64,000 nt of DNA, from assembly GCA_963576725.1 (NCBI GenBank), contig OY755252.1, positions 44,617,552-44,681,551 of the forward strand, given 5' to 3'. The translations under genes and the position numbers were made by a program. The notes below the pieces were generated by a model that worked only from the letters and a program-made list of their open reading frames with translations, had not been told where the DNA came from and did not search any database. Source of the DNA: Azorinus chamasolen (Eukaryota; Mollusca; Bivalvia; Cardiida; Solecurtidae). This document shows, piece by piece, positions 1 through 64,000 of this stretch (position 1 is its first letter; each line of letters opens with the position of its first letter).

Positions 1-57
1 TGACAGTCGACTGGACTCGAATGTAGAGACTCCTTTGTAGACTGCCATTCGCCATGC

Positions 58-481
58 ATGTATGTCCATCGCAAGGGACTCCCAACCCTCCACCTTGATA
101 ATTACAAACATTTTATAAGCAATATCCATGGAGGAATTAGTCTTTGGTCTACCCTGTTTACAAAGGCATCAAAAGGCGTTTTGTCAGAGTTAAAACACTC
201 AATGGTATTTCGCCCCCAGCCCCCCCCTTTTTTTTATCTTTATGGCATGTTCACGCTTACATCAGATTGTATGAGCGAATTCAGCAATCGTCATCTCAAT
301 ATCGGTTTCATTCCCCAAGGCCTAGAACTGGTATGAACTGACTTCTTTAGAAAACAATTTGTTTACTACGGGGCCGCCGCTATGTGGAACAGTCTTCCGC
401 ACTGCATTAAAACTGGCAGTTCCTTAAATCAATTAAAACGACTTAATATGCGACGGTGTAAGCAGAATAGTCACTAATTGT
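58..481 (+). pseudogene. LINE reverse-transcriptase C-terminus, decayed
   Basis: The frame at about 349-477 reads FVYYGAAAMWNSLPHCIK followed by SLNQLKR and a stop. This matches the usual C-terminal end of non-LTR retrotransposon polyproteins (F-x-Y-x-G-A-x-x-W-N-S-L-P, then S-x-x-x-K-R). Just upstream another frame gives SPRPRT, the usual preceding motif, so a frameshift and a stop at 334-336 break the frame. Positions 141-175 look like a family A MITE right arm. It is a dead 5'-truncated copy; the clade cannot be told. Confidence 0.55.
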
Positions 482-574
482 CTTGCATCTATTTTCTGAT
501 ACCATCATTGTAGCTGTAATTCAGTTTGTAAAAGTAATGGCGGAGTGTGTTTATTTGGTTTTTCTCCTCTAGGT

Positions 575-822
575 TTAGCTCTTTGCCTGGTTTGTATAAA
601 TGTTAGAAATAATGCCATTTTGAATATTTATTAGCTCATTTTTATAATATAAACTTTTCCATGAAACCTTTTTCTTTGAAAAAATCTGTAGAATCAGATC
701 GATTTCATGTCAAATGCAAACAGATCAGACATTGATCAGACGACTCCTATAGGAGCCTTCTGATCTGGGTCAACTCTGTTTGCAAATGCGTGAAAATGCG
801 TTTATATGAGGGAAAAGGTTAA
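575..822 (+). mobile_element. MITE family A (piggyBac-like), A2 left end
   Basis: It starts TTAGCTCTTTGCCTG and ends GGGAAAAGGTTAA. The hairpin core at about 714-790 has CTCCTATAGGAG at its centre. The left end is diverged. Family described at 18360. Confidence 0.7.
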
Positions 823-927
823 CACATTTATTCTCATATTATTTAAGGAAACCCCATCCAGATATTATTTTGGGACATATCCATTATTCCTGTTGAGGGG
901 GCACAGCAAACAAACTCTTTGCTGGAT

Positions 928-1052
928 TTAACCATTGACATCGGTGGGTTCATTTAACAATACATATCATAATAAGTGGACTCCTTCAGATGTCATTTGA
1001 TCTGTGTCTACACCGTTTGCCTATGTCCTTACACCTGGCACCAATGGGTTAA
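928..1052. mobile_element. Degenerate G-like MITE
   Basis: TTAACCATTGACATCGG on the left and CCAATGGGTTAA on the right bracket the right half of a hairpin core (GATCTGTGTCTACACCGTTTG). The left arm is lost. Confidence 0.4.
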
Positions 1053-1279
1053 CGAGTTTTACAATATTGTGTAATGATAACCGTAGCCGAAATATTTTAG
1101 CCAAATAAGACTCAATTCCATAGTGTATGCATACGATGTCTGATAAACTTTGCGACGAAATAACTGTGTGTGCACGCGTATACACGTGCATGTGCGCGTG
1201 TGGTGCGTGCGGTGCGGTGCGGTGCAAGAGGCACGCGCGAATGTACTCTGTTTGTTATCTGCTAGAAGCCTCCCGCATC

Positions 1280-1460
1280 CTGAACCTTATTCTGCCATCC
1301 GCAACTTGACTCGTATTAAATTTTGCAAATGGCTTTGGTCCATGGGAAAGGCCGAGTAACTCGGCATCTGATCAACATCCAAGCTGTTTGCCACTCGGTC
1401 AACATGTTTTCACAAGCTGGATCGAATCGGAAGAAGTCAATTTGCACCAGATCCAAATTT
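1280..1460 (+). mobile_element. MITE family C, diverged
   Basis: It has a GGCCGAGTAACTCGGC core with diverged GGATCC arms, then the family C right body (ATCGAATCGGAAG). The ends are poor. Family described at 28239. Confidence 0.5.
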
Positions 1461-1690
1461 AACTCATTCCCTCCTAGTCACGCCTGTTGACGTCTCTGTA
1501 AAATATATTTTTGAAACCATTGTGATAAATAGAGCATTTGCTCCATAGGAGCAAATGCTCAATTTATCACAATGGTTTCAAAACAACGCAGTTCTAAAAT
1601 TTCCCTTTTCTCTAGTAAATGCTCCTTTTCGGTAGATTTATTCAAAGAGGTTGGGTCTGAAAATAGTCTGTCTAGGAGTGAATGAGTAAA
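1459..1690 (+). mobile_element. MITE family D (piggyBac-like)
   Basis: TTAACTCATTCCCTC opens it and GGAGTGAATGAGTAA closes it. The hairpin arms are AAACCATTGTGATAAAT, then AGAGCATTTGCTCC around TAGGAG. The tail carries TGCTCCTTTTCGGTAGATTT, typical of the family. The last TTAA is mutated. Confidence 0.75.
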
Positions 1691-2051
1691 GCAGATATTG
1701 TTATTTTCACATCGGGACAAGACTTAATGGTTAAGACCATCGCTTTAGTTACTGTGACTGCACATCGTTATACATTGTGTATAAGTGTTAATTTTGGTGA
1801 CTTTACAAAATAAGTTTAACCATTTCCTAGAGCGAGCATAATACGAATATGGGGTTTTCTCTCAATTTGTTGTTTGATTAATGGACCATCAGTAAACCTA
1901 TGAAAAACTGTACGTACTTCAGTGATTTCTCCTGGAGTATTTGGAAAAGTAAACCTTTATTATATAGTACATTGCACTATTTGACCATATATCCCATTCA
2001 CAAAACTGTAACTGGATTAAATATTTCAAATTTGAAATTGGAACAAAACTA

Positions 2052-2166
2052 TTAACCTTTAGCCTGCTGAGGCGGATGAGTGACTAGCTGGAAATAGTTT
2101 GGATCCAGATAAGACGCCGAGTGATCCGGCATAACATTATTTGCTCAGCAGGCAGGCTAAGGATTA
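2052..2166. mobile_element. MITE family C variant
   Basis: Ends TTAACCTTTAGCCTGC and CAGGCTAAGGATTA are inverted. The core GACGCCGAGTGATCCGGC is half decayed. Confidence 0.5.
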
Positions 2167-2289
2167 TTTTTTCAAAGAGTAAATGCAGAAAGTATAGTCT
2201 TACTGGTATGTGAGACGTACCCAGGCAAAACGCTGAACGGGCTAGAAGTTAAGGTTTAACCCATTCCCTTATATTGACACCTTTTGGCC

Positions 2290-3600
2290 CATTCCCTCAT
2301 AATGAGAGGAAGTGTCATGCACAAGGTCCATAACTCTGGCTTCACTAATATAGGAGTTATTGCCCCTTGTAAAGAAAAAAAGCACTTTTTTGTCCGGACG
2401 ATAACTCCTATATGGCTCATGCCATTGGAATGAAACTTCATATATGGAAAGATCATGACGAGAGGAAGTGTCATACACAAGGTCCATAACTCTGGCTTCA
2501 TTAATAATGGAGTTATTGCCCTTGTAAAAAAATCACTATTTTTTGTCCGGACGATAACTCCTATATGGCTCATGCCATTGGATTGAAACTTCATATATGG
2601 AAAGATCATGACAAGAGAAAGTGTCATACACAAGGTCCATAACTCTGGCTTCACTAATAATGGAGTTATTGCCCTTGTAATTTTATTTCAAATTTTATTG
2701 TCCGGACGATAACTCCTATATGGCTCATGCCATTGGAATGAAACTTCATATATGGAAAGATCATGACGAGAGGAAGTGTCATACACAAGGTCCATAACTC
2801 TGGCTTCACTAATAATGGAGTATTGCCCTTGTAAAAAAATCACAATTTTTTGTCCGGACGATAACTCCTATATGGCTCATGCCATTGGATTGAAACTTCA
2901 TATATGGAAAGATCATGACAAGAGGTAGTGTCATACACAAGGTCCATAACTCTGGCTTCATTAATAATGGAGTTATTGCCCTTGTAAAAAAAATTCACAT
3001 TTTTTTGGTCCGGACGATAACTCCTATATGGCTCATGCCATTGGAGTGAAACTTCATACATGGAAAGAACATGATAAGAGAAAGTGTCATGCTTAAGGTC
3101 CATAACTCTTGTTTCACTAATATTGGAGTTATTGCCCTTTGTAAAAAATATCACAATTTTTTGTCAGGATGATAACTCCTATATGGCACATGCCATTGGA
3201 GTGAAACTTCATACATGGAAAGATCATGATAAGAGAAAGTGTCATGCATAAGGTCCTTAACTCTGGCTTCAATAAATTGAGAGTTATTGCCTCTTGTACA
3301 TTTGTTTAACGCTTTCTTGTCCAGATGATAACTCCTACATGGCTCTTGCCATTGTATTGAAACTTCATACATGGAAAGAGCATGATGAGAGAAAGTGTCA
3401 TGAACAAGGGCCATAACTCTGGCTTCAATACTTTTGGAGTTATTGCCCTTTGTTACATTTTTTGTCCGATCAATAACTCCTGTTCGACTGATGCTATTGG
3501 AATGACATTTCATTTATGGAAAGAGCATGATGAAAGTAAGTGTCATGCACAAGGGCCATAACTCTGGTGTCAATATATTTGGAGTTATTAGCTGTTATCA
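2290..3600 (+). repeat. 155-bp tandem repeat, about 9 units
   Basis: The phrase GGTCCATAACTCTGGCTTCA recurs at 2325, 2481, 2634, 2789, 2941, 3097, 3252, 3408 and 3553, so the period is 152-156 bp. Each unit also holds GTCCGGACGATAACTCC. Divergence rises toward 3600. A family D-like TTAACCCATTCCCTTATA lies at about 2254. Minus-strand frames across it are by-products of the repeat, since the period is not kept to multiples of three. Confidence 0.9.
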
Positions 3601-3891
3601 TTTTCTTCTTGAAAAATGTGGTGTGGAAAACGCATAATGAGGGGAAGTATCAATCATCAAGTCCATAACATTTTTAGTGATTTCCCTTTACATATTGTTT
3701 TTATTAGAGGGGAGACATCCGTTTTTGTGACAAAAACCTCTAGTTATGCTTTGCAAATAGTGTATAACCTGATCATCTGTCGTGTTTTAAACGAGATATC
3801 TGTTCAGGTTCTACACTGCTTGTAACACTAGTCAGTAAAACCAGGCTCTAATAAATGGAAAACAGTAAAGGACCTGATCAGTCGCCGTTGT

Positions 3892-4148
3892 TTAACCCTT
3901 TCCCTGTTTTATATTTATTACAATTTTCAATATCTAATGAATATTCATGCACAAAATAGTTATAATGAAATATGCAAGGTGGACCATTGTAGCCAATTTA
4001 GAAACTAATGGAACATATCAAATTCCATTAGCAAACAGAGCAGACCCAGATCAGACAGTCCCTACATGAGCCGTCTGATCTGGATCTACTCTGTTAGCAA
4101 GCACGTGAGAGAGTGTTTATAAAAACTTTATATGAAGGAAAATGCTAA
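3892..4148 (+). mobile_element. MITE family A, A1 left end
   Basis: TTAACCCTTTCCCTGTTTTA opens it. The right end is decayed to GGAAAATGCTAA. The core is GATCAGACAGTCCCTACATG, so the loop is mutated. Confidence 0.8.
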
Positions 4149-4523
4149 AACGTCTAAATATTGGGTTTCGTGTAGCTTTGTATTCAATGCAATATTGTAT
4201 TGCATTAAACGCTCAGATATTCTCGTGACAACTCATTCAGTAACGACATGCAGACGACATGTCCATCAAGAAATTCCCCAAATACCCAAGGGCCTTGACA
4301 CAGGTTAATCTGTCACTGTGGCCACAGGGTCATGTCCAGATATAATTGACCACTCATAATCGCATCTGACGGATGTAATTATATTCTATTACTGTGAATC
4401 GTTACTAATTATATCCCAGCGGACACCATCTGCAAAATATCGTCTGCAGCGGTACAATTCTTATCTGCAACGGTACAATTCTCTCTGCTGTACACAGTGT
4501 AAGGAAGCATTTCCTTCTTATAA
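4149..4523. other. No recognised feature
   Basis: AT-rich sequence with a short direct repeat (GCAACGGTACAATTCT, twice near 4447-4484). I see no gene or mobile-element end. Confidence 0.4.
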
Positions 4524-4673
4524 TTTAAGCCCATAAACGTCTTTGCCAGCAGAGTAGACCCAGATCTGACCGTCTGATCATGGTCTGCTCTGTTTGCTAG
4601 TGTAAAACTTCAGCTAGTAAATGTCCATGAGGTGATTATTTCTTACATGAATATTAAACAGGGAAATAGTTAA
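4524..4673 (-). mobile_element. MITE family A, reversed, shortened
   Basis: TTAA at 4524 and AACAGGGAAATAGTTAA at the end. The left arm of the hairpin is shortened (AGACCCAGATCTGACC), so the core no longer folds perfectly. Confidence 0.7.
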
Positions 4674-4731
4674 AGGCAATGTGTCTACAACCAATGCGTT
4701 TTAGAAGTCTGTAAAATAGAACAATAGAGGG

Positions 4732-5273
4732 TTAATACACGTTTTTTCGGGCAATAACATCTGCAGTGTCCCGAGGTACTGTTGTTGGCTCGAGCCCGAA
4801 GGGCGAGGTCAACAACATTCCCGAGGGACACTGCAGATGTTATTGCCCGGAAACAAACGTGTATTAACGCTATTCTTGCATAAACTCATTTTTTGCTTTC
4901 CTGCATGAATTTAATTCTTCCAAATACAAGCAAAACTATACACTTCTTTTGACACTTCGTTCGATTTATGCTGATTCCAGGCCACTGTTTTCTTTTTGAC
5001 GTCGTTTCATGATTGTATCAAATACCGTTTACACGGAATTTCATTCGAAATGTCTATCTCTAAAAACAGTTCATAGTCGGAGCCCCTGAAATACTCGCAC
5101 CGTTCACATAGTTTATAAATGTCAAAACGCCATTTAGCATTCGCGTCCATTGTTTACATTAGGCCCGGAGTAGGTATAATTAAAACCGGTCAACAACAGC
5201 GCGTGAGCACGAGAATCGCCTTGTTAATACATGGTCTAGCGGGACTACAACAACACGTTTTATGCAATAATTT
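4732..5273. mobile_element. Fold-back element J1: palindrome head plus tail
   Basis: Positions 4732-4867 form a long inverted repeat from TTAATACACG to CGTGTATTAA, with ATAACATCTGCAGTGTCCC in each arm and a GC-rich centre (CGAGCCCGAAGGGCGAGG). The following 406 bp is bounded by TATTCTTGCATAAAC and, inverted, GTTTTATGCAATAA near 5257-5270. The layout matches J2 and K. No coding frame is seen. Confidence 0.65.
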
Positions 5274-5578
5274 GTTGTTGGTTATCGAAAAGTAATAGGA
5301 TTGATGTTAAAATATTGAATCCGCCCGCTTTTAGAAACCAAATCCGTGTGCGGTTAAGTTCTAGCCAATCGGAACTACTCGGTAGACTTCCGAAAGGTTC
5401 CCCGATGATTTCCGATTTGTTCCGTATGTGTTCAAGATATCACAATAATAGTTTGCACTTGAACAAGACATTGCAAGTGTCGATGTTACCCGTTATTATT
5501 GATTCATAAATGATTTTTACGATATGAATTGTTGACGGAAATCTTCACCAGATGGTTCAAACAACATTATTTCAATGG
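5274..5578. other. No recognised feature
   Basis: A 64-codon frame at 5315-5509 has no recognisable motif or splice support and I treat it as chance. Confidence 0.35.
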
Positions 5579-5747
5579 TTATCCCACTCCTGCATATAAA
5601 CGCTTTATCCCGCCTTTGCAAACAGAGTAGACCCAGATCAGACGGCTCCTATAGGCTCATTTTTATTTTTACCTTATAAACATTCAGCTGATAACTATTC
5701 ATGATGTCATTGTTACAATCATGAATGTTGAACTGGGAAAGGGTTAA
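5579..5747 (-). mobile_element. MITE family A, reversed, one hairpin arm lost
   Basis: It has the left arm to CGGCTCCTATAGG, then jumps to CTCATTTTTATTTT. The second arm was deleted from the hairpin centre. It ends GGGAAAGGGTTAA. Confidence 0.75.
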
Positions 5748-5794
5748 GAGATATTTGTTCCAAAAACGCGTTATCTATAGGCATATTTTTTAAA

Positions 5795-6065
5795 ACCTTT
5801 CCTTCATATTAGCGCCTTTTCACACATTTGCAAATAGAGTAGACCCAGATCAGACGGCTCATTTAAGTAATGCCATCATCAATATCTATCAAACGACATT
5901 TATAATGGCATAAGAACATAGGAGTGTTTGACATTGGTAAAAACAGAAGAATCAGATCTCAACCATTCAGTAAGCAAACAGAGCTAACGCTGGCCACTCG
6001 ACTCCAATATCAGCCTGTTCATCTGGCTCTATACTGTTTGCAAAGGCATCAAACATCGCCTATAC
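5795..6065. mobile_element. Two joined family A fragments
   Basis: A reversed fragment (CCTTTCCTTCATATTAG to GACGGCTC) runs into a forward fragment (CATTGGTAAAAACAGAAGAATC to GTTTGCAAAGGC) with a scrambled core. Confidence 0.5.
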
Positions 6066-6331
6066 CAGATAACGGACTACACCTTCTCATCTTGAAAAAA
6101 ATACTGACTTCCATTCCGTACAAGCTTTTCAGAGACAACAGACAACACGTCAAGCAGAAGAGAGACCGGTTTATTCGGCCTTAAGTCTAGGTCCCAAACC
6201 GATTGCCAATGGTATCACAAATGACACTATAAATGTCCTGTCTTTCAAAATGCCGTATCATATTAATGCAAAAAGACACCTTTGCGTGTTGAGGATTTAA
6301 ACTGCTTGCAAAGCACTTTTGCGTCAACGTG

Positions 6332-6445
6332 ATTAACTCTTTAGTTGGCAGAAACGATTTTAACTCATTTGTATACAATGTAGACCTCGACCAGACAACC
6401 GTACTGGATCTGTCAGATCAGGCTTTGCTCTGTTTTCTTATAAAA
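6332..6445. mobile_element. Degenerate MITE remnant
   Basis: TTAACTCTTTAGTTGGC is followed by a decayed core (ACAATGTAGACCTCGACCAG to TCAGATCAGGCTTTGCTCTG). The family is uncertain (A or G). Confidence 0.35.
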
Positions 6446-6553
6446 TCGAACGGGTTCTATTCTACAGATTTTGCCATGGCCCAAATTCGCTTGTTTGTAT
6501 TACAATTATTATAACATAATATACGCATATTCGTAGATTTCTGATTTCTAATA

Positions 6554-6802
6554 TGATCCTATTCCCTCATATTGTCGCCTTTTGAGGCCTTTGTAAAAAT
6601 CTCTTTTTAAACCATTGTGATAAATAGAGCATTTTCTCCAATGGAGCAAATGCTCTATTTATCACAATGGTTTTAAAACTACAAAATTCTAAAAGTTTTT
6701 TTTTTAAATGCTCATTTTCAATAGATTTATTGAAAAAGGTTTGGTCTAAAAATAGCCTATGAAGGAATGGGGTCTAAAAATAGCCTATGAGGGAATGGTT
6801 CA
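6554..6802 (+). mobile_element. MITE family D with doubled end
   Basis: The full hairpin carries GAGCATTTTCTCC and GGAGCAAATGCTC arms. The right terminal piece GTCTAAAAATAGCCTATGA is present twice before GGGAATGG. Confidence 0.75.
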
Positions 6803-7195
6803 TATGGCTAATGCATCTAATGCATCTAATGTACAATTCGAATACCGACCGTTACATTATTAATATGACGTCATCTTAGTCTTATAATGGTGCACTACTA
6901 TTAGAATGAATTTGAGAAATTCAATTTCAAATATTCAAATGCTTGAAAAACATTTGTTCTTCGGCCTATTTCATAGCTGAAGAAATATATTATATCATTA
7001 TATATGTTATGTGGTTGCTTTGGCAAAATTTAGCACGATTTATAACATAATATTGGTTTATTTCAATATATAAAGGAAATAGGGGTCATTTTTTGTACTT
7101 TTTTTAATTGACAACCATTTAAAATAATACTGTTTGAACATTTTTATTAAGATTTCCTTGAACACCTTATGTCGTAAAACGCATTTATGAATTAA
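6803..7195. other. AT-rich stretch, nothing recognised
   Basis: It has three ATGCATCTAATG-like repeats near 6808-6835 and long A/T runs. I see no gene. Confidence 0.35.
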
Positions 7196-7561
7196 GAAAT
7201 AATAAATTCATAGCAGTGTTTTATCGTGCAATCGAACACGGGTAGGAGTTGAGATGCGTAGTAATTAAATCATGAGGCCGATAGGCCGAGTGATTTAATT
7301 ATAAGCATCTCAACGACTAGGCTACCCGTGTTCGATTGCACGATAAAACACTGGTATAAATTTATTATTTCGATTCTAACATTCAATTTAACTATAGTTT
7401 GCACCGCCACACGGTACTACGTTTCTTGACGTGCGAATTTTCGAAGCCATATTACGTCATGTTAAGCCGTTACAGCGCGTGCGGTGTTTTATGGAGAATT
7501 CAAACATAGATACGTCCCTTTTTGTTTATGTAGATGTGTGCGCGAGGTGTGTTGGAATCGT
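7196..7561. mobile_element. Fold-back element J2: palindrome head plus tail
   Basis: Positions 7196-7371 form one of the longest palindromes in the window. The arms hold CAGTGTTTTATCGTGCAATC and its inverse, with centre GAGGCCGATAGGCCGAG. The tail is bounded by CGATTCTAACA at about 7371 and TGTTGGAATCG near 7552-7562, an 11-bp inverted pair. Confidence 0.65.
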
Positions 7562-8135
7562 TAATATTTTTGTAAACGGATTACATCATCACTCATAATT
7601 CCTTGTTCTAGAACAAAATATTACTGTGATATCGCCAACACATAGCACCAATCGGAACATCTCGGAGAACCATCCGCAACACCACCAAGTAGTTACAATT
7701 AATATCAAACAAAAACGCACGTGAATTTTTCTAAAACACGGACGAATAACATCGGCAACGTTGATACTTTAATATCAAACTGTTGCAATTTTGAGTGCGT
7801 ATTTTTACGTTTCTTTTCCACATTATACAAGCATCAAATTGTATTCCATTTTTAAGACGAATATCGCAGCAAACCAATTTTTTGGTCTCACTGAAGACAC
7901 ATGTTAGAAAACTGGGTCGGTATTTTTGACGGTCTCTCTGGTGATCGGAAAACAGCTTTAACGCTTTGAATGGACATAACCTGGCATTTGTCAAAAGTGT
8001 AGACTCAGATCATAGGGATCTTCTAGGACGAGGTCAGCAATGTTTGTAATTCGAAATGTTCTTCAAATTTAAGCTTTTCATTTTAAAGGGACTTATATCG
8101 TTAAATAATGAAGGATACCGTTAAATAATGAAGGA
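7562..8135. other. No gene; one dispersed motif
   Basis: CCTTGTTCTAGAACAAAATA at about 7602 recurs in related form near 16617 and 31811, so it is part of an unidentified dispersed repeat. An 87-codon minus frame at 7731-7994 shows no motif. Confidence 0.35.
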
Positions 8136-8432
8136 TACAGTTAAACTTCGGTATCTCGAAGTCGGATAACTCGGTTTTCGAAATAACTAGAACTAAAGGT
8201 TTGGTCCTTCCAAAATTTACAATACAATTATTGTTGTAAACTGTATCCCTGTACATATCTAGAAACACATGTGACAGCTTAATTGCAAGTCGAAAGTAAT
8301 GCTGAAAGATATTGCAAGAACTTTCAGCATTACTTTTGACCTGCATTAAGCTGTGAATATGCGAAATTGTTCAGGTTAGATATCGGATGACTCGAACCTC
8401 TGTTATCTCAAAGTAATTTGCACGGTCCCTTA
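8136..8432 (+). mobile_element. MITE E4 (pogo-like), right end truncated
   Basis: TACAGTTAAACTTCGG opens it, followed by TATCTCGAAGTCGGATAACT. The core is GCTTAATTGCAAGTCGAAAG with its inverse. It stops at CGGTCCCTTA without the right CAGT end. Family described at 59482. Confidence 0.7.
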
Positions 8433-8580
8433 ATGTTTAAAAAGTTGGCGCTCAAATGGACACCGTTTAGTATCGTTATGGTGAACACATGGAAACAATA
8501 TGTAAAACAGTTTAGATTAGATACAGGATTTTCATTATTTCTCGATCTATTACCAGGGTTACCGAATGGATAAAACTCTC

Positions 8581-8957
8581 TTAACCCTTCCCCTCATATA
8601 AACGCATTTTCATGCATTTGCAAACAGAGTAGAACCCGATCACACGGCTCCTATAGGAGCCGTTTGATCAGGGTCTGCTCTGTTTGCTTTTGATATGATA
8701 TAGATCTGATTCCATAATATTTGTCAATGCAAACAGTTTCCTTGAAAAGTTTACATTATGAAAACTGGGTCCATGCTTATAAAACTCTTAGTTGAGTCTG
8801 AGTACGTTCTCAAGCTTTTGATTGGTCAGATTTGAGCCTCTGGCTCAAATCTGACCAATCAAAAGCTTGAGAACTCAAATCTGACCAATCAAAAGCCTGA
8901 GAACGAATTCATGATGTCACTTTTCCTTACATGAATATTGAACAGGGAAAAGGTTAA
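8581..8957 (-). mobile_element. MITE family A, reversed, host of palindrome H1
   Basis: TTAACCCTTCCCCTCATAT opens it and CAGGGAAAAGGTTAA closes it. The core GGCTCCTATAGGAGCC is intact. The body is interrupted by H1 at 8765-8907 and resumes with ATTCATGATGTCAC. Confidence 0.8.
8765..8907. repeat. Palindrome H1, nested and partly repeated
   Basis: It starts GGGTCCATGCTTATAAA. The arms hold TTTTGATTGGTCAGATTTGA and inverse around GCCTCTGGC. The inverse arm is partly present twice, ending AGCCTGAGAACG. See the intact copy at 11600. Confidence 0.7.
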
Positions 8958-9061
8958 CTCGTTCAACGCTCAATGTTCAAAGTGGGATAGTCCATCATTG
9001 TTTATTGACAGAATCACAGTACGTAATGAAATGGTTGAATTTGCTGGAATATTTTGAATGA

Positions 9062-9131
9062 CAAACAATGCAGACCCTGCTCAAAGGGCTCTACTTTGAG
9101 CCCTCTATTGTTGGTCTACACTGTTTGCAAA
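9062..9131. repeat. Hairpin core variant
   Basis: CAAACAATGCAGACCCTG and inverted GGTCTACACTGTTTG frame CAAAGGGCTC...GAGCCCT. The arm pattern is that of families A and G with a new loop. TTAA at 8954 may be its left end; no right end found. Confidence 0.45.
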
Positions 9132-9189
9132 GAACAGTGCTCTCGTTGCGTGTACACATTGATAACTCGTTTACTGCAAATGACTTGTA

Positions 9190-9603
9190 TGTGACAGTTC
9201 GTGGCAGCGAAAGAGCTATGAAGCAGACGACAATTTGTATCACAGATAACGTTTTGCTCAATGTGCTCGAGATATTAATCAAAATTTTCAAATCCCGCTG
9301 CTATCTTTTAAAATGTGTACCTTTCAACCAACACTGAAATAATAACATTAGTACTTTAGCTTGCCGCCCGAGCACCTAACGGATTATCTATCAGTTTAGA
9401 TCCTGGTCAAAGGTCGATTTACATCGTGTCCTGTCAGGTCCTAAATGATTATTGATGCAACAATAGGCTTCGAGAATTATTTTGGCGACAGTAAATCTGC
9501 GTGGATACTATTGAGAACAAACAGTTAAGTGGACCCATTATTTGTTGCAGCTAAAACACTTCTCTGCAGACGACAATGCGTTAGCAGCAGACGACAAAAT
9601 CAC
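9190..9603. other. Mostly unassigned, one B-end fragment
   Basis: GGCAGCGAAAGAGC at about 9202 and GCAGACGACAATTTG resemble family B right-end pieces. The rest, including TCTGCAGACGACAATGCG near 9561, is fragmentary. Confidence 0.3.
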
Positions 9604-9817
9604 TTAACTCTTTCGCTACCACGCACTGTCGTCTGTAAATTCTCTCGTCCTCTAAAGTTTTCAGTTTTGAATTTTCTTCCATTTTGTTTCAATAACTTAA
9701 CGGCGTCATCAAACAGGTTGGATCCTGATGAGACGCTGAGTTACTCGGCGTCTCATCTGGATCCAGCCTGTTTGCAAAGGGACTCAGAAACACGCCACTG
9801 CCTAGCGAAGTAGTTGA
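9604..9817 (+). mobile_element. MITE family B
   Basis: TTAACTCTTTCGCTACCACG to CTGCCTAGCGAAGTAGTTGA. The core is GAGACGCTGAGTTACTCGGC with GGATCC-type arms and TTTGCAAAGG on the right. Family described at 25196. Confidence 0.75.
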
Positions 9818-10040
9818 ATCCATTAGAATAGTCCCAGACGAGTTAATGTAACTCTTTGCTTTGCAGTGGCGAATGTATTTTCAATTTGGATACAGATATA
9901 CGAATCACTAGGACCTGGAATGGTTGACACTCAGTCATTTTTTTAAAAAAAGAAATACATTAATAAAAAAAATCAGTATAACAGCAGACGACAAGGTTAG
10001 CAGACGACAATCACTGCACGTGTAAAGGTTATATACGTAC

Positions 10041-10247
10041 ATCAGTGCGTTATCTGCGACATGACTCGCATTTGCAAACAGTTTGGATCCAGATGAGACG
10101 CCGAGTAACTCGGCGTCTCATCAGGATCCAAGCTGTTTGACACCCAGCCAATAGTCTTTTAAAATCTTGACCAAATCGAATGTAACTAAAAACGGAACCG
10201 GTCAGGATTTCGGCAGACTTTATGTTTTCAGCACGAGGAGGGTAAAC
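10041..10247 (+). mobile_element. MITE family C
   Basis: The core is the perfect GAGACGCCGAGTAACTCGGC, with AACAGTTTGGATCCAGAT arms and the body motif GGCAGACTTTATGTTTT. Both TTAA ends are mutated. Confidence 0.6.
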
Positions 10248-10449
10248 AATGTGTGTGACACGTGCAAATAGCTCGCGTGCGGATCAGACGACATGCACTG
10301 TGATGTCTAACGTAATTTCCATCTGATGCTTATTCATACTTTGCGTTCAATATCGAGTTTATCTCTTATCCTGCAAGACAATCTATATCTGCTCAAACTC
10401 TGAAATATTGGAAGTTGTACTTCCGATTCGCTGCAACTTTAAATCAACA

Positions 10450-10545
10450 GTCCTCTGGGAGTCATACTGTGTGGATCCTGATCGGACGCTGATTTACTCG
10501 GGGACACATCTGGGTCTATACCGTTCGCAAAAGGTTAACCGCGTC
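10450..10545. mobile_element. Family B/C fragment
   Basis: A decayed core (TGGATCCTGATCGGACGCTG, CATCTGGGTCTATACCG) runs to AAAGGTTAACC. Confidence 0.35.
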
Positions 10546-10661
10546 GCATGTGCCATATAAGGATTAATCCTTACTATGCTAAAATGCTTTCATTTTCAAA
10601 AGTTGTCGTCTGTTACAGTTATCGACGTACATGTGCATGAACATTTTAATTCCATCTCTCT

Positions 10662-10890
10662 TTGAACCCTATCCCTGTTGCATATAATGATATGAACATA
10701 TATTGACTGACTTTTTTTACACATTTATTGATGGACTTTGGTGGAACGTGTACTGTACAGTCAAATATGTTATAATGCCATAGGCTAACAGAATAGACTT
10801 TGATCAGCACGGCCCCTATTTGAGCCGTCTGATTTTGGTTAACCCCGTTTGCAACTGCGTGAAAAAGCATTTGTAGAGAGGAATATCAAT
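10662..10890 (+). mobile_element. MITE family A, diverged
   Basis: TGAACCCTATCCCTGTTGCA opens it. The core GATCAGCACGGCCCCTATTT is mutated, and the right end fades after GCGTGAAAAAGC. Confidence 0.55.
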
Positions 10891-10984
10891 AACAGCATAT
10901 AATGTTACACATATGGACATTACACTTCGGATCAGCATGCGATGACTTTTTAAAACGAGTCACTCGGCGTCTCATGTCTGTTTG

Positions 10985-11305
10985 GCAATATTATCACATA
11001 TTGGCTCACATTGTAAAGTTGTCTGTATGTCCCCTTGTATTGATGTGCAGCTATCATTGGTTAATGTAACATATATGCAGTCTCTTGTAATTCTTTATAG
11101 AATGGCCATATACATGTTTTAATGTAACCTTATATTTAGAAATATATTGTCAGAATGTACATGATGGAGAATTAGATTAATAAATAAACCATGTATCATT
11201 CAAACCCACGTACTCCAATTTGTTGGATCGTTGGCGAACCTCATTAGAAATATAATCTGGACAAGTCCATTTGAACCCTTACACAACTGTGAAAAACAAC
11301 TGGCT
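10985..11305. other. No recognised feature
   Basis: AT-rich unique sequence. The preceding 10920-10985 holds a small family C shard (ACTCGGCGTCTCATG). Confidence 0.35.
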
Positions 11306-11444
11306 CCCGGGTTATAAAACGTTTTGCTTGAGTCTGAGATCAATCTCAAGCATCTGATTGGTCAGATTCTGATCTTTCTCAGAATCTGACCAATGAGATG
11401 CTTTAGAGGGTTCTCAGACTCAGAAGTTTTATAACCTTGGACCC
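11306..11444. repeat. Palindrome H2
   Basis: CCCGGGTTATAAAACG at the left matches inverted TTTTATAACCTTGGACC at the right. Inner arms hold CATCTGATTGGTCAGATTCT and inverse. It is a diverged H subtype. Confidence 0.6.
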
Positions 11445-11505
11445 ATGTGTTTGCTCAATTTATGGAGCTGGTACAATATAGTGACTATTTTCAATTTCGA
11501 ACAAA

Positions 11506-11593
11506 CTATTGACCGAGTGTCAAACAGCTTGAAGCCCGATGTGACGCCAAGCTACCGTGTGTCTCATCAGGATCAAATCTGTTTGCAAATGTG
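11506..11593 (-). mobile_element. Family C fragment, reversed
   Basis: GAGTGTCAAACAGCTTGAAG, then a decayed core to ATCTGTTTGCAAATG. Confidence 0.45.
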
Positions 11594-11599
11594 AGGTCA

Positions 11600-11748
11600 G
11601 GGTCCATGCTTATAAAGCTTTTTAGTTGAGTCTGAGTTCGTTCTCAAGCTTTTGATTGGTCAGATTTGAGCCTTTGGCTCAAATCTGACCAATCAAAAAC
11701 TTGAGAACGAACTCAGACTCAACTAAAAAATGTTAAGCATGGACTCAG
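11600..11748. repeat. Palindrome H3, near perfect
   Basis: GGGTCCATGCTTATAAAG runs to its inverse GCATGGACTC. The arms include TTGAGTCTGAGTTCGTTC and TTTTGATTGGTCAGATTTGA. The loop is GCCTTTGGC. Terminal TTAA or TA duplications are not evident, so the transposon class is open. Confidence 0.75.
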
Positions 11749-11783
11749 TTCGCGGATATCGGGACAATGCCATTCATTCTTAC

Positions 11784-11945
11784 CATTGTAAACATGTGAC
11801 ACCATGTAACCCAGAGCCCCATCAGGGTGGAAATAAAAATGCCCCGCGATAATCGAAGCAGACGCAAATGATTGCATGTAATGGTTAGTACGTGCCCAAA
11901 GGTTGAAATGTGTCTCTCCAGAGACAAGGTTCACCTCAATACACG
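11784..11945 (-). CDS. Candidate exon, unknown protein
   Basis: On the minus strand an open frame holds GETHFNLWARTNHYMQSFAS, followed closely by AGHFYFHPDGALGYMVSHVY. Its residue mix (W, H, Y, F with balanced charge) is unlike the repeat frames around it. It ends at 11784 in a strong donor, CAATG/GTAAGA. The acceptor is uncertain: AG sites near 11946 or 11936 keep the frame open but have weak pyrimidine tracts, and an in-frame TGA lies near 11960. Palindrome H3 lies just downstream. I do not recognise the family. It could be an isolated gene fragment. Confidence 0.4.
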
Positions 11946-12099
11946 CGCCTTTACCAACAGTATAATGTCAATATTGTCGAGAGCTTCATCTAGTAGTAGA
12001 AAAACGTTTGATAGTGTTAAACTTTATTTGTGCTAACCAAAATAAATCTTCTTAATCCCTGATCTGTTACAGTTTTCATTTCCATCCAATTCATAAAGA

Positions 12100-12220
12100 C
12101 GTTATTGACTGAGTGTCAAACAGTCTGAATCTTGATATTACGTCGAGTTTCTCAGCGTCTCATCTGGATCCAAGCTATTTGAAAATGCAATTCATGTTGT
12201 GTTTGGCAGGAAAATGGTTA
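12100..12220 (-). mobile_element. MITE family C, reversed, diverged
   Basis: GACTGAGTGTCAAACAGTCT with core TCAGCGTCTCATCTGGATCC, then GGCAGGAAAATGGTTAA. Confidence 0.5.
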
Positions 12221-12639
12221 ATGTCAAGTGGGAACGCCAGATTCCTGGTCCTAGATTGAATTTGAAGAGACAGACACGGGCTTTTATGTGTGAATCATAT
12301 TATCATATATGAGTATAAATGTGAGACTACCTGATGGTATATCTCCACTGAATTCATTGCATTAGAGCTTTGATTGATGTTGTAAATCAACAATTATCAT
12401 CGAAACAGCTTGTTCAGCGCACTCAATACTTAGGGACTGATTAAAATAAGTTCAGTGACAAACAGTAGCGCCACCTGGCGGGAGATGATGGCGTGCTAAC
12501 ATTTCGTATTCTAAGCACGTCCTCACTGGTATTTGTAAACAGTTGATCAGGATCCACTCTAAGTCAACAGTTTCTAAAACGTAATAACCAAACGGCAGTT
12601 TAAAAGTTTTGAGCTTGAGCAGACGGGGTTTTTTTTCAG
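12221..12639. other. No recognised feature
   Basis: Unique AT-rich sequence. One small core-like shard lies near 12537 (TAAACAGTTGATCAGGATCC). Confidence 0.35.
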
Positions 12640-12755
12640 AAGAAAAGAGAACGGGAAAGAGAGAGAGAGAAAGAGAGGAAATAGATAGGGAGAGGGGAGA
12701 GAGAGAGAAGAGAAAAGAGAGAGAGATGGAGAAAAGAAGAGAATAGAGAGTAGAA
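12640..12755. repeat. Purine-only tract, about 115 bp
   Basis: The plus strand is almost all A and G (imperfect GA and GAAA repeats), with only a few T. It sits where the left half of an E2 element should be. Such tracts can form triplex DNA. Confidence 0.8.
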
Positions 12756-12756
12756 A

Positions 12757-12903
12757 GTGGTTGCTTAATGCAGGGCAAATATAATGCAGAAAGCTTATGT
12801 AGGAGCTTTCTGCATTACTTTTGGTATGCATTAAGCTATCACCTGCCTTACAGATCCATAACTAGAACTTTTTTGATGACCGCTTAAGCCAGGTTCTTCT
12901 GTA
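12757..12903 (+). mobile_element. MITE E2, right half
   Basis: GGTTGCTTAATGCAGGGC core and inverse, then the right end GACCGCTTAAGCCAGGTTCT ending CTGTA. The left end is replaced by the purine tract. Confidence 0.65.
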
Positions 12904-12923
12904 CGTCAGTTTGTCACCAGATA

Positions 12924-13093
12924 TACAGTAAAACCCCTCTAATGCGACCACCTAAAAAGGTATAATTATGGTTGATAGATACAGGTGGTAGCTTAATGCA
13001 GGACAAAAGTACTTTTTGTCCTGTATTAAGCAACCACCTGCTTATAAAGACACCCATGTTTTTGTGGCCGCATTAAAAGGGTTCTACTGGATA
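12924..13093 (+). mobile_element. MITE E1, hairpin shortened
   Basis: TACAGTAAAACCCCTC to GGGTTCTACTGGATA. The core goes from AGGACAAAAGTAC directly to TTTTTGTCCTG, so the AGAAAGCTCC loop section is missing. Confidence 0.75.
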
Positions 13094-13172
13094 CTGTAAC
13101 ACTGTAACACTGTAGCACAACTATTGACCCTGGCGGATGTTCATGTAAAACTCCAACAATTGTGTTTAAAAC

Positions 13173-13197
13173 ATACACACACACACACACACACACA
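13173..13197 (+). repeat. (AC)n microsatellite
   Basis: About 12 AC repeats. Confidence 0.9.
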
Positions 13198-13353
13198 AAC
13201 TTATTGCCAGTGCAAACAATATAGACTATGTTACATATAAACAAACAGTGCAGATCCTGATCAGATACGTGAGATAAGATTACAACAATGACCCCGCACT
13301 GAGGCGGGTACAATAAATCCAGACCAGTAACATAAATCTAGTATGGGTTTTTT

Positions 13354-13450
13354 AAAGCAGGTCGTAGCTTAATGCAGGATAAAATTAATGCAGAATGCTC
13401 CATAAGGGACTTTTTGCATAACGTTTTTTCCTGCTTTAAACAACCACTCC
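13354..13450. mobile_element. E-family core, ends lost
   Basis: GTCGTAGCTTAATGCAGG to TTAAACAACCACTCC, with a diverged loop (GCTCCATAAGGGAC). Confidence 0.5.
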
Positions 13451-13486
13451 TTAAACTGATCTGATGTTCAAATCAATAAACGGTGG

Positions 13487-13683
13487 TTCAACTCATTCCC
13501 TCATTCTGACGTCATTTGACGCCACTGTAAAAAGGCATTTTTGAAAACATTGTGATTTATTTATCATACTGGTTTCAAAACTAGACCATTCTAAAATTGG
13601 CATTTTCCCTAGTAAATGCTGCTTTTCGGTAGATTTATTCAAATAAGTTGGGTCTAAAATTAACCCTGGAGGAAATGGGTTAA
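13487..13683 (+). mobile_element. MITE family D, hairpin centre deleted
   Basis: TTCAACTCATTCCCTCATT to GGAAATGGGTTAA. Between GAAAACATTGTGAT and TTTATCATACTGG the whole AGAGCATTTGCTCC hairpin is missing, a clean symmetrical loss. Confidence 0.75.
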
Positions 13684-13914
13684 GCCAGGCTCTAATGTAG
13701 CTCTTCTATTTAGCTCTATACATTCTAATATTCCATGTAATAATCCCTAATTGTCAATACATTGTCAATACAGCCAAATCGGATCTATACATGTAATATG
13801 GAAATTCCATAAGAATCTGCTATTTCTGCAATTCTAATGCTTTTATCAATGAAGTCAATATTTGAAGGTAAGAAATTTAGAAATGAAAGAAGACGTTGTA
13901 TTCCAATATTATCC

Positions 13915-14122
13915 TTAACCCTCAACTCCACGAATATTCATGGAAGAAATAATGACATCATTAATATTAATTAGATGAGTGTGTATAATGATTTATGAAC
14001 ACCGGCAATGCCGGTCATTTCAGAAGTAGTTGAGCCTATATTATTCCATAAGCAAACAGAGCAGACCCATGTCAGCCATCTATAGGAACTATCTGACACT
14101 GTCTAATATGTTTGCATCAGCA
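13915..14122 (+). mobile_element. MITE family A, cut by F1
   Basis: TTAACCCTCAACTCCACG, A2 body (ACATCATTAATATTAATTAG), and core to TGTTTGCATCAGCA. The right end is replaced by F1. Confidence 0.65.
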
Positions 14123-14373
14123 TTCACCCTTCGCTTGCTGAATTTTAAAATACATTTCTCCTTCTTTACCCATGCCCTGTTGTATAATTACATATATCTT
14201 CACTGTGTACAAGTATTTCGCTGTGCAATCACTGCTGCGGGGGTGCATTAGTTGCACAATCAACTTGTAAATAGTGCAGACCCTGATAAGACAGCTCCTG
14301 CAGGAGCTGTCTCATTTGGGTCTTCATTATTTACAGGTAGGTATATTGACGCGAATAGCAAGCGAAGGGTTAA
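14123..14373 (+). mobile_element. MITE family F, copy 1
   Basis: TTCACCCTTCGCTTGCTG to AGCAAGCGAAGGGTTAA. It carries the hairpin GACAGCTCCTGCAGGAGCTG, flanked by TAAATAGTGCAGACCC and its inverse. Copies 2 and 3 lie at 28577 and 58026. Confidence 0.85.
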
Positions 14374-14699
14374 ACGGCTTATGGTTAAAAGATTTCAATA
14401 ACCAACACATGTACAGAGATTGTAATTCCAGTCTATCAGTTTCTATAGTATCTATTACAATATGAAAGTGTCTTCTAGATATCACTTACATCCATATAAG
14501 GTGTCTTTGCATTACCAAGGACAATTTAATTCTATTTTGTAAAGTGAGATGAACATGAAAGCTTTTTGCTATATTTAGCTACTACCTTAAAAGCAGTATG
14601 CGCTATATAGCTGTGAAGTGTACCACAGCTATGTTCTGTAGGAGTGACAGAAAACACACTTTTGTAAGCACTTGATTTATATATAATTACAATCGACGA

Positions 14700-14800
14700 T
14701 CGGTGGCAGCTTAATGCAGACAGAAAGTCGTACAAAAAGCTCCTCCAGGAGCTTTCTGCATGACGTTCAGCCTGCATTAAATAGCCACCTACCTACATGT
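14700..14800. mobile_element. E-family core, ends unclear
   Basis: GGTGGCAGCTTAATGCAG, then AAAGCTCCTCCAGGAGCTTT and the inverse arm. No clear CAGT ends. Confidence 0.55.
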
Positions 14801-14819
14801 AAAAATGCAACAATTCTTC

Positions 14820-14977
14820 ATGACCTAACTTTCTATGAGCCCTCTCATCAAGGTCTGCACTGTTTGTCATGTTACACTTTTTCTTGTAAAATAACCCTGA
14901 CTATTCGCGGTAAGCTTGTCTTATTTGTATTTTGGAATATTCCATTAAAATTTTGACAGTTCATCATTGATAGGGTT
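14820..14977 (-). mobile_element. Degenerate MITE remnant
   Basis: A half core (TCATCAAGGTCTGCACTG) and a right end TAGGGTTAA at 14969-14977. Confidence 0.35.
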
Positions 14978-15592
14978 AATAGAAATGATTACACATGGAA
15001 ACTAACAATTAATCATCCTCACATTGGAAAAGGTGCGTGTGCTGACACTCCGATGTATTGTATTTTATCAAATTATTAAAATATTGGGCAAAATGCTTTT
15101 AACTCTGGTAGAACATATATTACAACACGGGCACGTGTCGTCCCCCGCTCTCCGTTGCGATCTGAGCCCATGACCTTCTGATCGGGGTGGGGATGGGCGG
15201 GATGGAGGCTACGATAGTAAGTTTTGTCCGATTTTTTCTAAACCTTGAGAAACTATTTATAGATTGTTAAGCAGCTTGGAGCCTGATTAGACCTCTTAGG
15301 TCGAGCTTAGCATGATAAGTGTTAAATATTTACCATGACAACATCAAAATAACGTGTGCATTACAGCAGGTATTTAGTCCTAGACACTGTAGACGGTATT
15401 CAATTGCATGTATCTGCCATTCGTCATTATAGTTGATTTACAGATCTTAATGAGCATTCTCGTGTTTTTGAAATCATCTGTAAGAGATTAAATTCACACT
15501 ACTCGCTTGAGAACAGTAATCTAATATCTTCAACATCGTTAAAATTCACAAATTCATATCTGCAAGTTATCGCGTGGCAAACGAAAAACGAT
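14978..15592. other. No gene recognised
   Basis: Contains a short GC-rich patch near 15130-15210 and a B/C shard near 15269 (TTAAGCAGCTTGGAGCC). No frame or splice pattern stands out. Confidence 0.35.
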
Positions 15593-15810
15593 CTAACAGC
15601 TATCCCGCTAAGCGCGACGTGACTCGCATTTCCAAACAACTTGGATCCAGATGAAAGGCCGAGTAACTCGGCATCTGATCAGGATCCAATCTGTTTGACA
15701 CTCAGTCATAGTTTCTCAAGCTCTTCATCGAATCTGAACTAGTCAAAATTAAACCCGATCCATGTTGGATCCACACATTTTATTTATATAGCGGTGTAAA
15801 GCTTAATAGT
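15593..15810 (+). mobile_element. MITE family C, ends mutated
   Basis: CTAACAGCTATCCCGC, core GGCCGAGTAACTCGGC with GGATCC arms, and body TTTCTCAAGCTCTTCATCG. The right end is about 15800. Confidence 0.6.
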
Positions 15811-16050
15811 TCAAGGAAAACACACGAGAAGCTCGTATTTCTGTATAATTGGACAAATCTGACGCGCATTCACACGACGATATCTCTGGTTTCACTTGTC
15901 CTATTTGGTAAAAATCTATTGGCCATGAAGATTGATATCAACCCGTTACTCCATGATAATTCATGTAAAAAAATAGTTTGACTATTAACTAGCTGCTTTG
16001 TTATAACTGCACCATGAACAAAGGAAACTTGGCTACGGAATATACTTTTA

Positions 16051-16259
16051 GTACAGTAAAAATCCTATAACGCGACCACCAAAACAGGTATAATTCATAG
16101 TGGTAGGTGCAGGTGGTAGCTTAATGCAGGACAAAAGTAATGCAGAAAGCTCCCATTGGAGCTTTCTGCATTACTTTTGTCCTGCATTAAGCAACCGCCT
16201 GCTTATAAAGACAGCCGTATTTATTCATTAAGTGGTCGCATTAGAGGGGTTCTACTGTA
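16051..16259 (+). mobile_element. MITE E1, intact (type copy)
   Basis: TA-flanked, 209 bp, from CAGTAAAAATCC to GGGGTTCTACTG. The sub-ends AACGCGACCACC and GTGGTCGCATTAG are inverted. The central hairpin holds GTGGTAGCTTAATGCAGG, CAAAAGTAATGCAGAAAGC and the loop TCCCATTGGA. CAGT ends with TA duplication fit the Tc1/mariner superfamily, pogo branch. No coding capacity. Confidence 0.85.
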
Positions 16260-16260
16260 T

Positions 16261-16350
16261 ATTATTCCATAGATAAACAGACAAACGGCGAAAGTCCTAA
16301 TCTGACGGTTGCTATAGGAGCTGTCTGATCTGTGTCTACTATGTTTGCTA
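16261..16350 (+). mobile_element. Family A core fragment
   Basis: A mutated core, TCTGACGGTTGCTATAGGAG, abuts the E1 copy. E1 may have inserted into this A element. Confidence 0.45.
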
Positions 16351-16711
16351 AATTTAATGTGCCGAAAGTCATCTCGATGGAGTCAATGTTTAAATAACAA
16401 TGTTTCTATAATTTATGTGTTCTAGAAGTCTGTGAAAATGGACGTGAAAAAAGTTTAGTTTATTTAACGAAAAGAATCAGGAATCGAATAATTACAATGT
16501 TTCGAAATATTGGCGTCAAAATATCGATATGTCGCCGATGTTATTCGCCAGGGCTTTAGAAAAATATCGTGGTCGCTTTAGGTCCGTATGTATTTGCCCA
16601 GTCGCACCAAATATCTCGTTCTAGAACAAGAAATGGGAAATGGTGATGTAAACAATTAATATTGGTTGACAAATGCGTTTTACTGTATATGTTGTGTAGA
16701 GACATCTACAT

Positions 16712-16861
16712 AAAATTGCCAAGCCTGTCTTAAAGGGGGTAACATAATGCAGGTAAAAAGTTAAAAGTTGCATTACTTTTGCCCCACATTTAAGCAACCA
16801 CCTGAATTTTAGAACTCCTATGTTCAATAATGAATGGTCGCTTAAGACAGATTCTACTGTA
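16712..16861 (+). mobile_element. MITE E2, shortened core
   Basis: AAGCCTGTCTTAAAGGGG to CTTAAGACAGATTCTACTGTA. Core reduced to CAGGTAAAAAGTT and inverse. Confidence 0.6.
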
Positions 16862-16907
16862 TTTCAGTGGCTATGGGGCGCGTCGTTTATACATTGAAGA
16901 TTACATG

Positions 16908-17113
16908 TTACCCTCTTACAAACACCTTTAGACGCCTCTGCATGGTCTGATCAGTGTTTGTCCTGTTTGATTATGGAATTTTGTAGATTTGATCCTACAG
17001 GTTATTGTGTAAGTCAAACTTTCAACTGAACAGTTTACATTATGAAAATTAGTTTAATGAATATGCATGAAGTGAGTATTTCATGCGTAAATGTCCATAA
17101 GTAAAAAGGTTAC
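16908..17113 (-). mobile_element. MITE family A, reversed, left arm lost
   Basis: TTACCCTCTTACAAACACC to AAGTAAAAAGGTTAC. Only TGGTCTGATCAGTGTTTGTC remains of the core. Confidence 0.5.
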
Positions 17114-17162
17114 ACATTGTTAGAGGTCCAGATAAGAAGCGAAAATTAAAACAACTTTTTTA

Positions 17163-17258
17163 TTTCTCCACCAAACCCTATGTTGTGACCACTCCTTAGA
17201 ATCGTCTCTTCGAGACGATTCTAAAGAGTGGTCACAACATAGGGTTAAGTGGAGAAAT
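17163..17258. repeat. Palindrome family I, copy 1
   Basis: TTTCTCCACCAAACCC to GGAGAAA, with arms CTATGTTGTGACCACTC and AGAATCGTCTC around TTCGA. Nearly perfect over 96 bp. Confidence 0.75.
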
Positions 17259-17484
17259 GCCGATTTTAGTATTTGAGTACGCCCCGTTATCTGTTGCTCA
17301 GGGTTGTTACTGTATTCTAGTAGGAGCCTGCTGTACTAGATGTCATATAAGACCTATAATTGCTTGACCACTGGGGCATTTGTCTGATTAAATTAGTGCT
17401 TCCTTATTGAAATATCTGAGAAAATTAGCGTGCCAATGTTTGAAGGCTCTTGTAATTCATACCGTGGAACATATCCCTAATTGT

Positions 17485-17562
17485 ATTAGTGTCCTCTGAC
17501 CTGTGCTATAATTAGTGTCCTGTAACCTATGCTATAATTAGTGTCCTGTAACCTGTGCCATA
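17485..17562 (+). repeat. 26-bp tandem repeat, 3 units
   Basis: ATTAGTGTCCTGTAACCTG recurs at 17485, 17511 and 17537. Confidence 0.85.
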
Positions 17563-18025
17563 ACGCGGTTTAACAGTTTCCATCGAATAGTTTGGCTATT
17601 ATGGTCTAACTCCTCAAGTGGCTTTAGTTTGATATAACAGGATTTAAAAGTGTAGACATGACTATGTGAAATCTTTCAATGATAAAGTGTTGACAATAGT
17701 TAAATATCCTTTGTATGGTAATAGACAATTGGTTATAATTCCACGTTCATCGTAATCACGTGACTCACATAAAGCCGTGATTCAATCATTTAACACATTT
17801 GCGCGAGAAAATGATTGCGAAAGCTCAAACGCGACAAAGTTGACAGTGTGCGTTAGTTGATGTGGCGAATGAAGGGATTCTTTTAATTGAAGTCTATTTG
17901 TATTTCGAGCAAATTAATTGGATTTTTAAAAGATTGGTTTGGAATTGTGCGTCGACTATTTCGTTTCTGGCATTCATTTAACAGTGTTCAGGTTCAAATA
18001 CAAATTGGGAATGCATGAAATGGTT
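17563..18025. other. No recognised feature
   Basis: Unique AT-rich sequence without supported frames. Confidence 0.35.
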
Positions 18026-18297
18026 TTAACTCTTTTGCTGCCAAAATTATCGTCTGTAAATAGTGTCATCTGCAAATATTGTCAATGTCGTTAGCAAATA
18101 TTGTCGCATGCAAACGTTGTCAGCTGCTGCAATTTTCGTTTGTTTAATTGTCTCCCCTATTGTTTCGAAACAAACACATTACCTCAGTGAGACACGGTTT
18201 GGATCCTGATGAGAGGCCGAGATACTAGGTGTCTTATCTGGATCCAAACAGTTTGCATATTCAATAACATGTGCAACGTTGGAAACGAAGTAGTTAA
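18026..18297 (+). mobile_element. MITE family B
   Basis: TTAACTCTTTTGCTGCCAAA to GTTGGAAACGAAGTAGTTAA. Body repeats of GCAAATATTGTC. Core GGCCGAGATACTAGGTG is mutated; the GGATCC arms are kept. Confidence 0.75.
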
Positions 18298-18359
18298 ACT
18301 TCAGCAATATATAGGCGAACTTATAATAACCTTAGCAAGTGCTAATATAGTAAAACCTT

Positions 18360-18610
18360 TTCAACTCTTTCCCTGTTCTATGTTTATTTCAAATTTCAAT
18401 ACCTACTGAATATTCAAGGACAAAATAGTTATTATGGAATAGAAAGTGGAACATTCTAACCATTTTAGAAAGTAAAGAAACAGATTTTACAAATTCCATA
18501 GGCAAACAGAACAGACCCCGATCAGACGGCTCCTATGTGAGCCGTCTGGTTAGGGTCTACTCTGTTTGCAAATGCGTGACAATACGTTTATATGAGGGAA
18601 AGAGTTTTAA
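18360..18610 (+). mobile_element. MITE family A, near complete (type copy, A1)
   Basis: 251 bp between TTCA and TTAA. Ends CTCTTTCCCTGTTC and AGGGAAAGAG are inverted repeats in the style of piggyBac elements, which cut at TTAA. The body has CCTACTGAATATTCA and GGACAAAATAGTTAT. The hairpin runs GGCAAACAGAACAGACCC, GATCAGACGGCTCC and the inverse. The right shoulder is TTTGCAAATGCGTGA. The A2 subtype has GAATATTCATGTAAGAAAT after CCCTGTT instead. No coding capacity. Confidence 0.85.
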
Positions 18611-18799
18611 ACCGGAATTCTAGTAGAGAAGACTTTAGATTCTTTTAGGCAGATGGCTACTTAATGCAGGCTGAAAAGCATACAGGAAGCTCCTCTAGGA
18701 ACTTTCTCTATGATTTCAATCCTGCATTTAGCTGCCACCTGTCTCAGAAACCGAACATTCTGCTAATTTGAACGCCTTTTTTAGGGTTTTACTCTGCCT
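18611..18799 (+). mobile_element. MITE E5, left end cut
   Basis: ACCGGAATTCTAGTAGAG, core TTAATGCAGGCTGAAAAG, loop AGCTCCTCTAGGAACT, right end TAGGGTTTTACTCTG. The left CAGT is lost where it meets the A element. Confidence 0.6.
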
Positions 18800-19031
18800 A
18801 GAGGAGACGCCTAGTAACTCAGCGTCTCATCAGGATCCCAACTATTTCAATTTAAAGACATTTAAAAAAAACACTAAAATTTTAAAATTAATGAAGACGA
18901 GTATTTGGTAAAGACACTAAAACTTGAGATAATGAATACCTGGGTTTCTTTTCAAACACAGACACAGACAATTTGCCACGTTTATAATGTGTTTCATGTT
19001 AGGACATGCACAGTGTAGCGCGTGCAACTGT

Positions 19032-19257
19032 TTAATCTTTTCTTTCCTATAAACGCCTTTCACGCATTTGTATACATAATATACCCAGACCAGATCAGGG
19101 TCTACTCTGTTGGCTAATGTAATTGGATAGATCTGTTTCTTTACTTTCTAAAATAGCTACAATGTTTAACCTCCCATATTTGATTATAACTATTTTGTCC
19201 ATGAATATTCAGTAGGTATTGAAATGTGGAATAAACATAGAACAGGGAATGTGTTAA
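19032..19257 (-). mobile_element. MITE family A, reversed, core collapsed
   Basis: TTAATCTTTTCTTTCC to CAGGGAATGTGTTAA. The core jumps from CAGACCAGATC to AGGGTCTACTCTG; most of the hairpin is gone. Confidence 0.7.
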
Positions 19258-19308
19258 GTATACCTCCGTAGCAATACTCTATTGGAGCTCAATACTCTAT
19301 TGGAGCTC

Positions 19309-19406
19309 AACCGTAATGACGTCTGCAAACAGTTTGGATCCAAATGAAACATCGAGTAACTCGGCATCTTATCAGGATCAACACTGTTTGACATTCCGAC
19401 GGTGTT
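19309..19406 (+). mobile_element. Family C core fragment
   Basis: TGCAAACAGTTTGGATCC with core ATCGAGTAACTCGGCAT and right ACACTGTTTGACATTCC. Confidence 0.5.
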
Positions 19407-19761
19407 TTAACCCTTTCCCTGTTCAATATTCATGCTCAAATAAATAATGACATCATGAATATTTATTAGCTGGATGTTTATAACGTAAACTTTTCAAGGA
19501 AACTTTTTACTTTGACAAAAACTGTAGAATCGGATCTATATAAAATAAAAAACAAAAAAGAGCAAGCCCTGATCAGACGGCTCCAATAGGTGCCGTCTGA
19601 TCTGGGTTTGCTCTGTTTGCAAATGCGTGAAAATGCGTTTATATAAGGGAATGCGTGAAAATGCGTTTATATGAGGGAATGCGTTAAATCCGTGAAAATG
19701 CGTTTATATGAGGGAATGGGTTATATGTGTGAAAATGCGTTTATATGAGGGAACGGGTTAA
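19407..19761 (+). mobile_element. MITE family A with amplified right end
   Basis: TTAACCCTTTCCCTGTTCAA opens it. The core has GGCTCCAATAGGTGCC. The terminal piece GTGAAAATGCGTTTATATGA with GGGAA occurs four times between about 19627 and 19761, the last ending GGGTTAA. Confidence 0.85.
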
Positions 19762-19831
19762 CTATAAATGAACGCCAAATTAACTTTGAAAGTTTTAGGA
19801 AGATTATAAGTATTTCAAATGCATATACGGG

Positions 19832-20043
19832 TTAACCCTTTACTGCATACATGCGTTTTTGCCTTTGCAAACAGAATAGCTACTTCAGTAGTCGTGTGAT
19901 CAGGATATGATCTGTTTGCCTATGTCCTAATAAAGACATGTCACTAGTTTCTGTAGATGGCCTAAACTTCAGCTTCAGCTGATTACTACTCATGAGGTCA
20001 ATATTTCTTACATGCATATTAATGCAGTAAAGGGAGATAACTA
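19832..20043 (-). mobile_element. MITE family A, reversed, diverged
   Basis: TTAACCCTTTACTGCATAC to AAAGGGAGATAACTAA. Core mutated (ACTTCAGTAGTCGTGTGATC). Confidence 0.6.
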
Positions 20044-20116
20044 AATAATTACTATGATATTGCACACAGCCCTCGATATGAAGTTATGAACATTATAATC
20101 ATATAAAATAACAACT

Positions 20117-20537
20117 ACAGTATACAACTAGACCTCTCTAAAACGAACATTCAAATTGGCATCGGTATCAGTCCATGAGACATGTTGCAGCTTAATGCAG
20201 GGTTAACCCTTTCCTCCATAAATACACCTTTCTACGCCTCTGTAATAACCACTTCTTGAAACCATTGTGATAAATAGAGCATTTGCTCCTATAGAAGCAA
20301 ATGCTCTATTTATCGCAATGGTTTTTCAAACTACAAAAATCTAAAATTTTGCTGTGCTCTAGTAATTGCTCCTTTTGGGTAGATTCATTCAAAGAGGTTG
20401 TATCTAAAATAGCCTATGGAGGAAAGTGTTAAAGTCATACAGAAAGCTCTTAAAGAGCTTTCTGTGTGACGTTCACCGTGCATTAAGAAGCCACCTGCCC
20501 AAAAGTATCTAAAATTATTCTCTACAATAATTCCGGT
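20117..20537 (+). mobile_element. MITE E5, split by a D element
   Basis: The left half runs TATACAACTAGACCTCTC to GCTTAATGCAGG; the right half resumes AGTCATACAGAAAGCTC and ends near AATTCCGGTTTGAG. The gap is the D element at 20203. Confidence 0.65.
20203..20432 (+). mobile_element. MITE family D inserted in E5
   Basis: 230 bp between two TTAA copies. Ends CCCTTTCCTCCATA and TATGGAGGAAAGTG are inverted. Hairpin AGAGCATTTGCTCCTATAGA is intact. Confidence 0.85.
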
Positions 20538-20596
20538 TTGAGTTGGTTAACTGTTATATCTACAACGGCCACCTGAAACATATCTACGATCAGATA

Positions 20597-20809
20597 TTAA
20601 CCCTTGGCCTGATAAGCGAGACCTTACTGGCATTTGCAAACAGCTTGGATCCAGATGAGACGCCGAGTAACTCGGCGTCTCATCAGGATCCAAGCTGTTT
20701 GATACTCTCTCAATAGTATCTCAAAAGCTTCAACGAATCGGAAGTAAATGACAAAGGCAGCATATTGGAACTTACGCAGGTCTCATTTTCATAGCAGGCT
20801 AAGGGTTAA
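20597..20809 (+). mobile_element. MITE family C, intact
   Basis: TTAACCCTTGGCCTGATAAG to AGCAGGCTAAGGGTTAA, 213 bp. Perfect core GAGACGCCGAGTAACTCGGC within GCTTGGATCCAGAT arms. Confidence 0.85.
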
Positions 20810-20879
20810 AAATGTTGCCACTTTCATACAGAACACAAGTAATGCAGGAATATTCCGTTCCGCATTAAATAGCTATCTG

Positions 20880-21109
20880 GTTCTCAATGAACATTTGTGT
20901 AAGAAATAATGACACCTTGAATATTAATTAGATCAGTTTTATAATGGATTAAGAACACGGGAATATTGACAATGATAGAAACTAGAATCGAATCATTATA
21001 AGCAAACAGAGCAGACTTGTGATCAAAGGGCGTGTACAGGAACCGTCTTATCTAGGTCTGCTCTGACTGCAAAGGCGTTAAAAGGCGTATTTATGGAGTA
21101 AAGAGTTGA
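20880..21109 (+). mobile_element. MITE family A, A2 type, diverged
   Basis: GTAAGAAATAATGACACC body, core GATCAAAGGGCGTGTACAGG decayed, end GGAGTAAAGAGTTGA. Confidence 0.6.
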
Positions 21110-21374
21110 CTGTATTAACGTTCATTCACTCAGTGATCGCTATAGAGGGATAGATTATGTGGTGCAGATACTGATTAGATGCTGTGTTGTCCTATCATGG
21201 TGGCTGGCCTGTGCCTATCTTGTTTTTCAAACCGGACTGTCTTTTCTCGAGGCACTCGTGCACGTTTAATGCTGATTTGTAAAAGCTGTGGACGACGAAA
21301 GTGTTGCATATCACATTGCTTCAACTCAATGTGTCTGTATTTAATGCTTTTTTGTCAGTGTCGCATCTGTGATT

Positions 21375-21437
21375 ACATTTGCAAACAGTTTGGGCCCATG
21401 TGTGACGTCTCATCAGGATCTAAACACGTCTGTCATT
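21375..21437 (+). mobile_element. Family C core fragment
   Basis: ATTTGCAAACAGTTTGGGCC to GTCTCATCAGGATC; the loop is deleted. Confidence 0.4.
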
Positions 21438-21451
21438 GTGACTACATTTTA

Positions 21452-21572
21452 TTAAACCATTTGCTCCCAGTGGATTCTTCCATGCTTATATATTGAATTA
21501 TGCGGCGTCTGATCAGAGTCTACACTTTTTGCCTAAGTCCCATATATGGGATCGTGGGAGTAAATGGGTTAA
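21452..21572 (+). mobile_element. MITE family G, copy 2, left arm deleted
   Basis: TTAAACCATTTGCTCCCAG to GGGAGTAAATGGGTTAA. It jumps from CTTATATATTGAATTA to ATGCGGCGTCTGATCAG, so half of the hairpin is missing compared with 48070. Confidence 0.8.
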
Positions 21573-21661
21573 ACAAAAACATGAGAAAAATAAAACCAAA
21601 TGAAAATTATAGCAGACAAAAAAGTTTGCAGACGACAACATTTGGCATCGAAAGAGTTCGG
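21573..21661 (+). mobile_element. Family B right-end fragment
   Basis: GCAGACGACAACATTTGG and CATCGAAAGAGTTCGG, adjoining G copy 2. Confidence 0.45.
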
Positions 21662-21807
21662 CCGTTTCCTTTACGTGTCGGAATAAAACGCGTTACTGTG
21701 GTAACGTTTTCTAACATTTTCAGTTTATGTGCCAACGTTTGGAAATATTCACACTCGTTGTAAAGTTCATGACTTCTTAATTAGTTACCGAAGTGTTATG
21801 TTGTAGG

Positions 21808-22022
21808 CTAACCCGTCTCGTGCTTAACGCATCCAGACTCACATTTACAAACAGCTTGGATCCAGATCAGACACCGAGTAACTCCTCGGCATCTCATCAG
21901 AATCCAGTCTGTTTGATATCCATTTAATATTCTCTTTAAGGGTTTAGCGAATCGAGTGTAGATAAAAAGTGAAACAGGTCAGGCTTTTGGCAGACTTTGT
22001 TTTTTAGTATGGAAAGGGTTAA
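21808..22022 (+). mobile_element. MITE family C
   Basis: CTAACCCGTCTCGTGC to TATGGAAAGGGTTAA. Core ACACCGAGTAACTCCTCGGC has a 3-base insertion at the loop. Confidence 0.7.
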
Positions 22023-22130
22023 AAGAATAGAACAGGCTGGTTGATTTATGAATGGCTGTGAATCCAGTAGATCATTATAACTACATCATTACAAGCACAC
22101 CATTAAACTTTTTTTCACAATACTTTAAAG

Positions 22131-22339
22131 TACAGTAGAACATGTCTTAAGCGGTCATTCATTTATTGAACATACCAGTGTTGAAAGGCAGACCGCTGTT
22201 TAATGCAGGACAAAATTAATGCAGAAAGGTCGTAATGGAGCTTTCTACATTACTTTCGACCTGTATTAAGCTACCACCTGCCTAACAGACCCATACTTAG
22301 ACCTCCTTGTGATGACCACTTAAGACAGGTTTTACTGTA
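22131..22339 (+). mobile_element. MITE E2, intact
   Basis: TA-flanked, from CAGTAGAACATGTC to ACAGGTTTTACTG. Sub-ends CTTAAGCGGTCATTC and GATGACCACTTAAG are inverted. Core CAGGACAAAATTAATGCAGA with inverse. Confidence 0.85.
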
Positions 22340-22583
22340 TAAAAGTGTGGGGTTACGAACCTTCTCAAACGTGTTTGCTCAGTTCCAAATTGCTACCCGT
22401 TTATCAGAAGTATTCTTGATTTTGTTGTGTGTTTTAGACCGTGTTGGTGGATACGCATCCAGGAGTTTGGATTTTTACGAAAGGAATTAAGATCAAAATG
22501 TGTCATTAGTGTTGATATTTTATTAGAGTGTGCATTAAAGTCGCTGAGTGTTCATCTGGGACAAAATCGAAGAATAGGAAATA
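22340..22583 (+). other. Upstream part of candidate gene
   Basis: Repeat-free stretch before the candidate start codon. TTGTTGTGTGTTTTAG at 22422-22437 could be a splice acceptor, giving a 5' leader from 22438; otherwise this holds the leader of a first exon. No TATA box or CpG-rich patch seen. Confidence 0.25.
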
Positions 22584-22625
22584 ATGAACTGCGCCAAGAA
22601 GGCTAAGAAAAAGCCTAAAGTAAAG
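22584..22625 (+). CDS. Candidate first coding exon, lysine-rich peptide
   Basis: The ATG has A at -3 and an in-frame TAG nine bases upstream, so the start is well bounded. It encodes MNCAKKAKKKPKVK, ending on a whole codon at AAG/GTAATC. Joined in phase 0 to exon 2 (45584) and then exon 3 (61252) it gives a 48-residue, highly charged, probably unstructured product with no signal peptide or membrane segment. I do not recognise it. The basic run could bind nucleic acid or act as a nuclear signal, which is only inference. The introns would be about 23 and 15.6 kb. RNA evidence is absent. Confidence 0.45.
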
Positions 22626-22788
22626 GTAATCGCATTTTTTCCCCGTCAATTGTTTTTTAATTTACTTTCTTGTCGCGTCGAATATGTATATATATGTTCC
22701 TTTAGATTGAACCATTTACTTCATGATTGTTTGTTTGTTTGTGTTTATTTACGTCCGTTTCTGCTCACTATGAGCTAATTGGACGCCC

Positions 22789-22790
<2 letters not shown>

Positions 22791-22848
<58 letters not shown>
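22791..22848 (+). repeat. (GA)n microsatellite
   Basis: About 29 perfect GA units. Confidence 0.95.
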
Positions 22849-22851
<3 letters not shown>

Positions 22852-23000
22852 GAGGGGGAGCGGTTACAGTGCAACCTGGGCGCGGCGCCCTACTCTTATT
22901 ATTAATAGAGTTTCTCTGGTTCTTTTAGATGCTCAGTGTAAAGCACGGATACATCGGACCCTGATTTATATAGCCTCGTTCGAAGGATTTGGTCCAGCAG

Positions 23001-23457
23001 CCTTTACTTCATGAATATCCATGTAAGAAATAATGAAATCATGAATATTAATTAGACTAATTGTTATAATAGCACGTGCGAACGGGACTGTTTGGTCATA
23101 GCAGAAACTGTAGTATCAGATCTATAAAGTAGAACCCCTCTAATGCGACCACTTAATGAATAAACATATGTGTCTTTATAAGCAGGTGGCTGCTTAATGC
23201 AGGGCAAAAGTAATGCAGAAAGCTCCTCTAGGAGCTTTCTGCATTACTTTTGTCCTGCATTAAGCTACATGTACCACCTGCATCTAGCTCCCATAATTAT
23301 ACCTCTTATAGGTGGTCGGATTAGCGGGGTTTTACTGTATTATGAAATAAGCAAACAGAGCTGACCCTGATCAGACAACTCCTACAGTAGCCGTCTGATA
23401 TGAGTCAAGTATGTTTGCAAAGACACGGAATGGCGTATTTATGGAGTAAAGGGTTAA
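23001..23457 (+). mobile_element. MITE family A, A2 type, host of E1
   Basis: Left part CATGTAAGAAATAATGAAAT to GTATCAGATCTATA; right part TATGAAATAAGCAAACAG to GTAAAGGGTTAA. An E1 element occupies 23125-23339. Confidence 0.8.
23125..23339 (+). mobile_element. MITE E1 inserted in family A
   Basis: Intact hairpin with loop AGCTCCTCTAGGAGCT and long perfect arms. Left end AAGTAGAACCCC (C to A mutation), right end GGGGTTTTACTG, TA on both sides. Confidence 0.85.
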
Positions 23458-23693
23458 ACATTTCCCTGTTGAATATTCATGTAAGAAATAATGACGTCAT
23501 GAATATTGATTGGCTAAAGTGTTATAATGGATTATGTACACAGGACGTTTTGATATATTGTACAATCAGATCTGAATTAACCCATAAGCAACCAGAGCAG
23601 ACCCTGATCAGACGTTTTCTATAGAAGTCGTCTGATCTGGATCTACTCTGTTTGCAAAGGCATGGAAAGGCCTGAATATGAAATAATGGTTAA
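23454..23693 (+). mobile_element. MITE family A, sharing TTAA with its neighbour
   Basis: TTAAACATTTCCCTGTTGAA to ATGGTTAA. The TTAA at 23454-23457 also ends the previous A element, so two copies stand head to tail with one TTAA. Core loop TTTTCTATAGAAG. Confidence 0.8.
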
Positions 23694-23723
23694 ATGTCTT
23701 GTTCTAAGATATGAGTATTTGAG

Positions 23724-24003
23724 TACGGTTGAACTTTTATATCTCGAACTCGGAATAACTCTACAAAATCGAACCTTCCAAAATTTACAACACAGAATTG
23801 CTCTAAATGTATCACTACGCATATCTAATAACACACATGACAGCTTAATGTAGGTCTAAAGTAATGCGGAAAGCTCTTGCAGGAGCTTTCAGCATTACTT
23901 TAGACCTGCATTAAGCTGCAAACTTGAGAACTTGTTCAGATAAGAAATCGGATAACTCGAACTTCTGTTGTCTTGAACTAATTTGAATAGTCCCTTGAAG
24001 TAA
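23724..24003 (+). mobile_element. MITE E4, right end truncated
   Basis: TACGGTTGAACTTTTATATC to TAGTCCCTTGAAGTA. Core TTAATGTAGGTCTAAAGTAA with loop CTCTTGCAGGAG. Confidence 0.7.
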
Positions 24004-24010
24004 GAGGTGT

Positions 24011-24167
24011 ATTTTACTAATGAATATTCATGCAATTAATCATTTCTTAAAATGGCTCAAGGACACCGATATGCCGGTCACTTTCAGAAACTGTAGAATC
24101 AGATCTATATCATACCATAAGCAAAAAGATCCGATCCTGATCAGACAGTTCCTAGAGGAGGTACATG
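24011..24167 (+). mobile_element. MITE family A left half, seed of the 42-bp array
   Basis: A2 body (TGAATATTCATGCAAT, AACTGTAGAATCAGATC) and core to GATCAGACAGTTCCTAGAGG. Instead of a right arm the 42-bp array begins. The matching right end may be GCGTTTTGATCAGGTAAATG near 27883-27906. Confidence 0.6.
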
Positions 24168-24928
24168 TAGCTGATCTGGTCCGTCTCTGTATGTTAGTAC
24201 GTACATATACAGCTGATCTGGTCCGTCTCTGTTGCTAGTACGTACATATGCAGCTGATCTGGTCCGTCTCCGTATGCTAGAACGTACATATGCAGCTGAT
24301 CTGGTCCGTCTCCGTATGCTAGTACGTACATATGCAGCTGATCTGGTCCGTCTCCGTATGCTAGAACGTACATATGCAGCTGATCTGGTCCGTCTCCGTA
24401 TGCTAGTACGTACATATGCAGCTGATCGGGTCCGTCTCCGTATGCTAGAACGTACATATGCAACTGATCTGGTCCGTCTCCGTATGCTAGTACGTACATA
24501 TGCAGCTGATCTGGTCCGTCTCCGTATGCTAGTACGTACATATGCAGCTGAGCTGGTCCGTCTCCGTATGCTAGTACGTACATATGCAGCTGATCTGGCC
24601 CGTCTCCGTATGCTAGTACGTACATGTACATATGCAGCTGATCTGGCCCGTCTCTGTTTGCTAGTACGTACATATGCAGCTGATCTGGTCTGTCTCTGTT
24701 TGCTAGTACGTACATATGCAGCTGATCTATCCCGTCTCTGTTTGCTAGTACGTACATGTACATATGCAGCTGATCTGGCCCGTCTCTCTATGCTAGTACG
24801 TACATATGCATCTGATCTGGTCTATCTCTGTTTGCTAGTACGTACATATGTAGCTGATCTGGTCCGTCTGTTTGCTAGTACGTACACATGCAACTGATCT
24901 GGTCTGTCTCTGTTTGCTAGTACGTACA
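24168..24928 (+). repeat. 42-bp satellite, first block, about 18 units
   Basis: The unit runs CTAGTACGTACATATGCAG, then CTGATCTGGTCCGTCTC and CGTATG. The part CTGATCTGG...CTGTTTGC matches the right arm of a family A core. Two units have an extra TACATG. As 42 is divisible by 3, frames stay open on both strands; these are not genes. Each unit holds CATATG and CAGCTG, both E-box type hexamers. Confidence 0.9.
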
Positions 24929-25195
24929 TACAGTGGTAAATACGCTATTCCTACCCACTTAACGCGTTTCTTACGCGTTACCTAACCGTTCGTTACCCGT
25001 TTCTTAGCCGTTTCGTTAAACGGGTTTCTAACCGTTTGTTTACGCGTATCTTAACGCGTTTCCTAAACGTTTAAGAGCCCGGATGAAAGGGGAGTAATCA
25101 TGGACGAAAGGGGGGTAATCCTTGATATGGCCTTTCTTTGAAGTGGGAGACTTTCTCCTTTACCTGTTGGACACTCCTGATATGTAAAATTAAGA

Positions 25196-25437
25196 TTAAC
25201 CCTTTCGCTGCCAAACTCTGTCGTCTGCTAACTTTGTCGTCTGCTACAAATTTTCATTCTTTTGATTTTCTTCATTTTTGTTTCAAAAGCATAGTAACAG
25301 TAACAAACAGTTTTGATCCCGATGAGATGCCGAGTTACTCGGCGTCTCATCTGGGTCCAAAACCCTTTGCGTCTCATCTGGATCCAAACTGTTTGCAAAG
25401 GTAATCACAGATCCGACATTGGCAGCGAAAGGGTTAA
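25196..25437 (+). mobile_element. MITE family B, intact (type copy), nested
   Basis: 242 bp between TTAA copies. Ends CCCTTTCGCTGCCAA and TTGGCAGCGAAAGGG are perfect inverted repeats. Left body has TGTCGTCTGC repeats. Core GCCGAGTTACTCGGCGTCTC with AACAGTTTTGATCC arms; GCGTCTCATCTGG is doubled. Sits inside the 2.5-kb transposon. Confidence 0.85.
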
Positions 25438-25944
25438 CAGTATTTAAACTTTTAATTCTCGTTTCATTTCCATAAGATCTAGCTAGATCTAGATCTATAT
25501 TAAAATATAGATCTACATTCTCATTGCGTTCATCAATGTGTTGTAAAATGTCTTTTTTTGCTACTGTACGTACAGTACCGTAGAAGATATAGTAGAAGTA
25601 TTTTACAATAGATCTAGATCATATCAATCTAAACTATCTTTAAACCTAGAATTTATATTAATCTTAATTGGTCTAAAACGTTTGGGTTTAACTTTGTGCT
25701 GAGCCATAGATCTACAATTATTCAAAGCATAGTTTTCTTGTATTTTGGAGAAGCTAAAAAACATACTTTTAGATTATTGGGCACATTATTTGGTATTTCT
25801 GTTGCGTAATAGTTCGCAACTTTGTTGATAAGAAAGCAGTGGTGTGATCACTGTCAAGACCATTGTCCCCTGCTGAGAAAATAGCTAGGGGATTTACTGA
25901 CCATCTGGCAGCTTTGATCGTATATTTAGGCTGGGTAAATAGGT
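25438..25944. other. Interior of 2.5-kb transposon, no gene
   Basis: Contains clustered GATCTAGATCTA palindromes at 25480-25515 and AT-rich sequence. A 69-codon minus frame at 25769-25978 is not convincing. Confidence 0.35.
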
Positions 25945-26135
25945 AAACGGACATTAGCCCACCCGGACGACAGCCCACCCGGATGACAGCCCACTATTTC
26001 TCTAAGGGCGGACATTAGCCCACTCGTGTTTTTGAGGGGGGCGGACAATAGCCCACTCGTGGTTTTGTGGAGGGCGGACATTAGCCCACTCGTGGTTTTT
26101 TGATGGGCGGACATTAGCCCACTCGGACAATAGAC
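25945..26135. repeat. Short tandem repeat, about 35-bp units
   Basis: GGACATTAGCCCACTCG recurs about five times with variable spacers (GTGGTTTTTTGATGGGC). It keeps a minus frame open for 62 codons. Confidence 0.75.
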
Positions 26136-26656
26136 CCCTCGCGCTGCATATTAACGAGGCGGACATCAGCTAAGACAATTTATTTTCATGCATTCATAAC
26201 AATTATAGAGTTAGTATTTTTTAACTATTTGAATGCGGGGAACAAAAGTACTGACATTTGAAAGCAGTGTAAACACAGACAATATAGCTACAAAGTCAGG
26301 GTGTTGATCAGGGTCTTCACTAGTATTTTCATAGGCCTAATTAAAAATCATCTAGCAAATATAAGCCTGGTAATAGTGAATGGAATATACAGTTAAACAA
26401 TGATGGGCCATTCCACTTTTAAATTTCGGCATACAAAGGTTTAATCTTCACAAAGTAACAAAATAATAAGAACGTTTTCATAGTTACATGTATATGTGAG
26501 CATGAAATATGCTTATTTGTTTAAAACGCTTTAGATCTACCTCATAATGATGAAAACACATTTGAAAAAGTAATAGGTTCAGATCAGATTGCTCGCGTGG
26601 AAGCCGTTTGATCTTGGGTCTGCATTATTTGCTTATCCCATTACATACACATGGAT
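26136..26656. other. Transposon interior, unassigned
   Basis: AT-rich. A degenerate A core lies near 26578-26632 (AGATCAGATTGCTCGCGTGG to GGGTCTGCATTATTTGC). Confidence 0.35.
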
Positions 26657-26890
26657 TTAACACTCTAACGCCTTTGCAAACAGAGTAAACCTAGACATGA
26701 AGGCTCTTGTAGGGGCCGTCGGATCAGGGCCCACTCTTCTTATGAAATTATAAATGAATAGAGTTGACTATATTTTCTACAAATATCAAAAAGGCGTGTG
26801 CACTTATACCGTTGTTAAATTCAGCAAGATCTAATAAATACTCATGATGTCATTTTTTCTGACAGAAATATTCAAATGGGAAAGGGTTAA
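26657..26890 (-). mobile_element. MITE family A, reversed, nested
   Basis: TTAACACTCTAACGCC to ATGGGAAAGGGTTAA inside the 2.5-kb transposon. Core loop GGCTCTTGTAGGGGCC. Confidence 0.7.
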
Positions 26891-27280
26891 GAAATAGAAT
26901 AGATCTGAATTCTTTAGTAGGTTTCTTCATTCTAGATTCAAAATTTGGTGCTTTACTTTGTGACAGTTTTTTTTTATCTGAAATGTAGAAACCTACCTCA
27001 ATCCATTTGTTTGATATACAGTGGATATCTGATATTATAGCTTTGTACAAACACAATTTAAGAACATATCGTTACCTAAATGAGCAAATCGTCGACACTA
27101 GCCGGGATTGAACCGCTAAACGTTCGTTGAGTGACGAATCGATTCTTATTTTGGCTAACCCGTTTCATTCGGACTTTTTTGAAAACGGCTATCATCGATA
27201 AGATCCGAAATCTCTGCATGAAACGGAAAAATTTATGCACCTATCGCACCTATCGCAACTTCTTTGGTATAATCGTTTCT
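26891..27280. other. Transposon interior, unassigned
   Basis: Contains CCGGGATTGAACCGC near 27103, which in reverse looks like a tRNA T-arm, but no full tRNA fold follows. Confidence 0.3.
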
Positions 27281-27418
27281 TTACGCGTTTAACGCGTGTA
27301 AACCGTTTATCGCGTAACCGTTCGTAAACCGTTCGTTAACCGTTCGTTAACCGTTCACTACCCGTTTCTTACGCGTAGTAAAACGGGTAAATGGGTAGGA
27401 ATAGCGTATCTACCACTG

Positions 27419-27881
27419 TATGCAGCTGCTCGGGTTTGTCTCTGTTTGCTAGTAGGTACATATGCAGCTGATCTGGCCGTCTCTGTTTGCTAGTACGTAC
27501 ATATGAGTCTGATCTGGTCCGTCTCTGTTTGCTAGTACGTATATATGCAGTTGATCTGGTCCGTCTCTGTATTCTAGTACGTACATATGCATCTGATCTG
27601 GCCCGTCTCTGTATGCTAGTACGTACATATGCATCTGATCTGGCCCGTCTCTGTATGCTAGTACGTACATATGCATCTGATCTGGGCCGTCTCTGTATGT
27701 TAGTACGTACATATACAGCTGATCTGGCTCGTCTCTGTATGCTAGTACGTACATATACAGCTGATCTGGTCTGTCTCTGTTTGCTAGTACGTACATATGC
27801 AGCTGACCTGGCCCGTCTCTGTTTGCTAGTACGTACATATGCATCTGATCTGGCCCGTCTCTGTTTGCTAGTACGTACATA
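27419..27881 (+). repeat. 42-bp satellite, second block, about 11 units
   Basis: Same unit and orientation as 24168-24928, from TATGCAGCTGCTCGGG to TTGCTAGTACGTACATACGC. The two blocks were one array before the transposon entered. Confidence 0.9.
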
Positions 27882-28164
27882 CGCGTTTTGATCAGGTAAA
27901 TGGTTATATAGCTGTGATGCAAGTAGGAGCATCTCCACCGACAATACTGACAATTCTGTTACCATGGCAATCTCTCATTATACCACGTAATACCGTTGTG
28001 TATCTAACAATAACAGTCTAATCGCATTTTCAAATTCCTTACTGAAACGTTTTAACTTTTTTTACACACTATTTGCCATTTTGACTGTAAATAATCCTAA
28101 ATTTCAATCTTTCATTGCACACACCATGATGCTGTACCCTTATCTGACTCTCCGAGACTAAACT

Positions 28165-28238
28165 GTCATTTGCGAACAGCTGGGATCCAGATGAGACGCC
28201 CACTGAGTCCAAGCTGTATATTTGACACTATGTCAAGC
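28165..28238 (+). mobile_element. Family C fragment
   Basis: AACAGCTGGGATCCAGATG with the right half of the core deleted, abutting the intact C at 28239. Confidence 0.5.
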
Positions 28239-28448
28239 TTAACCCTTAACTTGCCAAGCACGACTTGACATTTGCAAACAGCTTGGATCCAGATGAGACG
28301 CCGAGTAACTCGGCGTCTCATCAGGATCCAAGCTGTTTGACATTCTGTCAATTGTATCTCAAAAGCTTTAACGAATCAGAAGTAAATGAGAACGGCAACA
28401 GATCGGATTTTAAGCAGACCTCATTTTCATAGGCAGGCTAAGGGTTAA
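28239..28448 (+). mobile_element. MITE family C, intact (type copy)
   Basis: 210 bp between TTAA copies. Ends CCCTTAACTTGCC and GGCAGGCTAAGGG are inverted. Core GAGACGCCGAGTAACTCGGC with perfect arms GCTTGGATCCAGAT. Right body has TATCTCAAAAGCTTTAACGA. The core is shared with family B but the ends differ. Confidence 0.85.
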
Positions 28449-28576
28449 TCGAATCGGACGTAGTCAAGATTGCACCGGATCCAACTTTTATCAGACATTA
28501 TGGGGTTACACGGCCAGGTAACAGTTAAGGGTTCAACATTATTGACTGCCACAAGAGCTAATAAGAGTGTTTTAGT

Positions 28577-28825
28577 TTAACCCTTCTCTTGCTGAATTTC
28601 AAAATACATTTCTCCTTCTTTACTCATGCCCTGTTGTATAATTACATATATCTTCACTGTGTACAAGTAGTTCGCTGTGCAATCACTGCTGTGGAGTGCA
28701 TTGTTGCACAATCAACTTGTAAATAGTGCAGACCCTGATGAGACAGCTCCTGCAGGAGCTGTCTCATCTGGGTCTTCACTATTTACAGGTAGGTATATTG
28801 ACGTGAATGACAAGCGAAGAGTTAA
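28577..28825 (+). mobile_element. MITE family F, copy 2
   Basis: TTAACCCTTCTCTTGCTG to GACAAGCGAAGAGTTAA, 249 bp. The hairpin GACAGCTCCTGCAGGAGCTG is intact. Very similar to copies 1 and 3 across the body (CCTGTTGTATAATTACATAT), which suggests recent spread. Confidence 0.85.
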
Positions 28826-28935
28826 GTTTTAGTGAAGACGCATCTACATGTGGTAGCCTGTGATGCGAAGAAATGCTACAGCCTATATTATGAAACAGTA
28901 TAACATTCCAGATCCTTATCAAAAACTGTTACATT

Positions 28936-29062
28936 ATAATAACCTTTTACTCCATAAATACACATTTTCTACGCCTTATAAAAAATAGCAGACCAAGATT
29001 ATACGGCCCCTGCAGGTGCCGTCTGATCAGGGTTTGCTCATGATGTAATATAGATCTGATTC
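28936..29062 (-). mobile_element. Family A fragment, reversed
   Basis: AACCTTTTACTCCATAAATA to ATATAGATCTGATTCATAG; loop GGCCCCTGCAGGTGCC. Confidence 0.5.
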
Positions 29063-29512
29063 ATAGAGTATCTTACTTGAGTGTTCAATACGAATTGTTT
29101 TTATGAAACGAGTTATATGACACGGTCTTTAGCGAGTGTAATAAACGAGTTCCATGAAAACAATTTGTAATGAACACGAATGTAGGATTCTTTTTATCAT
29201 ATAACCCTTGAAACGGACCAAAGAAACTGAAACAGGCTATATCTAACAGCTTGTTTACAGCATAGTACAGCGGATTCAAACTGCTCATTCGCATAAAAAT
29301 GCACTAGTGCATTTTCGCATTTTACGGCACTCTGTTTCGGCACTCCCACACGACAGATTATGTGAAAATACAATTTCTGGCATGGCCAAAATATCCATAT
29401 GTTCATATGCCATATTTAAAATGAATCTCACTAATATTCTTGACGACATTATTCTTTGAATAAATATTTATGAATTAAAGGGTAAATATACACATCTTTT
29501 TTTGTAACATCA
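29063..29512. other. Unique sequence, no gene recognised
   Basis: Contains a small perfect hairpin AAAATGCACTAGTGCATTTT at about 29297. Two overlapping 69-codon minus frames lack recognisable motifs. Confidence 0.35.
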
Positions 29513-29640
29513 TTAACTCTCTATTCCATGAATATTTGTTAACAGAGCAGGGTTTGATTAGAATGCACTTAAAGGATCCATCTGAGCTGGGTCAGCTCTG
29601 TTTACAAAGACGTTAAAAAGGCGTATTTAGGGAGTAAAAA
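29513..29640 (+). mobile_element. MITE family A, internally deleted
   Basis: TTAACTCTCTATTCC joins directly to a decayed core (AACAGAGCAGGGTTTGATTA) and ends AGGGAGTAAAAATAA. Confidence 0.5.
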
Positions 29641-29940
29641 TAAAGGAAACAATATACGATTTGGAATTAAAATAGTCTTATTTAGCACATTGACTATAAT
29701 AGATATCAAACAATTCAACTAAACACTCAGAACACTCCACAAGAACGTTTTGACCAAACTGGGGGCTGCAAACAGACATCTTTTGCTTACTGCAGTGTTG
29801 TTTAAAATATACTTTCCTCTTAAATAATAGTAAAGTTCACGAATGGTGTATGGCTTAGTACACTTGTACCAACATGAGTCACATTGCAACATATTGGTAT
29901 GCTAGAATATCGTATTGCTCTGCAATACAGTACAACGTAG
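29641..29940. other. No recognised feature
   Basis: Unique AT-rich sequence. Confidence 0.35.
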
Positions 29941-30143
29941 TTAACCCATTCTCTCATACTGACGTCTTTTGACTCATCTGTAAAAGTCATTTCTTGAAAC
30001 CATTATGATAAATAGAGCATTTGCTCCATTGGAGCAAATACTCTATTTATCACAATGTTTTCAAAACTACACAATTCTCAAATTTTCATTTTCTCTAGTA
30101 AATGAGGTTGAGTCTAAAAATATTTCTAAGAGGGGATGATAAA
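29941..30143 (+). mobile_element. MITE family D, right end trimmed
   Basis: TTAACCCATTCTCTCATAC, hairpin GAGCATTTGCTCCATTGGAG, tail lost after CTCTAGTAAATG and resuming TTGAGTCTAAAAATA. Confidence 0.7.
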
Positions 30144-30193
30144 TCTGAGCGATTAGTACTGAAGTGTTGATAACTTTGTAGACAGGTGGCTGC
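30144..30193 (+). mobile_element. E-family left arm, host of A insertion
   Basis: TTTGTAGACAGGTGGCTGC leads to TTAA; the arm should continue TGCAGGGTGA, which is found after the A element at 30442. Confidence 0.55.
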
Positions 30194-30441
30194 TTAACCA
30201 TTTCCATGTTCTATGTTCATTTCAAATGTCAATACCTGAAATATATGAATATTGATGAACAAAATAGTTATAATGAAATAAGGAAGGTGGAACATTTTAA
30301 CCATTTTAGAAAAAAAAAGAAACAGATTCCATCAGCAAACAGAGTAAACCCTGATCAAACGGATCTTATAGGAGCCGTCTAATCTGGGTCTACTCTGTTT
30401 GCGGATGCATGAAAATGCGTTTATATGAGGGAAAGTGTTAA
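30194..30441 (+). mobile_element. MITE family A inserted in an E core
   Basis: TTAACCATTTCCATGTTCTA to GGGAAAGTGTTAA, 248 bp. TTAA on both sides is the site within the E arm. Core loop GGATCTTATAGGAGCC. Confidence 0.8.
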
Positions 30442-30923
30442 TGCAGGGTGACAGTTATATGAGGGAAAATGTTAATGCAGGGTGACAGTTATATGAGGGA
30501 AAGTGTTAATGCAGGGTGACAGTTATATGAGGGAAAGGGTTAATGCAGGGTGACAGTTATATGAGGGAAAGTGTTAATGCAGGGTTACAGTTATATGAGG
30601 GAAAGTGTTAATGCAGGGTGACAGTTATATGAGGGAAAGTGTTAATGCAGGGTGACAGTTATATGAGGGCAAATGTTAATGCGGGGTTACAGTTATATGA
30701 AGGAAAGTGTTAATGCAGGGTGACAGTTATATGAGGGAAAGTGTTAATGCAGGGTGACAGTTATATGAGGGAAAGTGTTAATGCAGGGTGACGGTTATAT
30801 GAAGGAAAGTGTTAATGCAGGGTGACAGTTATATGAGGGAAAGTGTTAATGCAGGGTGACAGTTATATGACGGAACGTGTTAATGCAGGGTGACAGTTAT
30901 ACATGTATGAGGGAAAGTGTTAA
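30442..30923 (+). repeat. 34-bp tandem repeat, about 14 units
   Basis: Unit TGCAGGGTGACAGT, then TATATGAGGGAAAGTGTTAA. It is exactly the junction of the A right end with the E arm that follows it, amplified. One unit has an extra ACATG. The array ends in normal E sequence (ACAGTCATGCATAAAGC). Confidence 0.9.
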
Positions 30924-31099
30924 TGCAGGGTGACAGTCATGCATAAAGCCCCCATAAACAGACGCGGGGAAATAAAAACCTAATGTACAAAGTTGATACT
31001 TTATTACACCCTGAGGTTTTGAATTGAGATGCGAGAGCATTCCAAAGTACACTCACATACCTCAAGGCAAATGTAGATATGGACATTTATAACCCAGAA

Positions 31100-31312
31100 T
31101 TAACCCATTCCCTCATATATTGACGCCTTTTAGCGCCTCTGCAAAAGTCACCTGTTGAAACCATTGTGATAAATAGAGCATTTGCTCCTATAGTTTCAAT
31201 GGTTTCAAACTACAACATTCTAAATTTTTCCTTTGCTCTAGTTAATGCTCCTTTTCGGTAGATTTATTCAAAGAGGCTGGATCTAAAAATAGCCTATGGG
31301 GGAAAGGGTTAA
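31100..31312 (+). mobile_element. MITE family D, right hairpin arm lost
   Basis: TTAACCCATTCCCTCATATA to GGGGGAAAGGGTTAA. After AGCATTTGCTCCTATAG it jumps to TTTCAATGGTTTC, losing the second arm. Confidence 0.8.
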
Positions 31313-31493
31313 CCCCCATCCCACTATCAGCAACCTGACCCGCGTTTGCAAAACGTTCGGTATCTCACCTGGACCAAGTCTGTTGGTCTTCAGCCAATAG
31401 TGTCTGAAAAGCTTAATCGATTCGGAGGTAGTCAGAACTGCACCAGGTCCCAATTAGAGTAGAGATTTTGTTTTTTCGCAGAGGGGTATTGAT
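31309..31493 (+). mobile_element. MITE family C, core decayed
   Basis: Shares TTAA with the D element. Body TCTGAAAAGCTTAATCGAT and AACTGCACCAGGTCCC; core reduced to GTTCGGTATCTCACCTGGAC. Confidence 0.55.
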
Positions 31494-31837
31494 TAAATTT
31501 TATCAATTTGTATATCAGTTCAGAAAAACAATCGCAGTGATTTACATTAAACTTTACGATTTAACAAACTGCAGGATTAATCAACGTTCGTCGTACTTAA
31601 GAAATATTTCATTGTAGTTTTGAAATTAAGTAAAAACTGGTATTGTAAATTCGGGATAATATTACGCCCAGTTGTACATATTTTGTAATTAAAGGTACTC
31701 TGACTAAAAACAACGCGTGTCTTATATCTTATTTCTTCTGGTATATAAAAGCCTATATATCGTAAAACGTATACATTTGTGAATCAATAATGAAAATTTA
31801 CCTCTCATAATGTCTTGTTCTAGAACAAAATACTATT
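31494..31837. other. Unassigned sequence
   Basis: Contains TCTTGTTCTAGAACAAAATA at about 31811, the motif also at 7602 and 16617. Confidence 0.35.
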
Positions 31838-32090
31838 GTTATCTCTTTCCCTGTTTAATATGCATGTAAAATAATTACATCATAAATATTTAATAGCTAA
31901 AGTTTTATAATGAGAAATGAACGTATGGCGTTTTGGTATTGGTGATATAGAATCGGATCTATATTATTCCATTTGCAAACTATAGAATCGGATCTGTATT
32001 ATTCCAATTGCAAACAGAGCAGATCCTGATCAGACGGCTCCTATAGGATGCGTCTGATCTGGGCCTACTCTGTTTGCAAAGGCGTAGGCT
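31838..32090 (+). mobile_element. MITE family A, A2, with internal duplication
   Basis: TTATCTCTTTCCCTGTTTAA opens it. TATAGAATCGGATCT through CAAAC occurs twice in a row (about 31948-32000). Core GGCTCCTATAGGATGCG. The right end is missing after AAGGCGTAGG. Confidence 0.75.
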
Positions 32091-32203
32091 TTTCAGAGAT
32101 TATTCGTAAGTGATTTCCACACTCTGCTACTATTCGTTATATAAACTACAAATTTGTACAGACTTCTGGAAATAGGAAACGCGTCATTTATAGGCACATT
32201 GTG

Positions 32204-32446
32204 TTGAACTCCTTGCTTCATAGACACGCCTTTTGACGCCTTTGCAAACAGGGTAAACCCAGATCAACCGGCCTCTATGGGAGCTATCTGATCAGGATTT
32301 GTTCTGTTGGATTATGAGATTATATAGATTTTTTTGTATTTTTTTCTGCCACGAACAAACTTCCATTATCTATGATGCCAGTATAAAATTGAACCAATTA
32401 TTATTCATTATTTCGTCACATAAATATTCATTAGGGATAAGGTTAA
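32204..32446 (-). mobile_element. MITE family A, reversed
   Basis: TTGAACTCCTTGCTTCATAG to TTAGGGATAAGGTTAA. Core GGCCTCTATGGGAGC. Confidence 0.7.
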
Positions 32447-32468
32447 CCCGGAGAATTGTTTCCCTATA

Positions 32469-32675
32469 TACATTAAAACCTCTCTATACTGGTATTCTAG
32501 TTGAGAATAATTTAGATACTTTTAGACAGGTGGCTGATTAATTCAGGATGAAAGTCATGCAAAATGCTCCTCTAGGAGCTTTCTTCATGACTTTTACCCT
32601 GCATAAGGTACCACTTGTCCTCAAGACCGATATTTATACTAAATTGAACGTGAGGTTTAGAGGGGTTTTACTATA
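32469..32675 (+). mobile_element. MITE E5, intact (type copy)
   Basis: TA CATTAAAACCTCTC to GAGGGGTTTTACTATA. Left sub-end ACTGGTATTCTAGTTGAGAA. Core TTCAGGATGAAAGTCATGCA with loop GCTCCTCTAGGAGC and inverse. Confidence 0.8.
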
Positions 32676-33217
32676 ATGGAATGGCTTATACATTTACAAC
32701 AACAGGGCTGCTGTCTTTTATTTTTCCAAAGAAAATCAGACATTCAGACATCGAATGATTATTGTTGTGGAGCTGGGAGTGCTGTGTAAATACATATGGC
32801 AAAGTTCTGAATGAAACCAAACAGATAAGCTTTAGCATTAGTTGACAGCCCATTTGTCACATTACGAACGGAATTAGAACACAATACTCCCCAGAGACCA
32901 AACGAGTACACTCTTCGACGGTGACAAACGAGCGACGCTATACCTGGATGCGACAAATCGAGCACGCCGGAAATTGTAACTCGTGCACTTTAGTGAATTG
33001 TTTCCTGACCAATATTTGCTTTTTCGGAGAAGGATTACCATTAGTTTGCTAGATAATCGAGTCAGCTAACACAACCAATCAGCTATTTATTATCAAAAGC
33101 ATGGATCAATTGGATTTGGCTATTTTTTTCGGTTTGTTTTTTCTCATATGAATAAGTTTTTCCACTATCCAAGTTAGCCGAAAAATGTATTTATCGTTGT
33201 CCAACTATCCACGGACT
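32676..33217. other. Unique sequence, no supported gene
   Basis: A 68-codon minus frame at 32759-32965 (HPGIASLVCHRRRVYSFGLW) lacks splice support; I do not call it. Confidence 0.3.
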
Positions 33218-33380
33218 AACAAACAGCTTGGACCCAGATGAGACACCATGCTAACAGGTGTCTCATCTGGATTCAAACTACTTCGTACGTTTCTCAGGAT
33301 TGATACAGCCGGAAGTAATCAAAATTGCATCCCATCCGAATTTGAGCAGATGTTATATTTTTAACAACTGGGTAAGTGCC
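33218..33380 (-). mobile_element. MITE family C, diverged
   Basis: AACAGCTTGGACCCAGATGA with loop CACCATGCTAACAGGTG, then AGCCGGAAGTAATCAAAATT. Confidence 0.55.
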
Positions 33381-33406
33381 AAACACAAGTGTTAGCTGTG
33401 AAAGCA

Positions 33407-33656
33407 AAATGATGTCAACAAATAACACAACATTGTCAATAAATAACAAAACATTGTCAATAAATAACAAATATTGTCAATAAATAATATAACATTGTTA
33501 TTGTCGATTAACAACAGAACATTGTCAATGAATGACAATGTTTAACACAACATTGTCAATGAATGGAAACACATTGTCAATAAATAACAAAACAATGTCA
33601 TTAGATAACAAAAATGTCATTAAATAACAATACAGTATTATTGTCGATAAACAACA
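33407..33656 (+). repeat. 21-bp AT-rich tandem repeat
   Basis: AACATTGTCAATAAATAACA recurs about ten times with drift. Confidence 0.8.
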
Positions 33657-33678
33657 ATAAATAGATAGATAGATAGAT

Positions 33679-33754
<76 letters not shown>

Positions 33755-33785
33755 CAGATAGACAGATATACAGATAGACAGAGAG

Positions 33786-33836
<51 letters not shown>

Positions 33837-33853
33837 GTGTGTGTGTGTGTGTT
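33657..33853 (+). repeat. Compound microsatellite GATA, GACA, GA, GT
   Basis: (GATA)n from about 33659 to 33755, mixed GACA/GATA, (GA)n at 33804-33833 and (GT)n at 33835-33852. Confidence 0.95.
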
Positions 33854-34431
33854 TGTGTTGGGGGTATTATTTTATCTATATTTCATTTTGTTCTTATTTT
33901 AAGCTGTGAACTTGGTTTTACATTCAGGAATTTGATGCAATATATATATATGTGGGGGTTTATAACTGTATTTCCATTAAGTACACAGTACGGATATCAA
34001 TATGGGTCATTTACCATGTTACATGTAGGTGAGAACATTTGAAGCAAAGTTACCGCTAAAAGATGTGTACACTTCATAAAAGTCGCTTGTCTATGTACAT
34101 ATTGCTATTGCCAGCAGGTTAGATAAAGTAAAGTCTGTGTTGATTCTTTTGATTAGCTTTGTATATGCAATAATTAAAGATCGTTATCTTAATACTTAAC
34201 ATATTAGCTTAAAACGTTTGCCATTGTTGAACATATCGATTACAGTAATATCCATAAAAGTTGTCATCGATCAATATGATAAATACAACTGAACTATCGA
34301 TACGTAAATGATGACGTTTTTATTCGTTACGTGTGGAATCAGTAGTTTGTTTATGCACCAAGGAGTCATGACAAACATCAAAATTCAGAGCTACATATAC
34401 AGGTGCGTACTCAAATACTAAAGTGGTCCGT
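33854..34431. other. Unique AT-rich sequence
   Basis: No transposon end or supported frame seen. Confidence 0.35.
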
Positions 34432-34488
34432 TCTCCGCCAAACCCTGTGTTGTGACCACTCTTTAGAATAGTCTGGACACAACATAGG
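34432..34488. repeat. Palindrome family I, copy 2, partial
   Basis: CGCCAAACCCTGTGTTGTGA, then GACACAACATAGGATTATTC; the middle is deleted. Confidence 0.55.
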
Positions 34489-34584
34489 ATTATTCTTGAA
34501 AATGCTCTAATTTACGCATCTGATCTGGAGCTCTGAATTCTTCAATGTCATGTTTACATATAACTGAACAAAGTCGCAGGTCTT

Positions 34585-34812
34585 TTAACTATTTCGCCGT
34601 CAGCTGCGAACACGTAATAACTTCTTCAACAAGTTTGGATTCAGATGAGATGCCGAGTAACTCGGTGAGATGCCGAGTAACTCGTGTCTCATCAGGATCC
34701 AAACTGTCTGGCACTCTGATTATGTTTTTGACAATAAATTGAAGAATCTCTACTTAACTTTCAGTACACGGTGACTTTAACAGACGTTATGTATTTTCGT
34801 CGAAAGGTGTAC
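34585..34812 (+). mobile_element. MITE family C/B, loop duplicated
   Basis: TTAACTATTTCGCCGTCAGC to TTCGTCGAAAGGTGTA. The loop GAGATGCCGAGTAACTCG occurs twice. Confidence 0.65.
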
Positions 34813-35628
34813 ATGTAATTAGAAAAGTCCACCTTCCCTTGTAAATTACAGACTAATTATAAATGTAAATTGCCTATTAACTGAGATCAATGTTTACATC
34901 GAGAATTTGAAAACTCAAGGGTCGTTTGATGCACTTCGTTGTTTTCTGTTCTTTAATGGCATAGTATGTCCATATTTTCTTTCATTCATTTAAAACCAAA
35001 GTTTGTACATACATTCATATTATGAAAAGTTATCACGGCCCTTTTTTACCATGGTATAAATGTATTCTGCTAAATATTAATTAATAAGTGCCAAATCCTT
35101 AGAAAGAAATAGAAAACGGCGGAAATCAACGGACATGTTCGGCGAAGCTCCGCTGTAATCCGACCGAACTTGGAACAACGCTTGTAAACTCAAATAGGTG
35201 TTAACAACAAATACAGATACATCAGGTCTGTCGTACGCTAAAAAGGGCAAATGGGATAGTGTGTCTGCTGTGTAATGTTTTACATGCATGTACATTGAAA
35301 TGAATACAAATAATTGAATTTACGACAAATTCCGGTGAATGGCGAACGCGTTTCCGCCGGTTTCCGCAGCAAAAGAAAATCCATTTTTCATACAAATAGC
35401 TCTTGTCTTGGCATGCTCGTTATTTTAAAATTACATAGATTCATTTTGTTACGTACGCAGTTGGTTTGAAACTTTAAGCAGAATTATTTCAAACTATTAC
35501 CCGCTATATAAGTGTGCGACAGTAACGAATAATTCATCAAGAACATCATATCGGACACTTTATATGAACATGAACATACCAATTATACGCGGTTTTGAAA
35601 AATCCCTCCAACTTACTATACACAGTAA
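34813..35628. other. Longest repeat-poor stretch in this part
   Basis: A 72-codon minus frame at 35077-35295 (YDRPDVSVFVVNTYLSLQAL) has a protein-like mix but no start, splice or family support. Otherwise nothing recognised. Confidence 0.3.
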
Positions 35629-35777
35629 AACCTCACGAAACCGGAATTCTAATAAAGAAGAATTAAGATACTTTTAGGCAAGTGGCTTCTTAATGCAGGA
35701 TGAAAGTCATGCAGAAAGCTCATAAAAGGAATCAATTATTCAATACTAAAATTTCGAAGTATTCAGTCTTTATTGTA
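35629..35777 (+). mobile_element. E5 left half joined to E6 right end
   Basis: CACAGTAAAACCTCACG and AAACCGGAATTCTAATAAAG (E5) run to AGAAAGCTCATAAAAG, then TTTCGAAGTATTCAGTC and TTATTGTA (E6-like end). Confidence 0.6.
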
Positions 35778-35860
35778 CGTCTAGTTATGTGATATTAAGG
35801 CATGTGGTAGCTTAATGCAGGACGTTCCGTTTGCTTATGGTTTATTATAAAAATGATTCT

Positions 35861-36015
35861 ACATTGAAATGTTTCTATAGGAGCAAATGCTCTATTTATC
35901 ACAATGGTTTCAAACTACAAAATTCTAAAAGTTTCCTTTTCTCTAGTTTATGCTCCTTTTCGGTAATTTATTCAAAGTGGTTGGCTCTAAAAATAGCATA
36001 TGTATAATGGGTTAA
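35861..36015 (+). mobile_element. MITE family D, right half
   Basis: TTTCTATAGGAGCAAATGC to GTATAATGGGTTAA. The left half is gone; an E-core scrap (GTGGTAGCTTAATGCAGG) lies at about 35803. Confidence 0.7.
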
Positions 36016-36050
36016 ACAGATAAACAGAGTAGACCCAGACGTTATCACTG

Positions 36051-36673
36051 ATGTGTATTTAAATTCCATTAGATGTACTGATTTAACTTAAAGAGGGCAT
36101 CCCTACAATGGACATCAGTTGTATCATAAATTGGCATTTGTTATGTCCAATTATTATTATTAAGATTGTAATTTGAACTTATATAAAACAAACAGCTCCT
36201 GTGATACAAAATAAACCGTTTTAATCGGAACTTTTTTCGACAACAAAATGTCGGCCTCGATCGAACACTTAACGGAACTAAAATACTAATACATTGCCGA
36301 ATAAAATATCAAACACATAAAAATTGTGTCTTTTTCGGTGTTTATTCGACTGGTTTTATTGCGACAAACTTCTTTTCAGCATAAAGGCAAATGCTTTATG
36401 TAATAATTGGGCATTATTAAAACACATTGCAATTAGAGACTATCACTTAATAACCGGTCAAGGTAGAAATAAAAGGCATTTGATGTCAATGGCAGGTACA
36501 TATACATATGTTTTTGTAGTTTTTATCGTTTCCCAATACTTTTTGTACAGGTTTACGCTGAACATATGTTTTATGCAGCGAGCATGTCTTTGTATGAACA
36601 GATCCCTATATAGTTCTAGTCGCCGCCATCTCAGCGTTTCTGGTTTTCAGCCAGCTTTTATGTTTCTCGTCCT
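36051..36673. other. Unassigned, one long chance frame
   Basis: A 117-codon plus frame at 36324-36677 is hydrophobic and Cys-rich with no recognisable motif; in this AT-rich DNA I treat it as chance. Confidence 0.3.
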
Positions 36674-36813
36674 CTGAACCGTTTCCCTGTTGAATATTCA
36701 TATAAGAAATATTTACACAATGAACATGCATTAGAGGTTTCCACAAGAGCCGTGCGGACACGGGTCTAATCTGTTTGCAAAGGCGTGAAAAAAATGTACA
36801 GAAAAAAGGTTAA
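36674..36813 (+). mobile_element. MITE family A, left arm deleted
   Basis: TGAACCGTTTCCCTGTTGAA to AAAAAAGGTTAA. Core begins at ACAAGAGCCGTGCGGACACG. Confidence 0.65.
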
Positions 36814-36968
36814 ACCAACGTACCGATTCCTGGTATTCTCGGTATGGTGTCATTAAAACTATATTTATTCTGAAATGTCAACTTTATATAGGTTCATCAA
36901 CGTTTTCCTAGAGTGTATGCATTCAAATCATGATCAAATACAGCAGCAGAAACCTTGTTATATACAGG

Positions 36969-37174
36969 TACAGTAAACACTCGATTAGTCGAACACCCAA
37001 ATACGTATCATTATTGATATTCAAGACTGGTGGCAGATTAATGCAGGGTGAAAGTCATACAGAAAGCTCACCAAGGAGCTTTCTACATGACTTTCACCCT
37101 GCATTAAGCAGCCATTCCTATATCTTCATAAATTGTTCATTAGTAAAATATCGAAGTATCGAGTTTTTACTGTA
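36969..37174 (+). mobile_element. MITE E6, intact (type copy)
   Basis: TA-flanked, 206 bp. CAGTAAACACTCGATTAGTC to TATCGAGTTTTTACTG. Core GTGGCAGATTAATGCAGGG, AAAGCTCACCAAGGAGCTTT and inverse. Confidence 0.8.
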
Positions 37175-37339
37175 TATTATAAATCGAGCAGATGTTCAAC
37201 AATCGCATGTAATGGAAGTGTTAAGTATGGTCTTCTTTATGAACATATATATAGAGGAAGATCAGTTGCCACGGCCACGATATCTGTGTTAGTATGCCAT
37301 ATTTCCTGTGTTTGTATGCCATTTATAAGACCCACTCAT

Positions 37340-37520
37340 ACCATACGTAAAACCCCTGTCACACCAGGACCGCGTAACACTGCGATCCCAGGGCGTCCAA
37401 GAAAAATGCAGAACGCCAAGCCCCGCGCAGTGGAATCGCAAGCATCGCCACGACAACGCAATGTCATCGCCAGTACACGTGGTGGGATCGCATAGCACGC
37501 CGAGCGACGGCGCGCACTTT
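37340..37520. other. GC-rich island of unknown origin
   Basis: Base composition is clearly richer in G+C than the flanks, with CpG kept. Frames are open on both strands (plus: TPGPRNTAIPGRPRKMQNAK; minus: 91 codons at 37289-37564). It may be a scrap of a gene or repeat; neither strand shows splice sites I trust. Confidence 0.35.
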
Positions 37521-37700
37521 GAGCATTGTAGGAACACAATTGTCTCGGAGCACATTTGTCTCACGAGGTGTGACCGATGTGCTCGTAAACATTCATATTT
37601 GCGATAAATTGGAAATCAGACAGATGTGTTCGACACACTAAAGGAAGGACACTCGAAGCACATTTGTCTCACATTCTATCATATCCTACTAAAATTCTAC

Positions 37701-37939
37701 TTAACTCTTTCCCTCACATACACATGTTTTCATTCATCTGCAAACAGAGTAGACCCAGATCAGACGACTCCTATAGTAGTCATCTGATCAGGGTCTGCTC
37801 TGTTTGCTTATGTAATTAGATAGATCTGTTTCTTTTGTTTCTAAAATAGCTGCCACGTTTCACCGTCTATATTTCATTGTAATCATTTTGTCCATGAATA
37901 TTCAAAGTTTGAATAAACATAGAACAGGGAAAAGGTTAA
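37701..37939 (-). mobile_element. MITE family A, reversed
   Basis: TTAACTCTTTCCCTCACATA to CAGGGAAAAGGTTAA. Core GACTCCTATAGTAGTC folds fully. Confidence 0.8.
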
Positions 37940-38569
37940 AAGGAAAACTGTTTCTGCTTAGTACATTGTAATTGTCCGAAAAGGCGGATATAGAAATTAG
38001 CTGCCTGTCTGTCCGTCTGTCTGACCATATTTACAACTTGAAATTATCTTCGATAACAGACTTACTTAGAGATATATTATAAATTAATTAATCGATAAGA
38101 AACTTCACTTGAAGTCTAAACGATTAAGAAACCGCTGTCAGTCGCTAACTTTCCTTCATAATCGGTTTATTAGCATGCTAATTTTATAGAATAGTTCACT
38201 TTTCTCACCAATTCTTCATTTATTTATTATTTTATTTTAGTAATCAATTTGAAAAAAGTACGCCGTCGACAGGAATGAGGGGGTACTTGAAAGTTCTTGC
38301 TCTTTCAGTCCTTCAGAAGGAACCGTTGTATTTTTACTTGTGTAGGCTAAATAAATAATAACATTCTTTTTAGTTACTCCACATAAATATATCCATATTT
38401 CTGAGGTTTAGATACGTATCTTTAATAGGATTACCAATGACAAAAACAATAAATGTGCTTCATGACCTCCCTATCGGCCTTTCGGAATTATGAAAATCTT
38501 TGTAATATCCCGATTTTTTTGGCGGCAAGGATACTGTTTCCATCAGAAATATATAAAAGTCAAAGTACT
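37940..38569. other. Unassigned flank of the 115-bp satellite
   Basis: CTGTCTGTCCGTCTGTCTG at about 38008 is a small tandem. No gene recognised. Confidence 0.35.
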
Positions 38570-41255
38570 GAAAGTGATCCTATGGCTTTGGGAAAACACG
38601 GACTTCATCCAGCTTTTTCGGCTTCGGATTTTTTCTTGTGGCTGCCGAATTTCGGCCAAACATAATTCTGAAGTTGAAGTCCGTGTTTTGTTTTCGGACC
38701 TATGAGACTTGGAAAAAGTGTTTTTGCCAGATCTGTTGGAGTGAGTAAAACACAGACTTCATCCAGCTTTTCCGGCTGCGGATTTCCGGCTGTCGATATT
38801 TTTGGCTGCATATGTTTCTGAAGTCCGTGTTTTTCTAAGCCTATGCATTTGGGAAAAACACGGACTTCATCCAACTTTTCCGTCTGCGGATTCTCTCTCG
38901 GGGCTGCCGAATTTTGGCCACAGATTTTTCTGAAGTCCGTGTTTTTGTAAACTTATGGTTTGGGGAAAAACACGGACTTCATCCAACTTTTCCACTGCGG
39001 ATTTTTTCTCGGGGCTGCCGAATTTTTTGCCGCATATATGTCTTAAGTCCGTGATTTTATCGAACCTATGGCTAAGGGAAAAACACGGACTTTATCCAAC
39101 TTTTCCGTCTGAGGATGTTTTCTCGGGGCTGCCGAATTTTTGGTCGAATAGTTTTCTGAAGTCCGTGTTATTGTCGAACCTATGGCTTTGGGAAAAACAC
39201 GGACTTCATACAACTTTTCCGTCTGCGGATTATTTCTCGGGGCTGCCGAATTTTTGGGCGCATATATGTCTTAAGTCCGTGCTTTTGTCGAACCTATGGC
39301 TAAGGGAAAAACACTGACTGCATCCAACTTTTCCATCTGCGGTTGTTTTCTCGGGGCTGCCGGATTTTTGGCCGCATATTTTACTGAAGTCCGTGTTTTT
39401 GTCGTACCTATGGCTTTGGGAAAACACGGACTTCATCCAACTTTTCCGTCTGCGGATTATTTCTCGGGGCTGCCGAATTTTTGGCCGCATATATCTCTTA
39501 AGTCCGTGCTTTTTTCGAACCTTGGCTAAGGGAAAAACACGGACTTCATCCAACTTTTCCGTCTGCGGATGTTTTCTCGGGGATGCCGAATTCTTGGCCG
39601 CATATTTTTTATGAAGTCCGTGTTTTTGTCGGACCTATGGCTTTAGGAGAAACACGGACTTCATCTTACTTTTTCGGCTGCGGATTTTTTTCTCGGGGCA
39701 GCCGAATTTTTGGCCGCATATATGTCTTAAGTCCGTGCTTTTGTCGAACCTATTGCTAAGGGAAAAACACGGACTTCATCCAACATTTCCGGCTGAGGAT
39801 GTTTTCTCGGGGCTGCCGAATATTTGGTCGCATATTTTTCTGAAGTCCGTGTTTTTGTAAAATTATGGTTTTGGGAAAAACACGGACTTCATCCAACTTT
39901 TCCGACTGCGGATTTTTTCTCGGGGCAGCCGAAATTTTGGCCGCATATTTTTCTGAAGTCCGTGTTTTTGTCAGACCTATGGCTAAGGGAAAACACGGAC
40001 TTCATCCAACTGTTCCGTCTGCGGATGTTTTCTCGGGGCTGTCGAATTTTTGGCCGCATATTTTTCTGAAGTCCGTGTTTTTGTCGAACCTATGGCTTTG
40101 GGAAAATACGGACTTCATCTAACTTTTCCGTCTGCGGATGTTTTCTCGGGGCTGCCGAATTTTCGGCCGCAAATTTTTCTGAAGTCAGTATTTTTGTCGG
40201 ACCTATGGCTTTGGCAAAAACACGGACTTCATCCAACTTTTCCGTCTGCGGATTATTTCTCGTGGCTGCCGATTTTTTGACCGCATATTTTTCTGAAGTC
40301 AGTGTTTTTGTCGGACCTATGGCTTTGGGAAAAACACAGACTTCATCCAACTTTTTCGGCTGCGGATTATTTCTCGGGGCTGCCGAATTTTTGGCCGCAT
40401 ATTTTTCTGAAGTCCGTGTTTTTGTAAATCCTATGGCTCTGGGAAAAACACGGACTTCATTCACCTTTTCCGACTGCGGATGTTTTCTCGGGGCTGCCGA
40501 ATTTTTAGCCGAATATATTTCTAAAGTTGAAGTCTGTATTTTTGTCGGACCTATGGTTTTTGGAAAAACACGGACTTCATCCAGCTTTTCCGGCTTCGGA
40601 TTCTTTCTCGGGGCTTCCGTATTGTTGGCCGCATATATTTCTGAAGTCCATGTTTTTGTCGGACCTATGGCTTTGGGAAAAACACGGACTACATCCATCT
40701 TTTTCGGCTGCGGATTTTTTTCTCGGGGCTGCCGAATTTTGGGCGCATATATGTCTTAAGTCCGTGCTTTTGTCGAACGTATGGCTTAAGGAAAAACACG
40801 GACTTCATCCAACTTTTCCGTCTGCGGATATTTTCTCGGGGCTGCCATTTTTTTAGCCGCATATTTTTCTCAAGTCCGTGTTTTTGTAAGCCTATGGTTT
40901 TGGGAAAAACACGGACTTCATCCAGCTTTTCTTGCTGCGAATGTTTTCTCGGGGCTGCCGAATGTTTGGCCGCATATTTTTCTGAAGTCCGATTTTTTGT
41001 CGGACCTATGGCTTTGGGAAAAACACGGACTTCATCCAACTTTTTCGGCTGCGGATTTTATCTCGGACAGCCGAATTTTTGGCCGCATATATGTCTTAAG
41101 TCCGTGCTTTTGTCGAACCTATGGCTAAGGGAAAAACACGGACTTCATCCAACTTTTCCGTCTGCGGATTATTTCTCGGGGCTGCCGAATTTTTGGCCGC
41201 ATATTTTTCTGAAGTCCGTATTTCGGCGGACCTATGGCTTTGGCAAAAACACGTT
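38570..41255 (+). repeat. 115-bp satellite with inner inverted motif, about 23 units
   Basis: Each unit has CACGGACTTCATCC, then TCTGCGGATTTTTTCTCGGG, CTGCCGAATTTTTGGCCGCA and CTGAAGTCCGTGTTTTTGTC. CACGGACTTCA and TGAAGTCCGTG are inverted, so units can pair with themselves. Two unit types alternate between about 39000 and 39850 (CTGAAGTCC with GGCTTTGGG; CTTAAGTCC with GGCTAAGGG), a dimeric higher-order repeat. Frames of up to 202 codons on both strands follow from the repeat. Confidence 0.9.
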
Positions 41256-41461
41256 TCAATGCCAATCGGAACACCTCAGTGATGTCGCCTAAGATAAACC
41301 TGGCAACCTTGTATGTGGACTTCCGACATTAATAGATATGGCGGCCCACTACATTGTGGACACTTTGCAACTAGTTTTGCAATTATTTATGTCACTCCGC
41401 TGTGAGATGGGTTAGCTCTTTCCGCACATCAAATATGGCCAAACTTGAAAACGTCGATACA

Positions 41462-41635
41462 TATAGTAAAACCTCTCGAAACCGGCATTTTGATAAAGAA
41501 TAATTTAGGTCTTAGTAGGCAGATGGCTGCTTAATGCTTAATTCTGTAGTGTTAGATTTGGAAGGACTGGACGTTTTGTTCGAGTTATCCCGAAGTTCGA
41601 GTTATCCGAGTTCGAGATATCGAAGTTCAACTGTA
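41462..41635 (+). mobile_element. Chimeric E element: E5 left, E4 right
   Basis: Left TATAGTAAAACCTCTCG with AAACCGGCATTTTGATAAAG is E5; right GTTCGAGTTATCCCGAAG to GAAGTTCAACTGTA is E4. They meet just after GGCTGCTTAATG. Confidence 0.7.
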
Positions 41636-41700
41636 TTTGCAAAGGAAATCATTGATTCGTCCGTGGTAAAACACACTTCAGTGACACTTATCAATTACAG

Positions 41701-41955
41701 TTAGTTAAACCACGATTATCCGAAGACTCAGACACGTATCATTATTGATAAAGCAACAATTGTGATAAGTAGAGCATTTGTTCCATATGAGCAAATTGTT
41801 TCCTACAACGGTTTCAAAATATGTCCTTTACAGGGGCTCTAAAGGGTGTCGATATTAGAGGATGGGTTTAGACAGCTTAATGCAGGGTGACAGTCATGCA
41901 GAAAGTTTCTCTGGGAGCTTTCTGCGTGACTTTCATCCCGCATTAAGAAGCCACC
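41701..41955 (+). mobile_element. MITE E6 interrupted by a D element
   Basis: Left TTAAACCACGATTATCC; a diverged D (AGAGCATTTGTTCCATATGA to GAGGATGGGTTTA) fills about 41755-41871; then CAGCTTAATGCAGGGTGAC and inverse core. Confidence 0.6.
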
Positions 41956-41985
41956 GTTGTGGTTTTTCTGTATTATTCAAATATC

Positions 41986-42145
41986 TACAGTAAAACCCTA
42001 AACCAATCCGCATGTTTGGTAATGCAGTATATATATAGAACATTTTAGGCAAGTGACTGATTAATGCAGTGTGAAAGACATGCAGACTGGATTCTTATTG
42101 GAACTCTCTGCATGACTGCCACCCTGTATTAAGCTGCTGTCCGTC
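41986..42145 (+). mobile_element. MITE E6/E5, right end cut by D
   Basis: TACAGTAAAACCCTAAACC, core TTAATGCAGTGTGAAAG, arm ACCCTGTATTAAGCTGC, then the D element. Confidence 0.6.
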
Positions 42146-42371
42146 TTAACACTTTCCCTCATATTGACAATTTTGTAAGCCCCTGTTAAGGACATATTTT
42201 GAAACCACTGTTGAAAACAGTTTGCCCCAATGGAACAAATGCTCTATGTGTCACAATTGTTTCAAAACTATACAATTCTAAAAAAAATCCTATTTTCTAG
42301 TAAATGCTCCTTTTCGGTATATTTATTCAAAGAGGTTGTGTTGAAGCATAGACTATGAGAATATGGGTTCA
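42146..42371 (+). mobile_element. MITE family D, diverged
   Basis: TTAACACTTTCCCTCATATT to GAGAATATGGGTTCA. Hairpin loop CCCCAATGGAACAAATG. Confidence 0.7.
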
Positions 42372-42644
42372 AAATCGAAAATGATACTTGTATGCGTTCA
42401 GATTAGGCGAATTTTGCTTGTATTGCAGACGACAGAATTCAAGTATATGTAGTCACAATATACTTCCACTTGCCATTCACAATTAGCATAAAAATTCTGC
42501 TTGATTTGATAAATTTCGCGCCAATGTATTGCACTGTCTAAAGGCGTCCATGAAGGATTTACGTCATCACTTTACAAGTGACAACACAGATGTCTGTAAC
42601 ACGTTATCTGATCAATATTCATGTACAAACAGCGAGTGTATGGA

Positions 42645-42856
42645 GACAGTAAACTCTAGATTATACGAACACTCAAATTTATACGTATCATTATCAATCT
42701 TTAAGACTGGTGACAGCTTAATGCAGGGTGAAAGTCATTCAGAAAGCTCCTAGAGGAGCTTTCTACACGACTTTCACCCTGCATTAATCAACGACCATGC
42801 TTCAAAGACATACATTCTTCATTACTAAGAGATCGTAGTATCGCGTTCTTGCTGTA
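42645..42856 (+). mobile_element. MITE E6
   Basis: CAGTAAACTCTAGATTATAC to TATCGCGTTCTTGCTGTA. Core loop AGCTCCTAGAGGAGCT with long arms. Confidence 0.75.
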
Positions 42857-42894
42857 GTTATAAATAGAACTCTTATTGCTATACATGTATCAAT

Positions 42895-43036
42895 AAAAGA
42901 ATCAGAGCTACATCATTTCAATGGCCAACAGAGCAGGCATAGATCAGACGTCACGGCTCTTACAGGAGCCGTCTGATCTGGGCCTGGTCTATTTGCAAAG
43001 ATGGTAGAAAGCGTTTATGCTAGAGAAAGGGTTACC
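42895..43036 (+). mobile_element. MITE family A, left part missing
   Basis: GCCAACAGAGCAGGCATAGA, core CACGGCTCTTACAGGAGCCG, end GAGAAAGGGTTAC. Confidence 0.6.
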
Positions 43037-43070
43037 AGTAAAGACAGTTTAGCGCACAACGAAAATACAT

Positions 43071-43445
43071 ACAGTAAAATCTCATTAATCAAAAAAGCTT
43101 AGTACAGAAAAACTGAGCACATTGCCAGCAGAATTTGATAGCTGTTTAATGCAGGATGAAAGTCGCACACGAAGATTCTAGATGTTTTTTGTTTGCATGT
43201 CTTCTACCTTGAATTAACACTTTTCTTCATATAAACGTGTGTTACGCATTTGCAGGGTCTGCTCTGTTTGCTAGTGGAATGTTGAAAGATCTGTTTCTTT
43301 ATTTTCTCAAATGGTTACAATGTTCTACCTTCCGTATTTCATTTTAACTACTTTGTCCATGAATATTCAGTAGGTATTGCAATTTAGAATAAACATAGTA
43401 AAGTGGAAGAGTTAAACTGTCATCTGACTTGAAGACTTAGGAGTA
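43071..43445 (+). mobile_element. MITE E6 split by family A
   Basis: Left TACAGTAAAATCTCATTAAT to CTTCTACCTTGAATTAA; right TTAAACTGTCATCTGACTTG after the insertion. Confidence 0.55.
43214..43415 (-). mobile_element. MITE family A, reversed, inserted in E6
   Basis: TTAACACTTTTCTTCATATA to GTGGAAGAGTTAA. Most of the hairpin is deleted (GCATTTGCAGGGTCTGC). Confidence 0.7.
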
Positions 43446-43552
43446 TTCAGATTAGCGAACTTGTACTCTTTTTGACTTGCTTCAAATGACCCACAGAGCT
43501 CCAGATAAAATACGTAGCCTAAATTGAAACATTTTCAAGAATAACTCAATTA

Positions 43553-43632
43553 TTTCTCCACCAAATCCTATGTTGTGACCATTCATTAGATTCGTCTTAA
43601 GAGTGGTCACAACATAGGATTTGGTTTAGAAA
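43553..43632. repeat. Palindrome family I, copy 3
   Basis: TTTCTCCACCAAATCCTATG to CATAGGATTTGGTTTAGAAA; shorter loop (ATTCGTCTTAAGAG). Confidence 0.7.
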
Positions 43633-43682
43633 TGACGAGTTAGTATTTTTGGGTACCAACGTTTATCTGTAGCTCTGTTTAA

Positions 43683-43780
43683 GCCTGATCATTCTAAGCG
43701 CAACCTGACTCGCATCTGCAACCAACAGTCTCATCAGGATCCAAGCTGTTTGGCACTCGGCCAACAGTTTCCCAAACACT
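43683..43780 (+). mobile_element. MITE family C, cut by E3
   Basis: ATTCTAAGCGCAACCTGAC, half core (GTCTCATCAGGATCCAAGC), body to CCCAAACACT. Confidence 0.5.
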
Positions 43781-43946
43781 TACAGTAAAACCTCTCTATA
43801 ACGGCCACTACATTGTGTCAATTAGTTGGTATTTAGGGCAGGTAGGAGCGTTCTGTTTTACTTCCACCTTGCTTTAAGCAGCCACCTGCCTTTGACACAA
43901 AATAGTTGATGTTATTTAGTGGCCGTTATAGAGAGGTTTTACTGTT
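43781..43946 (+). mobile_element. MITE E3, hairpin shortened
   Basis: TACAGTAAAACCTCTCTATA to TATAGAGAGGTTTTACTG. Sub-ends ACGGCCACTACA and AGTGGCCGT inverted. Left arm cut to GGAGCGTTCTGTTTTAC. Confidence 0.8.
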
Positions 43947-44204
43947 TATGAATGAAAACTAAGTTAAAAATTCAACAGACCAGAGTTTTTGTAGTCAGGT
44001 CGCGCTTAACATGAAGAGGGTAAAGCTGATGCCAAACTTACAATATAATTGAAAGTGTTATATGAAAGTAACTGATTGGCAATGCGCTGTATTTGTATTT
44101 CACCGTTTACCTGATAAATATCTATGTAGAAATAACGTCATTGGTGAAGTTTGTATTTGGCATATGGCCACTGAAATGTTGGCCCATGGCTGATACTGTA
44201 GATC

Positions 44205-44555
44205 TACAGTTGAACTTCGATATCTCGAACTTGAACGGACCATATACATTACTTCGGGATAACAGCAGTTCGAGTTATCCCGGTTTCTAATCTGAACATT
44301 TTCTCACGTTTACAGCTTAATGCGGGTCTAACGTAATGCTGAAAATTCCTGTATGTGCTTTCATCATTACTTTAAAGTAGTTTAAAGCTAGATTAAGCCG
44401 TCACATGTGTTTCTAGATATGCACAGTGATACATTTTTAGAGCAATTCTGTATTGTAAATTTTGGAAAACTGAACTTTTAGTCCGAGTTATCCCGCAGTT
44501 CGAGTTATCCCGCAGTTCGAGTTATCCGAGTTCTAGATATGGAGGTTCCACTGGA
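44205..44555 (-). mobile_element. MITE E4, reversed
   Basis: TACAGTTGAACTTCGATATC to GGAGGTTCCACTG. GTTCGAGTTATCCCGCA is present three times at the right. Core TTAATGCGGGTCTAACGTAA, inverse decayed. Confidence 0.75.
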
Positions 44556-44564
44556 TAGCATTCC

Positions 44565-44635
44565 TTTAGCAAGCGTAGTAGACCATGCAGTAGCAGTCTG
44601 GTCTGGGTTTATTCTGTTTGCAAAAACATAAACAC
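44565..44635 (+). mobile_element. Family A core fragment
   Basis: TTAGCAAGCGTAGTAGACC to TTATTCTGTTTGCAAAAAC; loop collapsed. Confidence 0.45.
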
Positions 44636-44721
44636 ACAGTCCCATCATGGTTAAAGACGGGCGGTTAAAGCATTGTGGAAGTAGTGTCAGTTATGTGTGA
44701 CCAGTGTCCCTTGATAATGAC

Positions 44722-44795
44722 ATTTGCAACCAATGTAGACCCAGACAAGAGGATTCTTTTAGGCATCCTCTGATCAGGGTCTGTAGTGTTTACTT
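44722..44795. repeat. Hairpin core variant
   Basis: ATTTGCAACCAATGTAGACC, GAGGATTCTTTTAGGCATCC, inverse to GTAGTGTTTAC. No TTAA ends found. Confidence 0.45.
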
Positions 44796-44910
44796 CAAGT
44801 TTATCTTTTAACTGTCTCCACAAAAGAATTGCACCATTACGTGTTATATAAAAGTACAATATCGACAATGCACTGTATTTTGAAATCAGGTTATCCAACA
44901 AGACTTGTCT

Positions 44911-45070
44911 TTAACCCATTTCTCCTACTGACGCCTATGTTATAGTCAGTTTTGAAACCATTGTAATAAATAGAGCATTTGCTCTATATGAACAAATGCT
45001 CTATTTATCACAATGGTTTCAAAACTTCACAATTCTAAAAATTGCCTTTTTAAAAACAAATGTTTTACTA
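44911..45070 (+). mobile_element. MITE family D, right end lost
   Basis: TTAACCCATTTCTCCTAC, hairpin AGAGCATTTGCTCTATATGA, truncated after ATTGCCTTTTTAAA. A family B right end (GCAGACGACACTTTT to GAGTTAA) follows at 45115-45159. Confidence 0.65.
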
Positions 45071-45208
45071 ATATACCTTTATTATTTAGTTTAGAATTAT
45101 ATTTAATATGAAATTGATATTGCAGACGACACTTTTAAATTTGGCGCCAAAAGAGTTAAGACCTACATGCACAGCGTTTAATCTGTCTTAGAATGCGAAA
45201 CGAAATCG

Positions 45209-45458
45209 TTACATTTACTCCATGAATATTCATGTAAGAAATAATGACATCGTGAATATAACTAGCTGAATGCTTATAATTGCATAAGAGTAAGAAATAT
45301 TTTGGTCCTGATAAAAACCATAGGATCAGATATATGTGACACCACAAACAAAGAGCACATCCGAATAGACGGTCCCTATAGGAGCCGTACGATCTGGATC
45401 TAATCTGGTTGCAAAGGCGTTAAAAGGCATACAGTGTATGTTTCACATACAGAGTTAA
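45209..45458 (+). mobile_element. MITE family A, A2
   Basis: TTACATTTACTCCATGAATA to ACATACAGAGTTAA. Core GGTCCCTATAGGAGCC. Confidence 0.75.
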
Positions 45459-45583
45459 CGCTGTTTTACATCCTAATACTGATTGATAAACTAACTGATT
45501 TTGTATATTACATGTATATGCGACCACCTTATCTACATAATGGTTAAATTTAGCGTTTTAAAGTGACATTTACTTTTTTTCAG

Positions 45584-45626
45584 GCGTCAAGACGAGAAAG
45601 CTCCGATGATAGACCATTGAAAGACG
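45584..45626 (+). CDS. Candidate second coding exon
   Basis: A strong acceptor (TACTTTTTTTCAG) at 45571-45583 opens 43 bases that read ASRRESSDDRPLKD plus one base, closed by the donor ACG/GTAGGT. Entry phase 0 fits exon 1 and exit phase 1 fits exon 3. A weaker alternative donor (TAG/GTATTA) would add four bases and shift the frame. The stretch is free of repeats, between an A element and a C element. RRES-S is a plausible basophilic kinase site, by inference only. Confidence 0.45.
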
Positions 45627-45797
45627 GTAGGTATTAGATGTTGTGTGGCTCTAAACACATTTGTTTCTTGTCCTTGGCAATCATTGTCCGCCATTAGCCT
45701 ATGTTTTAATTTGAAAAGTGGTAGAATATTGATACGTATAGAGATTATTAGAGAACAAAACTTATCTTAACTTAATAAACGCTTGACGTGTATTACT

Positions 45798-45973
45798 CGT
45801 TATCCCGCCCATCAGGATTGGCGGGCATTTGCACACGGCGCGACGAGCATTTGCACACGGCGCGGATTCAGGTAAGACGCCGAGTAACACGGCGTCTCCT
45901 CGGGATCCAACTTGTTTGACACTTGCTCAATATTTTCTCGAATCAGAATGTACAAAACTGCAGTAGATCAGAA
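45798..45973 (+). mobile_element. MITE family C with GC-rich duplication
   Basis: TTATCCCGCCCATCAGG, GAGCATTTGCACACGGCGCG-type unit twice, core GACGCCGAGTAACACGGC, body to CAGTAGATCAGAA. Confidence 0.6.
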
Positions 45974-46228
45974 TTTAGCCCATTCCCTCATATGCTATTT
46001 TTAGATCCATTACCTCATAGGCTATTTTAGGTATAACCTATTTGATTAATTCTACCAAAAAGGAGCATTTACTATAGAAAGGGGAAGTTTTAGAATTGTG
46101 TAGGTTAGAAACCATTGTGATAAATAGAGCATTTGCTCCATAGGAACAAATGCTCTATTTATCACAATGGTTTCAAAAAGTGACATTTACAGGGGCGTCA
46201 AAAGGCGTCAATATTAGGGAATGGGTAA
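45974..46228 (-). mobile_element. MITE family D, reversed
   Basis: TTAGCCCATTCCCTCATATG to TAGGGAATGGGTAA. The end piece with ATTCCCTCATATGCTATTTT and TTACCTCATAGGCTATTTT is doubled. Hairpin AGCATTTGCTCCATAGGAAC. Confidence 0.8.
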
Positions 46229-46403
46229 ACAGACATGCGTTTTTTACCACGGGATAAGAGTTAGACAAGCGAAATTGATCAATGTTTCAAAGTGTCTTAC
46301 AACTGCTGCAGATGCTATTTCAATGGCAAGTTGTAGCGCCTGCTCCATGTTGTTATATATTATCAGAATTAAACACGAATTGTACCAATACATATGTTAT
46401 AAA

Positions 46404-46649
46404 AACATGTATTCCATAGATACGCACTTTGACGCCTATGTAATCAGGGTAGACCCAGGTCAGACGGCTCCTGTAGGAGCCCTCTGGTCAGGGCCTGCCC
46501 TGTGTGCCTATGTACTTATATATATATATGATTCTACATTTTCTGTCATGACCGAACATTGTTTTGTTCATATTCTTTTGCAAAACATAAGCAATTAGTA
46601 GGCAGATATAAGTTATTCCTTACACGGTTTTTATGGCGTAAAGGGTTAA
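46404..46649 (-). mobile_element. MITE family A, reversed
   Basis: GTATTCCATAGATACGC to GGCGTAAAGGGTTAA. Core GGCTCCTGTAGGAGCC. Confidence 0.75.
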
Positions 46650-46793
46650 TACGATTTTGCTTAATTTGAACCTAAATTGTCTATTATGTTTGCTTTACTA
46701 TATTTGGTCAATTCTCTCTCAATATTTCAAAGAATTCTGTTCCACACCATAGACTAAATAGACGTCTCTCTATAGCTGCAAATTTCGTATAAT

Positions 46794-47043
46794 TTAACCC
46801 TTTCCCCGTTCTATATTTAGTACAAATGTCAATATCTACAGAATATTCATAGACAAAATAGTTATAATGAAATATGGAAGGTATAACTTTGTAGACATTT
46901 TAGAAACTAAAGATACAAATCTATCAAATTCCATTAGCAAACAGAGCAGACGCTGATCAGACTGCTTCTTTAGGGGTCGTCTGATATGGGTCTACTCTGT
47001 TTGTAAATGCGTGAAAATGCGTTTATATGAAAGAAAGGGCTAA
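46794..47043 (+). mobile_element. MITE family A, A1
   Basis: TTAACCCTTTCCCCGTTCTA to GAAAGAAAGGGCTAA, 250 bp. Core GCTTCTTTAGGGGTCG. Confidence 0.8.
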
Positions 47044-47261
47044 CAGCGTCTCTGGAAGGGATTAAGCTAATTTTATATTGTATTAGACACTTTCACCGTC
47101 CACTTTAAACAGACAATGACTGATCAGGGTCTACACGATGAGTCACTCACAAGCAGTTGTCCCATACCACTGTCGACAGAGCTGACCCTGGTCACACGCC
47201 ATGTTATACATGTAACATAAAGGCGAACAGAATTCTACAGTGCCTGCAGATATTCAGACTC

Positions 47262-47541
47262 CCACTCTCCCCTATATTATTATATTACATGTACAAAATA
47301 ATCTCTCTATAACGGCCATTCTCCCTCTAAATTGTTATATTACATGTACAATATAATCTCTCTATAACGGCCATTCTCCCTATATATTGTTATATTACAT
47401 GTACAATATAATCTCTCTATAACGGCCATTCTCCCTATATATTGTTATATTACATGTACAATATGATCTCTCTATAACGGCCAATCTCCCTCTATATTGT
47501 TATATTACATGTACAATATAATCTCTCTATAACGGCCATTC
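47262..47541 (+). repeat. 55-bp tandem repeat, 5 units, from E3 ends
   Basis: CTCTCTATAACGGCCATTCT recurs with exact 55-bp spacing (47311, 47366, 47421, 47476, 47531), with TTATATTACATGTACAATAT between. CTCTCTATAACGGCCA is the E3 terminal sequence. Confidence 0.9.
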
Positions 47542-47564
47542 AAACGAATATCATTATTGATCTA

Positions 47565-47792
47565 TAAACATTTCCCTGTTTAATATTTATTCAAGATTTC
47601 TTTCATGTATTGAGTCAATAAAATGGAAAAGGAAATTTCTTCACTGGTTGTGGAAACTGTGAAATCAGATCTGTAGATTTCTATAAGCAAATAAAGCAGA
47701 CCCTGATCAGACGGCTAACATAGAAGTCATCTAATTTTGGTCTACCCTATTTGCGAATACGTGAAAAGACATTTGATAGAAGAAAAGGTTAA
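47565..47792 (+). mobile_element. MITE family A
   Basis: TAAACATTTCCCTGTTTAAT to AGAAGAAAAGGTTAA. Core loop GGCTAACATAGAAGTC. Confidence 0.7.
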
Positions 47793-48012
47793 CATTTTAC
47801 TCCATAGATATTCATGTCAGAAATAGTGATTGTATGAATGTCAAGAAGCTGAATTTTTCATAACGGCACCAAGAACAGGGAAAGTGTTGCCATGGCGGAA
47901 ACTGTAGAAACAGATATAAGTTATTAAATAAGCAAACCTGGCGGATCCTGATCAGACGTCTCTTAGAGGAGCCGTCTGATCTGGTTCTACTCTATTTGCA
48001 AATGAGTCTGAA
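47789..48012 (+). mobile_element. MITE family A, sharing TTAA
   Basis: TTAACATTTTACTCCATAGA to TTGCAAATGAGTCTG. Core GTCTCTTAGAGGAGCC. The first TTAA also ends the previous A copy. Confidence 0.7.
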
Positions 48013-48019
48013 TGCTTGA

Positions 48020-48300
48020 TACAGTCCGAACAATAAGTCAAGAACTGTCTGCACAACTTTCGTTCTACATTAACCCATTTGCTCCCAGTGGATTCTTCAA
48101 TGCTTATAAATTGGATTAGTCCATTTTTCATCTAAGGGATATCTGGTCTAAATTTCCTGTCAGCAAACAGTGTAGACTCTGATCAGACGCCGCATAATGC
48201 GGCGTCTGATCAGAGTCTACACTGTTTGTCTACGTCCAATATATGGGATAGTGGGAGCAAATGGGTTAAGCAACCTCTACATTAAGCAACCACCTCCATA
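48020..48300 (+). mobile_element. E-family right arm, host of G
   Basis: CTTTCGTTCTACATTAA before G, and TTAAGCAACCTCTACATTAA with GCAACCACCTCC after it, continue one E arm. Confidence 0.55.
48070..48269 (+). mobile_element. MITE family G, intact (type copy)
   Basis: 200 bp between TTAA copies. Ends CCCATTTGCTCCCAGTGG and inverted GTGGGAGCAAATGGG. Perfect hairpin AAACAGTGTAGACTCTGATC, AGACGCCGCATAATGCGGCG and inverse. Confidence 0.85.
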
Positions 48301-48304
48301 ATTA

Positions 48305-48477
48305 CGCTTTGCTATGCCTATCGGAGCCGTCTGATCAGGGTCTGCTCTGTTTGCTTCTGATATAATATAAATATGACTCTACAGTTTCTACCATGGCCAA
48401 ACTTTCGTGTGTCCATGTGCTACTTTAACTATTAATCGTATATTTCTTACGTGAATATTCATGGAGTAAAGGGTTAA
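48305..48477 (-). mobile_element. MITE family A, reversed, left arm lost
   Basis: GCTTTGCTATGCCTATCGGA starts at the hairpin centre; ends GGAGTAAAGGGTTAA. Confidence 0.7.
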
Positions 48478-48771
48478 ACCATACACCACTATCTATCCAT
48501 TATAAGCGATGACTATAGGGACTTTCTACTGTCATTTTTTGTCTTTATAATTGTGCATGCATCCGTTTCTCAGTATCAGAGATAATACCACATTTCTGAA
48601 CGTTAAACCAGGAAATCTTGTTTTTTCCTACAATTAGTATTTTGCCCGAGGTAGTTCTCCACAGCTATTCCCTGTAGGAAGGATAACACGTTTATAAAAC
48701 TTACATAAAAATGTTCGTTTTCCGTGAAACTGAAGATTCTGTTCAGTAGAGCCCACACACACATTTTTTGG

Positions 48772-48970
48772 TCAACTCTTTGCCTGATAGAGACGCAGTT
48801 CTATGCATTTGCAAACAGGCAGACTCAGATCTGAGTCAGTTTGGAATTGTCGGATCAGGGTCCTCTCGGTTTAGTTTTGATTATATATATAGTTTCTTAC
48901 ATGGTCAAACATCCCCTTGTCCATGATATTATTTATAAAAATAATCAGATAATTGATATTCATAATTCAT
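48772..48970 (-). mobile_element. MITE family A, reversed, diverged
   Basis: TCAACTCTTTGCCTGATAG, decayed core (GCAGACTCAGATCTGAG), body TTGATATTCATAATTC without a clear end. Confidence 0.45.
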
Positions 48971-49489
48971 TAGCTTTGTACATGGATATTCATAACAAAT
49001 GGGTCAATCACATGAACCTCACCCACAATATACATGTATATATACCCACAATACATGTATATATGAACTTTTCAAAACAAAACAGTGACATAGAACACAG
49101 TGACATAGTGACATAGAACAAGCTGGTCAGTGTTGATGATTGAAACTGGCGCCTTCATTTCTGAATAATAATTAAACGAAAACTTGTACCAACTTTTATC
49201 ACTGAAGAAAATTATTGTGATAAACAGTGCAGACCCTGATCAAAGTAATCAGTACGGAACCCTTTAATCTGAGTCTACATGGTATCATAAGGTATTTTAT
49301 ACCCGTTCCTGCAGTTGAAGAAATAACGCTGACACGCATCTCTTGATATTTAATTTGTACCAAAACAGCTCCGAGACAGGCCAGACAAACACCACTTTTC
49401 TGATGAAACCAATGTTCTGGATCTACACTAATTGAGAAACAATCTCGATTTTTATCTAATACGACTCTTAAGAGTTTACCTAAAACATA
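48971..49489. other. Unassigned, one core scrap
   Basis: ACAATACATGTATATAT is doubled near 49025-49065. A core scrap (AAACAGTGCAGACCCTGATC to TCTGAGTCTACATGG) lies at 49218-49290. Confidence 0.35.
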
Positions 49490-49784
49490 GCAATGTACGA
49501 GTCAATGGCTTTATGAATATTAATTAGATAGGAGTGTTTATGATGCATCTGAACACGGACATATTTGTTGTGGCAGATTCAGATCTTTACTAGTTCATAA
49601 AGAAACAAAGACATTAGTTCATAAATAAACATTTTTTTATACAAGCACATGAACACAATACATTTTGACCATGGCAGAAATTAAGGAATTTGATCTTTAT
49701 AAGTCCTTAAGCAAACAGACCAGACCCTGATCAGAGGGTTCCTGTAGGACCTGATTGCAGATTCGTATAATGGTGTATTTATGG
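49490..49784 (+). mobile_element. MITE family A, A2, rearranged
   Basis: TTATGAATATTAATTAGATA and a second partial body (ATTTTGACCATGGCAGAAAT), core GGGTTCCTGTAGGACC with right arm lost. Confidence 0.5.
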
Positions 49785-49786
49785 AA

Positions 49787-49998
49787 TAAATTCCCTCATT
49801 CCCTAATATTGACGCCTTTTGACTCCTATGCAAACGTCACCTGTTGAAACCATCGTGAAAAATATAGCATTTGCTCCTATAGGAGCAAATGCTTTATTTA
49901 ACACAATGGTTTCAATCCTTTTCTCTAGTTGATGCTCCTTTTCGTTAGATTTATTCAAAGAAGTTGGATCTAAAAAAGCCTATGAGGTAATGGTTTAA
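49787..49998 (+). mobile_element. MITE family D
   Basis: AAATTCCCTCATTCCC to TGAGGTAATGGTTTAA. Hairpin GCATTTGCTCCTATAGGAGC intact. Confidence 0.75.
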
Positions 49999-50007
49999 GC
50001 AGAACTT

Positions 50008-50160
50008 CTGTAATGACGTACAGACATGGAGAGTTTTAGTCATGACAGAAACTAGAAACTCCGATCTACATTATTCTGTAAGTAAACATAGCAGACCCTG
50101 ATCAAGGCCTACTGTGTTGGTAACTGTGTAATTATATGTCTTTGTCAAGTAAAGGGTTAA
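50008..50160 (+). mobile_element. MITE family A, core collapsed
   Basis: Body TTTTAGTCATGACAGAAAC, core CAGACCCTGATCAAGGCC lacks the loop, end AAGTAAAGGGTTAA. Confidence 0.6.
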
Positions 50161-50173
50161 GACCGGTTCTAGT

Positions 50174-50423
50174 TTAACTCTTTCCCTGTTCTATGTTTGT
50201 TCTAAATGCCAACACCTACTGAATAATCATGGTCAAACTAGTTACAATGAAATATAGAAGGTATAACACTGTAGCCATTTTAGAAAGTAACGAAACAGAT
50301 CTATCAAATCCCATTAGCAAACAGAGTAGATCCTGATCAGACAGCTCCTATAAGAGCCGTCTGATCTGGATCTACTCTGTTTGCAAATGCGTGAAAAGGC
50401 GTCTATATGAAGGAAAGGGTTAA
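50174..50423 (+). mobile_element. MITE family A, A1, intact
   Basis: TTAACTCTTTCCCTGTTCTA to GAAGGAAAGGGTTAA, 250 bp. Core AGCTCCTATAAGAGCC. Confidence 0.85.
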
Positions 50424-50530
50424 AACTCCCATGGGCCATTTCTGCACTGCTTTCGCTTTGCATTAAACAAGCACTTTCTCTTTAAGACTTCCATGTTTAT
50501 TTACTAAGTATCCGCTAGAGGGACATTATA
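50424..50530 (+). mobile_element. E1 right half after family A
   Basis: TTCTGCACTGCTTTCGCTTT, GCATTAAACAAGCACTTTC, ending near CCGCTAGAGGGACATTA. A may have inserted into this E1. Confidence 0.5.
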
Positions 50531-50898
50531 CAGTAGAACCATTTTCTCTTAATGGGCAATTGTATGATAATTGTTTGCTAATAGTTTGAATTCAAACGAG
50601 ACACTTTGCCCATCTGCGTCTCTTAAGAACCAGGACCATTTGACGCAAATTATCGTCTTTGAAGCAAAAGAAAGAACTATCTAGTCTGTATAATGGGATC
50701 GAAGGAGAATTTGTTTTGTTGAAGAATGTATTTAAGAGTTCAGGAAACGAATACTCAAACCGTCAGCCCTCACTATGAGAAAATAAGTTCAATGTTTTGC
50801 AAACAGTGTAGATCAAACCCAGACCAGGGGCTGCTTAATTTCTTTATATATGTGATAAACTATTTATCGTTCAATATTCTTTTTTTCTTTACCTAATA
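50531..50898. other. Fragments only
   Basis: An E left end (TACAGTAGAACCATTTTCTC) at 50528, a B/C scrap (ATAGTTTGAATTCAAACGAG) near 50584 and a core scrap at 50797. No gene. Confidence 0.35.
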
Positions 50899-51741
50899 TA
50901 GGGTTAATCCTACTGTAATTTGGAATTTGCGACGGTATATGAGGTTTTTAACGGTCGCAAATTATTTTAATGGCGACGCCGAAGGCGGAGCCGTTAAAAT
51001 AATTTAAGACCGTTAAAAACCTCATATACCGTCGCAAATTTCAAATTACAGTAGGGTTAACCCTATTCTAACGCAATCTTAACACGAAAAATGCCAAATT
51101 GTTGTTATATCCTTTGCGCGCAGGTGATTGAATGAGTGATGAGGCGAGAAATAGTGCCCAGTTTCTCTCAGATTTCTTAAAATAACTGGATTTTTTCACC
51201 CTGGTTTACACAGTCAAAACACCGGCCCAGTTGTAAGTTCACTATTACATTTGTCATGAATCATTATGCGACAGCTATTTTACATTTCAATACACTTTCA
51301 ATACACATGTCAGGAAACGTAACGTTATCTTAGTCTTTGGCGCCGTACGCAAAAACGTCGTCTGTAACAATGACGTCACGTTATAACGTTATGTTTGAAT
51401 AGTATGATAAATAAGGTTGAATCTGAATCACAACGCTTTGAGAATATCAATAATTCTTCACATGACATATAAAAGACCGGTCAAGTCGTGACAAAGAATG
51501 GAAATTAATAACTTCCAAAACACCGGACTGAACTTGAATATTTGTCAGTGTATGCATACGAATTTATCAGTAGATCTAAGTGTTTGATAAACAAAGCGCA
51601 TTAATATATTTACAGGCTAATGCTGTTATTCGGCCGTTTTCGATTGGTTGAATTTGCGACATATAAAACAGTTTTTATATGCCGCAAATTTAGTCACATG
51701 AGCCAATCAGATTGCAGAAAATTGACAGATTGCGTTAGAAT
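50899..51741. mobile_element. Fold-back element K, copy 1
   Basis: A 167-bp palindrome (50899-51065) from TAGGGTTAATCCTACTG to its inverse, with arms TTTGCGACGGTATATGAGG and TTTTTAACGGTCGCAAATTA and centre GGCGACGCCGAAGGCGGAG. A 676-bp tail follows, bounded by TTCTAACGCAATCT and inverted AGATTGCGTTAGAA, and it holds a second hairpin near 51641-51710 (CGATTGGTTGAATTTGCGAC). No coding frame. Confidence 0.75.
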
Positions 51742-51783
51742 GAATTATTATGCAGAAATAATGACATCATGCATATTTTATTA

Positions 51784-52633
51784 TAGGGTTAACCCTACTG
51801 TAATTTGAAATTTGCGACGGTATATGAGGTTTTTAACGGTCGCAAATTATTTTAATGGCGACGCCGAAGGCGGAGTCATTAAAATAATTTAAGACCGTTA
51901 AAAACCTCATATACCGTCGCAAATTTCAAATTACAGTAGGATTAACCCTATTCTAACGCAATCTTAACACGAAAAACGACAAATTGTTGAGCCGATTTTA
52001 ACTCAAGTAATATCCTTTGCGCGCGGATGATTAAATGAGTGATGAGGCAAGAAATAGTGCACCAGTTTCTCTCAGATTTCTTAAAGTAACTGTGTTTTCA
52101 CCCTGGTTTATATATACATTTCATTAGTCATGAATAATTGTGCGATAGCTATTCAACATGCTGAGCTCAATACATATACATTCAATACACGTTTTGGTAA
52201 AGTAACGTCATCTTAGTCTATGGCGCCATACGGGAAAACGTCGCCTGTAACAATGACGTCACGTTACAACGTTATGTTTGAACGATATAATAAATAAGGC
52301 CTAATCTGGATCCCAACACTTAGAGTATCTCAATAATTCTCCACATGACACATGTGCATATAAGAGACCGTTCAAGTCGTGACAAAGTAAACAATGGAAA
52401 ATAACTTGAAATAACGGGCCAAACTGGAATAGATCTAGATTTATATGTCAAAGTATGCATACGGATTTATCATTGCTTATAAACAACGCGCATTGATATA
52501 TTTACATGCACATGGTGTTATTCGGCCGTTTTCGATTGGTTGAATTTGCGACATATAAAACACTTTTTATATGCCGCAAATTTGGTCACATGAGCCAATC
52601 AGATTTCAGGAAATTGACAGATTGCGTTAGAAT
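51784..52633. mobile_element. Fold-back element K, copy 2, nested in A
   Basis: Same layout as copy 1: 167-bp palindrome (51784-51950), 683-bp tail, same ends. The flanks (TTTATTA / TAGCTGATTTT) rebuild uninterrupted A sequence, consistent with a TA target. Confidence 0.8.
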
Positions 52634-52705
52634 AGCTGATTTTATACTTGTATATGAACATAGGATGCTTTGATCATGGCAAACCCTGTAGAATTAGATC
52701 CGCAT

Positions 52706-53115
52706 TACAGTAGAACCTGTCAAAATTATGAGTCTGTAAGACAAGTGGAGGCTTAATGCAGGTCACATGTAATGCAGAAAGTACATATAGGAGCTTATTG
52801 CATTACTTATGCCCTGCATTAAGCAACCACTTGCTTTTTAAGACTCCTATATTCAGTAAATGAATGACCGCTTAGCCATTGCCTCATAGGCTATTTTTAG
52901 ATCCAACCTTTTTGAATACATCTACCGAAAAGGAGCATTAACTAGAGAAAAGAAAAAGTGTAGAATTTTGTAGTTTGAAACCATTGTGACAAATAGAGCA
53001 TTTGCTCCTAGAGGAGCAAATGCTCTATTTATCACAATGGTTTCACAAAGTGACTTTTACAGAGTCGTCAAAAGGCGTCAATATGAGGGAAAGGGATAAG
53101 ACAGGTTCTACTGCA
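52706..53115 (+). mobile_element. MITE E2, nested in A, host of D
   Basis: TACAGTAGAACCTGTC to GACAGGTTCTACTGCA. Core TAATGCAGGTCACATGTAAT with inverse. A D element splits the right end. Confidence 0.8.
52872..53099 (-). mobile_element. MITE family D, reversed, in the E2 end
   Basis: TTAGCCATTGCCTCATAGGC to GAGGGAAAGGGATAA, sitting at the TTAA of GACCGCTTAAGACAGG. Hairpin GCATTTGCTCCTAGAGGAGC intact. Confidence 0.85.
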
Positions 53116-53517
53116 TTCCATAAGCAAACAGAACAGACACTGATCAGACACTGATCAGACACTGATCAGACAGCTCCTGTATATCAAGACGTTAAAGAGC
53201 ACCTGAATCAGGGGAACCATGTTAACATCGTGATACAGAACACAACACTGCAAATTCTATAACTCGGCGACTGATCTGAATCTAAGACCCAAAATGCACA
53301 TTGTCTTGCGACATGGCTTTTATTGATGTTATTCTGAAAATGTTTTCATTCTATCACAAAATAATGTAATTGTTGAAAAAGGTTCGTATTTTGTGCCTTA
53401 TCTCTGAGACCAGACATATACTTGGCAAAAAATATATTTTAGAGGATTACATCTTCTCCATGTCGAGGACAAGACGCAAAACTGCCGTATCAATTTCTAC
53501 AGTCATTTTATAAGCCC

Positions 53518-53750
53518 TTAATTCTTTACTCAATGAATGCTAATATATAAGAACAAACGATATTATGAATATTAATTATATTAATTAGTATAATAGCACA
53601 TACACACACGATGTTTTGGCCATGGCAAAAACTGTAGCATCATATCTAGATTACGCCAACAACACACAGTGCAGACCTTGATGCGTGCAGACATTGGTTT
53701 ACTCTGTTTGCATAGTCGTAGAAAAGCGTATTTATGAAGTGAAGGGTTAA
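53518..53750 (+). mobile_element. MITE family A, A2, core decayed
   Basis: TTAATTCTTTACTCAATGAA to AAGTGAAGGGTTAA. Core CAGTGCAGACCTTGATGCG lacks a loop. Confidence 0.65.
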
Positions 53751-53757
53751 ACCGTTG

Positions 53758-53853
53758 TTAAACTGCCTGCTCACATTTAGACCTGGTGCAATATGGAATA
53801 CTTCCAATGTGATGAAGTTTTTGAGAAACTATTGACTAAACTGTCATTGCCCG
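53758..53853 (-). mobile_element. Family C fragment, reversed
   Basis: AAACTGCCTGCTCACATTTA to TTTTTGAGAAACTATTGAC; the core side adjoins the A at 53854. Confidence 0.45.
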
Positions 53854-54102
53854 TTAACTCTTTCCCTCATATAAACACCTTTTCACGCATTTATAAACAG
53901 GGTAGACCCAGATCAGACGGCCCCTAGAGGAGCCGTCTGATTAGGGTCTACTCTGTTTGCTAATGGGATTTGAAAGATTGTTCTTTTACTTACCAAAATG
54001 GCTACAATGTTCCACTTTCCATATTTCGTTATAATTTTTTCGTCCATGAATATTCAGTTGGTATTGAAATTTTGAATAAACATAGAACAGGGAAAGGGTT
54101 AG
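53854..54102 (-). mobile_element. MITE family A, reversed, A1, inserted near C
   Basis: TTAACTCTTTCCCTCATATA to CAGGGAAAGGGTTAG, 249 bp. Core GGCCCCTAGAGGAGCC folds fully. Confidence 0.85.
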
Positions 54103-54215
54103 AAGCGTTTAAGAAACTATTGATTGAGGGTCAAACAACCTGGACCACGACGACACGCCGAGTTACTCGGCATCTCATCCGGACCCAGCCTATTTACAAA
54201 TGCGACTTAGATCAC
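54103..54215 (-). mobile_element. Family C, reversed
   Basis: AGAAACTATTGATTGAGGG, core ACACGCCGAGTTACTCGGC, right CCTATTTACAAATGCGAC. Confidence 0.55.
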
Positions 54216-54418
54216 GTTTAGTTGGAATGGTTAGTACGTGTAATTGCTAAACGCTTGTCCTCCTAACCATTTTTTGATTTAGCTTATTAGGGTATCAGAC
54301 AATTTGGATTCAGACAAGACGCAGATCTACTAAGCGTTTTATCTGGATCATCACTGATTGCATGTTTCCGCCAAAGCCTCTATGTAGCGTAGCTTATGAC
54401 GTCATAGACGACTCCATG

Positions 54419-54594
54419 TTAACCCTTTCAAAGACAAATTTTCATTATCTTTTCATTTTTTTTTTTAAAAAAATATTGTCACAGTAACAAATAGTTTAGA
54501 TCCTGATGATACGCCGAGTTACTCGACATCTCATCAGTGTTCAAACTATTTTCATAGGTAATTACAAATGCGACATTGACAGCGAAAGAGTTCA
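54419..54594 (+). mobile_element. MITE family B, left part shortened
   Basis: TTAACCCTTTCAAAGACAAA to GACAGCGAAAGAGTTCA. Core TACGCCGAGTTACTCGACA. Confidence 0.7.
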
Positions 54595-54768
54595 TATCCT
54601 CAAACAGCTTGGATCCTGATGAGACGCCAAGTAACTCGGCATCTCATCAGGATCCAATAAGCTTGATACTCTTATTATATCATAGCAAAGAAATGTGATA
54701 AAACTAATTTTAGAAACCTGAGGCAGACTATATTCCTAACCGACGTAATTTATTTGGCGGCTAACATG
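54595..54768 (+). mobile_element. MITE family C
   Basis: AACAGCTTGGATCCTGATGA with core GACGCCAAGTAACTCGGC; right body diverged. Confidence 0.55.
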
Positions 54769-54980
54769 CTCACCCTTTTGCTACCAGTGGCGACTGTCAT
54801 TTGTAAACAGTGTAGATCCAGGTGTGATGTCGATGAACTCGGCGTCTAATCATACAGTATCCAAGTTGCTTGACACTCGTACAATAGCTATTCGAAAACA
54901 TGAACGAATTTGAAATCAGTATATTGCTGTAATTAAGGTTTTGAGCAAGCATACTTCTATTTTGGCAGGACAAGAGTTAA
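54769..54980 (+). mobile_element. MITE family C, second copy
   Basis: TGCTCACCCTTTTGCTACC to GGCAGGACAAGAGTTAA. Core TGTCGATGAACTCGGCGTC. Confidence 0.6.
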
Positions 54981-55111
54981 ACCATTTTTGCTCTGAGTCT
55001 GCGTACTTTCATTTGGATGAAACACATTAAAGATTTTATCACCTATGATATGTTACTGTGAGCTAATATCTTTCTGGTTTTGGCTTTATCCTTGCAATGT
55101 CCGACCGTTTA

Positions 55112-55293
55112 GCTGACAATGCCTATCCCTTTCACTGACAAGTCCTGACCCTTTCACTGACAAGTCCTGACCCTTTCGCTGACAAGTCCTGACCCTTTCA
55201 CTGACAAGTCCTGACCCTTTCGCTGACAAGTCCTGGTCCTTTCGCTGACAAGTCCTGACCCTTTCACTGACAAGTCCTGACCTTTTCGCTGAC
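55112..55293 (-). repeat. 22-bp tandem repeat from a B end, 8 units
   Basis: CCCTTTCGCTGACAAGTCCT-type units repeat every 22 bp. CCCTTTCGCTGACA is the end of the B element that follows at 55290. Confidence 0.85.
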
Positions 55294-55483
55294 ACCGAAT
55301 CTGAGATTACCTATGCAAACAGTTTGGATTCATATGAGACGCTGAGTAACTCGGCGTCTCATCAGGATCCAAACTGTTTGATAATGGGAAAATGTTTTTG
55401 AAAGTAAAGGTAAGAAACCTACAGAATGGAACTTGTAGCAGACGGCAAAATTTGCAGACGACAATATATGACAGCGAAAGAGA
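55290..55483 (+). mobile_element. MITE family B
   Basis: CGCTGACACCGAATCTGAG, core GACGCTGAGTAACTCGGC with perfect GTTTGGATTC arms, right GCAGACGACAATATATGACA and GCGAAAGAG. Confidence 0.65.
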
Positions 55484-55602
55484 TCAGGCGACTTTACTAG
55501 TATTTTCAAACAGTTTTGATTCTGATCAAAGGCTAAATAATTCGGCGTTAGGCTGGTTTACATACTCTTTACATTACCGATATGACTTTTATTATAACAC
55601 AG

Positions 55603-55806
55603 TATCACAGTAACTCAGTATCACAGTAACTCAGTATTACAGTATCATAGTAGCACAGTAACACATCATCACAGTAACACAGTATCACAATAGCACAGTT
55701 GCACAGTATCACAGTAGCACATCATCACAGTAACACAGTATCACAGTAGCACAGTATCACCTCATCACAGCATCACAGTAGCATATTAACACAGTATCAC
55801 TGTAAC
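55603..55806 (+). repeat. Octamer tandem (CACAGTAN)n
   Basis: CACAGTATCACAGTAGCA-type repeats, about 25 octamers with drift. Confidence 0.85.
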
Positions 55807-55947
55807 ACGCAGATTGGGTCCTGATGAGGGTAAACACAGGGTCGCCATTGACAGCGAAATAAAACTTGGGTTAATCTTTTACACAATAGACACAAAGGCA
55901 TCTAAAAGCATCTCGAGGCGGGAAATGATTAAATACATTCCTACATG

Positions 55948-56155
55948 TACAGTAGAGCCTGTCTTAAGAGGCCATTCATTTAGTTAACACAGGAGTCTTA
56001 AACAGCAGGTGGTTGTTTAATGCAGAGCAAAAGTAATACAGAAAGCTCCTATAGGAGCTTTCCTTCTGTATTACTGTTGACCTGCATTAAGCTACTGCCT
56101 TACAGACCAATAATTAGACATATTTGTATAGCCGCTTAAGACAGATTCTACTGTA
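55948..56155 (+). mobile_element. MITE E2, intact (type copy)
   Basis: TA-flanked, 208 bp. CAGTAGAGCCTGTCTTAAGA to GCTTAAGACAGATTCTACTG. Hairpin loop AGCTCCTATAGGAGCT, with CTT inserted in the right arm. Confidence 0.85.
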
Positions 56156-56265
56156 TAGAAAATGGGGTTTATCCTCACCTTACTCAGATCTCGTCTGATC
56201 TAGATCCAAACTGTTAGCAAACTGTAGTCAGTATTTCCTTCGTCTTCTTCAGTCATCTTAGTCTG

Positions 56266-56479
56266 TTATAACCCTTCATATAAACGCATTATAACGTAAT
56301 TTACAATCAGAGTAGACCCAGGTCATACGATTCAAGGTTGCCTATGAAATTATATAGATATGATCCTATAGTTTCTGTCTAATCCAAAAAGTACTTTGAA
56401 CATTTCTAATGTAAAATTAAATAAATTAGTAGCCATGGAGTGATTATTTCACACACAAACATTCATTAGGGAAAGGGTA
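56266..56479 (-). mobile_element. MITE family A, reversed, hairpin lost
   Basis: TTATAACCCTTCATATAAAC to GGGAAAGGGTAA. Core stops at CCAGGTCATACG. Confidence 0.65.
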
Positions 56480-56706
56480 AGTATGCTGTCTAGGTCAGAA
56501 TATGAAGCAGACTTTCCTCTATTTCTTTACAAATTCATAATCAGAATCCTAATCTACGTCTCATATAATAACATATTTTCCCTTAACGCATTAAAGGTTA
56601 AAACGCATCTGGACAAGTACCAATCCAAATTCGTTTTATCTGTCAGTGACGTCACTGAGAGAATCAACCAATCGATTTGTTCCACAATCATTTTATATGG
56701 TCACCA
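56480..56706. other. No recognised feature
   Basis: A 75-codon plus frame at 56483-56710 has no motif. Confidence 0.3.
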
Positions 56707-56903
56707 TTAACCGTCGTCCCACTTGCCGCGATCTGATAAGCGTATGCAAACAGCTTGGATCCAAATGAGACGCCGAGTAACTCGGCGTCTCATCTGGATC
56801 CAAGCTGTTTGACACTCGATTGTTTTTATCAAATCGGAATCGGAAGTACTCACAACTGCAACAGATCCAAATATGGGCATTACTGTTTTTATAGCGGGGT
56901 ATG
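56707..56903 (+). mobile_element. MITE family C, perfect core
   Basis: TTAACCGTCGTCCCACTTGC to TATAGCGGGGTATG. Core GAGACGCCGAGTAACTCGGC; body TCGGAAGTACTCACAACTGC. A C scrap follows at 57069-57110. Confidence 0.7.
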
Positions 56904-57193
56904 TACGAGCATATAAATAGTGGCTAGTGCATAGAGGTTGTGCCAAAATGAATTTAAGAGTAGAAAACTTATGATATAAATATGGCCATTTGCAAACTGT
57001 TACAGTTCGGTTTGAAAGTCTTCACTCTTTAGTCTGATATGGGCGAATCTATGATTATTTAAAAATGTAAGTAGTTTGGATCCAGATCAGACGCCGAGGA
57101 AGTAGGCCTCTTAGAAGGAAACAATTCTCTGTGTGACACTCTGATAATTGTTTCGAAAACAAGAAGAAAATGCGCAGTTAATCCTTCCCCTGT

Positions 57194-57501
57194 TTAACCT
57201 TTCCCTGATGAATATTCATGTAGGAAGTAATGACGTCATGAATACTAATAAGATTATTTTATATAAAAGCATAAAAAAAATGATTCGTGTTGGTTGTTAA
57301 TTTATCCCATATATAAAAGCATATGAACACATGACATTTTAGCTCATGCAGAAGCTGTATAATCAGATCTGTACTACAGAATAAGCAAACAGAGCAGACC
57401 CTGATCAGACTGCTCCTATAGGAGCCGTCTGATATGGGTCTACTCTGTTTGAGGATGCGCGAGAATGCGCGAGAATGCGCTTACATAAGGGAAAGGGTTA
57501 A
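57194..57501 (+). mobile_element. MITE family A, A2, end unit duplicated
   Basis: TTAACCTTTCCCTGATGAAT to AGGGAAAGGGTTAA. Core TGCTCCTATAGGAGCC. GCGCGAGAAT is doubled; CATATATAAAAGCATA is a second body duplication. Confidence 0.8.
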
Positions 57502-57731
57502 TATACATGTATTGAAAAATGACATTGTGAATATTTATTAGCTGAATTTTTATGATGGCATATGTACACAGAATGTTTTGGCTCTTTTAGAAATTGTATC
57601 TAATCAAATATATATTATACCATAACAAACAGAACAGATCCTGATCAGACGGCTCCTGTAGGAACCATTTGATCTGGGTCTACTCTGTTTGCGAAGGTGT
57701 GAAAAGGCGTTTATATAAAGGAAACGGTTAA
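57498..57731 (+). mobile_element. MITE family A, sharing TTAA
   Basis: TTAATATACATGTATTG to AAAGGAAACGGTTAA. Core GGCTCCTGTAGGAACC. Confidence 0.75.
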
Positions 57732-57761
57732 TAAAATTATAGTTCGCTCATTATGTTAAGT

Positions 57762-57890
57762 TTAACTCTTTGCCTCATATAGATGACACGTGACACATAT
57801 GCAAACAGAGATGATCCAGAGCAGGCAGCTCCCATAGGAGTGGTCTGATAAGAGTCTACTCTGATCTAATCCCACGGTATAATTCTAATT
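57762..57890 (-). mobile_element. Family A fragment, reversed
   Basis: TTAACTCTTTGCCTCATATA, core CAGCTCCCATAGGAGTGG, then lost. Confidence 0.6.
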
Positions 57891-57919
57891 ATAGTTTGCT
57901 CCTCCGACTAAAGGTTTGT

Positions 57920-58025
57920 TAGCCCTATCCCGCATATGGACAGTTTTTGACATCTTTACACAAAGCGTAAACCCATATCAAACAGCTCCTGCCTGTTTGC
58001 TTATATAATAATATAGATCTTATTC
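57920..58025 (-). mobile_element. Family A fragment, reversed, cut by F3
   Basis: AGCCCTATCCCGCATATGGA, core to AAACAGCTCCTGCCTG, then TAATATAGATCTTATTC meets F3. Confidence 0.5.
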
Positions 58026-58275
58026 TTAACCCTTCGCTTGCTGAATTTTAGACTACATTTCTCCTTCTTTACCCATGCCCTGTTGTGTAATTAAATATAT
58101 ATTCACTGTGTACAAGTATTTCGCTGTACAATCACTGCTGTGGAGTGCACTGGTTGCACAATCAACTTGTAAATAGTGCAGACCCTGATGAGACAGCTCC
58201 TGCAGGAGCTGTCTCATCTGGGTCTTCACTATTTACAGGTACGTATATTGACGTGAGTAGCAAGCGAAGGGTTAA
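58026..58275 (+). mobile_element. MITE family F, copy 3
   Basis: TTAACCCTTCGCTTGCTG to AGCAAGCGAAGGGTTAA, 250 bp, perfect inverted ends and hairpin GACAGCTCCTGCAGGAGCTG. Confidence 0.9.
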
Positions 58276-58348
58276 GTTTATGTCACAGCCAACCCTTCTA
58301 TTGTTAATATGTATTCAGTCCATAAATAGTCATACAGTGATAAATCAT

Positions 58349-58571
58349 TTAACCCATTACCTCATAGGCTATTTTTAAATACAACATCTTGGAATAAATC
58401 CACCGAAAAGGAGCATTAATTAGACAACGTTAAAATTTTGTAGTTTGAAACCATTGTGATAAGTATCTAACATTTGTTCCTATAGGAGCAAATGCTCTAT
58501 TTATCACAATGGTTTCACAAAGTGACTTCTACAGAGTCGTCAAAAGTCGTCAATATGAGGGAATGGGTTAA
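58349..58571 (-). mobile_element. MITE family D, reversed
   Basis: TTAACCCATTACCTCATAGG to GAGGGAATGGGTTAA, 223 bp. Hairpin left arm carries an insertion (GATAAGTATCTAACATTTG). Confidence 0.85.
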
Positions 58572-58672
58572 TCAGTATTTATAGGGGGAGGGTAAACGGT
58601 TTTATGAACATACCGGGGCTGTAATAGGTCAAAGTTTGCGTCATTGTAGTTATCGTATGTCAATATGAGGTT

Positions 58673-58791
58673 ATTAACTTTTTACCTGTGGAATGTTCAT
58701 GTAAGAAATACTGACATCAGTAGGAGCCGTCTGATCTGGGTCTAGTCTATTAACAAAGGCGTGAAAAGGCGTTTACATGAAGGAAAGTGTT
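58673..58791 (+). mobile_element. MITE family A, left arm deleted
   Basis: TTAACTTTTTACCTGTGGAA jumps from ACTGACATCAG to TAGGAGCCGTCTGATC; ends GGAAAGTGTTGA. Confidence 0.75.
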
Positions 58792-58997
58792 GATATGTCA
58801 TGTTCTTCCTGCACTTGAACTTGGGGCACTCAAAATTCTTTAATTCTCCCAAGATAATTCTCAATCATGCTAGATTGCATTTTTAGCTTTTATCAGCATA
58901 GAAGTCTTAACTCTTTCGGCGCCGCATTGTTTTTTGTGTCTAAAAACATTTTCTTCTTCTATAAGTTATACAGTAGACAATCCTTCAAGTTCGTTTA

Positions 58998-59234
58998 TTA
59001 ACCCATTCCATGTTCTATGTTTATTCCAAATTTCGATACCTACTGAATATTCATGGACAAAATAGTTGTAGCCATTGTAGCCATCTTAGAAAATAAAGTA
59101 AAAAACCAGATTTTTCAAACTCCGTTAGCAAACAGAGCAGACCCTGATCAGACGACTCCTATAGCAGCTGCCTGATCTGGATCTATTCTGTTTGCAAATG
59201 CGTGTAAACACGTTTATATCAAGGAAAAGGTTAA
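58998..59234 (+). mobile_element. MITE family A, A1
   Basis: TTAACCCATTCCATGTTCTA to AAGGAAAAGGTTAA. Core GACTCCTATAGCAGCTGC. A B-like left end (TTAACTCTTTCGGCG) lies nearby at 58907. Confidence 0.8.
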
Positions 59235-59399
59235 ACATACAAGTTGTGTATCACACAGCCAGAACCGAGCTATGACGTAGAATACTCGACGTATGATCTG
59301 GAACCAAACTGATTGCTAATGTACTCACATACTCACCCACTGCCTTACTCCATATGAGTTACTGCCCGGCAGATGTGGAGGTAAATCTGATCCGCTCTC

Positions 59400-59480
59400 A
59401 GCGATCTGACTCGATCTGGTAAACAGTTAGCATCCAGATGAGACGTAGGACAACACAGCGTTCTGTTTGACACTCTGATT
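59400..59480 (+). mobile_element. Family C fragment
   Basis: AACAGTTAGCATCCAGATGA, decayed loop, CTGTTTGACACTCTGA. Confidence 0.45.
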
Positions 59481-59481
59481 G

Positions 59482-59833
59482 TAGTTAAACTTCGACACAT
59501 CGAACTCGGATAACTCGAACGATGGGATAACTCGAACTAAACACTCTTCGAACTTCTGGATAACTCGAACTAAAACTTCGGTCCTTCCAACATTTACAAT
59601 AGAACGTTGTTTTAAATGTATATCTATACATAACTGGAAACACGTGTGACAGCTTAATGCAGATCTAAAGTAATGATGAAAGCTGCAACATGAGCTTCCA
59701 GCATTACTTTAGAGCTGCATTAGCTGTCAACTTGAGAAATGTTTCATGTTAGAAATCGGATGGCTCGAACATCTGTTATCTCGAAGTAATCTCCATGGTC
59801 CCCTGAAGTTCGAGATATCGAAGTTCAGCTGTA
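59482..59833 (+). mobile_element. MITE E4 (type copy)
   Basis: 352 bp from TAGTTAAACTTCGACACATC to GATATCGAAGTTCAGCTGTA. GGATAACTCGAAC repeats at the left, TCGAAGTAATC at the right. Core CAGCTTAATGCAGATCTAAA with inverse. The TCGAAC-type ends are common among pogo elements. Confidence 0.8.
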
Positions 59834-59904
59834 TTTCAAAGAGAAGTATATAAATCATTGACGATGAGAATTGTAGCAGGTGACATTTTTGGCAGACGAA
59901 AATG

Positions 59905-60085
59905 ACTTTACCCTTTAGCTGAGTAGATCCAGATCAGACAACCCCTGTAGGACCCGTCTGATCAGGGTCTGTTCTGTTTGCTTATGAAGTAACAAAGATA
60001 TGATGATAAAGCTGCCCTCTTGGCTGAAATGTGTTTTGTTCTTGTGTATGTAAAAACAATTAATTGATATTCATTATTTATAGTG
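59905..60085 (-). mobile_element. MITE family A, reversed, partial
   Basis: TTACCCTTTAGCTGAGTAG, core AACCCCTGTAGGACCC, body TTAATTGATATTCATTA without a clear end. Confidence 0.6.
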
Positions 60086-60107
60086 TGAATTATAGTCAGG
60101 TGACGTG

Positions 60108-60580
60108 TTAACCCTTTCCTCCATAGAGACGCTTTTGACACTTTTGTGAACAAAGTAGACCCAGATCAGACAGTTCATGCAGGAGCCTCCTGATCAGAGT
60201 ATGTTCTCTGTTTGCTATGCGGTAATATAGATCCGATTCTACAGTTTCTGTCTCATCTACAGTTAAACCTCTCTAAAACGGCCACTACATTACATCAAGT
60301 ATTTTGTGTTAAAGACAGGTGACTCCTTAAAGCAAGGTGAAAGTAAAACAGAACGCTCCTATAGGAGCGTTCTGTTTTACTTTCATCTTGCTTTATGCAG
60401 CCACCTGTCCTAAATACCAACTAATTTACACAAAGTAGTGGCCGTTATAGAGAGGTTTTACTTATATAATTCTGTGTTCACATACCAATCTAAACATACA
60501 AGCTTGTAATTGATATCCATGATGTGATTATTGGTGACATGAATATTCGTCAGGTAATGGAACAATGCACAAAGAGTTAA
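60108..60580 (-). mobile_element. MITE family A, reversed, host of E3
   Basis: TTAACCCTTTCCTCCATAG to ACAAAGAGTTAA. Core AGTTCATGCAGGAGCC. E3 sits in the body at 60258-60464. Confidence 0.8.
60258..60464 (+). mobile_element. MITE E3, intact (type copy), nested in A
   Basis: TACAGTTAAACCTCTCTAAA to TATAGAGAGGTTTTACTTA. Perfect hairpin GTAAAACAGAACGCTCCTAT and inverse. Core CTCCTTAAAGCAAGGTG differs from other E cores (AAAGCAAGG for AATGCAGG). Confidence 0.85.
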
Positions 60581-60685
60581 ACAACCATTTCTAATCTGTT
60601 CATCAAATGTTGTTATACAGACAATAATTCTAAATCAACCGGATAGCGGTTCAATATTTTGTATTTGTAGAATAGTTTGCATGAA

Positions 60686-61096
60686 TACAGTAGAATCTCT
60701 CTAATGCGACCACTTAAGAAACATCAATGCGTGAGTTTAAAAACAGGTGATAGCTTAATGCAGGACAAAAGTAATTCAGAAGTACCCTATGGGAGCTGTC
60801 TGCATAACCACCGTCCTGTATTACGCATTCCCCCATAGGTTATTTTAGACACAGCCTCTCTGAATAAATCTACAGGCAAGAAACAGTTACTGGAGAAAAG
60901 GAAAGTTTAGATTTTTGTAACTTTGAAATCATTGTGATAAACAATTGAGCAAATGCTTTATTTATCAAAATGGTTTCAAAAAGCGACTTTTACAGAGGCG
61001 TTAAAATGCTTATGAAGGAATGGGTTAAGCTGCCCATGTCGTTTAGACCCGGTTTATACCCGCTGTTAGTTGTCGCACTGGACGAGTTCTACTGTA
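60686..61096 (+). mobile_element. MITE E1, host of D
   Basis: TACAGTAGAATCTCTCTAAT to GGACGAGTTCTACTGTA. Core CAGGACAAAAGTAATTCAGA; right arm CCGTCCTGTATTA interrupted, then TTAAGCTGCCCATGTC. Confidence 0.8.
60821..61028 (-). mobile_element. MITE family D, reversed, in an E1 arm
   Basis: TTACGCATTCCCCCATAGGT to ATGAAGGAATGGGTTAA. One hairpin arm is shortened (GATAAACAATTGAGCAAATG). Confidence 0.8.
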
Positions 61097-61251
61097 CTTG
61101 TGCATGTACACTTTCACTTAAGATTTGGAACCAATCTATTCTCGTAAATGCAATGTACAACCAATCTTACTTGTAGCTATTTCTCGTTGTTGTATTTTCT
61201 CTCTATTTGTCTATTTGTCTCTTTTTCCTTCTCTCTATCCACACTCTGAAG

Positions 61252-61313
61252 CCAAGGACTCGGACACTGGCGACAGGTCGGAAAGAAATTTTGAATCAGG
61301 CAAGGCTTCGTAG
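61252..61313 (+). CDS. Candidate third coding exon with stop
   Basis: A pyrimidine tract of about 50 bases (61190-61245) ends in the acceptor ACTCTGAAG at 61243-61251. Joined to the last base of exon 2 it reads AKDSDTGDRSERNFESGKAS and stops at TAG 61311-61313. The frame agrees with exons 1 and 2. CAG/GCAAGG inside it could act as a GC-type donor, which would skip the stop and lead to exons beyond the window, so the C-terminus is uncertain. No AATAAA signal is seen in the next 300 bases. Confidence 0.45.
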
Positions 61314-61640
61314 CTTCACCGCTTCCTTCCCTTTTATGTTCGCTTCATTCATGTGCTGTCATTGTAGATAGAGCGCGTGGTCCATGGTGATACCGTATTC
61401 CTACGAACTGCAGATTGTAACATCTCGGCATTCCTCGACACGCTGCGCCTTAACTCGGCAATATGTACCGATTCTTGATTTGCCATTTTTTTTTACGTAC
61501 AGAACTAGAATTTTCATGAACGTAATGAATTTAATGCGCTTAGATGAATGTCGAAGATGTTACGATTCGGGACAATCCATAGTTTCTGCAGACTTCCCCA
61601 GTCAGTTTCAACAATACTTTGCGCTATAGTTTAAGAGGTG
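61314..61640 (+). other. Possible 3' leader or intron, no repeat
   Basis: Repeat-free. An 81-codon frame at 61384-61629 has no motif I recognise. Confidence 0.25.
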
Positions 61641-61850
61641 TTAATTGACCCTCTGCCTTCTAAGCGCCACCTCGCCGGCATCTGTAATCAGTTTGGATCA
61701 AGGTGAAAGACCGGGTAATTCGGCATCTCATCAGAATCCAAACTGTTCTACACTCGGTCAATAGTTTCTCATAAGTTTTAACAAATCGTAAGTAAATAAT
61801 GATCAAAGCGAACCATAGTTTTTGCTGACATGAATTTTTGCTGTTTATTC
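61641..61850 (+). mobile_element. MITE family C
   Basis: TTAATTGACCCTCTGCC, core GACCGGGTAATTCGGCATC, body TTTTAACAAATCGTAAGTA. Right end unclear. Confidence 0.55.
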
Positions 61851-61875
61851 GTTAAGTTGATATGACTCATTAAGT

Positions 61876-62228
61876 TACAGTAGAACCTGTCTTAACCCAT
61901 TACGTCATAGGCTATATTTAGATACAACCCCTTTGAATAAATCTACCGAAAAGGAGAATTAACTAGAGAAAAATATTTTTTTAGAATATTGTAGCTTGAA
62001 ACCATTGTGATAAATAGAGCATTTGCTCCTATAGGAGCAAATGCTCTATTTATCACAATGGTTTCACAAAGTGATTTCTATAGAGTCGTCAAAAGTCGTC
62101 AATATGAGAGAATGGGTTAATGTAGGGCAAAAGTAATGCAGAAAGCTCATATAGGAGCTTTCTGCATGCTCACTCTTGGTCTGCATCATTAGATATTACT
62201 GTTGCCGCTTAAGCCAGGTTCTACTGTA
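61876..62228 (+). mobile_element. MITE E2, host of D, left half lost
   Basis: TACAGTAGAACCTGTC meets D at once; right side TTAATGTAGGGCAAAAGTAA with loop AGCTCATATAGGAGCT to GCCAGGTTCTACTGTA. The piece between two TTAA sites of the E2 is gone. Confidence 0.8.
61892..62120 (-). mobile_element. MITE family D, reversed (type copy)
   Basis: 229 bp between TTAA copies. Hairpin AAACCATTGTGATAAATAGA, GCATTTGCTCCTATAGGAGC and inverse is perfect. GAATAAATCTACCGAAAAGG is the reverse of the tail in forward copies. Confidence 0.9.
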
Positions 62229-62311
62229 TTATGGTTTCGGACACGTTATATTCAACATATATATTAAGGTAATTACACATACTATATTATTTGAAACTAA
62301 TTAATCATACT

Positions 62312-62532
62312 TACACCCAGAAAAGTCTCGCTAATACGACCTCTCCAAAGAAATATAATTCTGGTTTTTTTAAAACAGGTTGTACCTTAATGCAGCCAAA
62401 GCGTATGCAGAAATCTTATATAGGATCTTTATGTATTACTTTTGCCCTGCACTAAGCAAGAACCTGTTAATACAGACTATTATGTTACATGTAATTAACT
62501 ATGTGATGATATTAGCGAAACTTTACTGGATA
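62312..62532 (+). mobile_element. MITE E1, diverged
   Basis: CCCAGAAAAGTCTCGCTAAT to GCGAAACTTTACTGGATA. Loop AATCTTATATAGGATCTTT. Confidence 0.65.
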
Positions 62533-62595
62533 CACAACATATCTCATTTGTATTAACGCTGATCCCGCTGTGAAAAAATTTCAATTTTGTACTAG

Positions 62596-62705
62596 GACCC
62601 AAGGTTATAAAACTAAGCCTGAGTCTGGAATCATTTTCAAGTATCTGATTGGTCAGATTCTGAGTAAGCTCAGACTCAAGCAAACAAAATATACCCTCGG
62701 GGCCT
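62596..62705. repeat. Palindrome H4, half collapsed
   Basis: GACCCAAGGTTATAAAAC, TATCTGATTGGTCAGATTCT, then a short inverse (GCTCAGACTCAAGC). Confidence 0.55.
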
Positions 62706-62734
62706 GATACACTTTAGATTACTTTCAATTCGAT

Positions 62735-62838
62735 CCAGCGTTTGAGAAACTATTGGTCGAGTGCCGAGCAGCTTGGATCCAGATGAGTCGTCCGGTTATT
62801 CGGTATCTCATCGGCATCGAATCTGATTGCAAAGACCT
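62735..62838 (-). mobile_element. Family C, reversed
   Basis: GAGAAACTATTGGTCGAG, AGCTTGGATCCAGATGAG, decayed loop, ATTGCAAAGACC. Confidence 0.5.
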
Positions 62839-62839
62839 T

Positions 62840-63083
62840 TTAACCCTTTCCCTGTTCTATACATAATTTCAATACATAATGAATATTCATGGACAAAATA
62901 GTTGAAATGAAATATGAAAGGAGGAACATTTCAGCCATTTTAGAAACTAAAGGAACAGATTTGTCAAAGTCCATTAGCAAATAGAGCTGACCCTGATCAG
63001 GCGGCTCATATAGGAGCCGTCTGATCTGGGTCTACTCTGTTTGCAGATACGTGAAAATGCGTTTACACGAAGGAAAGGGTCAA
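62840..63083 (+). mobile_element. MITE family A, A1
   Basis: TTAACCCTTTCCCTGTTCTA to GAAGGAAAGGGTCAA. Core GGCTCATATAGGAGCC. Confidence 0.85.
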
Positions 63084-63180
63084 GTCGTTGACAGCGGGAT
63101 AAGGGCTTTTACTTCGACAAATACGTTTTGACTACTTTAATCAAAGCTGTATGTTTAATAAACCATTTGGCCCTTTTTAC

Positions 63181-63295
63181 AGGAAACCTTCCAGCTGGCT
63201 TGTAGTAGGTCGTTGGTTCTTCACTGGTGTTCTTCTGTGCTCGAAACATTGCATTTTGTTCCGTGCATGGGTAAACATCTGAGGTCTTCTTCCTC
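63181..63295 (-). CDS. Candidate exon, unknown protein
   Basis: The minus strand reads KKTSDVYPCTEQNAMFRAQK followed by NTSEEPTTYYKPAGR in a repeat-free stretch with balanced codon use. A possible acceptor (CTAATTACAG) ends at 63296. The donor is unclear: CCT/GTAAAA at 63180 or AAG/GTTTCC at 63188. The frame stays open through VKRAKWFIKHTALIKVV to a stop at 63109. The plus strand of the same interval also has an acceptor-like GGCCCTTTTTACAG and donor GCATGG/GTAAAC, so strand choice is not certain; I favour minus on residue mix. Family not recognised. Confidence 0.35.
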
Positions 63296-63344
63296 CTGTA
63301 ATTAGCTGGACGTCGTGATATAACTGTCAAAGCGAAGTTAAACC

Positions 63345-63655
63345 TCGAAACTAGGAAAGTGTATTTGATAAATTAGAAAATAATTGTAGCTACTTGAAGG
63401 AAAGTACATTTAATATGATACAATTGGTAAGAAAGTGCGTATTTGATAAATGATACATTAACAATATAAAGTACACCAAAAGTGTTGCAATAACTACGAA
63501 AGCGCATTTATAATGATACGATAGCTATGAAAGTGCATTTATAACGACACGATAGCTGGGAAAGTGCATTCGAAAATGATCCAATACGTAGCAAAGTGCA
63601 TACAATAACGAAAGAATAGCTAAACAGAATGCATATGAAATATGATCTACAAAAT
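63345..63655 (+). repeat. Degenerate tandem repeat, about 35 bp
   Basis: GAAAGTGCATTTATAATGA and GATAGCTATGAAAGTGC-like units recur about eight times with drift; GAAAGTGC reappears at 63912 beyond an E6 element. Confidence 0.6.
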
Positions 63656-63672
63656 TGATAAATACCGCGGGA

Positions 63673-63890
63673 CACAGTAAAAGCTCGATTAACCGAACAC
63701 TCAAAAGTGTGACATGTTTTATCTTTAACGCAGGTGGCAACTTAATGTAGCTTAATGCAGGGTGAAAGTTATGCAGAAAGCTCCTCTATGTGATTTCTGC
63801 ATGACTTTCACCCTTCATTAAGCAGTCACCTGCCTACAAAGACACACATTATTCATGACTAACATTTCGTAGTATCGAGTTTTTACTGTA
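63673..63890 (+). mobile_element. MITE E6
   Basis: CACAGTAAAAGCTCGATTAA to TATCGAGTTTTTACTGTA. Core has GTAGCTTAATGCAGGG after a doubled AACTTAAT; loop GCTCCTCTATGTGAT. Confidence 0.8.
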
Positions 63891-64000
63891 AAACTGATGT
63901 TACAACTAGGAAAGTGCCGTTGAAAACTCATATTCCCTAGGTTTCGTTGCATGCATTAGTAATAAGTCACGTGTTTTGGTCTCATGGTTTTGTCACGTGT

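Follow-up and report, generated by a model that had tools for sequence, protein, structure and literature searches.

The window analysed here, a 64,000-nucleotide stretch of DNA from the bivalve Azorinus chamasolen, holds MITEs with TTAA/piggyBac-like ends (families A, D, F, G and H) and with TA/pogo-like ends (families E1 to E4), carrying near-perfect palindromes of 2 x 32-35 bp in the TTAA families and 2 x about 47 bp in E. The original prediction had described the ends correctly: elements of A and D, and also of F, start TTAACCC, and those of E start TACAGT. Two more TTAA families, G and H, had been overlooked; they combine A-type arms with different centres (CGCCGAGT-a-ACTCGGCG in G, CGCCGCAT-a-ATGCGGCG in H), G being present as 20 palindromes and H as an intact copy plus a fragmented one. 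TTAA stands at both ends of the five named elements of A, D, F, G and H, for which we infer, from occupied rather than empty sites, a duplication of the TTAA target site. Their inverted repeats start with CCC and match at 11 (A), 11 (D), 13 (F), 13 (G) and 15 (H) of 16 tip bases, in a scan that reported only pairs with at least 9 of 16 matching. TTAA targets and CCC tips are features of piggyBac. The E1 element at 16052-16259 and the E element at 55948-56155 are 208 bp each with TACAGT...ACTGTA ends, which we take to be pogo-like from general family features and the CAGT start motif. Inspection by eye of the open reading frames in the window recognised no transposase or autonomous copy. The main features are as follows.

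8620..8687, plus strand: palindrome of family A with arms of 34 bp each; exact centre at 8647-8660, near-tip TTAA at 8581, axis 73 bp from the tip
58998..59234, minus strand: 237-bp element of family A with TTAA ends; its palindrome spans 59128-59195 and its near tip is at 59234
57385..57452, minus strand: family A palindrome; exact centre 57412-57425, 10-bp tandem repeat in the near flank, tip at 83
61892..62120, minus strand: 229-bp element of family D with TTAA ends; its palindrome at 61997-62066 is perfect, with 35-bp arms and the exact centre at 62025-62038; axis to near tip 89 bp
49844..49914, plus strand: family D palindrome; exact centre 49873-49886
58026..58275, minus strand: 250-bp element of family F with TTAA ends; its palindrome spans 58169-58236, with GCTCCTGCAGGAGC as centre at 58196-58209; axis to near tip 73 bp
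20597..20809, plus strand: 213-bp element of family G with TTAA ends; its palindrome spans 20637-20701 and joins arms of A type to the centre CGCCGAGTAACTCGGCG; axis to near tip 72.5 bp
48070..48269, minus strand: 200-bp element of family H with TTAA ends; its 32-bp arms (48164-48228) are perfect, around the centre CGCCGCATAATGCGGCG; axis to near tip 73.5 bp; inserted at a TTAA within an E arm
16052..16259, unstranded: family E1 element (TA/pogo-like), 208 bp; core palindrome 16109-16202, axis 104 bp from both tips, left and right flanks unlike at 48-78 bp from the axis
55948..56155, unstranded: family E element; exact centre 56045-56058, both tips 104 bp away
60258..60465, unstranded: family E3 element, 208 bp; palindromic arms of about 101 bp, exact centre 60355-60368, right tip altered
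59642..59735, unstranded: family E4 core palindrome; inner arms E-type, outer parts different

One palindrome had been claimed to lie at the heart of A, D and E, and GCTCCTATAGGAGC, with up to two mismatches allowed, does stand at the axis of the TTAA-ended A, D and F and of the TA-ended E elements. Across the whole window it was found at 36 sites with up to two mismatches (6 exact, 11 with one, 19 with two), against a mean of 0.06 expected from 100 shuffles, the exact sites lying at 8647 and 57412 in A, 49873 and 62025 in D, and 56045 and 60355 in E. Arms of A, D, E or F type stand to the left and right of 32 of these sites and on a single side of the other 4, and no site lacks them (an arm being called at 17 or more of 27 arm bases, which 52 of 2000 random positions pass), so that the motif is not free-standing. 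The frequency of the motif at hairpin centres, a check put forward in the original prediction, was high within the window: GCTCC-N3/4-GGAGC is the most frequent 5-bp mini-hairpin with 18 sites, followed by CCGAG and TTTTT with 9 each. The CCGAG mini-hairpin is the centre of family G. F has a centre of its own, as proposed, with CTGCAG in all three copies. For E and D the full 14-mer holds in part only, being exact in 2 of 18 two-armed E copies while the central four bases vary across E, and exact at its two D positions while the centre is one base shorter in 5 of 9 two-armed D copies (for example GCTCC-ATA-GGAGC). What A, D and E1-E3 have in common is 7 of 7 half-centre bases, on arms that are not reliably alike.

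Within families, these bases were not the most stable ones. In the pooled A, D, E and F copies (22 of 28 A, 13 of 18 E with three E4 and two others omitted, 4 of 9 D restricted to even centres, and 3 F), bases were changed in 20 of 84 arms at the axis, 63/504 at positions 2-7 and 165/2268 at positions 8-34, a count that allowed E subfamily variants in the arms only and is thereby biased toward the arms. The repeat on family A, free of this bias, gave 50/308 changes in the centre vs 96/1100 in the arms (p=3e-4), hence a faster decay of the centre; in G, the difference ran in the opposite direction (4/140 vs 37/480, p=0.05), with no faster centre decay. In a separate conservation count, the location of copies via their arms likewise favours the arms. 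An additional copy sample comprised 26 A, 17 of 18 E, 10 G, 9 D and 3 F. The proposed comparison of loop with arm conservation, run here on window copies, accordingly found the loop less well kept than the arms in A and not so in G. The shared central bases look real, yet they are not the best-conserved part.

These data weigh on the earlier suggestion that the centre itself is selected, through a hairpin-tip nuclease or a replication start, and on selection for an RNA hairpin. GGAGC does occur in the same register in three arm lineages, for which chance would account at about 1.5e-4 if nine lineages (our own count) were all independent. Against this, the axis is the most changed part in the pooled A, D, E and F copies, the centre decays faster than the arms in A, and G (20 palindromes) and H multiplied without that centre. 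An RNA hairpin would leave strand-specific wobble, which does not show in family A once two fixed mispairs are set aside (44 G.T vs 35 A.C, p=0.37; 61 vs 36, p=0.014 with them included), the ratios being 3:5 in G and 4:6 in D; no Rfam family reached its gathering score in the window. We consider selection of the centre as such improbable.

The arms fall into three lineages, {A, F, G, H}, {D} and {E1-E4}, with no reliable likeness between them. Among A, F, G and H the palindrome is shared more than the flanks or the interior: arm similarity reached p values at the test minimum (A2-G 0.007), and far-interior similarity p <0.05 for A1-A2 only. Beyond the core, near arms are 66-83 percent alike (19-24/29); near flanks beyond the tip are at 31-54 percent identity (8-14/26) with unchanged length, and A, F and G retain weak in-register identity there (p 0.004-0.04). 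The two halves of E behave comparably, with arms alike at p <=0.01 in 41/45 pairs and flanks at 48-78 bp at p <0.05 in 3/45. When A arms were set against E arms at 17 shifts, the fixed register scored highest (p=0.064). For these comparisons, the arms and flanks of each consensus had been entered by hand. TCTG at positions 10-13 is common to A and E, as read off the consensuses without a separate test. Shared descent with replaced outer parts, as originally proposed, fits A, F, G and H, except that there the arms are shared and the centre is the part that changed; for D and E, the centre alone is in common with A.

As the arms diverged, their two halves changed together. In 16 copies of A, F, G and H picked as clean, 14 of them distinct (7 of 28 A, 3 F, 5 of 20 G and 1 H), both sides had changed in 14 of 32 pairs, and the covariation score was 0.344 vs 0.141 in shuffles (reached by 0/500) and at most 0.079 when slid. 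In E (15 of 18 copies, also picked as clean), both sides had changed in 19 of 45 pairs, with a score of 0.216 vs 0.132 shuffled (0/500) and at most 0.094 when slid; kinship among sequences can, in both groups, outscore shuffles even without structure. Weaker measures were less distinct from shuffles, the count of A/F/G/H pairs changed on both sides being equalled by 16/500 and that of further pair types by 48/500 in A/F/G/H and 52/500 in E. Between the hand-made consensuses, near-arm changes were matched at the same far-arm positions in 6 of 7 cases for A-F, 9 of 9 for A-G and 5 of 7 for A-H (hypergeometric p of 5e-6, 1e-6 and 4e-4). One mispair, T/A at position 17, was retained in A, F and G, unpaired in 12 of 14, with neighbours on either side changed in pairs; the symmetry of the palindrome is hence incomplete.

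Such paired changes would likewise arise by arm conversion, if one or a few old palindromic MITEs had been copied arm to arm by germ-line hairpin template switching, with spacing and centre inherited and no cis function. The weak in-register identity of the A, F and G near flanks and the best-fitting fixed register between A and E accord with this history, as does the hairpin tip, whose decay is the fastest both in A and in pooled A, D, E and F, an effect that processing of hairpins could produce. It sits less well with the mispair kept amid positions changed in pairs, with near flanks so far decayed at constant length while the arms still match, and with G, which lacks tip decay. We regard descent with arm copying only as a possible explanation, although a somewhat doubtful one.

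A further regularity is the place of the palindrome. Measured from a recognisable tip, the distance to the axis is typically about 73 bp for A, F, most G and H and 89 bp for D, while E has 104 bp on either side. Of 26 A copies, 13 had the near tip at 72-74 bp; it was found at 73 bp in 3/3 F, at 71.5-73.5 bp in 5 of 20 G (two of these five tips being degenerate) and at 73.5 bp in H, by a loose search pattern that misses decayed tips and includes some chance ones; it gave no near tip in 12 of 26 A copies, and one far-side A match at 72 bp (30368) was excluded by hand. Far-side distances were 126.5 bp in H, 140-142 in G, 164-181 in A (12 copies) and 176-177 in F. Among E arms, 9 of 36 measured exactly 104 bp and four others 102-114. 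Exceptions were one A at 83 bp, one G at 68.5, two G at 101.5 (25335 and 54519) and one D at 76.5. Since A, F and G near flanks keep in-register identity, this spacing may be mere inheritance without indels.

The reading that we favour, at a probability of roughly 0.4, takes the palindrome for a cis site with two-fold symmetry in the master elements, to which a dimer would probably bind, and the centre common to A and D for a result of descent. In active masters, this site would serve transposition, the simplest case being that the transposase of the element, or a partner protein, sits on it as a dimer in register with the tip. As transposase lineages diverged, both half-sites would change in step, and MITEs would inherit the site while their far interior was lost or replaced. 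GCTCC..GGAGC would then be the centre retained in A and F and, probably through descent, in D, since the tips of A and D resemble each other (p 0.003; 0.13 past the first 14 bases). The window copies would be decaying and need not be under selection; two-fold symmetry, and perhaps also tip spacing, appears to be what is constrained in the masters. A palindromic site here could also restrain mobility instead of helping it.

A dimer site leaves the centre shared by A and E unexplained, and this link between A and the pogo-like E is the weakest of the reading; the E centre would either have been captured or match by coincidence over 5-7 bases per half. Coincidence, compatible with the cis site, would mean that the centre of A, F and D reflects kinship and that E arrived at its half-centre by chance. 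With A and D counted as one lineage, which their tip likeness encourages, sharing between two of nine lineages (again by our own count) arose in 4.7 percent of simulations for 5 bases and in 0.3 percent for 7 bases, and such matches get picked after the fact; the TCTG also held by both A and E and the register at p=0.064 speak against chance. We see this coincidence as possible rather than probable. Capture, in which an old central palindrome was swapped between superfamilies via nested insertion and recombination and fitted with new ends, would be made easy by the TTAA elements that insert in E arms, with D (62120) and H (48070-48269) lying inside E-arm TTAA sites beside an E palindrome. It would also fit E1-E4, whose inner arms are alike and outer parts unlike, and the half-centre common to A, D and E1-E3 on unlike arms. 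However, 60 of 60 two-armed palindromes were of the same family on both sides, with no A/E or A/D chimera (G and H scored as A, 58 single arms lying outside the check), and the common stretch is only 7 bases per half, which makes capture unlikely. Least probable of all, to our mind, is that one host factor, and not the transposases, reads the GCTCC-(3-4)-GGAGC-centred palindrome at a fixed tip distance in two superfamilies and so enables MITE multiplication.

Two other readings were rejected. If the inner palindrome of E had entered a pogo MITE as a TTAA insert of its own, an empty centre, GGTGG..GCTTAAGC..CCACC, would be expected; this pattern had 0 matches, and E3 lacks TTAA. The D centre as two H-type TIR pieces was based on a 10-base match, GGAGCAAATG; it was dropped and remains a lead. 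No tRNA was found in the window. Exact arm patterns had 0 matches in viral_contigs, and the A arm 0 in genome_contigs, virus and prokaryote collections that carry little weight here. Among the papers listed by literature searches, judged by titles and abstract openings, none was recognised as a description of these elements, and of six words of sequence a single one matched, in a paper on a Mycobacterium tuberculosis protein.

A large palindrome that covaries pair by pair, keeps a mostly constant distance to one tip and occurs in families whose interiors are otherwise unrelated suggests a specific candidate cis site. It bears on the open question of why some MITEs reach very high copy number. 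If the centre shared across superfamilies is real, inner modules, besides ends, would help decide the success of an element.

Compared with known systems, these elements differ from the pearl-family modular MITE DTC84 of the bivalve Donax trunculus, whose palindrome adjoins internal satellite-like repeats; the excerpt describing DTC84 mentions no shared centre or tip distance. Family E resembles pogo/Tc1-mariner-type foldback MITEs in its TA ends, CAGT start and long inverted arms, and departs from them in that the inner 47 bp of each arm are palindromic whereas bases 48-78 mostly are not, at constant length. An inner module found across different mobilising machineries recalls the highly conserved domain V of SINEs, also present in the DNA transposon MER6 (PMC6887750), although both groups here resemble DNA transposons and have 7 bases per half in common, and the abstract of that study mentions no palindrome. 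A precedent for the proposed cis site comes from piggyBac and piggyBat, where the C-terminal domains of a transposase dimer jointly bind a palindrome in one transposon end, the piggyBat left end holds three imperfect palindromes with the innermost at bp 107-120, and piggyBat subterminal sites inhibit mobility (PMC11707139). As there, the palindrome mostly occupies a set place in one end, dimer binding being a result from those systems; their palindromes, of 14-19 bp and repeated in the piggyBat left end (PMC11707139), contrast with the single one of 64-70 bp found here, whose axis lies about 69 bp inside the TTAA.

MITE families A, D, F, G and H comprised short elements with TTAA at each end and tips beginning with CCC, and the elements of the TA-ended family E (E1 to E4) started with TACAGT and measured 208 bp in the clear cases. 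On these end features alone, we take the former to be piggyBac-like and E to be pogo-like; inspection of the window's ORFs by eye revealed no recognisable transposase. Each family carries an internal palindrome, consisting of a centre around the axis and two arms, followed by flanks running to the element tips. Example elements are:

58998-59234: family A, TTAA-ended
61892-62120: family D, TTAA-ended
58026-58275: family F, TTAA-ended
20597-20809: family G, TTAA-ended
48070-48269: family H, TTAA-ended
16052-16259: family E (E1), 208 bp
60258-60465: family E3, 208 bp

The original prediction placed a 14-mer with a GCTCC..GGAGC centre, GCTCCTATAGGAGC, at the core of MITEs with both types of ends. 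This sharing was real, with 36 sites in the window at up to 2 mismatches (6 of them exact) where 100 shuffles averaged 0.06, but the 14-mer was neither universal nor the best-kept part of the palindromes. Arms of A, D, E or F flanked 32 of these sites on both sides, 4 on one side and 0 on neither, and GCTCC-N3/4-GGAGC, with 18 sites, outnumbered every other mini-hairpin of this kind in the window; CCGAG and TTTTT came next at 9 each, CCGAG being what family G has at its centre. De novo scanning found 79 palindromes scoring at least 13, against 0 in a Markov control made of one sequence as long as the window. Scanning with consensus arms from families A, D, E and F recovered 58 single arms and 60 two-armed palindromes, the latter comprising, by our own count, 28 A, 1 G, 1 H, 9 D, 18 E and 3 F, with the G and H palindromes scored as A.

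Beyond 7 bases from the axis, arms were alike among A, F, G and H (permutation p = 0.0005, the minimum of the test) and, separately, among E1-E4 (p 0.0005-0.001). Ungapped tests across A/F/G/H, D and E revealed no reliable likeness bar a few E3 pairs among many compared (A near arm-E3 p = 0.0165, G-E3 0.0275, D-E3 0.048). One local score between the A far arm and D reached p 0.0055, and arm profiles in fixed register gave p = 0.064 for A-E (the unshifted register scoring best among 17), 0.31 for A-D and 0.22 for D-E. A, D and E1-E3 therefore share all 7/7 bases of the half-centre on arms that are not demonstrably related and, conversely, G and H join A-type arms to other centres. The palindrome map is a mosaic rather than a single centre with many arms.

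In simulations using the window base composition and nine lineages (our own count), three lineages shared 7 bases by chance in 0/200,000 runs and 5 bases with a probability of 1.5e-4; for two lineages, the values were 0.3 and 4.7 percent. Because their tips are alike (p 0.003, but 0.13 past the first 14 bases), A and D may be kin, in which case the E match alone would be left to explain and the evidence against chance for it would be moderate.

In A, and in A, D, E and F pooled, the centre decayed faster than the arms. Over 22/28 A, 4/9 D, 13/18 E and 3/3 F copies, changes affected the axis base in 20/84 arms, positions 2-7 in 63/504 cells and positions 8-34 in 165/2268 (centre-arm differences p 4e-6 and 2e-4). 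For A only, with CpG left out, 50/308 centre cells had changed against 96/1100 in the arms (p 3e-4), and the centre was worse than the arms in 17/22 copies; G went in the opposite direction (4/140 against 37/480, p = 0.05). These counts therefore do not show within-family selection on the GGAGC centre. In three single-armed copies, at 5645, 31189 and 35871, the break falls only a few bases from the axis, so that the tip of the hairpin may be prone to deletion.

The arms changed in pairs. In hand-made consensuses, near-arm changes were mirrored at the same positions of the other arm in 6/7 (A-F), 9/9 (A-G) and 5/7 (A-H) cases. Among 16 chosen copies of A, F, G and H, 14/32 pairs had changed on both sides (matched by 16/500 shuffles; the number of pair types by 48/500), with a covariation score of 0.344 against a shuffled mean of 0.141 and at most 0.079 when slid. 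For E (15/18 copies), both sides had changed in 19/45 pairs, a count reached by 0/500 shuffles, with a covariation of 0.216 against 0.132 and pair types matched by 52/500 shuffles. Double changes led to the same base in 35/48 cases over 17 E copies, against 12.9 on re-pairing the arms (0/1000), in 14/25 against 8.7 for A (47/1000) and in 5/9 against 2.4 for G (62/1000); D and F had none in this test. Such pairing could also result from arm-to-arm copying via hairpins, the main rival explanation, to which a mispair at position 17, kept in A, F and G and unpaired in 12/14 distinct rows, is mildly contrary. A role of the palindrome as RNA gains weak support if two fixed mispairs are counted, and none once they are set aside.

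The palindrome also behaved as a module. Arms were alike in all pairs of A, F, G and H; far interiors reached p < 0.05 only between the A subfamilies A1 and A2 (A1-F 0.058). Near flanks beyond the tip were mostly unrelated in local alignment (A1-G 0.02), with weak in-register identity (A-G 14/26, p = 0.004; F-G p = 0.014; A-F p = 0.04; A-H and F-H 0.08; G-H 0.33). Identity to the A consensus (24 copies) was 0.84-0.91 in palindrome blocks, 0.71-0.80 in the near flank and tip and 0.55-0.79 elsewhere, in an alignment biased by locating copies through their arms and by mixing two subfamilies in the interior, which lowers the last value. Inner arms of E were alike between halves (p <= 0.01) in 41/45 pairs, the remaining four being E3-E4; bases 48-78 from the axis reached p < 0.05 in 3/45, the failures including comparisons of both sides within a single element.

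The distance from axis to near tip, the closer element end with TTAA counted in, was mostly constant: 72-74 bp in 13/26 A copies examined (12/26 lacked a recognised near tip; one, with a 10-bp repeat, lay at 83), 73 in 3/3 F, 73.5 in H and 71.5-73.5 in 5/20 G, two with a degenerate tip (TCAA or TCAG), with G exceptions at 68.5 (one copy) and 101.5 (25335 and 54519). Far-side distances were 126.5 (H), 140-142 (G), 164-181 (A, 12 copies) and 176-177 (F, two copies). Among 9 D copies, three gave 89, 89 and 88.5 and one 76.5; among 36 E arms, the tip lay at exactly 104 in 9, and four others gave 102, 105, 111 and 114; for the remaining 23, the first pattern match was elsewhere or absent. Constant distance despite changing sequence fits a complex spanning tip and palindrome, but it may also reflect substitutions eroding likeness without indels.

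Satellite arrays in the window include:

24165-24930: 42-bp tandem array, unit with a weaker A-arm-like piece
27419-27881: 42-bp tandem array, unit holding an A-arm-like piece, CTGATCTGG..CGTCTCTGTTTGC
30421-30937: 34-bp array, 15 copies, built on a TTAA junction where an A-type tip meets an E arm, TTATATGAGGGAAAGTGTTAATGCAGGGTGACAG
38747-41253: 114-bp satellite, 22 copies, inverted-repeat pair within the consensus unit

The 42-bp arrays look like satellites that absorbed a palindrome arm, and the 34-bp array apparently arose from a nested insertion. TTAA-ended elements or tips at 62120, 48070-48269 and 30953 occupy a TTAA ~32-35 bp from an E palindrome axis. Further long palindromic families, with other centres and arms of 33-88 bp, occur at 11619-11729, 8838 and 11372; at 17208 and 43590; and at 50898-51066 and 51778-51956, the last pair being apparently TTAA-ended (TTAACCCTACTGTAATTT).

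The covarying arms and mostly constant tip distance are more telling than the shared centre. The best single account would be that, in the masters (the presumed active parents of the MITEs), the palindrome was a two-fold symmetric site for a protein, with the protein, its binding and an effect on mobility all putative. An analogue is the palindrome in piggyBac and piggyBat ends that is bound by the C-terminal domains of a transposase dimer; in piggyBat, subterminal sites inhibit mobility (PMC11707139). In mollusc MITE literature, the nearest palindrome found was that of the pearl-family element DTC84 (PMC5139131).
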